Shown: in pieces, positions 1-46,361 of the stretch
Numbering within the stretch: position 1 is the stretch's first letter
Layout of the letters: every line of letters begins with the position of its first letter
From: a virus
DNA: 46,361 bases
Reading direction: 5' to 3' (one strand)
Virus record (IMG/VR): IMGVR_UViG_3300025132_000069
Span: 1 to 46,361 of that record
Translations under genes and position numbers: made by a program
The notes under the pieces: model-generated
Told to the model about the DNA's origin: nothing
The model's database searches: none
The model's input: only the letters and a program-made list of their open reading frames with translations

Positions 1-760
1 GCACATTACTGGTTTGGGCAGGTCATTTAATTACTGCTTTGGATGGAAATCTAATCCATCACGATTCGTCTTTTTTATTTCAGTAAACTCTACTCAATAT
101 CTATCATATCAGAAACACCAATTATGCATATGACTGCAATGGAACGGGAACGCTAACCAAGTTCGCCATATTCTCCCGTCTGATATATTGAGTGTGTTGT
201 AAGTGTAATAGTAAGGTGAAAACTTTGCACCGCAACTGGTTTTGTCTTCATTAAGTTCTTATTGCCTCGTCAGGACTTACGCAATTGAACGCCTTACTCT
301 TGCGAGTATGTTGGGAGTGCAGTTTTACCTGCACCCCCTTATTTGGGTTTGAACCCAATAATTGTGGTGATTAATTTGAGTGTGGTGTAGGGATGAACTA
401 ACGTACTATGCCGTCTTACTCGGAGGTGATGTAATGTGCTGAAGTAACACATTGATGATATTTACCGCAATACCGACTGCTCTTTTTTATAGCGCAAAGC
501 AACCCTTAGACAACTCCATAGGGTTAGGTATTCAAGCACCTAATATTTCCACTCACCTCCGAAGAGGGCTTGTTTCTTTATTTGGCTCAGGGCGAACTCC
601 TGTATCTTTTGTTCAATTACTGTAAGTAACCTACAATCCCAACTTGTGCCAATACTAAGTCGCTCAGTCATTTACCTCCGAAGAGTTCACTACGTCGCTT
701 GTCAGATGACGAACCGCTAAGTAACGTCAAACGCCTTTCTTGTCTTCCACAAATATGTTG
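1..760 (+). ncRNA. Candidate large structured RNA A (5' part may be cut by window edge)
   Basis: No open frame of useful length exists here, but inverted repeats are dense. Visible helices: 42-46 with 56-60; 92-100 with 185-193 continued by 108-113 with 179-184; 144-149 with 174-179; 210-218 with 290-298 (one G-T wobble); 317-322 with 329-334; 343-349 with 352-358; 420-429 with 553-562; 433-438 with 448-453; 501-506 with 520-525; 525-529 with 538-542. Nested long-range and local helices of this kind fit an ornate non-coding RNA. The strand is taken as plus because of a wobble pair and the direction of the neighbours, but this is weak. No family is recognised. The promoter would lie left of the window. 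Confidence 0.45.
555..685 (+). repeat. Direct repeat ACCTCCGAAGAG, two copies in RNA A
   Basis: The 12-mer ACCTCCGAAGAG occurs at 555-566 and again at 674-685. The first copy is the 3' strand of the helix with 420-429 (TCGGAGGTGA); the second could pair with most of the same 5' strand, so the two may compete. A partial third copy (ACCTCCG) is at 1315-1321. The string TCACCTCC at 553-560 is also the anti-Shine-Dalgarno end of archaeal 16S rRNA. Confidence 0.6.
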
Positions 761-1140
761 AGTATGATGTCATTTATCATGCCATTTATCTAGGCAATGA
801 TAAATATTATTCTGCGAAATCTTACGGGAATCGCAGATATTCCCTATACATTTACCATTTATCACATTTATCATGGTATCCTAATATAATGTAATAGTAG
901 TAATAGTATATTTTCTGTGAGTGTGTGTATATAATAATAATAATGATAATAATGATAAATGATAATAATATATATTATATCTATGATATTGAATCAGAAT
1001 CAAAGATTCTTACCCATTCCCGTTTATCAAACGTGAAGATAATCGGGGATAAATGAATACAGAATCAGAGACTCTTACAATATAGATATTAATTATATGT
1101 TATACAATACTGATATTATTATATTATACTATATTATATG
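761..1140. other. AT-rich region with ATTTATCAT repeats; possible replication origin
   Basis: Very AT-rich, with copies of ATTTATCAT or near forms at 772-780, 784-790, 850-857, 857-864 and 866-874, and the inverse ATGATAAAT at 797-805 and 952-960. Two overlapping, mutually exclusive hairpins are present: TCTGCGA 811-817 with TCGCAGA 831-837, and GGGAAT 826-831 with ATTCCC 839-844. A further perfect hairpin AGAATC/GATTCT lies near 1000. Clustered short repeats beside an easily melted region fit an origin, but no initiator gene or known archaeal ORB motif is seen, so this is inference. Confidence 0.35.
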
Positions 1141-1340
1141 GGAAGGGTAGTTTATACCCATTAAATTGTAATGATATGTAGGTGTCAAGGTTTGTGTATC
1201 TATCATAACATGTTGATTAAATATATCATTAGGTTAAACATGGGAATGAAAGAGACTTTCCGACAATCTAGATTTCCCGATTTCGATATATATACGCCCC
1301 GCCACCCTGCGAACACCTCCGCCGAGTTTATTTCTATTGC
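1141..1340. other. Non-coding stretch with one TATA-like box
   Basis: I see no supportable gene. A strong TATA-like string (ATATATATA) lies at 1286-1294 and would place a transcription start near 1315, ahead of structured RNA B. A short GC-richer patch (about 1295-1325) follows it and contains ACCTCCG. Confidence 0.3.
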
Positions 1341-1391
1341 AAAATTACAACCATATGGTAGGCCACTTTGTAGGGCATCCCCCAAATATCT
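1341..1391 (+). promoter_or_regulatory. Palindromic operator copy 1 with TATA-like box
   Basis: Core CCATATGG at 1351-1358, right arm CACTTTGTAG at 1363-1372, degenerate left arm (AAAATTAC), and an AAATAT TATA-like stretch at 1384-1389, 33-35 bp after the core as in the other copies. It is the only copy not followed by a protein gene; structured RNA B lies downstream. The predicted start (about 1411) falls inside the left arm of the RNA B closing stem, so the RNA may instead start from the TATA-like box near 1290. Confidence 0.55.
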
Positions 1392-2005
1392 AAAACGCAG
1401 ATAAATAGAGAGTAGTCTCGCGACTTTGCGGGATTTCTTGTAAACGTCTACGCTAGCAAGTTACGTTTACTCAACCCCTCGGTTACGGTTTTGGTACACA
1501 CCGCATTTGTGTACTCGGCTACCCCTCTATTATCTGCGTTTTCGCTTTTCTCATTACGTTATGTACAGAAAGTAGTATTCCAACTCAAGCCCCTAACAAT
1601 GTTAGGAGGGAGAGATGGCCTACCAAGAATATGATTTATAGAAGTAAGGCGACTGGGCTACTTATCCACATCTGAAGCACTTATCATTACCGCTATGCTA
1701 CCTTACTCCTATATTTATCCAAAGCATTTATCGGAAAAAGTCAGGAAGAGGCTGCGTACTATCCTCATCTTATTATACACGACTTCGCTGTTCAATACCT
1801 GACTCTATATGAGTTTGAAATATGTGGGGCATCGGAACAGGGTCGTCTAGTCGAACGAGTTTTCAAGGTCGAGATAGTCTAACCGTCATATCAGGGATGC
1901 ATATGATATAACTCTCTTTGCCCGAAGAACTTACGTTCTTGCATTCTGCTATCTGTTTTACTCTCTCATTGTCTAAATGAAATATTCGTCAGCCCCACAT
2001 GGGAA
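1392..2005 (+). ncRNA. Candidate large structured RNA B
   Basis: A long closing stem pairs 1392-1415 with 1519-1542 (about 20 bp with a bulge). It encloses four hairpins: 1417-1421 with 1428-1432, 1440-1446 with 1464-1470, 1473-1476 with 1481-1484, and 1494-1500 with 1508-1514, so it resembles a multi-way junction. Further helices: 1592-1597 with 1601-1606, 1643-1649 with 1701-1707, 1739-1745 with 1798-1804, 1888-1893 with 1904-1909, 1925-1930 with 1935-1940, and an outer stem 1822-1830 with 1992-2000. The AGTAAGG/CCTTACT helix also occurs in RNA A. No coding frame fits. Strand is not settled: one bulge fits minus better, one wobble fits plus better. Confidence 0.5.
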
Positions 2006-2007
2006 AA

Positions 2008-2196
2008 TTAATTATCATCCTGATTAAGAATCAGGTTGAATACTTTTATTGCCGAATGCAATTCTTCTAATGCATGGGCTAAATCATCACCTTTGACTTT
2101 TAGGCTTTTGATTACTAATACTTGGTGAGAACCTGACTTAGAATGTCCAACCTCTAATTCATAGGGGTAAACTTTGCCTTCAATCAATCTTGACAT
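2008..2196 (-). CDS. Small early protein, leaderless
   Basis: A 62-residue protein of unknown function and the only convincing minus-strand gene. I start it at the ATG complementary to 2194-2196, not at the upstream ATG inside the palindrome. A minus-strand TATA box (CTATATATC, centred near 2221) lies exactly 25 nt before this ATG, so the transcript should be leaderless. The protein has a strand-rich first half and a helical, acidic C-terminal half. It is divergent from the gene at 2358 and shares palindrome copy 2 with it. It converges on structured RNA B. Confidence 0.6.
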   Translation of the reverse strand: MSRLIEGKVYPYELEVGHSKSGSHQVLVIKSLKVKGDDLAHALEELHSAIKVFNLILNQDDN

Positions 2197-2216
2197 AGTA
2201 TATACAACGCTTATCT

Positions 2217-2290
2217 GATATATAGGGTCTTCATGACAAAGTATTCTTACCATATGGTTGGGACACTTTGTAGGAGAAACCCCATATATC
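2217..2290. promoter_or_regulatory. Bidirectional palindromic operator copy 2
   Basis: Left arm ACAAAGTA 2236-2243, core CCATATGG 2250-2257, right arm ACACTTTGT near 2263-2271. A TATA box lies about 35 bp from the core on both sides: plus CATATATC near 2284-2290, minus CTATATATC at 2217-2225. The near-symmetric element therefore serves two divergent promoters, which argues that it binds a dimeric regulator and is not itself the core promoter. Confidence 0.75.
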
Positions 2291-2357
2291 GTATATGTGA
2301 AATATATATTGCTTAGGAGGGTTTGAGACCCGAATATAATTGAAAAGGTGATTAAAA

Positions 2358-2831
2358 GTGGAATGGAAACAATTTACAGGAACAACTCTAGCATGGCTAG
2401 ACGCAGATAAGACAGTTGACAGTACTGATGCTGTCACAATTAGAAAGATGATTGACAAAGGAAATACAAATGAATCTCGTCAGGTTCGTATTTCTTCAAC
2501 AATTCGAGAAATCGCAAGGGATTACGCGAATGCTCCATACGGACAGAGAGGTTATACTCTCCCTGCTGAAGGACAAGCAGTTATTGCAACTGTTACTGAA
2601 GCAGTTAACGCTATGGCTGAAGCCTTTGATAACGGTGGAGATGCTGTAAGGGCATTAATGCTACCAAATCAAAGAAGCAAGGTTAAGCACTTCGCTAACG
2701 GTGAGGCTTGGGCTTCATCTGTTATGAAGAACATTAACAGTGTTGCAGTGAAACTATCTAAAGAGGGTACATGGGATGGTTCACTTGAGAATCTGGTGTC
2801 TACTATTACTTCCGAAGGAGGTCAAGAATAG
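2358..2831 (+). CDS. Early protein, paralogue of the 4879 gene
   Basis: 157 residues, function unknown. It begins with GTG (MEWKQF) 8 bases after AAAAGGTGA, about 45 nt into the predicted transcript, so this one is not leaderless. It shares with the protein at 4879 an N-terminal W-x-x-F...AW segment and a central basic motif, K-G-x-x-N-x-x-R followed by RI-x-STIR, so the two look like diverged duplicates. Predicted mostly helical, no membrane segment. A 14-bp hairpin follows at 2865. The basic helical motif could bind nucleic acid, but this is a guess. Confidence 0.75.
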   Translation: MEWKQFTGTTLAWLDADKTVDSTDAVTIRKMIDKGNTNESRQVRISSTIREIARDYANAPYGQRGYTLPAEGQAVIATVTEAVNAMAEAFDNGGDAVRALMLPNQRSKVKHFANGEAWASSVMKNINSVAVKLSKEGTWDGSLENLVSTITSEGGQE

Positions 2832-2864
2832 ACGGATTCTCGTAATCCTTCTAAGCAAACTCGC

Positions 2865-2898
2865 GAGAGGTAGAGGAGTTAATTCTCCTCTATCTCTC
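2865..2898 (+). terminator. 14-bp hairpin after early gene
   Basis: Bases 2865-2878 pair with 2885-2898 (one G-T wobble) around the loop TTAATT. No T-run follows, so it may be a 3' end stabiliser or processing site and not an intrinsic terminator. It sits between the stop codon of the 2358 gene and the next palindromic promoter. Confidence 0.55.
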
Positions 2899-2918
2899 CA
2901 CTATATGAGGTATCTGTG

Positions 2919-2974
2919 ACAAAGTACATCTTACCATATGGTACATGCTTTGCTAAGAGTACCCCACATATACC
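2919..2974 (+). promoter_or_regulatory. Palindromic operator copy 3 with TATA box
   Basis: Left arm ACAAAGTA 2919-2926, core CCATATGG 2934-2941, right arm degenerate (GCTTTGCT), TATA box CATATAC at 2967-2973. The start codon at 2995 lies about 25 nt after the TATA centre, so the transcript is predicted leaderless. Confidence 0.75.
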
Positions 2975-2994
2975 TGTTATTAGTGATATATAGT

Positions 2995-3258
2995 ATGACC
3001 AGTAAGGTATATGAGATTATTAAGGACTTAGGAGAAGGTGAGATACACAGACAGGGACTATATGCAAGAGAGCAAGTAGCATTGAAAGAATGCAAACGTC
3101 TCAATAATATAATCATACTAAATCTCACAAATGAATTAGCGACATTGAATGGAGCATTGCGTGGTAGTGGAAGAGTTAGGCGACTTGAAATTGAAAATAT
3201 ACTCTGCAACTTGCCATACTCTGTAAATACACGTCATGTGAATAATGAATATCGCTAA
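2995..3258 (+). CDS. Small early helical protein, leaderless
   Basis: 87 residues starting MTSKVYEI. The ATG at 2995 is preferred over the ATG in the palindrome at 2938 because it sits 25 nt from the TATA box. The protein is helical and charged, with a likely coiled coil over its middle (leucine and isoleucine spacing in the LNNIIILNLTNELATLN stretch). Function unknown. It stands as a single-gene unit between palindrome copies 3 and 4. Confidence 0.6.
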   Translation: MTSKVYEIIKDLGEGEIHRQGLYAREQVALKECKRLNNIIILNLTNELATLNGALRGSGRVRRLEIENILCNLPYSVNTRHVNNEYR

Positions 3259-3306
3259 TCATGATAATTTGGCCTTCGGGTCATCTTATTGTGGTTTAAC
3301 CTCCTC

Positions 3307-3364
3307 AAAGTTTCGTACCAACCATATGGTTCTACACTTTGTCGTATAGAACCTTACTTATACC
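3307..3364 (+). promoter_or_regulatory. Palindromic operator copy 4 with TATA box
   Basis: Left arm CAAAGTTT 3307-3314, core CCATATGG 3323-3330, right arm ACACTTTGT 3335-3343, TATA-like ACTTATACC centred near 3360. The ATG at 3385 is 25 nt from the TATA centre, so leaderless. A small hairpin with a TTCG loop (GGCC TTCG GGTC) lies just upstream at about 3271-3282. Confidence 0.7.
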
Positions 3365-3384
3365 GAATATTGAAAAGATATACC

Positions 3385-3705
3385 ATGCAAAACGAAGAAA
3401 TAGACATTATTGAATGTTGGAAATGTGGAAGTACTACTGAAATTGATGATATAGATAATTTGATTGAATTAGTTTGTAACTGTGGAGCAAGAACGAAGGG
3501 TAAGAGATATCCTCAACCATCGTCTAACCTTTTTACTAGGAGACATTATGAATGGTTGGTTGTAATGGCTCATGATATAGGAATGACACACGAACAAGTA
3601 AAGTTACTATCAGAAAAATTGGAAGGTACTAACCCTAAATACAATTCAATGAGATTTAGAACTGAGTTTACATTATATACAAATAAAAATAGTGGAGGAA
3701 TATAA
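3385..3705 (+). CDS. Zinc-ribbon early protein
   Basis: 106 residues, starting MQNEEIDI. An N-terminal zinc ribbon is visible: CWKCG near residues 12-16 and CNCG near 35-38. The remaining 65 residues are helical and basic. The ATG is placed by the leaderless rule (25 nt after TATA). It is the first gene of a packed early operon; its stop codon is immediately followed by the ATG of the next mini-gene. A regulator or nucleic-acid-binding role is possible but not shown. Confidence 0.7.
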   Translation: MQNEEIDIIECWKCGSTTEIDDIDNLIELVCNCGARTKGKRYPQPSSNLFTRRHYEWLVVMAHDIGMTHEQVKLLSEKLEGTNPKYNSMRFRTEFTLYTNKNSGGI

Positions 3706-3846
3706 ATGAGTGAAATAGTAGGATATTGTGGAGAATGTGGTAAAGGGTATGATAAAGATTTAACCTATGTAATGCCGAATGATGGAGGTATTATTTGGTA
3801 TATATGCGATAATGAAATATGTGGGGTGTCTTTACCATGTCAATAG
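3706..3846 (+). CDS. Zinc-ribbon mini-protein
   Basis: 46 residues starting MSEIVGYCGECG, with two cysteine pairs (CGEC near 8-11, then C34 and C39, with C45 near the end). The start follows a GGAGG site and abuts the previous stop codon. Metal binding is inferred from cysteine spacing; function unknown. Confidence 0.65.
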   Translation: MSEIVGYCGECGKGYDKDLTYVMPNDGGIIWYICDNEICGVSLPCQ

Positions 3847-3950
3847 TAATTGAAATGGAACATGATAATTTAATAGTTAGAGTTTGGTGTGATAGAACAG
3901 GAAAAGATGTTGATTACAGAATTGATTATGTCAAGGAGGAAGAGGAATAA
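3837..3950 (+). CDS. Acidic mini-protein
   Basis: 37 residues starting MSIVIEME and ending in a run of glutamates. It overlaps the previous gene by 10 bases and its stop overlaps the next ATG (TAATG). Support is the tight operon packing only. Confidence 0.5.
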   Translation: MSIVIEMEHDNLIVRVWCDRTGKDVDYRIDYVKEEEE

Positions 3951-4090
3951 TGTATAAAATAATAAGATTTAGATTTAATGGAAATAATAGAACAATCAAG
4001 AGAGGATTAACTCTTGAAGAAGCACAAGCACATTGTAGCGACCCTTCAACTAGCGGTGATGGTTGGTTTGATGGATATACGGAGGAATAA
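3950..4090 (+). CDS. Small protein of a type common in phages
   Basis: 46 residues, starting MYKIIRFRFNG and containing LTLEEAQAHCSDP and GWFDGYTEE. I recall this pattern from small proteins of many bacterial and archaeal viruses; its role is not known to me. Translation is coupled to the previous gene (TAATG) after GGAGGAAGAGG. Confidence 0.7.
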   Translation: MYKIIRFRFNGNNRTIKRGLTLEEAQAHCSDPSTSGDGWFDGYTEE

Positions 4091-4093
4091 ATT

Positions 4094-4225
4094 ATGGGAT
4101 TAAAAATATTAAATTGGTGTATTGATGCAGAATTAGAGAATGGTGTGAGGGTAAGTATAGCAACAATACCGGATGATGTAGCACAATTGGTTGATGAATA
4201 CCTTTCTGAATTGGAGGTTGATTAA
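4094..4225 (+). CDS. Acidic mini-protein
   Basis: 43 residues starting MGLKILNW, with an acidic helical C-terminus (VDEYLSELEVD). It has a GGAGG site just upstream and its stop directly precedes the next ATG. Function unknown. Confidence 0.5.
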   Translation: MGLKILNWCIDAELENGVRVSIATIPDDVAQLVDEYLSELEVD

Positions 4226-4363
4226 ATGGAAGAAGAATACATTTCATTATATGATATTACTTTAGAGGTTAATGGTGAGTTATACACTACTAAGGAAGGG
4301 TTCGACCATTCTGTTATATGTGCATTGTTAGACATGGATGATTTAATAGAGGTGAAGAAATGA
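4226..4363 (+). CDS. Acidic mini-protein
   Basis: 45 residues starting MEEEYISL. The start is preceded by GGAGG about 9 bases upstream and follows the previous stop without a gap; the stop overlaps the next ATG (ATGA). No motif recognised. Confidence 0.5.
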   Translation: MEEEYISLYDITLEVNGELYTTKEGFDHSVICALLDMDDLIEVKK

Positions 4364-4539
4364 AAAAAGAAGAAGGAATATATGCTCTAGAAGAGACATG
4401 TCGTTTATGCAAGCATAAGTATGAAGGAACAGATTGGGTTTGTTCTGATTGTGGTGTTTGCATTAATTGTGGAGAACATGATAGGCCATACACTTGTATT
4501 ATTTGGGCTGATACTGATACTTTGGCGGGGTTGTATTAA
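4360..4539 (+). CDS. Multi-cysteine zinc mini-protein
   Basis: 59 residues with four cysteine pairs or knuckles: CRLC, CSDC, CINC and a later lone C, plus histidines between them. It resembles a double zinc ribbon. GAGG lies before the ATG. It overlaps both neighbours by 1-4 bases, so it is translated as part of the mini-gene operon. Confidence 0.65.
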   Translation: MKKEEGIYALEETCRLCKHKYEGTDWVCSDCGVCINCGEHDRPYTCIIWADTDTLAGLY

Positions 4540-4604
4540 TGATGCAATTAGTTGTAAGAGTAGAAACAGACGAATATATCTTTGAGAGGTGGAACTATGC
4601 GTGA
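4539..4604 (+). CDS. Very short ORF in mini-gene operon
   Basis: 21 residues starting MMQLVVRVE. Only its position (overlapping stop and start codons on both sides) supports it; it may serve mainly to couple translation to the next gene. Confidence 0.3.
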   Translation: MMQLVVRVETDEYIFERWNYA

Positions 4605-4758
4605 TAGGAGTAACGCATTACCTGAAGATAGTTTGCCCTCTTGGGTTTTCTATACTGAAGAGTGTGATGTTTGTGGGCGTACTATTGATGAAGGGCATAA
4701 TTACAGAGAATATGAGATTTCAGTATGCGACCCTGATGAATGCGGAGAAGAGGAATAA
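4597..4758 (+). CDS. Zinc-knuckle mini-protein
   Basis: 53 residues starting MRDRSNAL, with CDVCG near 23-27 and a second pair (C45, C50) close to the acidic C-terminus. The ATG follows GAGAGGTGG by 5 bases. The stop codon lies in the loop of a small hairpin (AGAGG AATAA CCTCT), which probably ends this transcription unit. Confidence 0.6.
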   Translation: MRDRSNALPEDSLPSWVFYTEECDVCGRTIDEGHNYREYEISVCDPDECGEEE

Positions 4759-4786
4759 CCTCTCTCCCATTCTATCAGGTATGATG

Positions 4787-4843
4787 ACAAAGTATCCTAC
4801 CATATGGTATGAACTACTTTGTGAATCTGAATACCATATATAC
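4787..4843 (+). promoter_or_regulatory. Palindromic operator copy 5 with TATA box
   Basis: Left arm ACAAAGTA 4787-4794, core CCATATGG 4800-4807, right arm TACTTTGT 4815-4822, TATA box CATATATAC 4835-4843. This is the most complete copy. The next ATG (4879) is about 40 nt after the TATA box, with GGAG in the short leader, so this unit has a leader. Confidence 0.8.
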
Positions 4844-4878
4844 CCCCAAAACGGTAAATATAGTAGGAGACACACATT

Positions 4879-5415
4879 ATGAGTGATGATAAGTGGAATA
4901 ATTTTGTTAAAACAGTGAATGCTTGGCAGAGAGCCAATAAGGGTTGGGATACCGAAGGTACACCCAATTTTTCAGAGGATTTATCCTCTTTGAAGACTCT
5001 TATGAAGAAAGGTAAGGCGAATGCTGACCGAAGAAGTAGAATCATGTCTACTATTCGTACTTTATTCATAGACGTTGATACTAACCCTTTCAAAACAGGC
5101 AAAGCCTCAACAATGGATTCAAAACTTCTAGAAGATTATAATTCAGGCAGAGCAGAAGCACGAACTGCTCTAATTACTCTTTGGAATACTGTATTCTTCC
5201 AAAGATTCGCAGTAAAGAGTAAGAGAGGCGGTGGCGGAGTTTTCGCCAATGCTGAAGCATTCGCTGATTATGAACTGGCTTCTTTTGATGCTAGAGTTCA
5301 CAGTGCTATTCGTGGTAGTTCAAAAGACTATCAATATGTGAAAGGTAAGGCTTTGAAGAACTTAATTGTTCAAAAAGTGGTGGAAACACCCAAAGAAGCC
5401 CCTAAAACCGAGTAA
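4879..5415 (+). CDS. Early protein, paralogue of the 2358 gene
   Basis: 178 residues starting MSDDKWNNF. It aligns by eye with the 157-residue protein at 2358: W-x-x-F near the start, an AW pair, then K-G-x-x-N-x-x-R and RI-x-STIR around residues 45-62. It has a glycine-rich loop (RGGGGV) in the middle and a basic C-terminal third. A ribosome site (AGGAGA) is 9 bases upstream. Function unknown; two copies in separate units with the same operator suggest related early roles. Confidence 0.75.
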   Translation: MSDDKWNNFVKTVNAWQRANKGWDTEGTPNFSEDLSSLKTLMKKGKANADRRSRIMSTIRTLFIDVDTNPFKTGKASTMDSKLLEDYNSGRAEARTALITLWNTVFFQRFAVKSKRGGGGVFANAEAFADYELASFDARVHSAIRGSSKDYQYVKGKALKNLIVQKVVETPKEAPKTE

Positions 5416-5422
5416 ATACCTA

Positions 5423-5471
5423 AAACCCCGCAGGGGAGGTCAAAAATGGCCTCCTCTGCCAATCGGGGTTT
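5423..5471 (+). terminator. Two-tier hairpin after early gene
   Basis: Outer stem AAACCCCG 5423-5430 with CGGGGTTT 5464-5471; inner stem 5431-5439 with 5450-5458 (one G-T pair). The structure is stable and ends the unit of the 4879 gene. There is no long T-run after it. Confidence 0.55.
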
Positions 5472-5479
5472 CCATAATC

Positions 5480-5537
5480 ACAAAGTAATTACAACCATAT
5501 GGTAAGAGTTACTTTGTTAAGCGAGTACCCTATATAC
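5480..5537 (+). promoter_or_regulatory. Palindromic operator copy 6 with TATA box
   Basis: Left arm ACAAAGTA 5480-5487, core CCATATGG 5495-5502, right arm TTACTTTGT 5509-5517, TATA box CTATATACC centred near 5533. The ATG at 5559 is 26 nt downstream, so leaderless. Confidence 0.8.
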
Positions 5538-5558
5538 CACTCTTTCAGAGTATGTATC

Positions 5559-6290
5559 ATGTCAGTTACATATGTACAGATTGCCAAATATAGATATGCA
5601 GATGAAAAGATGAGTGATAAAGCGTTTTCTAAGGTAGCCGCAAGGTTATCAGAGAAAGGTTTAGTTTTATGTTCTTCATCTCATTGGAGTAGTAACCCTC
5701 CGAGTGTTACATATGGTTTAGTCCCTGAAACTGATACTAAAACAAAATACACTATGACAATAGACGGTAAACCTGCTTTTACAGCAAGATGGGAGTCAGA
5801 CGCTAGAAGTTGGAAAGAAGAATTAGTAAAGAATGGTTTTGAATGTGAATACATTACTGAAAAGGTTGAGACAACTAAGGAAGTATGGGCGAGACCTAGA
5901 GGGTCTTCAATATACATACACGATTCATTAGGAATTGAGACAGACATGACTAACGACCATTTGAAACTAGTCTACGAAGATGCAGTTTCTATGACTCCTA
6001 CTTTGGATAATTCTTTGAATGGTGTTGTACTTACATTCACTACTCGTTGGGAAACTGAGAGAGTTGCTAAGAAAGCAGTCATTGAGTCTACAATGGTTCA
6101 AGCACCATTGGCTGACCTCGGTTTAATTCAGAGTATAGTGGAAGATGCTCTTGGTGTAACTGCACCAGTTGACATTGACTGTAACTTTAGATGTGAAACA
6201 CTAGCGACATCTGAATGTACTCCCGACATCATCGCGATGAGAAGACAAGCCTCTATTGATGCTCGTAATGCTGCTCAAGAAGAAGAGTGA
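5559..6290 (+). CDS. Early protein of unknown function, leaderless
   Basis: 243 residues starting MSVTYVQIAKY. I reject the ATG at 5499, which is part of the palindrome. Alternating strands and helices with several tryptophans suggest a compact globular domain; no catalytic motif or membrane segment is recognised. It forms a single-gene unit bounded by palindrome copy 6 and a hairpin directly at its stop codon. Confidence 0.7.
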   Translation: MSVTYVQIAKYRYADEKMSDKAFSKVAARLSEKGLVLCSSSHWSSNPPSVTYGLVPETDTKTKYTMTIDGKPAFTARWESDARSWKEELVKNGFECEYITEKVETTKEVWARPRGSSIYIHDSLGIETDMTNDHLKLVYEDAVSMTPTLDNSLNGVVLTFTTRWETERVAKKAVIESTMVQAPLADLGLIQSIVEDALGVTAPVDIDCNFRCETLATSECTPDIIAMRRQASIDARNAAQEEE

Positions 6291-6329
6291 GACCTAAACC
6301 CATTGTCCCGAAAGGGGCTTTGTGGTCTC
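6289..6329 (+). terminator. Hairpin with GAAA tetraloop at stop codon
   Basis: GAGACC 6289-6294 pairs with GGTCTC 6324-6329, and an inner CCC-GAAA-GGG hairpin sits at 6307-6316. It overlaps the stop codon of the 5559 gene and ends just before palindrome copy 7. Confidence 0.45.
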
Positions 6330-6333
6330 TGTA

Positions 6334-6400
6334 ACAAAGTACTCCAACCATATGCTTTGCTTTACAATTTTTTTTTGTCTGTAAGCCTTAACAAAGTTAA
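6334..6400 (+). promoter_or_regulatory. Degenerate palindromic operator copy 7
   Basis: Left arm ACAAAGTA 6334-6341 and core CCATATG 6347-6353 are intact, but the core symmetry breaks (CATATGC) and the right arm is not clear. A second ACAAAGTTA occurs at 6391-6399. No good TATA box is found at the usual offset, so this copy may be decayed or differently regulated. Confidence 0.45.
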
Positions 6401-6425
6401 TTTGTTTAACCCCTTACGGAAGGCT

Positions 6426-6638
6426 ATGACAGATGAGGCGTTAAATCGCGAATTGCTAGAAAAAGCCAATGCAATACTGTCTAGCATACGAGAAGAAATT
6501 AACGATATTAAGGCACATGGGAAGTTAGAGCCTTCTTTAGATAGAAAACTGGTTGCAATAAAATCGGCTACAAAAGAGTTAGCCAATGTTATACTAGATA
6601 AGGTATTTAGACAAACAAGGCTTACAGACTTTAAGTAA
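6426..6638 (+). CDS. Small coiled-coil protein
   Basis: 70 residues starting MTDEALNR, with a GGAAGG ribosome site just upstream. Almost entirely helical with heptad-like leucine and isoleucine spacing (residues about 8-60) and a basic tail. It is the last gene of the palindrome-controlled region. Function unknown. Confidence 0.6.
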   Translation: MTDEALNRELLEKANAILSSIREEINDIKAHGKLEPSLDRKLVAIKSATKELANVILDKVFRQTRLTDFK

Positions 6639-6650
6639 ATAACACTCTTA

Positions 6651-6662
6651 TGATTTTTATAT
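6651..6662 (+). promoter_or_regulatory. Probable late promoter (TATA box without palindrome)
   Basis: TTTTTATATTGG fits an archaeal TATA box, and the ATG at 6678 lies about 20 nt after it. It precedes the unbroken plus-strand series of late genes and lacks the palindrome seen in the early units. Confidence 0.4.
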
Positions 6663-6677
6663 TGGGAATAGGATAAA

Positions 6678-6761
6678 ATGAACGGAAAAAAAATCGCTAG
6701 TGGTAAAAAAATTACCGCCCATTTTTTGAAAAAGAAGGGGGTAAAACATTTTGCCCTTTGA
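6678..6761 (+). CDS. Possible basic leader peptide
   Basis: 27 residues, MNGKKIASGKKI at the start, rich in lysine. A small hairpin (GGTAA/TTACC) lies inside it. Its stop overlaps the TTG start of the next gene. It could be a leader peptide of the late operon or chance; support is position and composition only. Confidence 0.3.
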   Translation: MNGKKIASGKKITAHFLKKKGVKHFAL

Positions 6762-7389
6762 TATTAGTCCGTCATGGTTTGATTTGTTGAAGTTATCAGG
6801 TGCAGATGGCACAGTTAGCCATCTTAGAGGGTACGGTAAGTTCAGTAATACAAGATTATTCCAAGACATACAATCGCCATCTTACAGAGATGGTTTTCTT
6901 TTTCAGTTAGATGGAGGAACTGCTGTTATTGCTAGACCTCATTTTGAAGCACAAGTAAGAAATAAGAATAGAGTAAGGGATGAAACAAAACATCCTCTGC
7001 ATGAGTTAGTAAAGCAAATAGATAAAGTAGGTCAAAAAGGCCGTAACTTCTATTCCTTCGTTTCAGCAGGTGAGAAGGATGCAAATGGTAGAGGTAATGT
7101 AGATGCTATTGTCCGTTACTCGATTCTAGATGGTGGGGATGTTTACATTGATAGTTCTAGTAATCCTAATCTAAAATTAAGTGATATTATAATTAGGGAT
7201 GGTGGAACAAGTACATATGGAGGGGGTTCACCAATTAACATACCTAAAAAGATAATTCGCTTAGACAGTGTTCATGGTTGGGATGAAAGAAACAAAATAA
7301 AAGATTCTGTATTCATAAACTTGTGGCAACCTATTTGGACAGATAGAGAACAATTAATAGATAGGGAAAAAAGATTAGGTGGTAACTGA
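6751..7389 (+). CDS. Tagged late protein of unknown function
   Basis: 212 residues. I accept the TTG start because a GGGGGT site lies 8 bases upstream and no in-frame ATG precedes the conserved segment. Residues 8-14 (SWFDLLK) carry the W-tag shared by about 20 late proteins, here slightly inside the N-terminus. The rest is a mixed strand/helix domain with glycine-rich stretches; no enzyme motif is recognised. It is the first substantial gene of the late operon and overlaps the next start (TGATG). Confidence 0.7.
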   Translation: MPFDISPSWFDLLKLSGADGTVSHLRGYGKFSNTRLFQDIQSPSYRDGFLFQLDGGTAVIARPHFEAQVRNKNRVRDETKHPLHELVKQIDKVGQKGRNFYSFVSAGEKDANGRGNVDAIVRYSILDGGDVYIDSSSNPNLKLSDIIIRDGGTSTYGGGSPINIPKKIIRLDSVHGWDERNKIKDSVFINLWQPIWTDREQLIDREKRLGGN

Positions 7390-7490
7390 TGCAACCTTTT
7401 CTTGATATCTGTTTTACTTGTGAGTGGTTAAGAATAATAGAGTTTTCAAGTAATGGTTGTTTCTGTTCTTATTGTGGGGATTACATATGA
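7389..7490 (+). CDS. Zinc-ribbon micro-protein
   Basis: 33 residues with CFTC at 8-11 and C-x-C-x-x-C near the end (CFCSYCGDY). The CxYCG-[D/E]-Y ending also occurs in the 26-residue protein at 9376. Start and stop overlap both neighbours (TGATG, ATATGA), which supports translation. Metal binding is inferred. Confidence 0.5.
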   Translation: MQPFLDICFTCEWLRIIEFSSNGCFCSYCGDYI

Positions 7491-7762
7491 AACAGTGGCT
7501 AATTAGAAAGATGATTTCCTTCATGGGTAATACCTATGTTTGGTTAGATAAACAACTTGTTCATCCTACTGGCCCAGTTCTAGGATTAAAGATAGATGAT
7601 GATTTTGCTAATATGTCAAGATATGAGTTATGTTGCCATATAGAAGATAAGTTCGGGTTGGAGAGAGATTCCTTTTGGACATTAGAATCAACTCAGAAGA
7701 TAAGGTTCTGTTCTCAAACTGCAAGGAACATACTTACACCAAAGAAAAGGAGGAAGAAATGA
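7487..7762 (+). CDS. Small late protein
   Basis: 91 residues starting MKQWLIRKM; the ATG at 7487 overlaps the previous stop. It ends in a lysine-arginine cluster (KKRRKK). The MKQWLIRK start is only loosely like the W-tag. Two cysteines are adjacent (CC). Function unknown. Confidence 0.6.
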   Translation: MKQWLIRKMISFMGNTYVWLDKQLVHPTGPVLGLKIDDDFANMSRYELCCHIEDKFGLERDSFWTLESTQKIRFCSQTARNILTPKKRRKK

Positions 7763-8319
7763 CTTTTCTAACTAATGCTATTTCTTTTCCTAAAGATTTG
7801 TTTAGAGCAATAACAGATGATTTTGCAGGTTGGGCTAAAAGACAAGTTGTAGAACTTCCTCATTCTTTTACGGCTTACATGATTCCGTATATTCGTGATG
7901 AAATATATAATCTACAAGATGGTAAAATAGGAAGAAACGGTAAGTTCGCTGAATGGGCTAAATCTAACCCGCCATTAGATGATGAGTCTTTCAGACAGTA
8001 TGTTAGAAGAGGCTACAATAAAGTAATGTTAAGCCCACAAGGATTCAAAGACGCAATGGAATATACTGCTAAAAGACACTATGAGAGATTGTTAAACAAA
8101 AGTAAGTTTGATAGTCTTCATCATAGTGCGACTATGCAGGGTTCAGTAAACGCTGATGATGATTCTTGGTTTAACATACTAAGAATGGGAGGGGCAGTTA
8201 CAACTACCGCAACAGGAACATCAGCATTATTCAACAATAAAACAGGAGGGGGAAAAAGGCGTGGTAAAAAGAAAAAGAAACGTGAAAAAGACCAAAGGCG
8301 TTACTTACAAAACAAGTGA
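7759..8319 (+). CDS. Late protein with internal W-tag
   Basis: 186 residues starting MTFLTNAIS, preceded by AGGAGGAAG. The body (residues 1-125) is helical. After an acidic linker, a W-tag copy (DSWFNILRMGG, residues about 133-143) appears, followed by a low-complexity Thr/Ala stretch and a very basic end. Having the tag near the C-terminus and not at the start shows it is a movable peptide. Overlaps the next gene by 59 bases. Confidence 0.65.
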   Translation: MTFLTNAISFPKDLFRAITDDFAGWAKRQVVELPHSFTAYMIPYIRDEIYNLQDGKIGRNGKFAEWAKSNPPLDDESFRQYVRRGYNKVMLSPQGFKDAMEYTAKRHYERLLNKSKFDSLHHSATMQGSVNADDDSWFNILRMGGAVTTTATGTSALFNNKTGGGKRRGKKKKKREKDQRRYLQNK

Positions 8320-9376
8320 TGGCACTGAGATAACTCTCGAAATTGACCGTAAGGCTTTCAGAGATGCTTACAACATTTGGGTTAGAAAAGCAGAAGGTCT
8401 TGTCGGAGACGAAATTGGAGTCGTAAGTCCTGAAGCATCAGGTAAAAACTTGTTATCATTTATTCAAGACCAAGGGGTTGTAGGAAGAGTAAAAGGAAAA
8501 ATGGGAACTAAAATAAAAGGTCAAGGTGGAGTTCAAATATTCAAAGCCCTACAAACAATATTCAATACTGGTATGGTTTTGGAAAAGCAAAAAGAAGCAT
8601 TGAAAAAATTAGATGAAACAATGACTGCTATTCAAGGAACTAATGCTGACCCTAGAAATATTTGGTTTTCAAATCCAACTAATTGGGATGATGATGATGG
8701 AACAGTATTATCAACTAAGAAAGTTTATGGTCATTATAGAACAGACGCATATGAAATAGTTAGAGAACTCAAAGGTGAAGATGTCCCTGCTAAAGAAGGA
8801 TTTTTTAGTGGTAGTAAAGACACAGCAAAACCTCCAATGTGGCAAGCCCTGTATGGTACTGGGAATGACGCACCGTTCAACTCCCCTAGTTTACATACCA
8901 TAATTAAGCAAGCAATAAAAGACTTAGAAGGTACAGCAACTATTGGAAAAGATAACCCAGTACCCATTGATGGAGTAAAGGCTGCAACGACTGCTCTAAC
9001 AATATCAGTTATTAGACAGATAATTGATTCTGCTTTGGATAAAGGCAGGGGTACAACAAAGTCTTTTCCTGATAAAGCGATTCAAAGTGCAATTCAAAAT
9101 CAGCCTTTTGATATTAGAACTGAAAAGGACTCTAAGGCTGTTAAGACTTTGAAAAGGCTAAATATCCCAAACGACATTGAAGAGTGTTGGTTTAAGATAT
9201 CAAGAAGGCAAGTCAAAAGAATGGCTGTCATTCGTGCTAAAGAAAAAGGAATCCCAGTACATTACAAGATGGCAAGTGGAGATGTAGCAAGAAGTCCACT
9301 CAAGTTTGGCGAAAGACCTGAACCTGATGATGAAAAGAAATCATTCGGTAGTTGGCAAGACATGTTGGTGATATAA
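8261..9376 (+). CDS. Late protein with C-terminal W-tag
   Basis: 371 residues. The GTG start follows GGAGGGGG. The N-terminus is basic (VKRKRNVKKTK); the body is mixed and has no recognised motif. The last residues, GSWQDMLVI, match the W-tag consensus and form the extreme C-terminus. The stop overlaps the ATG of the 26-residue gene at 9376 (TAATG). Confidence 0.7.
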   Translation: MVKRKRNVKKTKGVTYKTSDGTEITLEIDRKAFRDAYNIWVRKAEGLVGDEIGVVSPEASGKNLLSFIQDQGVVGRVKGKMGTKIKGQGGVQIFKALQTIFNTGMVLEKQKEALKKLDETMTAIQGTNADPRNIWFSNPTNWDDDDGTVLSTKKVYGHYRTDAYEIVRELKGEDVPAKEGFFSGSKDTAKPPMWQALYGTGNDAPFNSPSLHTIIKQAIKDLEGTATIGKDNPVPIDGVKAATTALTISVIRQIIDSALDKGRGTTKSFPDKAIQSAIQNQPFDIRTEKDSKAVKTLKRLNIPNDIEECWFKISRRQVKRMAVIRAKEKGIPVHYKMASGDVARSPLKFGERPEPDDEKKSFGSWQDMLVI

Positions 9377-9456
9377 TGAAGTGTTGTAGAGGATTGAATA
9401 AGAAAAGTGAGATGGATTGGTCACAAACAATGTGTCCTTATTGTGGTGAATATTAG
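9376..9456 (+). CDS. Zinc-knuckle micro-protein
   Basis: 26 residues: CC near the start, a MDWSQT segment loosely like the W-tag, and a CPYCGEY end. The ending resembles that of the micro-protein at 7389. Its start overlaps the previous stop and its stop abuts the next ATG, typical of real genes in this operon. Confidence 0.45.
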   Translation: MKCCRGLNKKSEMDWSQTMCPYCGEY

Positions 9457-10113
9457 ATGGTAACAAGAAAACGTTGTAGGCTTTGTAATCATGAAGATAG
9501 GGAATCCCTTGAATCTGATTTAGAGACTATGATTTGTACTCCTGATGAGTTAGATATTAAGATGAATTGGCCTAGTGGCACTAGTGCAAGACATCAGAGA
9601 AATCACATGGAAGGTTATGCTGATGCTTCAAACCCAAGATGTAAACTATGTACTTATGAGAATCGTTCAGAAATAGAACAAGAACTTTTCAGTGGAGATA
9701 TGACTCCTGATTTAGCGGCTAAAATTGTTGGTAGTTCAAAGGAGCAAGTTGTTAGGCACATAAAAAATCACACTCAGCCTTTAGTGCAAAAAGCAGCAGC
9801 ACAGATTCTAGCAGTTAAGGAAGTAAATGAAATTGATACTCTTAGTGGGAACATATCTAGACTAGAAGGTAAGTTAGACCAACTCATGGATTCAGATGAT
9901 TTGGATGCTAAGTATATTGATTCACTAACTAAGTTGGCAAAAGAGGTTCGTGAGTCTCTGAAATATCTAATGGAGTTCAAAGGTAAACTTGTACATAAGA
10001 GACAAGACACAATCATTGTTCATCAGATGCAAATTATCAAAGAAGTGTTAGCACAAAACCATCCCGAAGTTTGGTTAGATGTTAGAAAGCAAATGGAGGA
10101 TAAGTTACAATGA
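9457..10113 (+). CDS. Tandem zinc-finger DNA-binding protein
   Basis: 218 residues. Two similar units are visible: CRLC...RHQRNH (residues 7-51) and CKLC...RHIKNH (residues about 62-106), each C-x2-C then about 35 residues then H-x3-H. Each spans a helical stretch resembling a helix-turn-helix (for example DMTPDLAAKIVGSSKEQVVR). The C-terminal half is a coiled coil. Small-terminase and regulator roles both fit; it lies about 6.5 kb before the large terminase, so I cannot choose. Confidence 0.65.
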   Translation: MVTRKRCRLCNHEDRESLESDLETMICTPDELDIKMNWPSGTSARHQRNHMEGYADASNPRCKLCTYENRSEIEQELFSGDMTPDLAAKIVGSSKEQVVRHIKNHTQPLVQKAAAQILAVKEVNEIDTLSGNISRLEGKLDQLMDSDDLDAKYIDSLTKLAKEVRESLKYLMEFKGKLVHKRQDTIIVHQMQIIKEVLAQNHPEVWLDVRKQMEDKLQ

Positions 10114-10478
10114 GATGGAAGAGACAGTTGAAAAAGTCAATAGCGACTGCAACTCGTTCTGCTGTCCTGTGGTCTAATAACGATTACAACATGTATCAGT
10201 TCATGGTCGTGTGGATAAGAGACACTGCTAGGAAACTCGTAAAGGAAGTTGAAGGTGACGGGATGCAGATGGTTAATGTCAAACAGGAAATGATGAATAA
10301 AACTGCACGACGATTATCAGAAGTAATGGCTAACATGGATGGCTTCATGGAGGAGTTAACCGAAAGAGAACCTATGGACAGCCTATCCGATGTAGAATGG
10401 GGTGAAGTTGCAGAGGTGTACGAAGAGGAAGTCAACGAAGCAATTGATGATGCTGACAAATTATTCAGAGGTGATTAG
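10110..10478 (+). CDS. Helical late protein
   Basis: 122 residues starting MRWKRQLKKS, basic at the N-terminus and strongly acidic toward the C-terminus. The MRWKRQLK start recalls the W-tag only weakly. It overlaps the previous gene by 4 bases (ATGA). No family recognised. Confidence 0.65.
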   Translation: MRWKRQLKKSIATATRSAVLWSNNDYNMYQFMVVWIRDTARKLVKEVEGDGMQMVNVKQEMMNKTARRLSEVMANMDGFMEELTEREPMDSLSDVEWGEVAEVYEEEVNEAIDDADKLFRGD

Positions 10479-11123
10479 ATGAGTTGGATGGATATACTAA
10501 AACAGTTAACGCCTATGCAATCAAGGCTAAAGGATATTGCTAGAAGAGAAGGCATAGAAAAGTTTGGCGACAGAACCATGATAATAAGAATAAACAGGAA
10601 AATGGGGGATGATTTTGAGTTAACTCTAAGGTCAAAACGCACTGGTGAAAATAGACGTTCAGTGTATCAGTTCAAGTTTCGTAACGGTGAGTTGTATATG
10701 GCAGAAGGGCCACATTTAGTTTATACTGCATCAATGGGGCAACAAGGAGATGGAGAAGAAGAACTCTATCGTGCTTTCAAACAATCTATCAATAAATTGT
10801 TTATGCCTGTTGGTGCTTCGCCTCAAATAGATATGAGTCCACTCGCAGTTTCGCAAAGAAAGATAAAAGAAAAATACGATGAAGAAAAAAGAAAAAGAGA
10901 AGAAAAGGAGAGGAGGATAAATCAGCAACAGGGGCGGGAAATGTTCAGTGGTGGTTTTAGGAGAATCGTCAGAAAAAGTTGGCTTGATATCATTAAGAGA
11001 ACTGGTAAATCAAAAGGAACTGGTTTACGAGGTAGAGGATACAAGTCTCCTAAAGATTCAACTTCAAGAAGAAAAGAAGATGAGAAGGAGATTTTAGAGC
11101 CTGAGTTGGAGGAGTTACAATGA
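10479..11123 (+). CDS. Late protein with two W-tags
   Basis: 214 residues. It begins MSWMDILKQL, a perfect tag, and carries a second copy (KSWLDIIKRTGK) near residues 167-178, after a highly charged coiled coil (about residues 120-150). The end is basic and glycine-rich and then acidic. Two tags in one chain suggest either bivalent docking or an ancient fusion of two tagged proteins. Stop and next start overlap (ATGA). Confidence 0.7.
   Translation: MSWMDILKQLTPMQSRLKDIARREGIEKFGDRTMIIRINRKMGDDFELTLRSKRTGENRRSVYQFKFRNGELYMAEGPHLVYTASMGQQGDGEEELYRAFKQSINKLFMPVGASPQIDMSPLAVSQRKIKEKYDEEKRKREEKERRINQQQGREMFSGGFRRIVRKSWLDIIKRTGKSKGTGLRGRGYKSPKDSTSRRKEDEKEILEPELEELQ
10941..11123 (+). CDS. Possible internal start giving a short tagged basic protein
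   Basis: An in-frame ATG at 10941 follows GGGGCGGG by 2-3 bases and would yield a 60-residue product with the second W-tag near its N-terminus. The spacing is short, so this is speculative; it would make that tag N-terminal like most others. Confidence 0.25.
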   Translation: MFSGGFRRIVRKSWLDIIKRTGKSKGTGLRGRGYKSPKDSTSRRKEDEKEILEPELEELQ

Positions 11124-11365
11124 GTTGGATGGGTATTCTCAAAAATACACTTATGCGTGAAATATCACTTGCTATTAATAATGGCATATACGATGAATCA
11201 GATTACACAACTGAAAATGCAGATATTTTTCAAAGATTTCTAAGAAGAAAATATAATGATAGTGATATTGTAGTGGAATACATAGAAGATGATAAAGCGT
11301 TTTACATTGATATTAAGGGAACTACATACAAGTTTGATATTGATGGTGATATTACAGAACAATAA
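11120..11365 (+). CDS. Small tagged late protein
   Basis: 81 residues starting MSWMGILKNT, preceded by GGAGGAG. The tag is followed by an acidic domain with alternating strands (residues 45-80). Function unknown; it is one of a run of three adjacent genes that start with the tag. Confidence 0.65.
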   Translation: MSWMGILKNTLMREISLAINNGIYDESDYTTENADIFQRFLRRKYNDSDIVVEYIEDDKAFYIDIKGTTYKFDIDGDITEQ

Positions 11366-11380
11366 TAAGGAGAAGTTACA

Positions 11381-11563
11381 ATGAGTTGGGAAGAAGTACT
11401 AAAGAATACAAAAGATAAATGTCCTAAGTGTGGTACACCATACAAAAACCCTTCTTTTAGATTGTGTATGGAAGATAAATGTGGTCATATTCCTGATGAT
11501 ATGATGGCAACCGAAGAAGAACTTACAGAGGCAGAGAAAAAAACAGGTTTTAAGTTTAGGTGA
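11381..11563 (+). CDS. Small tagged zinc-ribbon protein
   Basis: 60 residues starting MSWEEVLKNT, then a zinc ribbon (CPKCG near 14-18; C-x5-C near 29-34). AGGAG lies upstream of the ATG. Tag plus zinc ribbon in so short a protein suggests a modular build: targeting peptide plus a small cargo domain. Confidence 0.65.
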   Translation: MSWEEVLKNTKDKCPKCGTPYKNPSFRLCMEDKCGHIPDDMMATEEELTEAEKKTGFKFR

Positions 11564-11568
11564 TTAAA

Positions 11569-13359
11569 ATGAATTGGACAGAGATTCTGAAAAGGCGAAC
11601 TCTCAGTGAGAAGATTGTCGCTTCTAGAAAGACAGGTAACTTTGATGAGATACTTGCTAATCATGGTAAGTCTCAGATTAGAAGGGCAATCAATAACTTG
11701 GTAGAAGATGGTTTACCTGAGAAAGCGTTTCAACCTCTGTTAGATAAATTAGGTGCTTCAAAAAAAGATGCTGATTATAAAAGACCTAAAGAAATAAAAA
11801 TGTATGAGGATTTCCTTGCAGGTAATCATAAACCTCTAATCACTTTCTTGGAAGAAGGAACTAGTAAATCCCCTAGTAAGGTTAGTAGGCTACTCAAGTG
11901 GGATGAAGAAAATGGTGAGAAGATATTCAATTATATCAAAGACAAACCTGAACTTTATGGGTATGAAACAAATGGTATAAAATTACAATTACCTTTGACT
12001 TTTGATACTAGTAAATTAGAGGGTTTAGAATATGTTAAGTCTAGTAAACTAGTAGTAACACTCCCTGAGTTTATGAGTCCTGAACAGGCTAAACTATTAC
12101 AAGGTGGAAAGCCGGATAAAGAAATCATTAGAACTGTTTTAGGGAAAGTGTTTGGTCTTGACAAGTATAAGGAAGACGATGTTATATCTGCTCAGAAGTT
12201 AGATGTCTCAACTATATCAGATTCGTTCGCAGTAGATTATCTTAAGATGGTTATCAATTCAATAAGAGGGCAAGCAAGAGAACCGTTCATGCCGAACTTA
12301 ACTGATTTTGAAAATGTTAAGAGTATTAGTAGAGCAATGAAAACAATACAGCGAGAGTTCTTTGGGGCGGAAAAGAGTTCAGCCTCGACTAGTAGAATAT
12401 ATCCTGCTTTAGATTACATATTGAATAACGATACTTTGAATCTAGATGTTGGGTTTGTTAAAACTCAAACTAAGCAGTCTCTACAAGAGAAACAATTTAT
12501 GCAGGACATTAGAGATGGTCTTGTAGACAACGCAGAGATTGTTGCATTGTATAATAAGTTTGTAAAGACTGGGATTGCTAGTAAATATCAACGTGAGAAG
12601 GATAAAGCACCAACTCAAACAAAAGGATACGGCCAATTCAAAACCGCAGTCTATAATGCTGAACTAGGGGAAGAGTATGAAAAGTTAGTTTCTAAAACAC
12701 AAGTTAGAAGATATACTCTAAAGACAGATTTGCGAGATGCACTTGTTGATATAATGGAAGGAAGTTCAACAGAGGCTCAACAAAAATTAGTTAGAGCAGA
12801 GTTAGGTCATATATTTGGTTCTAGGGTTAGACGTGCCGTAAAGAGAATGAGAGTTGGTGATGTTGAGTTTGGAGAACCTGAACAGATATTAGCGGCATTA
12901 AAAGAAATGGAAGAGAAAGCAGAAGGAACTGTTTCTATAACTGACCCACAACGTATTCCAACATTACAATTCTTATTCGAGGATATTGATAATGACCCAA
13001 TTGGTAATTATCTAGGTGAAGTAGGAGACACCCGAAAGAAGTTGAAAGACTTCAAAGTATCATCTAAACAATCATTGCAATTTTCAGATTTAATTACTAT
13101 GGTTTTACAACTAGAAGGTTATCTATTTGAAGATAGAACGTTAGAGTTTGCTATTAGAAAACTAAGAAAGAATAGAACTGATGAAGGAATAGAGAAGTTC
13201 AAACAATCATTACAAGAAACTTATTCCAAAGTTCATGAAGAACTGCTAAAGAGAATAAAAGAGAAAATGTCTGAGGTTATGGAAAAACCAATCCTACATA
13301 ATAAAAAGGGAGCAGTACAACCGTACAACTGGATTGCTAGTGAAGGGGGCAGAGCATGA
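11569..13359 (+). CDS. Large tagged late protein
   Basis: 596 residues starting MNWTEILKRR. I take the ATG at 11569 because GGTGA lies 6 bases upstream and it puts the tag at the N-terminus. The rest is highly charged and helical, without recognised motifs. Size and composition resemble internal virion or head proteins, but that is inference. It overlaps the next gene by 4 bases. Confidence 0.7.
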   Translation: MNWTEILKRRTLSEKIVASRKTGNFDEILANHGKSQIRRAINNLVEDGLPEKAFQPLLDKLGASKKDADYKRPKEIKMYEDFLAGNHKPLITFLEEGTSKSPSKVSRLLKWDEENGEKIFNYIKDKPELYGYETNGIKLQLPLTFDTSKLEGLEYVKSSKLVVTLPEFMSPEQAKLLQGGKPDKEIIRTVLGKVFGLDKYKEDDVISAQKLDVSTISDSFAVDYLKMVINSIRGQAREPFMPNLTDFENVKSISRAMKTIQREFFGAEKSSASTSRIYPALDYILNNDTLNLDVGFVKTQTKQSLQEKQFMQDIRDGLVDNAEIVALYNKFVKTGIASKYQREKDKAPTQTKGYGQFKTAVYNAELGEEYEKLVSKTQVRRYTLKTDLRDALVDIMEGSSTEAQQKLVRAELGHIFGSRVRRAVKRMRVGDVEFGEPEQILAALKEMEEKAEGTVSITDPQRIPTLQFLFEDIDNDPIGNYLGEVGDTRKKLKDFKVSSKQSLQFSDLITMVLQLEGYLFEDRTLEFAIRKLRKNRTDEGIEKFKQSLQETYSKVHEELLKRIKEKMSEVMEKPILHNKKGAVQPYNWIASEGGRA

Positions 13360-16091
13360 TAGATGATGAAGAACTATATGAAGCATTCAAGATGCTAATG
13401 GTTAATCCTGATGGAATAGAAGAGTTTGCAGAAAAAAAGGTTAAAGAATCTGATAAATATAAGGACATGGGTAAACCTGAGTTAAACAAATTGAGAAGTC
13501 AAATAGAAATGGAAGCAGATGATAGGCTTGATGATTATGATGATGGTTTCAAACCTGAGTTTCTACATACTTTCTTAGTCAATGATAATGACTTCTTTAA
13601 AGATGATAAGAAGACTCTATCTCCTAAATATCAACTCAGAGGAAAAAAAGTAGGTGATTTAACCAATCTACTAGTTGAAGCGATTAACAGTAAGTACAAA
13701 GGATTTAGCGAGATTCCAAAATCTACTAGAGATATAATGGTTAAAACATTATTAAAACTGTCAGAACTTAAAGGTAGTGTCCAAAGTAAAGACTTAGAGA
13801 CAGATGAAATTGATGATACTAAAACAATGCAAAAGGATAAAAAACTACTAAATGATACTCTAAAGAACTTCTTAGATGAAAATGGTAAACAATTGAATTA
13901 TAAGAATACAATTGAAGGTGATAGGAGATTAACTAGAGTTTCATTGAGAAATAGGAATGTAAAGATGAATGAAATCAATGAATGGAAGTTTGTAATTCAA
14001 AATCAAACTCCTGCTATTCAAAGAAGACTTCAACCACTACTTTCAGTATTAAGACCATTAGAAGATGTTGAAGAACAAATACTTCATTTGGATGCTGACA
14101 CAATAATTGGAGAACTAGACCTTAAAAGATTAGATAGACGTAATAGGATTTACAATTTTTGGAAAGGCCACAAAGGTAAATATAATAATTTTAAAGAGGC
14201 TTATGCTGCTTGTTATGATGCCTTTCTCCCTATTAGAGACTTATTAAATGAAGAAGAGAATAAAGACGATAAAGATAAACAAGAGATTGCAGAAATAATA
14301 GATAAGTTTCTGTCTTTCAAGTTTGCTGTAAATAATAATGAGTTAGACTATGTAGTAAAAATTAATCCTAAAGAATTAGAACCATATTTTAAGAAACATA
14401 AGGGGCTTGTTTTATATGAAAAGTTCATGGATGAAATAGATGATAGAAAGGATTCTTCTGAAGATAGAAGTGCTAGGAGAGAAGGATACTATGACAAAGA
14501 TAGTGGAGACTACAAGGAGACAATTACCGTAGAAGATGGCGGGGAGACGTTTGATTCTGATGACGCTGTTACTCAAGAAAGAAATGTTAGAGAAGCAGAG
14601 AACAAGAAAGAAATGGAAGAACTGTCTAGGTTTGGTATTAAACTAGAAAGACTTGCACAAAAAGTAGACCCTCTTTTCTATCATGCGTTTACAGAAGATA
14701 GTGGAGCATTCAAAGATACTGTTGCTTTTAGGAATGACATTAACACAATAAGAGAAGCCATGTTAAGTGCGGGGGCTGCTAGAGAAATGGCAACTGGTAT
14801 TGATATGGATGACGACATTAATGCCTATGTTGATGCAGTAGAGAAAACTATGGCTAGAGGTGGAAATGGGCCATATTATCTACCTTTAACAAAAACAGTA
14901 AATAAGTTCATGGTTACAGAAAGTTGGAACACTGACGATAAGGCTATGAATACTGAAAGGGGTATTAACAATAGATTAAGGAATATTGGAGAGTTCTTAG
15001 ATAATATTAGTCAAATCTTAGATGCAGGAGATGATTTAGATAGAGCATCTAGTCCTGCTAAAGCAGATATCGGTTCTCCAAGTAAAGGAGTACCTGCACA
15101 AAAGAAACCACAGTTAGGCACTGTAAACAGAAAAGACCACTTGGCTACAATAGAAGAAGCAAGAAAAGAGTTTGATGATTTGATTGAAGAAATACTAGAT
15201 TACTTCGTAGTTCCCATTAGTGGTTCTAACAAACCGTTCGATGATGCGTTTCCTTTCGATACTAAAACAAATAAGACCCAAAGAATATTCCGAGCATTAG
15301 CAACTGGAAGAACTGATACTGCTTTGTTTAAAGTGTTAGCATTAGAAGGTAGGATGGGATACATGATGGTTAAGCCAACTGAGTTAGAAGACTTAACTAG
15401 AATGTTAGAGTTTTTGAGTTCAGTTGATGATAAGAAAGACCTCGGTAGATTAGTAAACGAATTAAGAAAGGGAATAAAAGCAGTTAATTTTGTCTTAATG
15501 AATAAAAGAAACTCATTACTATCCCAAGAAACTAATATTGAGTTTGGTTCATATTTACATAAGGTACTAGAAGCAAATAATATTTCTTGGCCTAAAGGGG
15601 AGAAGTTTCCAAATGCTAGAGGTAAGACTCCTGAAGAATGGAATGAGATGTATAGTGAAGCAAAGGTGTATCCATTTGAAGCAATAGAAAGTCACATCAA
15701 AAGAAATGTTGGCGGATATAGCGGTAGTAAAAGAACAATGATTCGTGGTAGTGATAGGAGAGCAAAAGGCTCTAACACAATAGTTCAAAGGTTTATTGTT
15801 GCCGTAGATGACATGAAGATTCTTAGAAGTGATTTAGATTCTAAACTATTAGATGCTCATGATAACATAAGAAAGATGTTAGGTAAACCTGTTTACTATA
15901 ATACAGGTAAAATTGACAACTTTGAACACATTCATTCCGCAATGCTTATCATGAAATCTAAATATAATGTAGACATAACAGCATATGAAATTGAGAGAAT
16001 TGTTACTGAAACAAACTCAATGGATGAATTGAGTAAGAAACACGGTGTACCAAAGGAAGGTGTGTATTTTCTGAAAGCAAACTTCAGGTGA
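13356..16091 (+). CDS. Very large charged helical late protein
   Basis: 911 residues starting MIDDEELYEAF, with no W-tag at either end. Rich in Lys, Glu and Asp, with long predicted helices and an acidic linker near residues 365-410. No enzyme motif recognised. Placed between the large tagged protein and the packaging genes, it may be a virion protein; function unknown. Confidence 0.7.
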   Translation: MIDDEELYEAFKMLMVNPDGIEEFAEKKVKESDKYKDMGKPELNKLRSQIEMEADDRLDDYDDGFKPEFLHTFLVNDNDFFKDDKKTLSPKYQLRGKKVGDLTNLLVEAINSKYKGFSEIPKSTRDIMVKTLLKLSELKGSVQSKDLETDEIDDTKTMQKDKKLLNDTLKNFLDENGKQLNYKNTIEGDRRLTRVSLRNRNVKMNEINEWKFVIQNQTPAIQRRLQPLLSVLRPLEDVEEQILHLDADTIIGELDLKRLDRRNRIYNFWKGHKGKYNNFKEAYAACYDAFLPIRDLLNEEENKDDKDKQEIAEIIDKFLSFKFAVNNNELDYVVKINPKELEPYFKKHKGLVLYEKFMDEIDDRKDSSEDRSARREGYYDKDSGDYKETITVEDGGETFDSDDAVTQERNVREAENKKEMEELSRFGIKLERLAQKVDPLFYHAFTEDSGAFKDTVAFRNDINTIREAMLSAGAAREMATGIDMDDDINAYVDAVEKTMARGGNGPYYLPLTKTVNKFMVTESWNTDDKAMNTERGINNRLRNIGEFLDNISQILDAGDDLDRASSPAKADIGSPSKGVPAQKKPQLGTVNRKDHLATIEEARKEFDDLIEEILDYFVVPISGSNKPFDDAFPFDTKTNKTQRIFRALATGRTDTALFKVLALEGRMGYMMVKPTELEDLTRMLEFLSSVDDKKDLGRLVNELRKGIKAVNFVLMNKRNSLLSQETNIEFGSYLHKVLEANNISWPKGEKFPNARGKTPEEWNEMYSEAKVYPFEAIESHIKRNVGGYSGSKRTMIRGSDRRAKGSNTIVQRFIVAVDDMKILRSDLDSKLLDAHDNIRKMLGKPVYYNTGKIDNFEHIHSAMLIMKSKYNVDITAYEIERIVTETNSMDELSKKHGVPKEGVYFLKANFR

Positions 16092-16095
16092 TTAA

Positions 16096-16650
16096 ATGGA
16101 GTTTCAAATAACTAACCCAATGACTGAGGAAGAAGTTGTTAGAGCATTTGCTGAACATGGAATAACTTACAAGACTAGAGCGCAAAGGTATCAAAGATTA
16201 AATGGTACAATGTTTGAAAGAGCAAAGGCGAAGTATTACATTGCATATCATCCAACCGTAAAAGAAGGAAAGCCAGTTGCCGTACAGGGAATTGCCCCTT
16301 ACAAGAATATATTTTTGTTAACTGGCTTAGTAAGCCATGCCAAAGAAACAGGGTTATCTAGAGAACAAACAAAAGGAGCAGGATTGTGGGTATCAAAAAA
16401 AGTAGTTGATTTACACAGTCATAGACCAATAGTAGGAGCAGCAATGCCACAAGGTCTTCCTGTTTTTGTTGGTAGGCAAGGATTTAAAGAAATACAGTTT
16501 GACAATAATGAAGTAGTAAATCAAGAAGATATACCCGAAGATGTTAAACAAGTATTAGAACAATTAGAAAGAGAGCAAAGTCCAACAACAGCCATTAGAA
16601 AATTATACTACAAATCTGCTGTTAGTTGGTTTTACATGATGAGGAAATAA
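16096..16650 (+). CDS. Possible GNAT-type acetyltransferase
   Basis: 184 residues. The middle (PVAVQGIAPYKNIFLLTGLV, then a basic-glycine stretch with KGAGLWVSKK) resembles the strand-then-acetyl-CoA-loop layout of GNAT enzymes that often neighbour terminases, but the canonical Q/R-x-x-G-x-G/A loop is not clean, so I am unsure. The C-terminus reads SWFYMMRK, which could be another C-terminal W-tag variant. It lies just before the large terminase. Confidence 0.45.
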   Translation: MEFQITNPMTEEEVVRAFAEHGITYKTRAQRYQRLNGTMFERAKAKYYIAYHPTVKEGKPVAVQGIAPYKNIFLLTGLVSHAKETGLSREQTKGAGLWVSKKVVDLHSHRPIVGAAMPQGLPVFVGRQGFKEIQFDNNEVVNQEDIPEDVKQVLEQLEREQSPTTAIRKLYYKSAVSWFYMMRK

Positions 16651-16652
16651 AA

Positions 16653-18086
16653 ATGGAACTAGATGAATTAGATTTTATATCCTCTATGGATATGGAAATA
16701 TCTAAAACTTCTTTTCCTTACTTCTTTCAAAATGTTCTAGGTATGATGTTTCCTCCTTATATGCAAGAGTGGTTAGAATCAATGGAAACAACTGATAGAA
16801 CAGTAATTATTTGTTCAAGAGACCACGGAAAATCTGTCTTTATGCACAGTTGGGTAGTGTGGAATCTTGTGTTTCAAGAACCACCATATCAAATGCTTTA
16901 CATTTCTTCTAACCAAAAACAGACTTTAGTACACATGAGAGAAATTGATAGGTATTTTAATCATCCTGCACTTAAGAAATACAAGCCTAGTAGGGGTTGG
17001 GCTATTGGTAATATTCAATTAACAAACGGTAATGCTATTTTAGAACGTTCTGTTGGTTCGCAGATTAGAGGACTTCACCCACAAGAGATTATTATTGACG
17101 ACCCTTTGAAAGAGTTTAGTCTTGCAGGTATTCAACGAGTTACTGATTGGTTCTTTGGAGATATGATACCTACACTTCATCATACATCTAAATTAAGAAT
17201 GATTGGAACACCATTTACCTATACAGATATCTTTGCTCAATTAGAAGAAAATAATGCTTATTCTGTTAAGAAATATCCTTGTCTAGATTCTATGAATGAA
17301 CCACTTTGGCCTGAGCGTTGGGACTACGATGCTCTTATGCAAAGAAAAGCAGAGATAGGTTCTCTTAAGTTTACAAGAGAATATCTCTGTGTTCCTATCT
17401 CTACTGGTACTGCATTGTTCAATCCTGAGTTTATTGCTAAATGTAAAAATAAAGACTATGTTTTGAAACTAGGACATAGAAAGGATAAGGGATACAAGTA
17501 TTATGTTGGAGTTGACCCTGCTATTTCTACTGATGGAGACTACAATGTTATCACAGTGATAGAAGTTGACGATGAGAAAAACAAAACTATTGTTCATGTT
17601 GATAGGGCGAAGAATGTTGACTTCAGAGAAAACATCGAGAAGATACGTTTGATTGGTAGAATATTTGAACCTGAAGAAATACTCTATGAAACCAATACTT
17701 TTGCTAAAGCATTTACACAAGAACTTAGAAACGTTTCAGATTTGAATGTTAGAGATTTTACTACTACTAGGAAAAAGAAACAAGAGATAATTCTAAGTCT
17801 TCAAATGAATATAGAAAATGGTAAGATTAATTTTCCTTATGGAGATAATGCTAGTAGAAATCTTACCAATGCTTTGATTGAAGAACTATCTATGTTCTCA
17901 ATAACTCATAGTGGTAGATTTGAGGGTGTAGGGGCGCATGACGACTTAGTTATGAGTTTAGCATTGGCTGTTGCATGTGCTTCAAAATCACAAGATGTCT
18001 TTATGTTATTAGATGATATGGGAATATTTGATGAACCTAAACCGAGGAATAGGTCTTTAGGCGGAATGATGGGGCTTAACTTCTAG
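16653..18086 (+). CDS. terL: Terminase large subunit (packaging ATPase-nuclease)
   Basis: 477 residues. The motor that pumps DNA into the procapsid through the portal and cuts it. ATPase: Walker A CSRDHGKS (residues 54-61), Walker B IIIDDP (about 145-150), coupling motif RMIGTPF (about 185). Nuclease: GVDPA with the first metal aspartate, then ETNTFAKAF with an acidic residue, then HDDLVMS near the C-terminus. I start at the ATG after GAGGAAAT, not at the overlapping upstream start at 16626. Length and motif order match the family. Confidence 0.95.
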   Translation: MELDELDFISSMDMEISKTSFPYFFQNVLGMMFPPYMQEWLESMETTDRTVIICSRDHGKSVFMHSWVVWNLVFQEPPYQMLYISSNQKQTLVHMREIDRYFNHPALKKYKPSRGWAIGNIQLTNGNAILERSVGSQIRGLHPQEIIIDDPLKEFSLAGIQRVTDWFFGDMIPTLHHTSKLRMIGTPFTYTDIFAQLEENNAYSVKKYPCLDSMNEPLWPERWDYDALMQRKAEIGSLKFTREYLCVPISTGTALFNPEFIAKCKNKDYVLKLGHRKDKGYKYYVGVDPAISTDGDYNVITVIEVDDEKNKTIVHVDRAKNVDFRENIEKIRLIGRIFEPEEILYETNTFAKAFTQELRNVSDLNVRDFTTTRKKKQEIILSLQMNIENGKINFPYGDNASRNLTNALIEELSMFSITHSGRFEGVGAHDDLVMSLALAVACASKSQDVFMLLDDMGIFDEPKPRNRSLGGMMGLNF

Positions 18087-18097
18087 GGGGGATGTGC

Positions 18098-19423
18098 GTG
18101 GCGGAGAAAGATAGTGAAAAGTTTGAGGAACTTGCTGAAGTAGCAAGAAGAAAAGAAGCGGCTGAAGATGAGCAAAGGCGGATTACTGAAGACATGAAAA
18201 GAAAGTGGTTATCTAGTGCTACTTTAGAAGACCACACTACCTTAGAAAAAAAGTTTGCAGAAGATTTTAGATTGACGCTATCTGATGCTAAACAACAACT
18301 AAGATACAATTTGAAGAAGTTTGAAATTGAAGGGAATGATATACCTAAAACAATTAAAGAACTAAAGAAGTATAGAAGAAAACTCAAGGGAGAAGAAAAA
18401 ACTAAAATTACTAATTCTATTGAAAACTTGATTAAAGCATATTCTGACCATCTAGATACTAGTATGGATTCAATTTATTGGATTAAAAAATACAAACCTG
18501 TTCTAAAAGACATGACATGTTCAGAAGATAATTTAATCAAACTTTCATATGTTAATGATGAAACAACTAGAAGAGAACTGATTGATGTTCTTTGTAAGTA
18601 TTGGGAGGCGAGAGCAGAGAAGGATGGGATGCCCTTCAACTCCGAATATTCTAAACTTACAAAAACTATGACCAATTCTAAAAGAGAGTTCAAAAGAATA
18701 CTCAAGAAACACATGAAAACTACATCACAAAAAGAAATATTAAAACAACAAATCACAACTATTGTTTGTGAAGAATCAGGGATATCTGCTAGACAAATAC
18801 ATGAAAGATTACCTGAATCTATGTTTAAGAAAACTACTCCTAGTATAATTGCAAAGATGGCTAAACAAAGTAACATTACTAATGTTGAAGGTTCTTTCTA
18901 TAAGTTCAGTGATGAAATCAAAAAAGACATCTACGCTTACACAGCAGCGTTTATTGACTCAGATGGATATATTACTATGGATAAAAAATATAATCCTAGA
19001 GTTGGATTAGTTGCAACAGGTGATAGAGGAAAAGCATTCATGATAGAAATGCATAAGTCTCTTGGTTGTGGTAGGCTTCACTTAGACCAAAAATCTCCAC
19101 AAGACACTAGACCTGTCAACAGACTAAACTTCTATTCTGCTGATGATGTTACTGAGTTGCTAACTAAATGTAGACCACATTTCAGAATGAAAGGGCCAAA
19201 TGCAGATATTCTTCTAGAATTAATTAGAATGAAAAAATCACACAAGAAGGCTGATTGGTTTTCTGATAGAAGACATGAACTGTTTAAGTTAATGAAATAT
19301 GAAAACCATAAAGACCACGTTGGCTACGACTTTACTAGATACGATATTGATATTGATACTGTTGCTAAATTACACGATAACTGTAAAATGGCAGAGATGG
19401 ATAAATTAGAGGGTGTAATATGA
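18098..19423 (+). CDS. LAGLIDADG endonuclease-domain protein with helical N-terminus
   Basis: 441 residues. GTG at 18098 is preferred over ATG 18092 because the G-run at 18085-18091 is then correctly spaced. Residues 1-200 are charged helices; about 210-275 look like a winged helix (GISARQIHERLP...FYKFSDE); about 280-292 carry a single LAGLIDADG motif (TAAFIDSDGYI) followed by the usual mixed domain. Free-standing homing endonucleases often sit beside terminase genes. The long N-terminal part is unusual for a simple homing enzyme, so a packaging or regulatory role is possible. Confidence 0.75.
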   Translation: MAEKDSEKFEELAEVARRKEAAEDEQRRITEDMKRKWLSSATLEDHTTLEKKFAEDFRLTLSDAKQQLRYNLKKFEIEGNDIPKTIKELKKYRRKLKGEEKTKITNSIENLIKAYSDHLDTSMDSIYWIKKYKPVLKDMTCSEDNLIKLSYVNDETTRRELIDVLCKYWEARAEKDGMPFNSEYSKLTKTMTNSKREFKRILKKHMKTTSQKEILKQQITTIVCEESGISARQIHERLPESMFKKTTPSIIAKMAKQSNITNVEGSFYKFSDEIKKDIYAYTAAFIDSDGYITMDKKYNPRVGLVATGDRGKAFMIEMHKSLGCGRLHLDQKSPQDTRPVNRLNFYSADDVTELLTKCRPHFRMKGPNADILLELIRMKKSHKKADWFSDRRHELFKLMKYENHKDHVGYDFTRYDIDIDTVAKLHDNCKMAEMDKLEGVI

Positions 19424-19680
19424 ATTGGTTTGAAACAATAAAGTCTAAATCAAAAAGACAGCAAGCCCTTTCAGAATGGTCAAGAGAGGATTGGGGATAC
19501 ATTTCACCTAAATCAAAGAAGAAAGGAAGATATGCTCCAAAGGCAGTTAGAGATTCTTTGACTCCATCTGAGAAAGCATACGAAAATAGAAAGAAAAGAG
19601 AAGGAACAAAACAAGGAAAGCAACATGTTCCTAGAGGAAAATCTGCTAAGAAAAAATACAAGAGGGTTGAAGGATTATGA
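19420..19680 (+). CDS. Tagged small basic protein 1
   Basis: 86 residues: the tag MNWFETIKSK, then a lysine- and arginine-rich domain with SREDWGYISPKSKKKG and AVRDSLTPSEKAYENRKKR. I recall similar short basic segments in proteins of marine phages and algal viruses (not checked). The charge suggests DNA binding. First of three consecutive tagged basic genes between the endonuclease and the portal; overlaps both neighbours by 4 bases. Confidence 0.7.
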   Translation: MNWFETIKSKSKRQQALSEWSREDWGYISPKSKKKGRYAPKAVRDSLTPSEKAYENRKKREGTKQGKQHVPRGKSAKKKYKRVEGL

Positions 19681-19877
19681 GTTGGTTTGAGGTTCTTAAG
19701 AAGAAAAAATCAACTGTCAATCAGGCAGGTAACTACACTAAGCCCAAAATGAGAAAAAGAATGTTTCAAAGAATCAAAGCAGGAAGTAAGGGAGGTAAGG
19801 CAGGTCAATGGTCTGCAAGAAAAGCACAGTTACTTGCTCAAAGATACAAAAAAGCAGGTGGTGGTTATCGTGACTGA
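19677..19877 (+). CDS. Tagged small basic protein 2
   Basis: 66 residues: the tag MSWFEVLKKK, then a basic domain with IKAGSKGGKAGQWSARKAQ and YKKAGGGYRD. This QWSARKAQLLA pattern is, as I recall, widespread in small proteins of marine viruses and may match the DUF5872 family. Probably a DNA-condensing or DNA-binding protein; the tag would place it in the capsid. Confidence 0.75.
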   Translation: MSWFEVLKKKKSTVNQAGNYTKPKMRKRMFQRIKAGSKGGKAGQWSARKAQLLAQRYKKAGGGYRD

Positions 19878-20169
19878 GTGGTTTGAACTTCTAAAAAAAC
19901 ATCCGGCATTAAAGAGAGCAGGTGTTAGTGGTTTTAGTAAACCAAAGAGAACTCCTAAACATAAAACCAAATCGCATGTTGTAGTTGTTAAAGACGGGAA
20001 AAAAGTCAAAACAATTAGATTTGGCGAACAAGGTGCAAAGACTGTTACTGAAAGTAATCCTAAAGGAAAGAGAAAAAAGAAACAAGCATCATTCAAGGCT
20101 CGCCATGCTAAGAATATTAAGCGGGGGAAAATGTCTGCGGCGTATTGGGCTAACAAGGTAAAGTGGTAA
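19870..20169 (+). CDS. Tagged small basic protein 3
   Basis: 99 residues. GTG at 19870 gives MTEWFELLKKHP, the tag; a GGTGGTGG site lies upstream and the start overlaps the previous stop. The C-terminal part (SFKARHAKNIKRGKMSAAYW, ending NKVKW) is another pattern I associate with small virus proteins. Strongly basic. With its two neighbours it forms a set that may coat or condense packaged DNA. Confidence 0.7.
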   Translation: MTEWFELLKKHPALKRAGVSGFSKPKRTPKHKTKSHVVVVKDGKKVKTIRFGEQGAKTVTESNPKGKRKKKQASFKARHAKNIKRGKMSAAYWANKVKW

Positions 20170-20171
20170 TC

Positions 20172-21833
20172 ATGGTAGAAGATAAAAGAAGATTTAGCAT
20201 CGGTAATCTGTTTAGACAGACTACCCCAAAACCCGCAGATAGAACAGTATTCAATATGGGTATTCAAGAGAAAGACAATTCTTATCTTTTGACTACTCCT
20301 ATCATCTATCATATAGTTACTCAATCAACAATTGTTAGAACATGTATAACTCAACTCAAACAAGAGATATTCAGAAGAGGATATACATGGGAAGAAAAGT
20401 TTGCACTAAAATGTAGAAGTTGTGGTAAAGAACACGAAAATGCCACAAAACAATGTGTGTCTTGTGGAAGTTTAGAATTAGAGAAACCCAATGTTGAACA
20501 ACTAAAATATGCTAAGAAGTTTTTAGATGGATATGTTAATTGTTCAGAGCAAATGTTCATTGATGTTCTAAAGGAATTAGAAGACGACTTGAATATCATG
20601 GATGATGCATATATGGTAATGGTAAAGGAATATTATGCTGATAATAATAACGCAGTTAGAATGCATAGAATCAAGGAAGTTTATCGTGGAGACCCAGTAA
20701 CAATGCACATTTATTCTAATGAACTTGGAGAAAGAGGTAAGAGTGGATATACTTGCTTAAGACACAGACATAGAGTACACACTAGTTCTACTGAACTTTG
20801 TGAAACATGTAACTCAGAATTATATCCAGTTCATTATGTTAACAGAGTCAATGGCGAAGAACAATACTTCGTTAAGGGAGAAGTTCTACATTTCAGTAAA
20901 TATTCTCCTAGTAGATTATATGGTCTTTCACCTGTTATAACATTGTGGAATAACATTACAACATTAATTGCAATGGAGAATTATGTAAACTCATCATATA
21001 CTAAGGCAAGAATGCCAAAGGGATTATTGGCTGTACAAACTAGAAATATGGATTCAATGAAATCATTTTGGCGTGGTGTCAAAGAAAAGATGGAGCAAGA
21101 CCCACACTTTATTCCTGTAATGGGAATAGAATCTGAAGGAGGAAAAGGTTCTGTTGAATGGGTTAAGTTCATGGACAGTCTAAAGGAAATGGATTACATA
21201 CAAGTTAAGGATGATTTGAGAGATAGGATTTCAGCATTCTATGGTGTAAGTAAAATCTTCATGGCAGATAATTCTGCAAGTGGTGGTTTAAACAACGAAG
21301 GTATGCAAGTACTAGTTACTAATAGAGCAGTAGAGATGGCACAAACAATTTGGAATAATTATGTGTTTCCATTTATGACGGAAGAGTTTGGAATAACTGA
21401 TTGGTGTTTGAAACTACCACCATCCGAAGAAGAGGATGAGATTGCAGTTCTGCGTAAAAGAGAGATAGAAGTGAATGTCGCTGCTGCAATTAAGAACTTA
21501 GGATTTGAAGTTGATATGGATGATGAAGGTAGATTCATTTATACAAAGCCTGAACCTAAAGAGCCAACAGAAGGTGGAGAAGAAGGTGGAGAAGAAGGTG
21601 AAGTTGAATTAGACCCATATGCCGGAACTGATATTGACGCATCTCAAATGGGACAAATGCAAGAACAAATGATGATGGGAGGAAATAAATCTGAGAGCAA
21701 ACCTCAAGAGAACCCCCCCGCTACGAGGAACAAACCGTCAATGTCAACAGGGCCGGATAAAAGATTTACAGGGTTGCCAAAAGATGCAGGAAATGAAAAT
21801 GTGGACAGAAGAACAGAGAGGAGAGTAGGATGA
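20172..21833 (+). CDS. Portal protein with zinc-finger insertions
   Basis: 553 residues. The dodecameric ring at one capsid vertex through which DNA passes. Support: position after terminase, size, and the typical core (RLYGLSPVITLWNNITTLIA, then the long helix with KMEQDP and RISAFYGVSKIFM, then NNEGMQVLVTNRAVEMAQTI). Two cysteine clusters, CRSCG...CVSCG (about 75-98) and CLRH...CETC (about 195-215), look like zinc ribbons inserted in the wing or clip. The C-terminal 90 residues are low-complexity, acidic then glutamine/proline-rich. ATG 20172 chosen over GTG 20163. Confidence 0.88.
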   Translation: MVEDKRRFSIGNLFRQTTPKPADRTVFNMGIQEKDNSYLLTTPIIYHIVTQSTIVRTCITQLKQEIFRRGYTWEEKFALKCRSCGKEHENATKQCVSCGSLELEKPNVEQLKYAKKFLDGYVNCSEQMFIDVLKELEDDLNIMDDAYMVMVKEYYADNNNAVRMHRIKEVYRGDPVTMHIYSNELGERGKSGYTCLRHRHRVHTSSTELCETCNSELYPVHYVNRVNGEEQYFVKGEVLHFSKYSPSRLYGLSPVITLWNNITTLIAMENYVNSSYTKARMPKGLLAVQTRNMDSMKSFWRGVKEKMEQDPHFIPVMGIESEGGKGSVEWVKFMDSLKEMDYIQVKDDLRDRISAFYGVSKIFMADNSASGGLNNEGMQVLVTNRAVEMAQTIWNNYVFPFMTEEFGITDWCLKLPPSEEEDEIAVLRKREIEVNVAAAIKNLGFEVDMDDEGRFIYTKPEPKEPTEGGEEGGEEGEVELDPYAGTDIDASQMGQMQEQMMMGGNKSESKPQENPPATRNKPSMSTGPDKRFTGLPKDAGNENVDRRTERRVG

Positions 21834-21907
21834 AATTAAGATTATTCTCAGATATAATAGTATGGAACGTAGGAATGAGTTTACCAATAGTAGGTGAGGA
21901 GAAATGA
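21830..21907 (+). CDS. Micro-ORF between portal and tagged gene
   Basis: 25 residues starting MKLRLFSDIIVW. Its ATG overlaps the portal stop and its stop overlaps the next ATG, with GGTGAGGAG inside it serving the next gene. It may only couple translation. Confidence 0.35.
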   Translation: MKLRLFSDIIVWNVGMSLPIVGEEK

Positions 21908-22251
21908 GTTGGAAAGATATATTAAAAACGCCTTTGAACTACGATAGAAAAACATTGATGGTTAATGCCATTAAGAGTGGGTGGAAATCTCCTTCTTATG
22001 ATGACCCCGATTTAAATCAAGCAGATGTTTTAGCGGCTGAATGGGTTATTGACAATCCTGAGAAAACCGCAGATGCGTTAGTAGCAATGAAACCCGCTAT
22101 GGATTATTGGGATGCACTATTCGTACGAAGCCCACCATTAATGACATTCCCACCAGTCATGCGGGTTGCAAATGATGTTATTGAGCGATTTTATATGGAT
22201 ATTAAAGAATTAGGAAGAGATGTTGAAGCAGAATTGGAGAGATTACAATGA
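21904..22251 (+). CDS. Tagged late protein
   Basis: 115 residues starting MSWKDILKTP after GGTGAGGAG. After the tag comes a helical domain with several prolines. No family recognised. It begins a run of seven genes (21904-25829), most of which open with the tag and overlap by 4 bases. Confidence 0.7.
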   Translation: MSWKDILKTPLNYDRKTLMVNAIKSGWKSPSYDDPDLNQADVLAAEWVIDNPEKTADALVAMKPAMDYWDALFVRSPPLMTFPPVMRVANDVIERFYMDIKELGRDVEAELERLQ

Positions 22252-22601
22252 GTTGGGAAGATATAATAAAAATAGACATGAAACGATATGCTGAAAGTCA
22301 TTTCCCTTCATTGCCTAAAGAAGATGAAAAAGAAAAAGAGATGGCAGAAAGAGATTTTCAGATGTTTATGAAAGAGAAAGAAGAACTCCTTGAGATGCTA
22401 AAGGAAGTCGAAAAGAAAATACAGAGAGTTTTCTTCGATAGAAATACATATTCCGTTTCGGGGCAACCATTCATTTATGTGGGCGGAGACTTACCAAACA
22501 AATCAGATGGAACATATACCCCTACTGAACTACATCATCGAATAAAAGAGGATATTAAAATAATTGAGGATTCTGCTGGATATATGGATTTCGGTGAGTA
22601 A
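22248..22601 (+). CDS. Tagged late protein
   Basis: 117 residues starting MSWEDIIKID. A charged coiled coil spans about residues 25-65, followed by a short region with strands and a helical end. Overlaps its upstream neighbour (ATGA). Function unknown. Confidence 0.7.
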   Translation: MSWEDIIKIDMKRYAESHFPSLPKEDEKEKEMAERDFQMFMKEKEELLEMLKEVEKKIQRVFFDRNTYSVSGQPFIYVGGDLPNKSDGTYTPTELHHRIKEDIKIIEDSAGYMDFGE

Positions 22602-22602
22602 G

Positions 22603-23343
22603 ATGGGTTGGTTTAATATTCTTTTAAAGGGACAATACCCAAAAGACGACCCAAGAATACAAGCACATAGTCGAGAACAAGTTAAAACTACAAGTAATGT
22701 TCAAGAAACTAAAGAACAGGTAACATCTTTATTGGAAACGCTCGAAAAAAATAAAGATAAGGATTGGAATGTTAATAGCCCCGTTGAATATGCTAGGGAT
22801 GCTGATGAAATGAGAGATTTAGAAAGGTTATGGTATAGATGGGAGAAATCAGAAACCGATAGAGTAGGATTGGGAGATGACTCTGAATACATGAAGAGAT
22901 GGGCAAAACTTCAGGATGAAAAAGAAGAAGCAATGCGCCAACGCCGCGAATTACCCGAAGACCTGCCTATGGAAAAGAAAATAAAGATAGCAGAGAAGTT
23001 TAGAGAAACATTTGAGCCTAGAGAAAAAGCAATGTTAAATGAGTATCGTAAGTTAAAGAAAGACATGAAGCCATATAACCCCTCTAAAGATTTATCTGGT
23101 GCATATGCAATAATTGCACCTTATAAAACCGTATTTGAAATGTATAATGATATTGGTAAAAAAGCAGGTTTCGGCGGTTTGGGGGAAGAAGGAAGGAAAA
23201 GGGCTAAAGAAAGAGAAAGACTAACACTTGAAGCAGATGCTAAACTAGAAAAAATAGCATCATTTTTGGGCCTAAGAAAACCATACACTAAAACTGAGAT
23301 GGTTAAGCCGAAAGTAGAATCTATGGGTAGGGATGAAGAATGA
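22603..23343 (+). CDS. Tagged helical late protein
   Basis: 246 residues. ATG 22603 gives MGWFNILLKG, a tag variant, after GGTGAGTAAG; the upstream start at 22564 would bury the tag. The rest is charged and helical (DADEMRDLERLW, MKKD stretches). Function unknown. Confidence 0.65.
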   Translation: MGWFNILLKGQYPKDDPRIQAHSREQVKTTSNVQETKEQVTSLLETLEKNKDKDWNVNSPVEYARDADEMRDLERLWYRWEKSETDRVGLGDDSEYMKRWAKLQDEKEEAMRQRRELPEDLPMEKKIKIAEKFRETFEPREKAMLNEYRKLKKDMKPYNPSKDLSGAYAIIAPYKTVFEMYNDIGKKAGFGGLGEEGRKRAKERERLTLEADAKLEKIASFLGLRKPYTKTEMVKPKVESMGRDEE

Positions 23344-23609
23344 GTTGGCAAGATATACTAAAAAATGAAATGAATGTAAAGACATTAGAAGAGATAGCAG
23401 GTGAACTGGATAAAGCAGTTAAAGCACATGCTTCTCAAGCAAAGAGAATCAGAGAGATAATTGCACAATACAATACTTCTGAATCTAAATTGAAAGTTCC
23501 ACAAAGAATTGATACTCAAGTACGGATGCCTACTGTCCCAAAAACAAGAGGGCAACAGTCTATGATAGACAGAGCAACTAGAAACTTGAGAGAACAACAA
23601 CAAAGGTGA
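23340..23609 (+). CDS. Tagged late protein
   Basis: 89 residues starting MSWQDILKNE, then one coiled coil (about residues 12-45) and a basic glutamine-rich tail. Overlaps the previous gene by 4 bases. Function unknown. Confidence 0.7.
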   Translation: MSWQDILKNEMNVKTLEEIAGELDKAVKAHASQAKRIREIIAQYNTSESKLKVPQRIDTQVRMPTVPKTRGQQSMIDRATRNLREQQQR

Positions 23610-23614
23610 ATAAA

Positions 23615-23842
23615 ATGAGCGAAGAAAAAAGTGTAAGACAGTTAGAAAGAGAATTAAAAGCGGCTAGAGTTAGAGAAGGTAGAGAACAAAGAAACCAAAT
23701 TACTCCTAGTAGAGATTATTCTATTGGTGGTATTGACAAAGATACTACTGTTGAGAAGAAGATACCTAATGCTTCAGACATTCCTGATACAATACTACTT
23801 CCTAAGAAACAAAAAAATAGAAAGGAAAATATTCCGTTTTAA
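23615..23842 (+). CDS. Small charged late protein
   Basis: 75 residues starting MSEEKSVRQLE, preceded by AGGTGA. No tag. A short charged helix is followed by a basic, probably disordered tail. It interrupts the run of tagged genes. Function unknown. Confidence 0.6.
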   Translation: MSEEKSVRQLERELKAARVREGREQRNQITPSRDYSIGGIDKDTTVEKKIPNASDIPDTILLPKKQKNRKENIPF

Positions 23843-23851
23843 GGTGATACA

Positions 23852-25531
23852 ATGACTTTCATGGGAGTTCTAAAAAAATCAGATGGTTCTGATATCCATG
23901 CTGATGTTTTATGGGCTTACCGAACTGCAAATAAAAATGACGATACTAGAATAAAAAGAGATGAATTGCATAAGGCAGATGCATTGTTACAAGAAATGGT
24001 GGAAGAAAATGATAAACTACGGAACATATTCAGAATGGGTTTTCTTTCAGGTAATCCTAGAGAGATAGATGCAGTTTCATTAGGAAGAAGTAAAACTAAG
24101 TTTGTGAACCAAGCAAATAACCTTCTAAAAAGTATAACATTTAATATGGATACTATGGTAATAGCATCAGTACTAAATACACTAAAAGAGGCTTTAGGAG
24201 ATAGAAAGGATAAAAGTTTCCAATTTGCTAAACAACTAAAAACATTATTAGAAACTTGGGCTAAGTATGGTAATAACGCTAAGGCTAAGAATCTAATAGA
24301 TGAGATGCGAAAGAATCTAGCATCTAGTGCAAAGGTAGTTCAAAGATATTTACTAGAAGGCAAGGGCAGATTAAAATCTGATATTGCAAGATTACTTATT
24401 CCTCCCAATGCAACTTTTGATGATGGTTGGTCAGATGTCAGAGAATACAATGGTAAGTCTAGTATTGATATTATGATGGACATATATCAAAATGCTAGGA
24501 TACCAATCAAAAGAACAGGAGAACTTGAAGCAGGATTAAAGGAAGTGTCTATGTATTATTCTTTAGACATTGATAGATTAGTAGATGACATTACAAAATT
24601 AATTCAAACCAAAAGTGCCGACCCTGCTGAACATTATAAATTATTTTTCAATTCTGATAATATACTTAGAATAATTTACAGATTAATTCCTGATATAATT
24701 TATACTACTAATGAAGATATGGCTGAAAGTGAAATGAAAGCAGAGTTAGAAAAACAGTTTGATGCTTTAGAATACCTACTTAGAATCAATACATTAACAG
24801 GAGATTATAGCCGACTAAAAGAAAGTAGGTTAAAGAAAGTGAAAAGATTGTCTACTAAGTATAGAGGTACACCTCTAAGAATAAACAGGGATTTTCCTAA
24901 TCTAGAAACCGCTTGGGAACTCTATGAAGAAGACCCTGAGAAATATGCACCTGAAGCGGTTAAGAGAAGGCAAAAAGTACCTAAGCAAGTAAAACCACAA
25001 AGTATTGGTGTTAGAGTTCCAAAAGATAAAAAGACAGGATTACCAAGATATGGACTTACTTATCCTCCTAAGAAAGAAAGGGAAGAAAAAATTGAAAGTT
25101 TAGAAGATAAGATAAATGCATATTCAAGAAAGATTGAGGAAGTCAAACCTGCTTTAACATCAGGGCAACTAGAAGAAAAAGAAAGATTGACAATGGAGAG
25201 AACTATGAATACGTTCAAGGAATTGTTATCAGAAATTGAAGGAGATGGTGATGAGGATATTGATGAAGAAATTGAAGAATATAAAAATCTCATAGAAAAC
25301 TTTGACATGGACAGAGACTATACTAACAACCAAACCGGAGACTCAGTTAGTGCTGAAGAAGTTAAGGAAACGTACATTGAACATCTTCAAGATTTAGAAG
25401 AAGATAAGAAAACATTGGAAAGACTTCCAAGACAAATTGAGATATTAGAAAGAGTTCTATCAAATATGCCTAAAAGACAACAATCATTAGATGAACCCTC
25501 ATCTGAAGATGCAGAGGAGGAGTCTGCATGA
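23852..25531 (+). CDS. Large late protein with variant tag
   Basis: 559 residues starting MTFMGVLKKS: the tag pattern with Phe replacing Trp. Long charged helices throughout, a basic linker near residues 370-405 and an acidic coiled coil near the end (EGDGDEDIDEEIEEYKN). AGGTGA precedes the start. Possibly an internal head or scaffold-associated protein; no motif proves it. Confidence 0.65.
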   Translation: MTFMGVLKKSDGSDIHADVLWAYRTANKNDDTRIKRDELHKADALLQEMVEENDKLRNIFRMGFLSGNPREIDAVSLGRSKTKFVNQANNLLKSITFNMDTMVIASVLNTLKEALGDRKDKSFQFAKQLKTLLETWAKYGNNAKAKNLIDEMRKNLASSAKVVQRYLLEGKGRLKSDIARLLIPPNATFDDGWSDVREYNGKSSIDIMMDIYQNARIPIKRTGELEAGLKEVSMYYSLDIDRLVDDITKLIQTKSADPAEHYKLFFNSDNILRIIYRLIPDIIYTTNEDMAESEMKAELEKQFDALEYLLRINTLTGDYSRLKESRLKKVKRLSTKYRGTPLRINRDFPNLETAWELYEEDPEKYAPEAVKRRQKVPKQVKPQSIGVRVPKDKKTGLPRYGLTYPPKKEREEKIESLEDKINAYSRKIEEVKPALTSGQLEEKERLTMERTMNTFKELLSEIEGDGDEDIDEEIEEYKNLIENFDMDRDYTNNQTGDSVSAEEVKETYIEHLQDLEEDKKTLERLPRQIEILERVLSNMPKRQQSLDEPSSEDAEEESA

Positions 25532-25827
25532 GTTGGTTTGATGTTGTTAAAGTACGTCAAGACTTAACTGAACCATTACAATTAGATGGGTTATACGAGT
25601 TAATCAAAGCAATAGATTCTGCTAGTACTTCTCTATCAGCCCTACATCAAAATAACTCTGAAAGAATAAAAAGTCAAGTATCTGAGAAAGATTATGAAAA
25701 GTGGTTTAGAACAATGCAAGAAGATAAGTCTAAGTTTTTACCACAACTAAATCAACTAAAGAAAAATGTTTATGTTATGCTTAGAACGCTAAATGGAAAA
25801 ACCGATAGGGTACTTAGAGGTGCTTAA
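25528..25827 (+). CDS. Tagged late protein
   Basis: 99 residues starting MSWFDVVKVR after GGAGGAG. Helical, with no recognised domain. Overlaps the preceding gene by 4 bases. Function unknown. Confidence 0.7.
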   Translation: MSWFDVVKVRQDLTEPLQLDGLYELIKAIDSASTSLSALHQNNSERIKSQVSEKDYEKWFRTMQEDKSKFLPQLNQLKKNVYVMLRTLNGKTDRVLRGA

Positions 25828-25828
25828 T

Positions 25829-26701
25829 ATGACATGGTTTAATACACTAAGAAAAGCACCTTACATAGATTGGAAGACTGTGGAAGCCCCTTACAGTAGG
25901 GATGTAAAAAGTCTAGGAACTATGGAAAACCCTCTTGTCTTTATTGAAAATCCTTCCCCATTACCTCAAGAAGAATGGGGTAATGACTACAAGAAATATT
26001 ACAAAGGTGCATATGGAACATCAGAAGGAAAGACGTATATTTACGATGAAAATGATGAAGTTAGTAGTTTTGGTAGAGTCAGAGTTAACGGTAAAATAGT
26101 CATGCCGGAACATAAACCTAAATATAATCAATTTGGAACTTTCCTAACGGGTCAATTGACACACTATAAAGAGAATAGATACAAATCAAAATATGGCGGT
26201 AAAACTCAGACATACGGAAAACCAAGAGGTTCGTTGATACCATACAAAATAACAATTAGATTCGCTTTAGAGAATAATATCCCAATACCAAATAACGCAC
26301 CTATTTTTGCAAGTGGAATAAATATAGGGACATTCAAAGATTGGGCTGATAAAAATAATTCTAAAGAAGTGGTTAAGTCAGAGGGTTTCTACTTCTCACC
26401 TGTGTTTATTGAAAAGGTAGATGCTAAGAAGAAAAAGAAACTAAAGAAACTTTTACAGAAGGCTCAACCAACAAATATGATGGGTGAAGACATGACCCAA
26501 CTTTCAGACATAATTGAAGAACTGAAAGAAATGGACTTAGTAAAATCTGATAAGAAACTAAGTAAAACAGTAGAAGGATTTGACGAAAAGAACTTAGAGA
26601 TTTTAGCATCTGCTTCTGAGTTAAGAAAGGACTACGAAACACTATTCACGCAATTGAGGAAAATGGTTTATCCTGATAATAAGAAAAAGGGTGGTAAATG
26701 A
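25829..26701 (+). CDS. Tagged late protein
   Basis: 290 residues. ATG 25829 gives MTWFNTLRKA; AGAGGTG lies 10 bases upstream. Residues 1-180 look globular with strands and aromatic residues; the last 100 are a charged helical region rich in lysine. Function unknown. Confidence 0.65.
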   Translation: MTWFNTLRKAPYIDWKTVEAPYSRDVKSLGTMENPLVFIENPSPLPQEEWGNDYKKYYKGAYGTSEGKTYIYDENDEVSSFGRVRVNGKIVMPEHKPKYNQFGTFLTGQLTHYKENRYKSKYGGKTQTYGKPRGSLIPYKITIRFALENNIPIPNNAPIFASGINIGTFKDWADKNNSKEVVKSEGFYFSPVFIEKVDAKKKKKLKKLLQKAQPTNMMGEDMTQLSDIIEELKEMDLVKSDKKLSKTVEGFDEKNLEILASASELRKDYETLFTQLRKMVYPDNKKKGGK

Positions 26702-26744
26702 AAACTTATTGAACTACACCACTACACGAAGGAGCAGGAGTTAC

Positions 26745-26834
26745 ATGATAGACTGGAAAATAGTTTTGAGACAAAGAATTAGGGAAGACATGTTAATTGC
26801 TATGAAAGGGATACAAGAAGGTGATTCAAAATGA
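26745..26834 (+). CDS. Micro-protein with tag-like start
   Basis: 29 residues starting MIDWKIVLRQR, which fits the tag pattern (DWKIVLR). A strong GGAGCAGGAG site lies 5 bases upstream and the stop overlaps the next ATG. If real, it is little more than the tag plus a short helix. Confidence 0.5.
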   Translation: MIDWKIVLRQRIREDMLIAMKGIQEGDSK

Positions 26835-27061
26835 GTGAAGAAAATAATGAAATGCTTATGTTAATGAAAGAATTAGTTGACAAAGTAAAGGCTTTAGAAC
26901 AAGCAGTTTATCATAAAGATAATCTGTTAATGAAATCGGGATTTGTTGTATATGAATCTCCTTCTCCTACTATGGATAGTAGGAATGTTGTAGGTGGAAG
27001 TACAATAAAAAAGAGTATGGACTGGGAAGACATACACAAACTAGTAAAAGATATGGAGTGA
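26831..27061 (+). CDS. Small late protein with C-terminal tag
   Basis: 76 residues. The N-terminal part is a coiled coil (about residues 5-30), the middle is likely disordered, and the end reads SMDWEDIHKLVKDME. The WEDIH form of the tag is shared with the C-terminus of the protease-scaffold at 30202. GGTGA precedes the start. Confidence 0.65.
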   Translation: MSEENNEMLMLMKELVDKVKALEQAVYHKDNLLMKSGFVVYESPSPTMDSRNVVGGSTIKKSMDWEDIHKLVKDME

Positions 27062-27066
27062 TTAAA

Positions 27067-27549
27067 ATGCCGGAAAAAGTAACATGGGAAGAAAAAGTAG
27101 TCGAATTGGCTATACTAAAAGCAAAAGAAGTATTACAAGAAGCGGAACATTTGGGTACAATAAAACTTGATGAGCCATTAACAGGTGAAGAAGTTAAAGT
27201 GAAAAGACCTAAGAAAAATCCATCAGAAGAACCTCTACCTAAGACAAATAACTTGGAAGGTAAAGAAGATAAAGTCAATGATGGAACTATGCGAAAAGCA
27301 TTGAATGCAGTTGCAGATGCAGCAGAAGATTTTGTTAGAAAATACAAACCGCCAAATCCTTCTGATATGGCAGCAACAATAGATGTTCCTAGACAAAGTG
27401 TTGAAGTGGAACAATCTTTAGATGCAATATCAGAACTTGCAAGTTTGCTAAGAAACGCTGACGGAAATGAAGCAGTCAGATTAACTACTTCTCTACAACA
27501 TCATATAGACAAAGTAAAGAGATTAAGGGATGTTCCTACTCGTACATAG
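27067..27549 (+). CDS. Helical late protein
   Basis: 160 residues starting MPEKVTWEEKVVE. The VTWEEKVV stretch is at best a weak tag variant. The rest is helical with a proline-rich linker near residues 45-65. It precedes the ligase gene. Function unknown. Confidence 0.6.
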   Translation: MPEKVTWEEKVVELAILKAKEVLQEAEHLGTIKLDEPLTGEEVKVKRPKKNPSEEPLPKTNNLEGKEDKVNDGTMRKALNAVADAAEDFVRKYKPPNPSDMAATIDVPRQSVEVEQSLDAISELASLLRNADGNEAVRLTTSLQHHIDKVKRLRDVPTRT

Positions 27550-27563
27550 ATGAGGGGGAACAT

Positions 27564-30158
27564 ATGCCACAAACAGGTTTATCTTTTGAAAAAGAAACCA
27601 ATACAATGACTAAGAAAGTATTGGACTTCTTTGAACGTGTTAGGTATTCCTATCTTTCAGCAAAAGAAAACCCTGATGAATATGGCGATACTTGGAAGAA
27701 AACTGTAAAGACAGTAAGAGAACAGTTTGATACTTTAGATGATTTTACTAGAGAACTTAAAACATATCTAAAGGAAGATACTGCATTTTCTGATGAAGTG
27801 TATAACCCTAAATCAAGACAGGCTAAAGAACTGTATGAAGCAATAAAGGAAATGAGATTCAAATCGGAAGAAGTAAGTGACCCTTTTTCTAAACAATTAG
27901 GAGATAAAGTAATTTCTAGTTTATTGAAAGATGAATCTCTGTTTGCTGCCTTTATTCATTATGCAATGCGTTCTCATGCAAACCCCTTACCCGATAAAGT
28001 ATGGGAGTCAATGGATTTGAAACCTGATGAGATTACTAGAGATTTTATGGGTTTAGACTTAGAACCAAAAGATATCCCACTATACATTATAGAACATTAT
28101 GGGAAGGAAGATGAGGATACTCGCAGAATAGAAAATAAGTTTAAGGGAGCATACAAGTTATTACAAAAATTGTTTGGTTCAGAGTATAGTGAAGATAAGT
28201 GGGATAATTTAGTTGACTTAGACATTGCTAAGAGTGATGAAGAAAAACAATCAATTGATTTCATAGTACCAAATAAACCAATGTACAGGATATTTGAGAT
28301 TGATGACTTAAAAGAAATTAAAGGGCTAACAGGAGAATATATCGTACAAGAAAAGTATGATGGTATGAGAATACAACTTCACAAGTTCAATGGTAAAGTA
28401 ACAATTTATTCATATAATGAAAAGGATATTACATCTAAATGTCCTGAGCAAGTTAAAGCATTAGAAAAGAAATCTTTCAATGATTGTATTTTAGATGGAG
28501 AACTGATGTTATTTATTGATGATGAGCCACTACATAGGGCAGACACAATAGCACACGTTTTCAAGAATAAGAAAGGAGGGGAACTAAGAGCGCATGTATT
28601 CGATATCATGGTTCATGAAGGAAAGAATATTGCTGACGAAACTCTAAGAGAAAGACACAATATTCTTCTTTACCAATATTCTCAACACTCATCACAGGGT
28701 CTAGCATTTCCATCCAAGAAGGATACTAGAATAGCAGATTCAATAAAAGAAGTTGAAGAATATGCTAAAGGAATCATGGAACTACCTGCTTCAGAGGGAG
28801 TAGTAATAAAGGACATAGAATCAACATACTACATTGGTGTAAAGAAAAATCCTAAGTGGATTAAGTGGAAGAAGTTTATTGACTTAGATGTAGTAGTATT
28901 AGATGATAAGAAAACAAAAAGCAACTTACATTCATACACTATGGGAGTTGGGCCAGTAAACGCTGAAACAGCGAGAAACTACAAGACTGTTGAATATGAA
29001 GACAAAGATTACTTAGAAGTAGGTAAGGCTCTTAATACAAAAGAATCAGTAAAGATTGGTAGTATTGTTAGAGTAAAGGTAGATGAAGTTAAGAAAGGAA
29101 AAGACGGTTTCAAACTATTTTCTGCTAAAGTAATAGAAATACCTGAAGTAACTCAATCGGATACTGTTGAAACGTTAGAGCAACTAGCAAGTAAAACAAA
29201 GAAATCTCTTTCTGCAATGGGATACACATTTGGAGAAAAAGTAGGTGGGATGTTTGAAGTCACATCAGGATTACAAAATCCAAGAGGTCAGACGAAAAAG
29301 GTAAAGAAAGGATATTACATTACAGACCACATACATGGAACTGCTGAGATAATACTCAAAGAAGACCTAAATGGATTTACTATTTATGGGTTTGAAGGAG
29401 ATAACCTGATGCAGAAAAATGCTTTACATAACATAGATTTGTGGAAAGAACAAGTTGCTAACATAATGAAAAGTAAACGCTCTATGTTTAGATTAGCAAT
29501 TAGAAATGAAATATTAGAAAGTGGTAGAGATAATCTACCTTTTAAGAAAATACTAGATTTTGTTGTAGATAAACATCAAGGAGCATTTGCAGATTTATTT
29601 GATTCAGATGACGGTAAACTAATGTCATGGATGAAACAACAAGAAGACTTAGTATATTTACACCCAAACAAGTTTACTGCTAGAGAAGACATTTTAGAGA
29701 AAGACGTTGAAGAACTAGAAAAGAAAGATAGCATGGGTAAATACAGTATAGTTCTAAGAGAAGATGATAATGTAGATTTGATTATAGATTATCAAGATGA
29801 GCGAATGGCTTGGACAATAGACATAGAAGGCGATACTGATATCTATGATTTGTTTGGTAAGTCAGGTAAGTACCCTGCTGTTGTTGCTAAGAAAATTGGT
29901 GAGTCAAAGAAAATATTAGACAAAGGCGATATAGAGTTAGGAATACAAAAAGATGGTTATCATGAATATAGGTTAGATGGTGATAAGTTTGAAACTAGAA
30001 TGCATTTCAGAGTAGTACCTTTAGATGAGAAAAAGAGTTGGATAGCATGGACAGGAAAGAAACAAGAAATGTTAGAAGATAAAGAGAACCCAAATAAATG
30101 GAATATCAATGAAGACTCATATGCTGTATTAGGCTTCCCAAGCCCTAAAAAGGACTAA
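27564..30158 (+). CDS. ATP-dependent DNA ligase with long N- and C-terminal extensions
   Basis: 864 residues. It seals nicks in duplex DNA using ATP. Motifs: I EKYDGMR with the AMP-accepting lysine at 264; III DCILDGELM near 310; IIIa HVFDIMVH near 345; IV EGVVIKD near 411-417; V KWIKWKKF near 431; an OB-like region follows to about 530. The first 230 residues are helical and could replace the usual DNA-binding domain. About 330 residues after the OB region are unexplained; they contain strand-rich segments (YHEYRLDGDKF...HFRVVPLDEKKSWIAW) faintly like the LigD phosphoesterase end. It lies inside the head-gene block, which is unusual. Confidence 0.9.
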   Translation: MPQTGLSFEKETNTMTKKVLDFFERVRYSYLSAKENPDEYGDTWKKTVKTVREQFDTLDDFTRELKTYLKEDTAFSDEVYNPKSRQAKELYEAIKEMRFKSEEVSDPFSKQLGDKVISSLLKDESLFAAFIHYAMRSHANPLPDKVWESMDLKPDEITRDFMGLDLEPKDIPLYIIEHYGKEDEDTRRIENKFKGAYKLLQKLFGSEYSEDKWDNLVDLDIAKSDEEKQSIDFIVPNKPMYRIFEIDDLKEIKGLTGEYIVQEKYDGMRIQLHKFNGKVTIYSYNEKDITSKCPEQVKALEKKSFNDCILDGELMLFIDDEPLHRADTIAHVFKNKKGGELRAHVFDIMVHEGKNIADETLRERHNILLYQYSQHSSQGLAFPSKKDTRIADSIKEVEEYAKGIMELPASEGVVIKDIESTYYIGVKKNPKWIKWKKFIDLDVVVLDDKKTKSNLHSYTMGVGPVNAETARNYKTVEYEDKDYLEVGKALNTKESVKIGSIVRVKVDEVKKGKDGFKLFSAKVIEIPEVTQSDTVETLEQLASKTKKSLSAMGYTFGEKVGGMFEVTSGLQNPRGQTKKVKKGYYITDHIHGTAEIILKEDLNGFTIYGFEGDNLMQKNALHNIDLWKEQVANIMKSKRSMFRLAIRNEILESGRDNLPFKKILDFVVDKHQGAFADLFDSDDGKLMSWMKQQEDLVYLHPNKFTAREDILEKDVEELEKKDSMGKYSIVLREDDNVDLIIDYQDERMAWTIDIEGDTDIYDLFGKSGKYPAVVAKKIGESKKILDKGDIELGIQKDGYHEYRLDGDKFETRMHFRVVPLDEKKSWIAWTGKKQEMLEDKENPNKWNINEDSYAVLGFPSPKKD

Positions 30159-30201
30159 TATTACATTTACTTAATATAGTAAGAGTAAAAACTTAGAGCC
30201 A
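30159..30201 (+). promoter_or_regulatory. Possible promoter before protease-scaffold gene
   Basis: A gap of 43 bases in an otherwise overlapping operon, containing TTAATATAG (about 30171-30179), which fits a TATA box about 27 nt before the ATG at 30202. It could boost expression of the protease, scaffold and capsid genes. Confidence 0.35.
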
Positions 30202-31407
30202 ATGTTAATGATGGAAGCACCTCTATTAAGAGCAGAATCTTCTCATCAATTTAATATTCTTAAGTCAGATAACTTAGTTATTGGAGGCTATGCTTCAATA
30301 GAGATAGTTGACAAACAAAATGATTTAATCACATTAGAAGCATTAGAAGATGCAGTAGTCAAATACATGTCTGATGAAAAATACAGAAATGTAATGTCCA
30401 ATCATTCTAATGTACAAGTTGGAGAAGTTATAGAGAAATACCGTGATAGTCACGGCGTATTACATAAGACTGGTGTTGACAATGTAGGTTTCTATGTAGT
30501 TATTAAACTACGAGATGATATAGAAAAAGCAAAAGAGATATCAAGAGGTATTAGAAAAGGAACACTTCGTTCCTTTAGTATAGGTGGACAAGCCATCTCA
30601 AAGAAGCAAAAGACTTCTGATGAGTATGGTGAGTACAATGAGATAGACAGGTTGGAACTGCATGAAGTTACAATCTGCGAGAAGGGGATTAACCCCGAAG
30701 CAAAGTTCGACATTTTGAAAATGGAGGAGGAAAAAACAATGAGTGAAAAGTTGGAAAAAGCACTGGAAGAGTTGAATGACTTAATGAAACAAGTCAACAA
30801 CGTTCACAGTGATATTGATGATGCCGTAACGAAGAACGCAGAGTATATGGATACTGATGCAGATGACATGGACATGGATGAAAAAGCAGACATGGAAATG
30901 GAAGAAAAAGCAGACGAAGACATGGAAGAGAAGGCTCTTGATGAAGATGAAACAAGAGAGTTCGAAGCAGGAGAAGAAGTAGTAAGTGGCGGTAAGCCTA
31001 CTGCTGCACCTGCTGCACTTAACGTAGCAAAAGGATTAGAGGGAACTGATTTCTCTACTCTTGATTTGAGCGTTGAGAATGTTGAGAAGGCTTATGCTAA
31101 GTTCAAAGCAGAGAGAATGGAGTCAATGGCTTACGATTCTCTAAGCAAACAGTTTGAAGCAAGATTTGCTGAAGAACTATCCGTAAAAAAGGCTAACGCA
31201 GAAAGAGCAGAATATGATGCTCGTTCTGATGTAGCGGCTCTGAAAACAGAGTTTGCTGAACTACGCAAATCTCTAACAGAGAGAAACTCTGAAATTAGGA
31301 AGGCTCAGGAAGCAGCATTTGCTCTACCTGATGGAATGCCTACAAGCATTGAGGCGGCGGCTGAGATGTCTTGGGAAGATATACACGCATTAACAAGAGG
31401 TGATTAA
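30202..31407 (+). CDS. Capsid maturation protease fused to scaffold
   Basis: 401 residues. Residues about 15-170 resemble the S78 (HK97/herpes assemblin-like) prohead protease: GGYASIEIVD, then NVMSNHSN with a candidate catalytic His68, then RSFSIGGQ with candidate Ser126. Residues 175-385 are an acidic, coiled-coil scaffold with repeated DMD/EEKAD segments. The extreme C-terminus, EMSWEDIHALTRGD, is a W-tag, in the place where scaffolds of HK97-fold viruses usually contact the capsid protein. Followed after 2 bases by the major capsid gene. An internal start at 30739 probably makes free scaffold. Confidence 0.85.
   Translation: MLMMEAPLLRAESSHQFNILKSDNLVIGGYASIEIVDKQNDLITLEALEDAVVKYMSDEKYRNVMSNHSNVQVGEVIEKYRDSHGVLHKTGVDNVGFYVVIKLRDDIEKAKEISRGIRKGTLRSFSIGGQAISKKQKTSDEYGEYNEIDRLELHEVTICEKGINPEAKFDILKMEEEKTMSEKLEKALEELNDLMKQVNNVHSDIDDAVTKNAEYMDTDADDMDMDEKADMEMEEKADEDMEEKALDEDETREFEAGEEVVSGGKPTAAPAALNVAKGLEGTDFSTLDLSVENVEKAYAKFKAERMESMAYDSLSKQFEARFAEELSVKKANAERAEYDARSDVAALKTEFAELRKSLTERNSEIRKAQEAAFALPDGMPTSIEAAAEMSWEDIHALTRGD
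30739..31407 (+). CDS. Nested scaffold protein (internal start)
   Basis: An in-frame ATG at 30739 is preceded by GGAGGAGG (30723-30730) with suitable spacing and would yield a 222-residue scaffold starting MSEKLEKALEEL, exactly at the boundary between protease and scaffold domains, and keeping the C-terminal W-tag. Nested protease/scaffold genes are known from phage lambda (C/Nu3) and herpesviruses (UL26/UL26.5). Confidence 0.6.
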   Translation: MSEKLEKALEELNDLMKQVNNVHSDIDDAVTKNAEYMDTDADDMDMDEKADMEMEEKADEDMEEKALDEDETREFEAGEEVVSGGKPTAAPAALNVAKGLEGTDFSTLDLSVENVEKAYAKFKAERMESMAYDSLSKQFEARFAEELSVKKANAERAEYDARSDVAALKTEFAELRKSLTERNSEIRKAQEAAFALPDGMPTSIEAAAEMSWEDIHALTRGD

Positions 31408-31409
31408 GA

Positions 31410-32804
31410 GTGTCAGGATACATAAAAACAATGAAAGATTTAGAAGCAGCAACATACGGATATGGCGGAAACTCAGGTAACGCTCTACTCAAAGCGGGTG
31501 GAGTTGTTGGTGGTTTCGGTACACCACACGATGCTTCTTCAAACCCCTTTACTGCTGCGGCAGGACTAGGTGACTTATACAACGTTCTTTATGGACAAAA
31601 AGTTTGGTCTATGTTGAACCAAGAAGTAAACCCTCTTTCTATGATTGCAAAGAGGCCATACACATCTTCAGGTTGGAGAGTTCTAAAGAGCCGACCTATT
31701 GGTGGTAGTGGTTCACAGTTCGCTACTGGTGCTAACGCTGTAACTGCAAACATTTCGTCTGCAAACGCAGCAGCACCAAGAGCAGATACAATTGGTGGTG
31801 TTGGTGAAAACGCAGTTATTGGTACTGATATGGTAGCACTTGCTCCTGAATACACAAAACTGTATGTCAGCCCTAAGACAATTGCACATCTGTTTGAGTT
31901 CTCAGAACTTGGAATGGAACTTGCTGCAATTGATGACGGTGTTGGTGATATTCGTGCTATCGTAAGAGAAGACATGGGTAAACTACACGCTGAAGTACAG
32001 AGCAAGATGTTAGTTATGCCTCTTGAGAAATACAACGAGAACGGTACAACAGGTATTGAGAAGAACTACACTTCACTAATGAAGATAGTTTCATCTGCTG
32101 CTGAATTGGCTATGATGCAAGAAGATAACATCTTCCATAACAGTAAGAACAATGATGGTACATTTGCTCAGATTGCTGATGCTGCAACTATCTACGGTTC
32201 AACAAGAACTGTAACAGTTGGTAATACTGGTAGTAGTGGAAACTTCACATACACCGGAACTGCTTCCTTCTTAGATGCAGAAGTTGATTTCGGTGATGGA
32301 TACCTAGCAGGTGATTGTAGAGTTCTAACTCTAAGCCTACTTAATGACATGATTCGTAGAATCCGTCAGAATGGTGGAAACCCTAAAGTTATCATTACTG
32401 GATATGATACCATACAGAAAATCTCTGACTTGCTACAAGCACAAGAGAGATTCATGGACAGGAAAGAGATTGTTCCTACCCATAATGGTGTTCGTGGTGT
32501 TAAGGGTCAAGAAGTTGGTTTCAGAGTTGCAACATACTATGACATACCAATTATCCCTGCTAAAGATATGCCATCAACAGGTGCAGGAACATCTAACCGT
32601 ATCAGTGACATACTGATTCTAGATACTGACCACTTGTGGCTATCTGTTATGAAACCAACCCAATACTTTGAGGATGGTATCACTAGTGGAAACCCATTCG
32701 GTGTTGGTAAACTTGGAAACCAAGGAATGTACAGAACAATGGCTGAAACCTGTTGTTCTTTCTTCAAGGGTCAAGGTAAGATTACCAACCTAAAGAGTGC
32801 TTAA
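31410..32804 (+). CDS. Major capsid protein (HK97 fold)
   Basis: 464 residues, GTG start with GGTGATTAA upstream. It forms the icosahedral shell. Support: position directly after the protease-scaffold, a flexible Gly/Ala-rich N-terminus, an E-loop-like strand region (residues about 80-150), a central helix (RAIVREDMGKLHAEVQSKM), a P-domain-like segment with VIITGYDTIQKISDLLQAQ, and GVKGQEVGFRVATYYDIPII near the end. Codon use is richer in G and C than its neighbours, as expected for a highly expressed gene. A 19-bp hairpin follows. Confidence 0.88.
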   Translation: MSGYIKTMKDLEAATYGYGGNSGNALLKAGGVVGGFGTPHDASSNPFTAAAGLGDLYNVLYGQKVWSMLNQEVNPLSMIAKRPYTSSGWRVLKSRPIGGSGSQFATGANAVTANISSANAAAPRADTIGGVGENAVIGTDMVALAPEYTKLYVSPKTIAHLFEFSELGMELAAIDDGVGDIRAIVREDMGKLHAEVQSKMLVMPLEKYNENGTTGIEKNYTSLMKIVSSAAELAMMQEDNIFHNSKNNDGTFAQIADAATIYGSTRTVTVGNTGSSGNFTYTGTASFLDAEVDFGDGYLAGDCRVLTLSLLNDMIRRIRQNGGNPKVIITGYDTIQKISDLLQAQERFMDRKEIVPTHNGVRGVKGQEVGFRVATYYDIPIIPAKDMPSTGAGTSNRISDILILDTDHLWLSVMKPTQYFEDGITSGNPFGVGKLGNQGMYRTMAETCCSFFKGQGKITNLKSA

Positions 32805-32829
32805 GCACTTTGATGAGTGAAAACGTAAA

Positions 32830-32871
32830 GTAGTAGCCTCTACTCCGAACTATCGGGGTAGGGGTTACTAC
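32830..32871 (+). terminator. 19-bp hairpin after major capsid gene
   Basis: Bases 32830-32848 pair without interruption with 32853-32871 (three G-T wobbles) around the loop ACTA. It is the strongest hairpin in the late region. It may end or stabilise the capsid mRNA. No T-run follows; a TATAAT-like string comes next, before the gene at 32894. Confidence 0.65.
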
Positions 32872-32893
32872 CCATTATAATAGAGGCATAAAT

Positions 32894-33316
32894 ATGGCAT
32901 TAATGAAACTAGTAAGACATAGACCTGAAGGCGAGATAGTAATAGGAAAAGGCGAATATTCCATAGGGGCGCATACTTGGTGTGAAGTTCCTGCTAATAT
33001 TGCAGTAGACTATTGTTGTGATGAATCAATACTTATTGATTTTACAGCAGATGATAAAAAAATTATATCATCTTTAGACGAAAGAAGATTAAAATATCTT
33101 AAGAGACATCTTAATGTTGCAGAAGATGACGATGTGCTATCTATTCTTTATCCAAAGAAAAAATCATCAACAAAAAAGAAAGTAGAAGAAGTAGTTGAGA
33201 CAGTAGTTGAAACTATTACTCCTGCTAAAGAAGAAGTCGAAAAAGCACCTGCTAAGAAAACAACAGCAAAGAAAACACCTGCTAAGAAAACAGCAACTAA
33301 GAAGGATGTGAAATGA
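32894..33316 (+). CDS. Protein with histone-H1-like Lys/Ala/Thr tail
   Basis: 140 residues. Residues 1-85 form a small domain (MALMKLVRHRPEG...) with two adjacent cysteines; residues 90-140 are repeats of PAKKT/TAKKT type, strongly basic like the tails of linker histones. It could contact DNA or the capsid interior. AGAGG lies 7 bases before the ATG. Overlaps the next gene by 4 bases. Confidence 0.65.
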   Translation: MALMKLVRHRPEGEIVIGKGEYSIGAHTWCEVPANIAVDYCCDESILIDFTADDKKIISSLDERRLKYLKRHLNVAEDDDVLSILYPKKKSSTKKKVEEVVETVVETITPAKEEVEKAPAKKTTAKKTPAKKTATKKDVK

Positions 33317-33597
33317 TGGTTGGGGGAGTTGCAGGTAGCCCCGTTAGAACCGCTAGTGCAGTACTTAACAATGGAGTATGTAAATTAAACAGTATTCATT
33401 TTACTTCAACTGGAACTGCAACTTTGAAAATATATGACCATAACAGTACTACTGTTGGTACTGCTGATGAAGTTGCTAGATTAATAGTGACTGCTAATAC
33501 TACTGCTGAGTTTGATATGCATGGTAGAGCAATGGGTACTGGTATTACTGCAATACTAAGTGGGAGTGGTGGGGCATACTCCTGTACATGGAGTTGA
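33313..33597 (+). CDS. Small beta-rich virion-type protein
   Basis: 94 residues. Alternating short strands and Gly/Thr/Ser turns (GTATLKIYDHNSTTVGT, then ILSGSGGAYSCTW at the end) resemble small beta-sandwich proteins that often follow capsid genes in marine phages. A capsid decoration role is possible but unproven. ATG at 33313 or 33316. Confidence 0.55.
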   Translation: MMVGGVAGSPVRTASAVLNNGVCKLNSIHFTSTGTATLKIYDHNSTTVGTADEVARLIVTANTTAEFDMHGRAMGTGITAILSGSGGAYSCTWS

Positions 33598-33601
33598 TAC
33601 T

Positions 33602-34021
33602 TTGCCATCAATAGATACAGATACAAGATTAATAATGACCATATTGTTCGTTGGAGCAATGAGTGGAGTTAACATTTATTTCTATCAAATGGTAGGAGTT
33701 AACTTCCCATATGGAGGATTTTCACACGCAGTTCTATTTGGTATATCTACCGTAGGATTAATTATGATTATGAAAGCAGTCTTTGATTTATTCTTAAATG
33801 ACGTTATAGAAGAGTTCTTGTTAAAGAGAAACATAGATGGATATTGGAATAGAAAGGCTAGAGAAGAAGAGAACCGTAAAAGAGTTAGAGATTCACTACG
33901 TCAGTTTAATCAAACATTCCAACAACAAAATTATGGTGAGATACAAACACCATTCATGCAAACAGTGGCACAAAATGATAATGCGTTGAGTCCAACATTT
34001 TTAACTAATTTTAATGAATGA
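33602..34021 (+). CDS. Two-pass membrane protein
   Basis: 139 residues from a TTG start with GGAG 9 bases upstream; GTG starts further 5' would overlap the previous gene more deeply. Two membrane segments (about residues 9-30 and 40-62) precede a charged helix and a Gln/Asn-rich tail. It sits with another membrane protein (34031) immediately before the GTPase gene, which suggests a joint role at a membrane. Confidence 0.6.
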   Translation: MPSIDTDTRLIMTILFVGAMSGVNIYFYQMVGVNFPYGGFSHAVLFGISTVGLIMIMKAVFDLFLNDVIEEFLLKRNIDGYWNRKAREEENRKRVRDSLRQFNQTFQQQNYGEIQTPFMQTVAQNDNALSPTFLTNFNE

Positions 34022-34030
34022 GGGTGAGGG

Positions 34031-34258
34031 ATGGTTTCAGAAATACTGATGGGGTTTGATGAATCTACTTTAGCATATGACTTACAAAGAGCGCACTCTG
34101 CTGATATTTGGTTCTTAAGAGCAAGATTCTTTCTTTGGGGTGGAATCGCTTGTGTGTTTAGTTTTTCAATAGGACACATGTTACCCTTGTTTGGAATTAA
34201 TGTTTTTCAGTGGATACTAGATGGGTTGTTTAGTTTTTGGCATCATCTATGGGGTTGA
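34031..34258 (+). CDS. Small membrane protein
   Basis: 75 residues from an ATG after GAGGGTGAGGG. One clear membrane segment (about residues 33-56, FFLWGGIACVFSFSIGH) and an aromatic amphipathic end (FSFWHHLWG). It ends 6 bases before the GTPase start codon. Function unknown. Confidence 0.6.
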   Translation: MVSEILMGFDESTLAYDLQRAHSADIWFLRARFFLWGGIACVFSFSIGHMLPLFGINVFQWILDGLFSFWHHLWG

Positions 34259-34264
34259 GGTCAA

Positions 34265-34936
34265 ATGTCAGTAATGGCAGGGTTTGCCATATTGATGGTT
34301 GAAGCCATGAATAAAATGTATCAAAGGTTACACTCAATTCCTTTTGGTGTATATGGTGCAAGTAAAGCAGGTAAAACTACACTACATCATCAACTGAGAA
34401 CTAGAGGAGAAGTACCTGCAATAACAGATAGAACTGTTGGTAGACATAGAGCATCTAGAAAATATGTAAAATTAGATGGGGATGCTCATACAATTAAATC
34501 GGCAGATATAGGTGGGGAGACTGTATTTTGGCAAGAATGGGTAGAAGACATGAGAACTAGACATGTCAAGTATATCATTTTCATGTTTGACGATAGACAT
34601 ATGGATAAGCACTATGATATAGAGCAACAACTATGTTGGACATTTTTAGTAGATACAATTTGTTCTCCTTATTGGAATGTAAAGGGAAAAAGAAAGAAAA
34701 AGAAAATGCACGATTACCCAATTGCAGTTGCTCTTTGGGCTAACAAATATGACTTATGGAAAGATAAATATGACTATGATGGTAAGATGGAAAAGCACCC
34801 TATATTCGAATCGTTTAGAGCAGGTATGCAAAAGTTAAATGATAAAGGAATACCATGTCATAAGTATATTGTAAGTGCTAAATCTGATTCAGAGATGGTA
34901 TATAGGGGAATCCTAACAATGATAAGGGACTACTAA
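34265..34936 (+). CDS. Small Ras/Arf-type GTPase
   Basis: 223 residues with all five G motifs in order: G1 GASKAGKT (31-38), G2 Thr57 in RTVG, G3 DIGG (81-84), G4 NKYD (160-163), G5 SAK (204-206). DxGG at G3 is the Arf/SRP-receptor-beta style; the residue after it is Glu85 where Arf and Ras have the catalytic Gln. A hydrophobic N-terminus (MAGFAILMVEAM) could be a membrane anchor or helix. A Lys-rich insertion lies at 140-148. It acts presumably as a GTP-dependent switch; two membrane-protein genes precede it and a zinc protein follows. Unusual in a tailed-virus head-tail operon. Confidence 0.85.
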   Translation: MSVMAGFAILMVEAMNKMYQRLHSIPFGVYGASKAGKTTLHHQLRTRGEVPAITDRTVGRHRASRKYVKLDGDAHTIKSADIGGETVFWQEWVEDMRTRHVKYIIFMFDDRHMDKHYDIEQQLCWTFLVDTICSPYWNVKGKRKKKKMHDYPIAVALWANKYDLWKDKYDYDGKMEKHPIFESFRAGMQKLNDKGIPCHKYIVSAKSDSEMVYRGILTMIRDY

Positions 34937-34949
34937 GGGAGAGATATAG

Positions 34950-35624
34950 ATGTCAATGCAATTCCAACCACCAAGTTTGATAGGCGCACAGTCAGCAAAT
35001 ACAGGGATGAACCCTTTTTTAGATAGATTTTCTGCTGCTAGAGCAGCCGGAGCAGTAATGATTTATGAGTATAAAAGTGTTAAACCTAAGAAACAATTGA
35101 AAGAAATAATTAAGGTTTTAATGCCTGAGAAAAAAAGGTTCTTAAAAATACCATACCGATTCAAATATAATCTAAAAGATAGGTGTGTTGTTTGTGGTTC
35201 TCAAAAGATTTGGGAAGCAGGAGATGCAATGAGACCTCCTCTTCCTTTACATAAAGTAAGAAAAGGATATCCAATGAGAGGAACATATTGTGAGAAACAC
35301 GCTCAGATACACAGACAGTATGAGATGTTAGAACAACAGATATTAGCAGATGAACATGGTCTTTCGTTTAGTGCATACATTCCTTCTGCAAAGAGTTTGA
35401 ACCCATTATCAAGTGGGCCATTAACAGGATTAAAACAACAAGATATACAATCTCTGTCTTCATTAGGTTGGTCTATAAAACCCCCTTCTAATATATCAGA
35501 AACAAAAGAAGAAGAGTTGTTTAGATTAGTAATAGAAAACAACGGAATCAATGAAAGAATCAAAACACTATTAACCGAAGGGGCTAAGGTGTCATCAGGA
35601 TTCGAGCAGGTGGAGGTAGAGTAA
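34950..35624 (+). CDS. Zinc-binding late protein
   Basis: 224 residues starting MSMQFQPPSL after GGGAGAG. A cysteine pair CVVC (about 74-77) and a later CEKH (about 112-115) could hold one zinc. The N-terminus is Pro/Gln-rich and the C-terminal third helical. Its stop overlaps the next ATG. A partner of the neighbouring GTPase is conceivable but only by position. Confidence 0.6.
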   Translation: MSMQFQPPSLIGAQSANTGMNPFLDRFSAARAAGAVMIYEYKSVKPKKQLKEIIKVLMPEKKRFLKIPYRFKYNLKDRCVVCGSQKIWEAGDAMRPPLPLHKVRKGYPMRGTYCEKHAQIHRQYEMLEQQILADEHGLSFSAYIPSAKSLNPLSSGPLTGLKQQDIQSLSSLGWSIKPPSNISETKEEELFRLVIENNGINERIKTLLTEGAKVSSGFEQVEVE

Positions 35625-36325
35625 TGGGATTATTCGGAACAAGTAATAGTGCGTTATCAACACAAATAGGCGCACAACAACAAACACAATTTAAGGCAAT
35701 GAACAACCTTTTGACACTACAAGAAAACCATGTAGAAGATTTCTTTCAGTATCACGGTGAAGCATTTTTAGGTGCTTTAGAAAAACTAATTGAGGATACA
35801 GTTACAAGAACTGTTAGTCAAATGTTAGTTAAGTTAGAGTTTAATCAAAGTTCTAGTGGAAACTTAGTAATGTCACCTGATGCATTAACTGATTTTACAA
35901 ATATCACTCAAGAAAATATTGATTTAGATTTACAGAATCTATTGGCTACTGCTATCAATAGTGAAGTTGTAATGCAAAGAAGAATGGCTAAACAACAATA
36001 TCTTGAAGCACAAGGATTCTCTGCACCACAACAACAGACTCCTACAACAACCCCACAAATGGGTGTTAATCCTCAAGGGTTAAACCCAAGTCAAATACAA
36101 GGTGGCAATATGGCTACTAATATGAATAACACTATGATGCAACAACAAATGGCTTTGCAAAATGGTAGTGGGTATCCTATTCCTCCAAGTGGCTATGACA
36201 ACATGAATAATCCTTATTGGATAGACCCACAAACAGGACAGCCAACATATACTCCACCTCAAAGTGGATTAGGTTTAGCGTCAGGTTTGGGTAAAGCAGT
36301 TGCATGGGCTAAGTGGCTTGCATAG
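35624..36325 (+). CDS. Gln/Asn/Pro-rich late protein
   Basis: 233 residues. Residues 30-125 are helical; residues 130-215 are low-complexity, rich in Gln, Asn, Met and Pro; the end (GLASGLGKAVAWAKWLA) is a possible amphipathic helix. GGAGG precedes the start. Overlaps the zinc protein by one base. Function unknown. Confidence 0.6.
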   Translation: MGLFGTSNSALSTQIGAQQQTQFKAMNNLLTLQENHVEDFFQYHGEAFLGALEKLIEDTVTRTVSQMLVKLEFNQSSSGNLVMSPDALTDFTNITQENIDLDLQNLLATAINSEVVMQRRMAKQQYLEAQGFSAPQQQTPTTTPQMGVNPQGLNPSQIQGGNMATNMNNTMMQQQMALQNGSGYPIPPSGYDNMNNPYWIDPQTGQPTYTPPQSGLGLASGLGKAVAWAKWLA

Positions 36326-36340
36326 GTTGGGGTCTGATGA

Positions 36341-38548
36341 ATGCCGGATATAAGAGTAAATGATAAGGTAGTAGATAGGCTAAAAACAGGCTTTGTTCTA
36401 ACCCCTGATGACAAAAGAAAAACTTGGCAAGACCTATTAGACGAACAACCTTTATTCAGAAACTTATCGGCATATATATTCAATTCAGTTTCTAATACTT
36501 CTAACATGCAAAAGGTTAGAAGAGTAACAAGAAATCTAATCACACTAGATGATAGTGATTATGAAGGTACTAATCTTTATTTTGATGAAGATGTATATGA
36601 TGGCTATCTCGATTCCTTTTTGTCTAAAATAGAAAAGGCAGAGTTAGCACCTTTAGTAGAAGCATTAGAAGGACTAGGATATGTTACATCTGATGGAAAG
36701 AATCGTGCATTTTCTGAAGGGTTAAGAAAAGACATGAGAGAAAAAAAAATCACATTAGTTGATTTAGGAAATGACTTGAAAGTAAGTCAACTGTTAGGCA
36801 AAAGATACGGTAAAGGATTAGATGATACCGATGTTGATGATAATGTAAAGGATAAGAAATCTGCTGAAAAAAGAAGAGAACAAAAATACAGTAAAAGAAG
36901 TAGTAGACTAGTAGGGGCATTCGATAGAAATGAACCTATACTATACCCATCTACATTAGATGATTTTTTGGAAACAACAGGAGAAGTCATAACTATTGAT
37001 ACGGAAGGGTATTTCAAAAAACTATTCAAAGTTGAAGGCTATGGGGAATTAGGAGAAGACTCTTTTCAATTTAATGCTGTAACCGGAAAAAATCTAGGAG
37101 TTAGAGAACTAGCCCAACAAAAAGAGAAGACTCAAGAAGAAAAGGATGCAGAGGAAGAAGAGGCATATCAACAAGAAATGGATAGAGAAGTTGCTGAAGG
37201 TATGACAATAGATGAAGATGATGATGAAGGTATTACTCAAAAAATGTTGAGAAAGGCTGAAACCGTAGGCTCAAACAATCTCGTTACACTAAAAATGCTC
37301 AAAGATGGTAAGTATGAATTAAATGTATTTGGAAGAAAAAAAGCATTTACTTCAGATGATGCTTTTGATAATAAAGAAGAAGTTTGGGAAGAAATAGAAA
37401 AAATATCTTTACCAAATAAAAAAGAACTTATTGAAATAGTTCGTTCTCAAAGAAAATCACCATTAAAGAATGCAATACTAGGAGCATTAACTCCTAGAGA
37501 AAACAAAATAAGTTTAGGGAAGGTAAAAATTACTTTGAAACTAAAAAAATGGAAAGATGCAGATGATTTCCATGATTGGACTTTGAAAGGTGGTGGAAGA
37601 GATGCAGACAAGAAACTCAATAAAAGTGCTAAAGATATGGCAAAACGCATTATCAAACTAAAAGGAATATTTGACGAACTTGAATCTAATTGGGGTAGTT
37701 ATGTCTATGATAAAAAGGAAGCACCTTTTCCTAGATTCATACAAATATTAAGTGTTAAAAGAAGAAAGGAATTGGTTGGATTTTTCAACCGACTAATTAC
37801 TTCTATTAAGAGTGATGATTATAACATATCAAACCCTACACAAACAGAAACTCGATTTGCCCCAGTAATTAATCCTAAAGATGACAAAATGTATAACATG
37901 TTTATGTATGCTCTTGACAAAAACAAGAAAAGAGTTCAAATAGCAACAGCAGATAGAAAAGAGCCTAAAGTTCGAGCAGTTGCAGGAGAGGAAAAACCAA
38001 TTGGTATAGAAGAAATTGTTTATGATAAAGATGGTAATCCTAAGAAAGATAAAGAGGGTAAAGTTATTACTGAAGTTAAAGAATACTATCCTGCTTTTGG
38101 TAATCATGATATGTTTATTAAAAAGGTACAAGAAATATTAAGCAATATAAAAAGTACAGATTACAAAGAATCAGTGAATATTATTCCATTGTTACAATAC
38201 GCAGGAGACACAGAAGAGTTGGTAGGCATCATAAGAGAAGAATTGATGGATAGTCAAGAATGGAAAAAAGAAGGCGATACAGAATACAAAGTTTCTGATA
38301 GTGAAGGAATGCCAATATTAACTTTCAAAAGGGATGTAGTAATTACTACACAAGTAGACACTAATATTGGTAGAAGAGTTTCTAGAGGTAAAGATAGATT
38401 TCGAACAGGAAGATTTGCTGAGTCAGGAGTAGGGGCTAGTGAGAAACAAATAGAGGATAGAAAAAGTGGGGCTGATGCTAATGATGCAGATGAAATAATA
38501 TTAGTATATAGCGAATATGAAGGATTAAAGGAAATGATAGAAAGGTGA
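36341..38548 (+). CDS. Large charged late protein with internal tag-like segment
   Basis: 735 residues. Near the N-terminus, KTWQDLLDEQ (about residues 28-37) fits the W-tag without its final Lys. The rest is charged and helical with an acidic region near 265-300 and basic stretches elsewhere. No enzyme motif. It sits between the GTPase cluster and the head-tail adaptor; an internal head or connector-associated role is possible. Confidence 0.65.
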   Translation: MPDIRVNDKVVDRLKTGFVLTPDDKRKTWQDLLDEQPLFRNLSAYIFNSVSNTSNMQKVRRVTRNLITLDDSDYEGTNLYFDEDVYDGYLDSFLSKIEKAELAPLVEALEGLGYVTSDGKNRAFSEGLRKDMREKKITLVDLGNDLKVSQLLGKRYGKGLDDTDVDDNVKDKKSAEKRREQKYSKRSSRLVGAFDRNEPILYPSTLDDFLETTGEVITIDTEGYFKKLFKVEGYGELGEDSFQFNAVTGKNLGVRELAQQKEKTQEEKDAEEEEAYQQEMDREVAEGMTIDEDDDEGITQKMLRKAETVGSNNLVTLKMLKDGKYELNVFGRKKAFTSDDAFDNKEEVWEEIEKISLPNKKELIEIVRSQRKSPLKNAILGALTPRENKISLGKVKITLKLKKWKDADDFHDWTLKGGGRDADKKLNKSAKDMAKRIIKLKGIFDELESNWGSYVYDKKEAPFPRFIQILSVKRRKELVGFFNRLITSIKSDDYNISNPTQTETRFAPVINPKDDKMYNMFMYALDKNKKRVQIATADRKEPKVRAVAGEEKPIGIEEIVYDKDGNPKKDKEGKVITEVKEYYPAFGNHDMFIKKVQEILSNIKSTDYKESVNIIPLLQYAGDTEELVGIIREELMDSQEWKKEGDTEYKVSDSEGMPILTFKRDVVITTQVDTNIGRRVSRGKDRFRTGRFAESGVGASEKQIEDRKSGADANDADEIILVYSEYEGLKEMIER

Positions 38549-38552
38549 TTAG

Positions 38553-39632
38553 ATGGGTAAAGTAAGTTCTCCAAGTGATTTTACTAATATTAATGTAAAC
38601 TATACAATAGGAAATGGACATTATACTACACATACTGATGTTTCTAATCTACTACAAATAGGAGCATTTACTGATAGTACTACACCTACAAGAGCAGAAG
38701 TAGGTAAGATAATAAAAAGAGTAGAAGAAAAAATAGATGATAGTATAAAACAATCATATAGACCAATACTACATCATGAAGAGTTTCATTCTTTCGATAC
38801 TGCATTTAATCAAGGTGCATACCCAGTAAGACCATACAAAGACTATGTTGGATTCATACAACTATCGCAACCTAAAGTTCAAAAATTAGTTAGATTAGAA
38901 ATATATCAAGGAAATACTTGGAAAGACTTAGCATCTGCTACTGCTAGACTAACAGTACCAAGTACTGTGACTAATAGTGCTTGGAAGATATCTTTAACGG
39001 TGGGAACATATACTTTTGAGTTAGATGAAGCAACTGACTTCTTTGATAACTTTGGCCCTAAGACTACTGCAAGTCAGATAGTTGACGCTATTAACGAAGT
39101 ATATCCTATGAAGACGGCTAAGTTTACAGGAGAAACTGCATCTAAAACTGTAACGGCAAACGGAAATAATAGCGTACATATTTCAGATTTTTTCTATGCT
39201 ACCACTGATTCAGAACAAGGAGATACAATTGTAATATCTTCATTACTTCTAGGTGATGACGGGTCTAACTGTACAATTTCGTCTACCTTCGGAACAGTAG
39301 AAGGTTTTACCGACCACCAAGACCAACGAAGAAGAGGAGACTTTTGGCAAATGAAAAGTGAGGGGAAAATATTCTTTTTACAAGAATATCCTCACATCAC
39401 TAATCATTCTATTAGAGTAGCATATGTAGCAGGAGATGGTAGAGTACCTGCACCAATACATGAAGCAGCGACTAAGTTTGTGGCAGCAGAAGTTATTCGG
39501 CATGACGACAACTCTATTCTAATTGCTGAAACAGAATCTAATATTGATTTGAAAACCAAACATGATATTTTACTTGAAGAGGCAAATAAAATAGTTGATG
39601 GTAAAAAGAACTTAATACATTTTATATCGTGA
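38553..39632 (+). CDS. Head-tail adaptor protein
   Basis: 359 residues. The N-terminal part (DVSNLLQIGAFTDSTTPTRAEVGKIIKRVEEKIDDSI) and C-terminal part (helical EAATKFVAAEVIRHD, then helix to the end) match the split helical core of gp6/gp15-type adaptors that dock under the portal; a large beta-rich insertion (about residues 90-270) lies between. Position between head genes and tail terminator agrees. Start after GGTGATTAG. Confidence 0.7.
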   Translation: MGKVSSPSDFTNINVNYTIGNGHYTTHTDVSNLLQIGAFTDSTTPTRAEVGKIIKRVEEKIDDSIKQSYRPILHHEEFHSFDTAFNQGAYPVRPYKDYVGFIQLSQPKVQKLVRLEIYQGNTWKDLASATARLTVPSTVTNSAWKISLTVGTYTFELDEATDFFDNFGPKTTASQIVDAINEVYPMKTAKFTGETASKTVTANGNNSVHISDFFYATTDSEQGDTIVISSLLLGDDGSNCTISSTFGTVEGFTDHQDQRRRGDFWQMKSEGKIFFLQEYPHITNHSIRVAYVAGDGRVPAPIHEAATKFVAAEVIRHDDNSILIAETESNIDLKTKHDILLEEANKIVDGKKNLIHFIS

Positions 39633-39636
39633 TACT

Positions 39637-39825
39637 ATGAAAGACTTAAACAATTTATTTCGTGAACTCTTGGATAGAGAGATAGAAAGAAATGAAGCGT
39701 TAGCAGAACTAGGATACGCAGGATTTTCTCTTAGTGATGAAGAAGTGTACAAACATGCATTAGATATCTTTGTTAGTAAAGTACAAGAAAAAGCAGTGGA
39801 GGCAGTAAATGGCAGAACTCCTTGA
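39637..39825 (+). CDS. Small helical protein
   Basis: 62 residues starting MKDLNNLFREL, acidic and fully helical. It lies between adaptor and tail terminator and overlaps the latter by 17 bases. Possibly a small connector component; not recognised. Confidence 0.5.
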   Translation: MKDLNNLFRELLDREIERNEALAELGYAGFSLSDEEVYKHALDIFVSKVQEKAVEAVNGRTP

Positions 39826-40345
39826 TGAAGTTACTTTTGTAATGAGATTAATTACAGATAATTGGAGTTCGTCTGCAACATCATTATACAACAGTGGTAA
39901 GATAGCAACTAACTTACCTGTTCCTAAAGTAATAGATGTTCGTTCAATTGAACCAAACGAAGGAAGAAGAGTAGATGCTGATAGTGATTCAGCAGTTATT
40001 GTTGTGTTTGAAGATAGTTCTTCTACTACATATCCTACTATGGATTACGCAGTTAGAAATGAAACATTCTCTTTTACAGTACACATAAGAGTATTACATA
40101 GAAGAGACTTTGCTGATAATACAACGTCTAGAGATAGACTAAGAATATTATACAGAATTGTGCGACACATTCTTGAGACAAACTCTCTTAGCCCTACTAT
40201 ATCTACGACAGTGGGAGGAACAACTTATACCGATAGTGCAGAAATAATAAAGTTGCAAAGTAGGAGTGAAGCCAATGATAGAAAGAAAAGGTTATTGGGC
40301 TATAAACTAGGCGTAGAGATGAAGAGAATGGGGAGAAGCGTATGA
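39809..40345 (+). CDS. Tail terminator / tail completion protein
   Basis: 178 residues. The alternating strand and helix layout, with VRSIEPNEGRR, an acidic turn, VIVVFEDSS, FSFTVHIRVLHR and a long helix (DRLRILYRIVRHILETN), is typical of the proteins that cap the tail tube end below the connector. Position directly before the tail tube gene supports it. Confidence 0.6.
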   Translation: MAELLDEVTFVMRLITDNWSSSATSLYNSGKIATNLPVPKVIDVRSIEPNEGRRVDADSDSAVIVVFEDSSSTTYPTMDYAVRNETFSFTVHIRVLHRRDFADNTTSRDRLRILYRIVRHILETNSLSPTISTTVGGTTYTDSAEIIKLQSRSEANDRKKRLLGYKLGVEMKRMGRSV

Positions 40346-41928
40346 CGACAACGACAATTTTGACAGATGAGGTATTTACAGGAGCAAATGTAAGTGCTAC
40401 AATGATACCTGAAAGTGACATCTACTTGTCAGATTGTGACCTTCAAGCAAGTGATTTTGCAACAGTGGATGTTACTGCTACTAGTCTTGAATCAGTTGCG
40501 TTGACTTTAGTTACTAATTTATATCAAGGCTGTATGGCTAAGGTAGTCAACAACACATCTACTGGATTTAGCGGGACATACATGATTAAGAGTAATACTG
40601 GAAACACTATTACTTTTGCAGAAGATGTTGGAGATGCAGATAATGATGACATTGATATTACTATCTTATCTTTTGGCGCACCTGCACCTGCTCCTAATGT
40701 GATATCAGGAAAACCAACATTACTAGCAGATAATTGGCTAGGTCTTGTTAATACTCTAACTCCACCAAATGTAGAAGTAGAGATAGCACAAGTTGGATTA
40801 GCATTAGGTGGTAGTAGGAATCTAGGATATCAATTTAAAAAAGGAGAAACTGTTAGTGGTGGTTCATTAGATATTTCAATGAGTAATGGTTCTTGGTTAT
40901 ACTATGCACTAGGAGACTATACTGTTGCTAACGGAGGAGCAGGTGGTGGAACGGCTCATGCATTAGGTTCAGCAGACAGTTTATCAGGTACGGGAGTAGC
41001 AATAGATACAACTAACCATAGGCTTGTTAGAACAATAGGAGGAAAAGAATATCCTCCAAGTTCAGATAAATCTACATTACAACAAGTAACAGAAAATACA
41101 GGTGGATATTATATCTATGATTTTACTGAGAATAATGGAGACTCATTACCTTCTTTCGCATTAGAACTAACATATGAAAAATCAGGATTGGCAGATGCTA
41201 ACTATTATGTTGGTTCATTAGGTACTTCAAGTGATAGCACTACAAGACCATTCAAAGACATCTATGCTAGAGTATTTACTGGATGTCAAGTAAACAGTTT
41301 GACTATGAACTTTGATGAAGGTCAAGAGTTGAAAGCAAATCTAGACTTAGTTACAAGAAGGGCATTTGATGCTCCTGCGGGTTATACACCAAGAAGAAGG
41401 CAAAGAACAAATGACAGTTCTGCTACTGGTTTATTCAACTATCATGCCGATGATACTAACATTAGACCTTACTTGTTTTCCGGTGGACAGATTAAATTGT
41501 ATGGTCAGACTGTTGCTAGAGTAAAGTCAGGTAGTGTTGCTATCAACAACAACATAACACCGCAGAGATTCATAGGTCAATCTTCTCGTCAAGTTATGTC
41601 AGCACATATACCTGCTCAGAGAACATATGACATTAACTTATCATTGCTTATAACAGATACAACCATTTGGGATGAACTAAGAAAGGATGGTGAGTCTAAC
41701 GGTAGTGGTCAACAACTAACTCTAAGGTTTGCTAAGGATATGGATAATAGTACAGTAGATGATTACATTGAATTAAAGTTTGAAGATTACATTACACAAA
41801 GCGTAACTATTCCTTTACCTGAAGATAAAGGGCCAGTACAAGTAGATGTAGTTCTTAGTGCTAGAACATTAGCAGATGCTAAGTATCAAGGAGATTGGAA
41901 AATACTTCAATCTGCATCAGGAATATAG
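40342..41928 (+). CDS. Major tail tube protein
   Basis: 528 residues, almost entirely beta-rich. The C-terminal half (VKSGSVAINNNITPQRFIGQ, ...YDINLSLLITDTTIWDEL, ...QLTLRFAKDM) matches the tail tube fold of siphovirus-like tails. It lies directly before the tail assembly chaperones and tape measure, as expected. Larger than a typical tube protein, perhaps because of extra surface domains in the first 250 residues. Confidence 0.75.
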   Translation: MTTTTILTDEVFTGANVSATMIPESDIYLSDCDLQASDFATVDVTATSLESVALTLVTNLYQGCMAKVVNNTSTGFSGTYMIKSNTGNTITFAEDVGDADNDDIDITILSFGAPAPAPNVISGKPTLLADNWLGLVNTLTPPNVEVEIAQVGLALGGSRNLGYQFKKGETVSGGSLDISMSNGSWLYYALGDYTVANGGAGGGTAHALGSADSLSGTGVAIDTTNHRLVRTIGGKEYPPSSDKSTLQQVTENTGGYYIYDFTENNGDSLPSFALELTYEKSGLADANYYVGSLGTSSDSTTRPFKDIYARVFTGCQVNSLTMNFDEGQELKANLDLVTRRAFDAPAGYTPRRRQRTNDSSATGLFNYHADDTNIRPYLFSGGQIKLYGQTVARVKSGSVAINNNITPQRFIGQSSRQVMSAHIPAQRTYDINLSLLITDTTIWDELRKDGESNGSGQQLTLRFAKDMDNSTVDDYIELKFEDYITQSVTIPLPEDKGPVQVDVVLSARTLADAKYQGDWKILQSASGI

Positions 41929-41974
41929 GGGGACTCTAAGTAAGTTAGAACCTTTATTATATTCATTACATTCC

Positions 41975-42001
41975 ACTAACATCGTTTGTTTGTTAGTTTT
42001 T
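41975..42001 (+). terminator. Hairpin with T-run after tail tube gene
   Basis: ACTAACA 41975-41981 pairs with TGTTAGT 41991-41997, followed by TTTT. This is the best intrinsic-style terminator in the window. Bases 41973-41980 can also pair with GTTAGGTGG at 42003-42011, which would hide the ribosome site of the next gene. A TATA-like TTATTATATT lies just upstream (about 41954-41963). Confidence 0.5.
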
Positions 42002-42019
42002 AGTTAGGTGGAAAATAAA

Positions 42020-42385
42020 ATGAGTGAAGAAAAAATAGTAAGTGATAAGAACAGTTTGTTTGCGACAGTAAACACCGAATGCCATACGATAAGGGTAAGC
42101 CCTGATTCGGATGAAGTACTAAAAGTATGGGTTAAAGAACCCACTTGGCTACAAGTCGAGCAAGCACTATCTTCTGTTATGCAGATGAATGAGACAGGTG
42201 AAATGACTCTTGATTTGAATAAAATGTACAAGTTCATGTGTACAGAGTTTGTTGATAAAACAGAACCTAAACTTACTACTTTAGAATTACTTAGACTAAG
42301 CCCTTATGTTGGGTCACAGTTAAAAGAAGTCCTCCCAAACCCATTCTTTGATTTACAGGAGGAGGATAAGGGAAAAGCAATTTAA
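42020..42385 (+). CDS. Tail assembly chaperone, short form (gpG-like)
   Basis: 121 residues starting MSEEKIVSD; ATG 42020 chosen because GGTGG lies 8 bases upstream. By position between tail tube and tape measure, acidic composition and the frameshift signal near its 3' end, it is the G component of the G/GT chaperone pair that loads tail tube protein on the tape measure. Confidence 0.75.
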   Translation: MSEEKIVSDKNSLFATVNTECHTIRVSPDSDEVLKVWVKEPTWLQVEQALSSVMQMNETGEMTLDLNKMYKFMCTEFVDKTEPKLTTLELLRLSPYVGSQLKEVLPNPFFDLQEEDKGKAI

Positions 42386-42606
42386 TTCGTAGAGCATTAA
42401 ACGGTAGAGAAGTAGAGCCTACTATTGCCTTTAGAATTATATTATATTCATACTGCAAGACTTTCTCAATAAGTCCTGCGGAAGCACAACATACATCAAT
42501 AAAATTAATGAACGAAATGTTACAAATACATGCACAAGTAGAGGAACTGAAATCCAAAGAAATAGAAAAAGAGATGAAGAAAAATGAGCGACGAAGCCAA
42601 TACTAG
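42020..42606 (+). CDS. Tail assembly chaperone, frameshifted long form (gpGT-like)
   Basis: A perfect -1 slippery heptamer G-GGA-AAA lies in the right phase at 42370-42376, five codons before the short-form stop. A -1 shift there opens a frame of 76 codons, starting SNLIRRALNG and containing ISPAEAQHTSIKLMNEML and a coiled-coil end, to the stop at 42604-42606. The product would be about 195 residues. The extension overlaps the tape measure start by 23 bases. Lambda G/GT uses a closely similar GGGAAAG site. Confidence 0.8.
42370..42376 (+). other. Programmed -1 frameshift site GGGAAAA
   Basis: Reading phase is AAG GGA AAA GCA, so the heptamer obeys X-XXY-YYZ exactly. The zero frame stops six bases past the next codon, while the -1 frame stays open for 228 bases. 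Confidence 0.8.
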
Positions 42607-44017
42607 GGCAACAGAAGATTTGTCTAAACTAAGTAGAGCATTTGATAGGGCTAATACTTCTATAACTAGAACGGGGGAAGCATTTGGTGAACTTGCTAGG
42701 AGTAGTCAAGAATGGAATATTATCAGTCGTATTCTTTCGGGTACAGGGTTGTGGAGAGTTCAAAATCAGATTCGTGCGGTTGGTAACATTATCAACGTAT
42801 ATCACAAAAGACAGGAAGAAGCCACTAAATCAACAATAGAAGCAATTGAATCAAACATCAAATTGGCTGAATCATTAAAAGACATACAAGAGGCTAGAGA
42901 AAAGTTAGTTAAAGGCGGTAAAGCATTACTGGATGACCCAGTGTATAATATGTTTAGTGGCGTAGAGGGTGTTGATGCTAAAAAGGAATATACAAAATAT
43001 TGGGACTTGGCTGAAGAAAGAATAAACAAGGCTAAGAAAAGCGTTAATGAAGCAATAGTAAAATCATTACTGCCTAACGCTACAAGAGATTTTCTTGCAG
43101 GAGGTTTTAGAGCAGACAGTGAAGGAAAGGGCGGTGTTATGAACTATTTCAAAGAAAGTAGAGAACAGTTTTTCAGTCAAGGAATTGGAAAACATTTTGT
43201 TAGAGGAACAGGAGGACTTAGAGATATAGGTATGGCAAGGGATACAGCAGGTGAAGTTCTGAATAAAACCCCATTTGGCGATAGAAAAATGTATAGACAA
43301 AGGATGAATAATATCGCTAAGAAATTGTCGCCAATAGCAGGGAAGATAGGTCAATTTTTCGTTGTAGGTCTTGCTGCTTTATCTAAGTTTTTAATATATT
43401 TCTTATTAATAGCAACAGGAATTGCACTTTTAATATTCATTTTAAAGAAAATGAAAATATTTGAGGCTTTTAGAAAACTGGAAGAAGAAATAGGTGGATT
43501 TAAAATGATATTTGATGGACTTGTTGATTTATTCAAAGGATTTGCTGAAATGTTTATGGCAGCATTTTCTGGTGATGGGGGAGCATTATACGAAGGTTTC
43601 TTACGAATGGGTAAAGGTATTGTTCAAATATTAGGTGGATTATTGAAAGTTATGGTTCAAACACTATTAGCATTAATTGCAGGAGTTGCTAATGGAATAT
43701 TCGGGTTCTTGGGGGGAAGAGACGGTAAAATATTTGGTCGCAAAGTTCCACAGTTTGCTAGTGGCGGAGTAAGTAGTGGTGGTTTAGCAATAGTAGGTGA
43801 ACGTGGGCCTGAACTAGTTAGACTACCTTCAGGAGCAAGAGTACACTCTAATGCTGAAAGTAGAAGAATGTCAGGAGCAGGAGGCAGTACAATACATGTC
43901 CATGTTAATGGTAGAGTTGGTGCTTCTGATGCAGAGATACGAGATATAGCAAATAAGGTTGCTAGAGAAATTAATCTAAGAATGAATAGAACAGCACATA
44001 CTACGGGGAGATTGTGA
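42584..44017 (+). CDS. Tail tape measure protein
   Basis: 477 residues. It sets tail length and is expelled on infection. Residues 1-150 are a coiled coil; a strong membrane segment lies at about 258-285 (KFLIYFLLIATGIALLIFIL), with a second amphipathic stretch after it. The C-terminal signature GLAIVGERGPELVRLPSGA is typical of tape measures. At about 1.5 angstrom per residue the length suggests a short tail, near 70 nm (inference). Its start overlaps the frameshifted chaperone frame. Confidence 0.88.
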   Translation: MSDEANTRATEDLSKLSRAFDRANTSITRTGEAFGELARSSQEWNIISRILSGTGLWRVQNQIRAVGNIINVYHKRQEEATKSTIEAIESNIKLAESLKDIQEAREKLVKGGKALLDDPVYNMFSGVEGVDAKKEYTKYWDLAEERINKAKKSVNEAIVKSLLPNATRDFLAGGFRADSEGKGGVMNYFKESREQFFSQGIGKHFVRGTGGLRDIGMARDTAGEVLNKTPFGDRKMYRQRMNNIAKKLSPIAGKIGQFFVVGLAALSKFLIYFLLIATGIALLIFILKKMKIFEAFRKLEEEIGGFKMIFDGLVDLFKGFAEMFMAAFSGDGGALYEGFLRMGKGIVQILGGLLKVMVQTLLALIAGVANGIFGFLGGRDGKIFGRKVPQFASGGVSSGGLAIVGERGPELVRLPSGARVHSNAESRRMSGAGGSTIHVHVNGRVGASDAEIRDIANKVAREINLRMNRTAHTTGRL

Positions 44018-44706
44018 TGGCTGAACCAAATTACAGAGTATTCTTAGAACTACAAAGAAGGAATGAGTTTGGTAGTGGACAAGAAAATAGAATCTCTTTA
44101 CTCGCTAGTGACTTAACAGTATCAACAAGTAAAACAGTAATGAATCTAGGAGTACCATTCTCAGGAGCAGTAAGAGGTGAGTCTCTTAATTTGGCTATGG
44201 ATATTGGTATGGCTCAAAAGACTGTTAGTGTAACAGGAATATTAGTTGACCAAACTATCACTAAAAAGAAAACAGAAGATGGGGAATCAAAGGCAAGAAG
44301 ATTTACTTCTTTTGAATTAGCACAGTTAATTCATTCTTATGTTGATGCTAGTACATTTCAAGATGACCAAAACATAAACAAGATTGTTATATTAATCCCA
44401 AGTAGAGTTAATCATGATTTTGAATATCATGAAAATACTAATGAGAATACTGATTTGAATGATTGTAAGTTAATACCTTGGTCATGGAAAAACAGAGAAT
44501 ATGATAATGATTTTACTGCTGCCGTTGGCGGAGGTAAAGCATATTTTACTCCATACAATTCTACGGATACGGATTCTGCTACTCTAGGAATTACAGGATT
44601 TATTCGTTCATTTTCAACAACAGTTTCAGGACAGGAGTTTCCATCTGTGCAATTCCAATTGGAGTTTGAGGAAGCAAAGGTGATAGCGGATAACTTCTTA
44701 GATTGA
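44017..44706 (+). CDS. Tail tip / baseplate-type protein
   Basis: 229 residues (ATG 44017, or GTG one codon earlier). A beta-rich protein with FLELQRRNEFG near its start, a segment QKTVSVTGILVDQTI, and a final GFIRSFSTTVSGQEFPSVQ...LEFEEAK. The position after the tape measure and the strand pattern suit a distal tail or baseplate hub component. No catalytic motif seen. Confidence 0.55.
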   Translation: MAEPNYRVFLELQRRNEFGSGQENRISLLASDLTVSTSKTVMNLGVPFSGAVRGESLNLAMDIGMAQKTVSVTGILVDQTITKKKTEDGESKARRFTSFELAQLIHSYVDASTFQDDQNINKIVILIPSRVNHDFEYHENTNENTDLNDCKLIPWSWKNREYDNDFTAAVGGGKAYFTPYNSTDTDSATLGITGFIRSFSTTVSGQEFPSVQFQLEFEEAKVIADNFLD

Positions 44707-44716
44707 GGGATTAGAA

Positions 44717-45847
44717 ATGGTTAACGCATATGCAGGTAGTCCATACAAACTAGTCTTTCCTCTTTTGTCAAGTGGTTACTTAAATCTAGATTATGATATA
44801 TCTGTTACTCAAGTAGAACCATCAAGCGATAACCTTGCTACTCCTACTGCTGATACTATTTCTGATGTGAGAGATAGAAGTCCTTGGGATAATACAGGAG
44901 CATTTACTATTGAGTGTATTATTACTCCTTATGATGTAAATGGGTTTGCAAAGTATAAAGATGATAGTAATAATAATACAGAGTTTGGTGTATTAGATTC
45001 TACCAAAACTCCGCCATACCCTAGTGATTTTAATAACAACAGGGCAACTACATATGAGAGTACTAGTGTATTAGGTACATCCAATAGTGCGTTACATACT
45101 GCTTCTCCTCTCAAGTTAATGATTTTTCATAATACAAATGTACAATTGTATCTAGAGAATACAACTAAAAATAGTTACAATCAACCTGCTGAGTATAAAA
45201 TAGTGGCTAAGTTCAAATCAACGAATGGTACTGTTCAAACATTAGAAACTGATACACTAATTAAAGCAGAGCATAAACTGACAGGATTTTATGATTCTTA
45301 TGGACACTATGTTGGTAATACTACATCTTATACTAATATAGGAGCAGGTGGTTTAGCAGGACAAGGAGGTAGTAATTTAACACTAGCATTAGGAACACCA
45401 ATGAATGTTTACAAGTTAGCAAAAGGAACAGAACTTTTTGATTCTAATTTAAACTCTCTTGGTGTGATAGATGATATTAATTACTCAAACGGTGTATTAA
45501 CAATGAGTAAGGTTCAAACAGTTGCTCAATCTAAAGTGTATATTCATCAAGTTAAAGAAGCATTATACTTAGAACAAATGTATAAGATATCTTTTACATA
45601 TCTAAAACATGCAGCAGAAATATATCTTGATAACTCTTTACAAGCATCAATGCAACATTTAGAGTCTAATGTAACTTTACATCCTAGTGATTGTCAAATA
45701 GGAAAAGGGTCGTCTGCTAGTGAACAGTTTTATGGTGAAATATATGAAATAGCAATGCATAGTGGTAATGCTCCAAATCTTTCTACTACCAAAACACTTT
45801 CTCCAAGTTATAGTAATATATTGTTTTATTACAGGTTTGGTGAGTAA
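44717..45847 (+). CDS. LamG/concanavalin-like tail protein
   Basis: 376 residues. The segment FTIECIITPYDVNGF early on, and EQMYKISFTYLKHAAEIYLD, then QIGKGSSASEQFYGEIYEIAMH near the end, are the strand pattern of LamG/concanavalin A-like lectin domains (sheet-forming strands with a final GxIxEIxxH motif). An insertion lies between. It could bind the host surface or other tail parts. Starts after a short gap following the tail-tip gene. Confidence 0.6.
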   Translation: MVNAYAGSPYKLVFPLLSSGYLNLDYDISVTQVEPSSDNLATPTADTISDVRDRSPWDNTGAFTIECIITPYDVNGFAKYKDDSNNNTEFGVLDSTKTPPYPSDFNNNRATTYESTSVLGTSNSALHTASPLKLMIFHNTNVQLYLENTTKNSYNQPAEYKIVAKFKSTNGTVQTLETDTLIKAEHKLTGFYDSYGHYVGNTTSYTNIGAGGLAGQGGSNLTLALGTPMNVYKLAKGTELFDSNLNSLGVIDDINYSNGVLTMSKVQTVAQSKVYIHQVKEALYLEQMYKISFTYLKHAAEIYLDNSLQASMQHLESNVTLHPSDCQIGKGSSASEQFYGEIYEIAMHSGNAPNLSTTKTLSPSYSNILFYYRFGE

Positions 45848-46361
45848 ATGGGTGCGGCGACTACTACAACTGGTAGAATGTTTTACCCCATTAATGTCGG
45901 TAAAAAAGATACTGACGTAACTAGTGATTATGATGATAAAAGGAATGAGTTTGTTAGTGGTGATGCTTTTTCAGATGTTTCAGTTAATCCCCAATTTAAA
46001 GCAACTCAAATAGGATATGAAAACTCAACAACAGGTCTTAGTTGGGTTGATTCTGCTAACTTCATTGAAATAAGAAATGCTCCTCATAGTGGTGGTGTAT
46101 CAAACGATGATGCTAGTTTAATTGTGAATCGGATATATCCAACTAATACTTCATTAAGCACTTATGCTAAAAACAGAGATGAAACTAATTCGTATAAAAT
46201 AAAAGTATATGATTCAAATAGCAATGATACTAGTGTAAATAATAGTAAGTTCAAATATGATACTTCTAATTATCCTTCGGGTGGTGTAATAGGTTTAGAT
46301 ATTGATAACTATGATTATTTTATTCTAATCAATCCCGACCTCACAGGAAATAAAGATTCTC
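45848..46361 (+). CDS. Tail protein, partial (runs off window end)
   Basis: 171 codons are visible, open to the window edge, starting MGAATTTTGRMF. Beta-rich with Asp/Asn/Thr/Ser-rich turns. The start codon directly follows the stop of the LamG-like gene (TAA then ATG). Probably another tail or receptor-related protein; not recognised. Confidence 0.6.
   Translation, partial: MGAATTTTGRMFYPINVGKKDTDVTSDYDDKRNEFVSGDAFSDVSVNPQFKATQIGYENSTTGLSWVDSANFIEIRNAPHSGGVSNDDASLIVNRIYPTNTSLSTYAKNRDETNSYKIKVYDSNSNDTSVNNSKFKYDTSNYPSGGVIGLDIDNYDYFILINPDLTGNKDS

Follow-up and report, generated by a model that had tools for sequence, protein, structure and literature searches.

A peptide of the form (M)-[S/T]-W-x-[D/N/E]-[I/V]-[L/I]-K stands at the start or end of about 20 unrelated proteins encoded in the window, the 46,361-nucleotide stretch of viral DNA (IMG/VR record IMGVR_UViG_3300025132_000069) analysed here. 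That this tag is real and above chance was confirmed by its frequency: a slightly widened form of the pattern gave 165 matches across 81 related loci, as compared to 6.0 in shuffled proteins (~27-fold). The evidence supports a portable peptide, and on balance we think that it probably directs cargo proteins into the procapsid.

Tag copies in the window

The initial annotation listed 22 tag positions, all of which are present in the sequence. Ten exact matches to its pattern, [S/T/N/G/D]-W-x-[D/E/N]-[I/V/L]-[L/I/H]-K, were found (6772, 10482, 10977, 11384, 11572, 19680, 21907, 22251, 23343 and 27020). The variants among the listed copies are SWMGILK (11120), NWFETIK (19420), EWFELLK (19870), SWFDVVK (25528), TWFNTLR (25829), SWFNILR (8164), DWKIVLR (26745), SWQDMLVI (9350) and SWEDIHALTR (31369), together with GWFNILLK (22603), which is one residue longer, and TFMGVLK (23852), which has no Trp. 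The individual copies are:

6772-6792 (+), tag SWFDLLK near the N-terminus of ORF 6751-7389, kept in G004 as SWFDVLK
8164-8184 (+), tag SWFNILR within ORF 7675-8319, a fused former N-terminus with a free-standing homologue in G017
9350-9373 (+), C-terminal tag SWQDMLVI of ORF 8261-9376; homologues of ~28% identity have a C-terminal Trp tag (NWKDILKREMIC, DWRTVMKV, DWREIIKAV)
10479-10502 (+), N-terminal tag MSWMDILK of ORF 10479-11123
10977-10997 (+), second, internal tag SWLDIIK of ORF 10479-11123, of gene fusion origin
11120-11143 (+), N-terminal tag MSWMGILK of ORF 11120-11365
11381-11404 (+), N-terminal tag MSWEEVLK of a small zinc-ribbon-like protein, ORF 11381-11563
11569-11592 (+), N-terminal tag MNWTEILK of a ~596-residue protein (to 13359); MNWTEILK in G004, MSWQDVLK in G018
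16624-16647 (+), probable C-terminal tag SWFYMMRK of ORF 16096-16650
19420-19443 (+), N-terminal tag MNWFETIK of a basic protein, ORF 19420-19680
19677-19700 (+), N-terminal tag MSWFEVLK of a basic protein, ORF 19677-19877
19870-19896 (+), N-terminal tag VTEWFELLK (GTG start) of a basic protein (to 20169); N-terminal in L006, mid-protein in an L028 fusion
21904-21927 (+), N-terminal tag MSWKDILK of ORF 21904-22251
22248-22271 (+), N-terminal tag MSWEDIIK of ORF 22248-22601
22603-22629 (+), candidate variant N-terminal tag MGWFNILLK (protein to 23343)
23340-23363 (+), N-terminal tag MSWQDILK of ORF 23340-23609
23852-23875 (+), degenerate N-terminal tag MTFMGVLK of a 559-residue protein
25528-25551 (+), N-terminal tag MSWFDVVK of ORF 25528-25827
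25829-25852 (+), N-terminal tag MTWFNTLR of a fused 290-residue protein (to 26701), inner-junction tag lost
26745-26771 (+), candidate weak N-terminal variant MIDWKIVLR
27017-27058 (+), C-terminal tag MDWEDIHKLVKDME of ORF 26831-27061, with the C-terminal motif kept across the 26831 family

The C-terminal SWFYMMRK of ORF 16096-16650, absent from the original list, is likely an additional copy, judging from relatives that end in NWFYIMRK, NNWWMTLK and SSWWAAIK. The body of the degenerate copy at 23852 starts with MTWTSILKR in L006 and L009 and with MTFMDVLKR elsewhere. The copies at 26745 and 22603 are unproven because they have no informative homologues. The listed position 36341 was rejected: TWQDLLDEQPLFR belongs to a conserved segment that runs past the motif, its Trp can drop (TVDDLFTDDELFR), and by this conservation pattern the match is an ordinary segment of the protein fold.

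Gene comparisons indicate that each internal copy was once an N-terminus and became internal by gene fusion. In relative G017 the piece inside ORF 7675 occurs alone, as MNWFDQLKMTGAVTTT, and L049:1250-1996 is a fusion of two tagged genes that are separate elsewhere. Either the tag survives at the junction or the inner-junction tag is lost where the N-terminal tag remains; since fusions retaining both tags exist, there is no rule that one tag per chain is enough. The earlier description of the tag as position-independent was overstated, since the N-terminus is where almost every copy lies, C-terminal tags occur in three families, and the internal copies come from fusions.

Portability and distribution of the tag

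Across the 81 related loci, 126 of the 165 matches sit right after the start codon. The genomes for which copies were counted have ~4-14 N-terminal ones each. A DNA pattern for the N-terminal form gave 111 matches, with all 23 related records positive, the matches confined to one strand in each record, and zero matches for the reversed-pattern control.

The tag is carried by ~85 protein families with no recognisable relationship among them, and Pfam and PHROG scans of the 85 tagged bodies returned no common or informative family. The information content is 3.3 bits at the Lys and drops below 0.5 beyond it, and the same body was found with different tags, indicating body swaps among relatives. 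In an AlphaFold2 model of one tagged protein the tag had a pLDDT of ~52, whereas the body reached 80-96; the tag was disordered relative to the body, which supports that it is not part of this modelled fold. Both the portability of the tag and, for this one model, its separateness from the body fold agree with what the initial annotation had proposed. A PDB fold search with the single good cargo model gave no significant match. Tagged proteins showed no pI bias, and the only such composition differences seen were a higher content of charged residues and a lower content of Cys. We found no account of such a tag in the literature.

In related viruses, the predicted enrichment of the tag at the termini of late-gene products was also clearly borne out. 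In 8 near-complete genomes, tag-started genes make up 53 of the 241 genes of the late block lying immediately upstream of the capsid gene and 1 of 697 elsewhere (Fisher p=2e-32), the late block being defined as TerL-16 kb to the major capsid protein (MCP), an interval picked after inspection of the data. Portal, TerL, MCP and tape measure carry no tag. An unbiased tag scan of IMG/VR gave 50 contigs with the tag, of which 38 encode this MCP and a further 5 this TerL (43/50), and the tag is specific to this capsid lineage.

The tag-bearing viruses are a family of ocean viruses whose hosts are probably archaea. Magrovirales, which are viruses of Poseidoniales, have PolB and opposed morphogenesis and replication modules (PMC12999244), and the tag-bearing viruses match them in genome size, layout and PolB. 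PolB was found in 12 of 12 relatives, on the strand opposite MCP where compared, the morphogenesis and replication modules lie on opposite strands, and the longest records, of uncertified completeness, measure ~84-103 kb, the Magrovirales criterion being ~90-110 kb. These features are also reminiscent of Druskaviridae, in which the nearest deposited capsid is found, whereas the member HVTV-1, like Methanomassiliicoccales virus vir335, has no tag in the late genes read. The only genome-collection matches were contigs of one marine bin labelled Maricaulis, which are probably viral contigs binned along.

The scaffold terminus and the proposed docking role

Three features at the capsid gene are relevant to the function of the tag:

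30202-31407 (+), prohead protease (Peptidase_S78) fused to scaffold (Pfam PF04586, E=1.4e-8; PHROG head maturation protease)
31366-31404 (+), C-terminal scaffold motif MSWEDIHALTRGD, with a C-terminal Trp motif in ~110 of ~110 distinct homologues
31410-32804 (+), major capsid protein (SU10_MCP), untagged (Pfam PF17236, E=4e-9; PHROG major head protein)

The protease-scaffold fusion ends with a related motif, W-x-[D/E]-[I]-H, of which Trp-x-[DE] is kept in all ~110 distinct homologues. Because the Trp motif is near-universal at the scaffold C-terminus, the link between tag and scaffold is supported, and this conserved segment is what would be expected of a coat-binding end. The scaffold gene spans 30202-31407 and does not lie at 30739 as first annotated. 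The claim that it ends with the tag holds for the near-universal Trp motif but not for the whole peptide: only the first half (W-x-D-I) agrees, followed by H for L, and close relatives of the window mostly lack the Lys. This difference in the second half counts against a docking role. Among the 160 Trp windows of the window the scaffold end ranks 18th, and its rank is lower in relatives. Relatives with ~51-66% capsid identity often have the scaffold end MDWSDIHKM, which matches the tag including the Lys and also matches the 26831 C-terminus. For the scaffold end joined to the MCP by read-through (L018, stop as Gly, 34-row alignment), an AlphaFold2 model had a mean pLDDT of 50, too low to inform on docking, with two short helices of low confidence (H57-61 and H65-74). 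No covariation of scaffold ends and cargo tags across lineages was evident by eye.

We favour the view that the tag, 7-8 residues long, acts as a docking (address) peptide that mimics the C-terminal shell-binding end of the scaffold and would thereby bind in the procapsid and carry cargo inside. The protease-scaffold C-terminus would be an ancestral or parallel form of the tag and, as in P22, may attach to the inside of the capsid shell or to the scaffold lattice, with the MCP as the proposed receptor. The tag may fold as a short helix that is N-capped by Ser/Thr/Asp and has Trp, Ile and Leu on one side. Cargo with the same surface would co-assemble with scaffold and become trapped in the prohead; it would then either remain in the virion or be ejected into the host, and the tag might be cleaved later, if at all. 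The docking interpretation, already put forward in the initial annotation, is partly supported, by the portability, the late-gene enrichment and the scaffold link.

Alternatively, the tag could serve co-localisation, not packaging, by binding another late-assembly hub; examples are a host factor, a viral factory, the portal/terminase complex or a small protein of the 26831 type. An adaptor could be provided by the 26831 family, whose C-terminus carries a version of the motif particular to it, and the N-terminal and scaffold forms diverge in their second halves. On the other hand, the tag occurs strictly in the head-gene block and in a single capsid lineage, and the motif is found on the scaffold itself in every homologue, which makes such a hub unlikely.

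Docking could also involve a propeptide that is cleaved off strictly as in T4, with the prohead protease trimming the tag after packaging. The S78 protease is fused to scaffold, and 178 instances of [hydrophobic]-x-E lie downstream of tags, versus 142 +/- 9 in shuffles. Still, there is no conserved site at any fixed distance downstream of tags, the excess of [LI]-x-E is weak (71 versus 59 +/- 7) and could be caused by helical bodies, and C-terminal and internal copies are at odds with simple N-terminal trimming. We consider this version doubtful.

That the motif chiefly serves late genes as a signal for translation start or in the mRNA (ATGAGTTGG) is very improbable. In N-terminal tags the Ser is encoded by AGT in 121 of 125 cases, whereas other Ser residues at the second codon use it in 142 of 260 (p=4e-20), but part of this bias is explained because AGCT is absent from these genomes, which forbids AGC-TGG. 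Moreover, tag copies also occur at C-termini and within proteins, synonymous codons vary at Asp, Ile and Leu, Thr/Asn/Asp substitute for Ser, and the amino acids are strongly conserved at Trp, Ile, Leu and Lys. The original statement that selection is on the peptide was right, with the qualification that N-terminal copies show this partly explained codon bias. S/T-x-x-D/E is a common helix N-cap, but the idea that each tag belongs to the fold of its own protein, or is a helix-capping pattern that arose by chance, is barely credible and already contradicted for the whole set by the ~27-fold excess, the unrelated bodies and the low tag pLDDT beside a well-predicted body; it applies to 36341 only.

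If the tag does address cargo to the procapsid, an annotation desert of ~85 families of unknown function becomes a list of predicted virion-internal proteins, obtained from sequence alone and covering a major uncultured ocean virus group. It would also predict directly which cargo tailed viruses of archaea bring into cells on infection, and the 8-residue label could be used for building loaded capsids. More tentatively, this may be an entire order of abundant marine archaeal viruses in which one general address label, copied from the scaffold's shell-binding end, loads an open-ended, fast-changing set of proteins into the virion, so that the head would be a delivery container with contents readable from the genome.

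Comparison with known cargo-loading systems

The internal proteins of T4 are a highly diverse set that have only the conserved capsid-targeting sequence (CTS) in common (PMC3012670; PMC5694885). The tag resembles the CTS as a short N-terminal peptide common to unrelated, fast-evolving proteins of a virus with a prohead protease, whereas here it has 7-8 residues, occurs in ~4-14 counted N-terminal copies per genome and is also found at C-termini and on the scaffold. If packaging is confirmed, it would be a second, much larger case of the T4 strategy.

Encapsulin cargo-loading peptides of ~10 residues, located at the C- or N-terminus of unrelated cargos encoded beside an HK97-type shell gene, bind the lumen of the shell (PMC7355545). 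Here also, a terminal peptide is present on unrelated putative cargo encoded near the shell gene. The shell itself is not an encapsulin, since the MCP belongs to SU10_MCP and the virus is a tailed one that has portal, TerL and S78 protease. The present system also differs in other ways: the capsid is viral and comes with scaffold and portal, the putative cargos are far more numerous and mostly tagged N-terminally, and the motif is partly common to the scaffold.

In P22, C-terminal helices of the scaffold bind coat (PMC9965877) and cargo fused to the scaffold gets packaged (PMC9962691); by analogy, the scaffold C-terminus would be the shell-binding end here. The tag differs as a minimal peptide on dozens of proteins, apparently by evolution, and no homology is claimed; it could be a natural counterpart to engineered P22 and encapsulin cargo loading. 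Most likely, the tag works like the T4 CTS and encapsulin cargo-loading peptides, on many more proteins, the likeness being one of proposed function.

A short tryptophan peptide on unrelated proteins

The initial annotation had placed a short tag on many late proteins of the window, and its positions were borne out: 10 copies have the exact form of the pattern proposed there and the others are close variants, with the consensus (M)-[S/T]-W-x-[D/N/E]-[I/V]-[L/I]-K. The tag also recurs in related viruses. Over 81 loci, which are not independent samples, a slightly widened pattern gave 165 matches compared with 6.0 in shuffled proteins; 126 of these directly follow the start codon and 26 lie within the last 25 residues. 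Because a simple longest-ORF rule served for calling genes, some start positions are wrong. At the DNA level, a pattern describing N-terminal tags matched 23 of 23 related records (111 sites, on a single strand within any one record; none with the reversed pattern), as well as all 24 records of a more distant set, which was itself retrieved by a tag pattern. Each position of the tag holds 1.5-7 bits of information, and the value drops below 0.5 bits directly past the lysine, which defines a unit of about 8 residues.

The bodies behind the tag cluster by single linkage into about 85 families, some of which may prove related, and no common Pfam or PHROG family was matched by any of them. In tagged proteins, charged residues are more frequent (median 35% vs 27%) and cysteine is less so, with no bias in pI. 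When one tagged family was modelled with AlphaFold2, a confident helical body (pLDDT 80-96) carried a loose tag (52). In the open-access literature searched, we found no published description of the tag.

Portability was also apparent within families. Most members of the 23852 family start with MTFMDVLKR, and those in L006 and L009 with MTWTSILKR. In the 19834 family, the tag is N-terminal in L006 and mid-protein in L028, behind another module fused in front. The window protein at 25793-26701 joins two genes, both of which carry a tag when separate (L049:606, L005:4584); it has kept the first tag and lost the second, and a second such fusion, L048:3541, has also lost its inner tag. Both tags are kept in L049:1250 and in the window 10479 gene, so a chain retaining another tag often, though not always, loses one. 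The internal copy of window gene 7675 has a free-standing counterpart in G017. The tag is thus portable as first described, but these fusions and free-standing counterparts identify the internal copies, earlier read as position-independent use, as remnants of former N-termini. Adjoining the portal gene, small basic modules (KVKGGYKWG..., HPALKRAGVSGF..., CYRKVRSRYKKWPSAYASGALVQCRKVGA...) occur in shifting fusions (window 19420-20169; also L026, L028, L032, L056, L059, L065).

Location in the late block and viral lineage

The window covers 46 kb of a tailed virus genome.

Main genes of the window
16626-18086, large terminase subunit (TerL)
20163-21833, portal
27564-30158, ATP-dependent ligase
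30202-31407, S78 prohead protease fused to scaffold
31410-32804, major capsid protein (MCP), SU10-type
42584-44017, tape measure

PolB was found in 12 of 12 related records (about 84-103 kb); where strands were compared, it lies opposite the capsid gene. HVTV-1-type haloviruses have the closest deposited capsids, at 24.6% identity, and these features fit Magrovirales as described in PMC12999244. Just past the capsid gene, amid head-tail genes, 34265-34936 encodes a small protein that resembles a GTPase (SRPRB/Arf-like) by weak Pfam hits, which fall below the cut-off. The capsid gene matches of G030, G033, G039, G060 and G067 each contain one in-frame TGA, which could reflect readthrough, recoding, an intron-like insert or error. 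Record G045 (IMGVR_UViG_3300021958_000021; 184733 bases) has the capsid gene region twice (161908-163248 and 70457-71803), which probably results from the joining or co-assembly of two viral genomes.

Eight near-complete genomes clearly showed the expected late-gene enrichment: between TerL-16 kb and MCP, an interval chosen after the data had been seen, 53 of 241 genes open with the tag, vs 1 of 697 outside it (Fisher p=2e-32). The single outside gene, G018:3253-3597 as oriented in the analysis, is close to the end of a contig and on the other strand; its body is similar to that of an L049 late-block gene. Portal, TerL, MCP and tape measure carry no tag. In the more distant relatives G049 and G025, some of the tags are found downstream of MCP as well.

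When 2.9 million IMG/VR contigs were scanned with a tag pattern alone, 38 of the 50 records examined among the matches listed encoded a relative of the window MCP and 5 further ones a relative of its TerL. The other 7 comprised 4 with a single match and 3 with several tags, which may be fragments of the same virus group. The tag was not found in the late genes read of HVTV-1 (Druskaviridae) and the Methanomassiliicoccales virus vir335.

Serine codon and missing tetramers

The serine of N-terminal tags is encoded by AGT in 121 of 125 cases, compared with 142 of 260 other second-codon serines and 9 of 20 tag serines elsewhere. Restriction-type sites are totally avoided, with differences between lineages. 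AGCT and GATC are absent from both strands of the window (about 235 and 322 expected) and from G004, G006, G013, G014 and G017-G020 (400-935 expected); CGCG, GTAC or ACGT are likewise absent from some genomes of the set, and CTGG/CCAG is depleted in the window and relatives. The absence of AGCT forbids AGC-TGG, and the depletion of CTGG disfavours TCC-TGG. With this avoidance allowed for, AGT is still preferred to TCA, TCG and TCT in the N-terminal tags of the window and relatives.

The scaffold end and a possible route into the procapsid

Every distinct protease-scaffold homologue examined (partly overlapping sets of 43, 18 and 51) has [STDEN]-W-x-[DEQ] at most about 20 residues from its C-terminus; the next position varies, and the one after it is usually H or N. 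Relatives close to the window end in MSWEDIHALTRGD or MSWGDIHNLARK. In more distant relatives the end is MDWSDIHKMVGG, which agrees with the tag, lysine included, and matches how proteins of the 26831 family end (MDWEDIHKLVKDME). When scored against a matrix derived from N-terminal tags, the window scaffold end ranked 18 among 160 Trp windows; in relatives, it scored far over the median, yet under true tags. The earlier claim that the scaffold ends with the tag holds for the first half of the motif, whereas the second half differs. Because of this difference, the sequences argue with moderate strength that scaffold end and N-terminal tag are one motif.

What the sequences show is the tag, its portability, its location, its link to one lineage and its scaffold counterpart. 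The simplest account would be that the tag copies a shell-binding end of the scaffold, by which dozens of proteins would be carried into the procapsid. The tag would form a helix and bind a putative receptor, and tagged cargo would be packaged.

In well-studied tailed phages, the shell is bound by scaffold C-termini.

In P22, two C-terminal scaffold helices contact the coat N-arm, and loss of 11 residues abolishes binding (PMC9965877); joining cargo to the scaffold gets the cargo packaged (PMC9962691). Encapsulins load cargo via a C- or N-terminal peptide of about 10 residues, which occupies a hydrophobic pocket of the HK97-type shell (PMC7355545), and in T4 a short N-terminal sequence packages diverse internal proteins (PMC3012670, PMC5694885).
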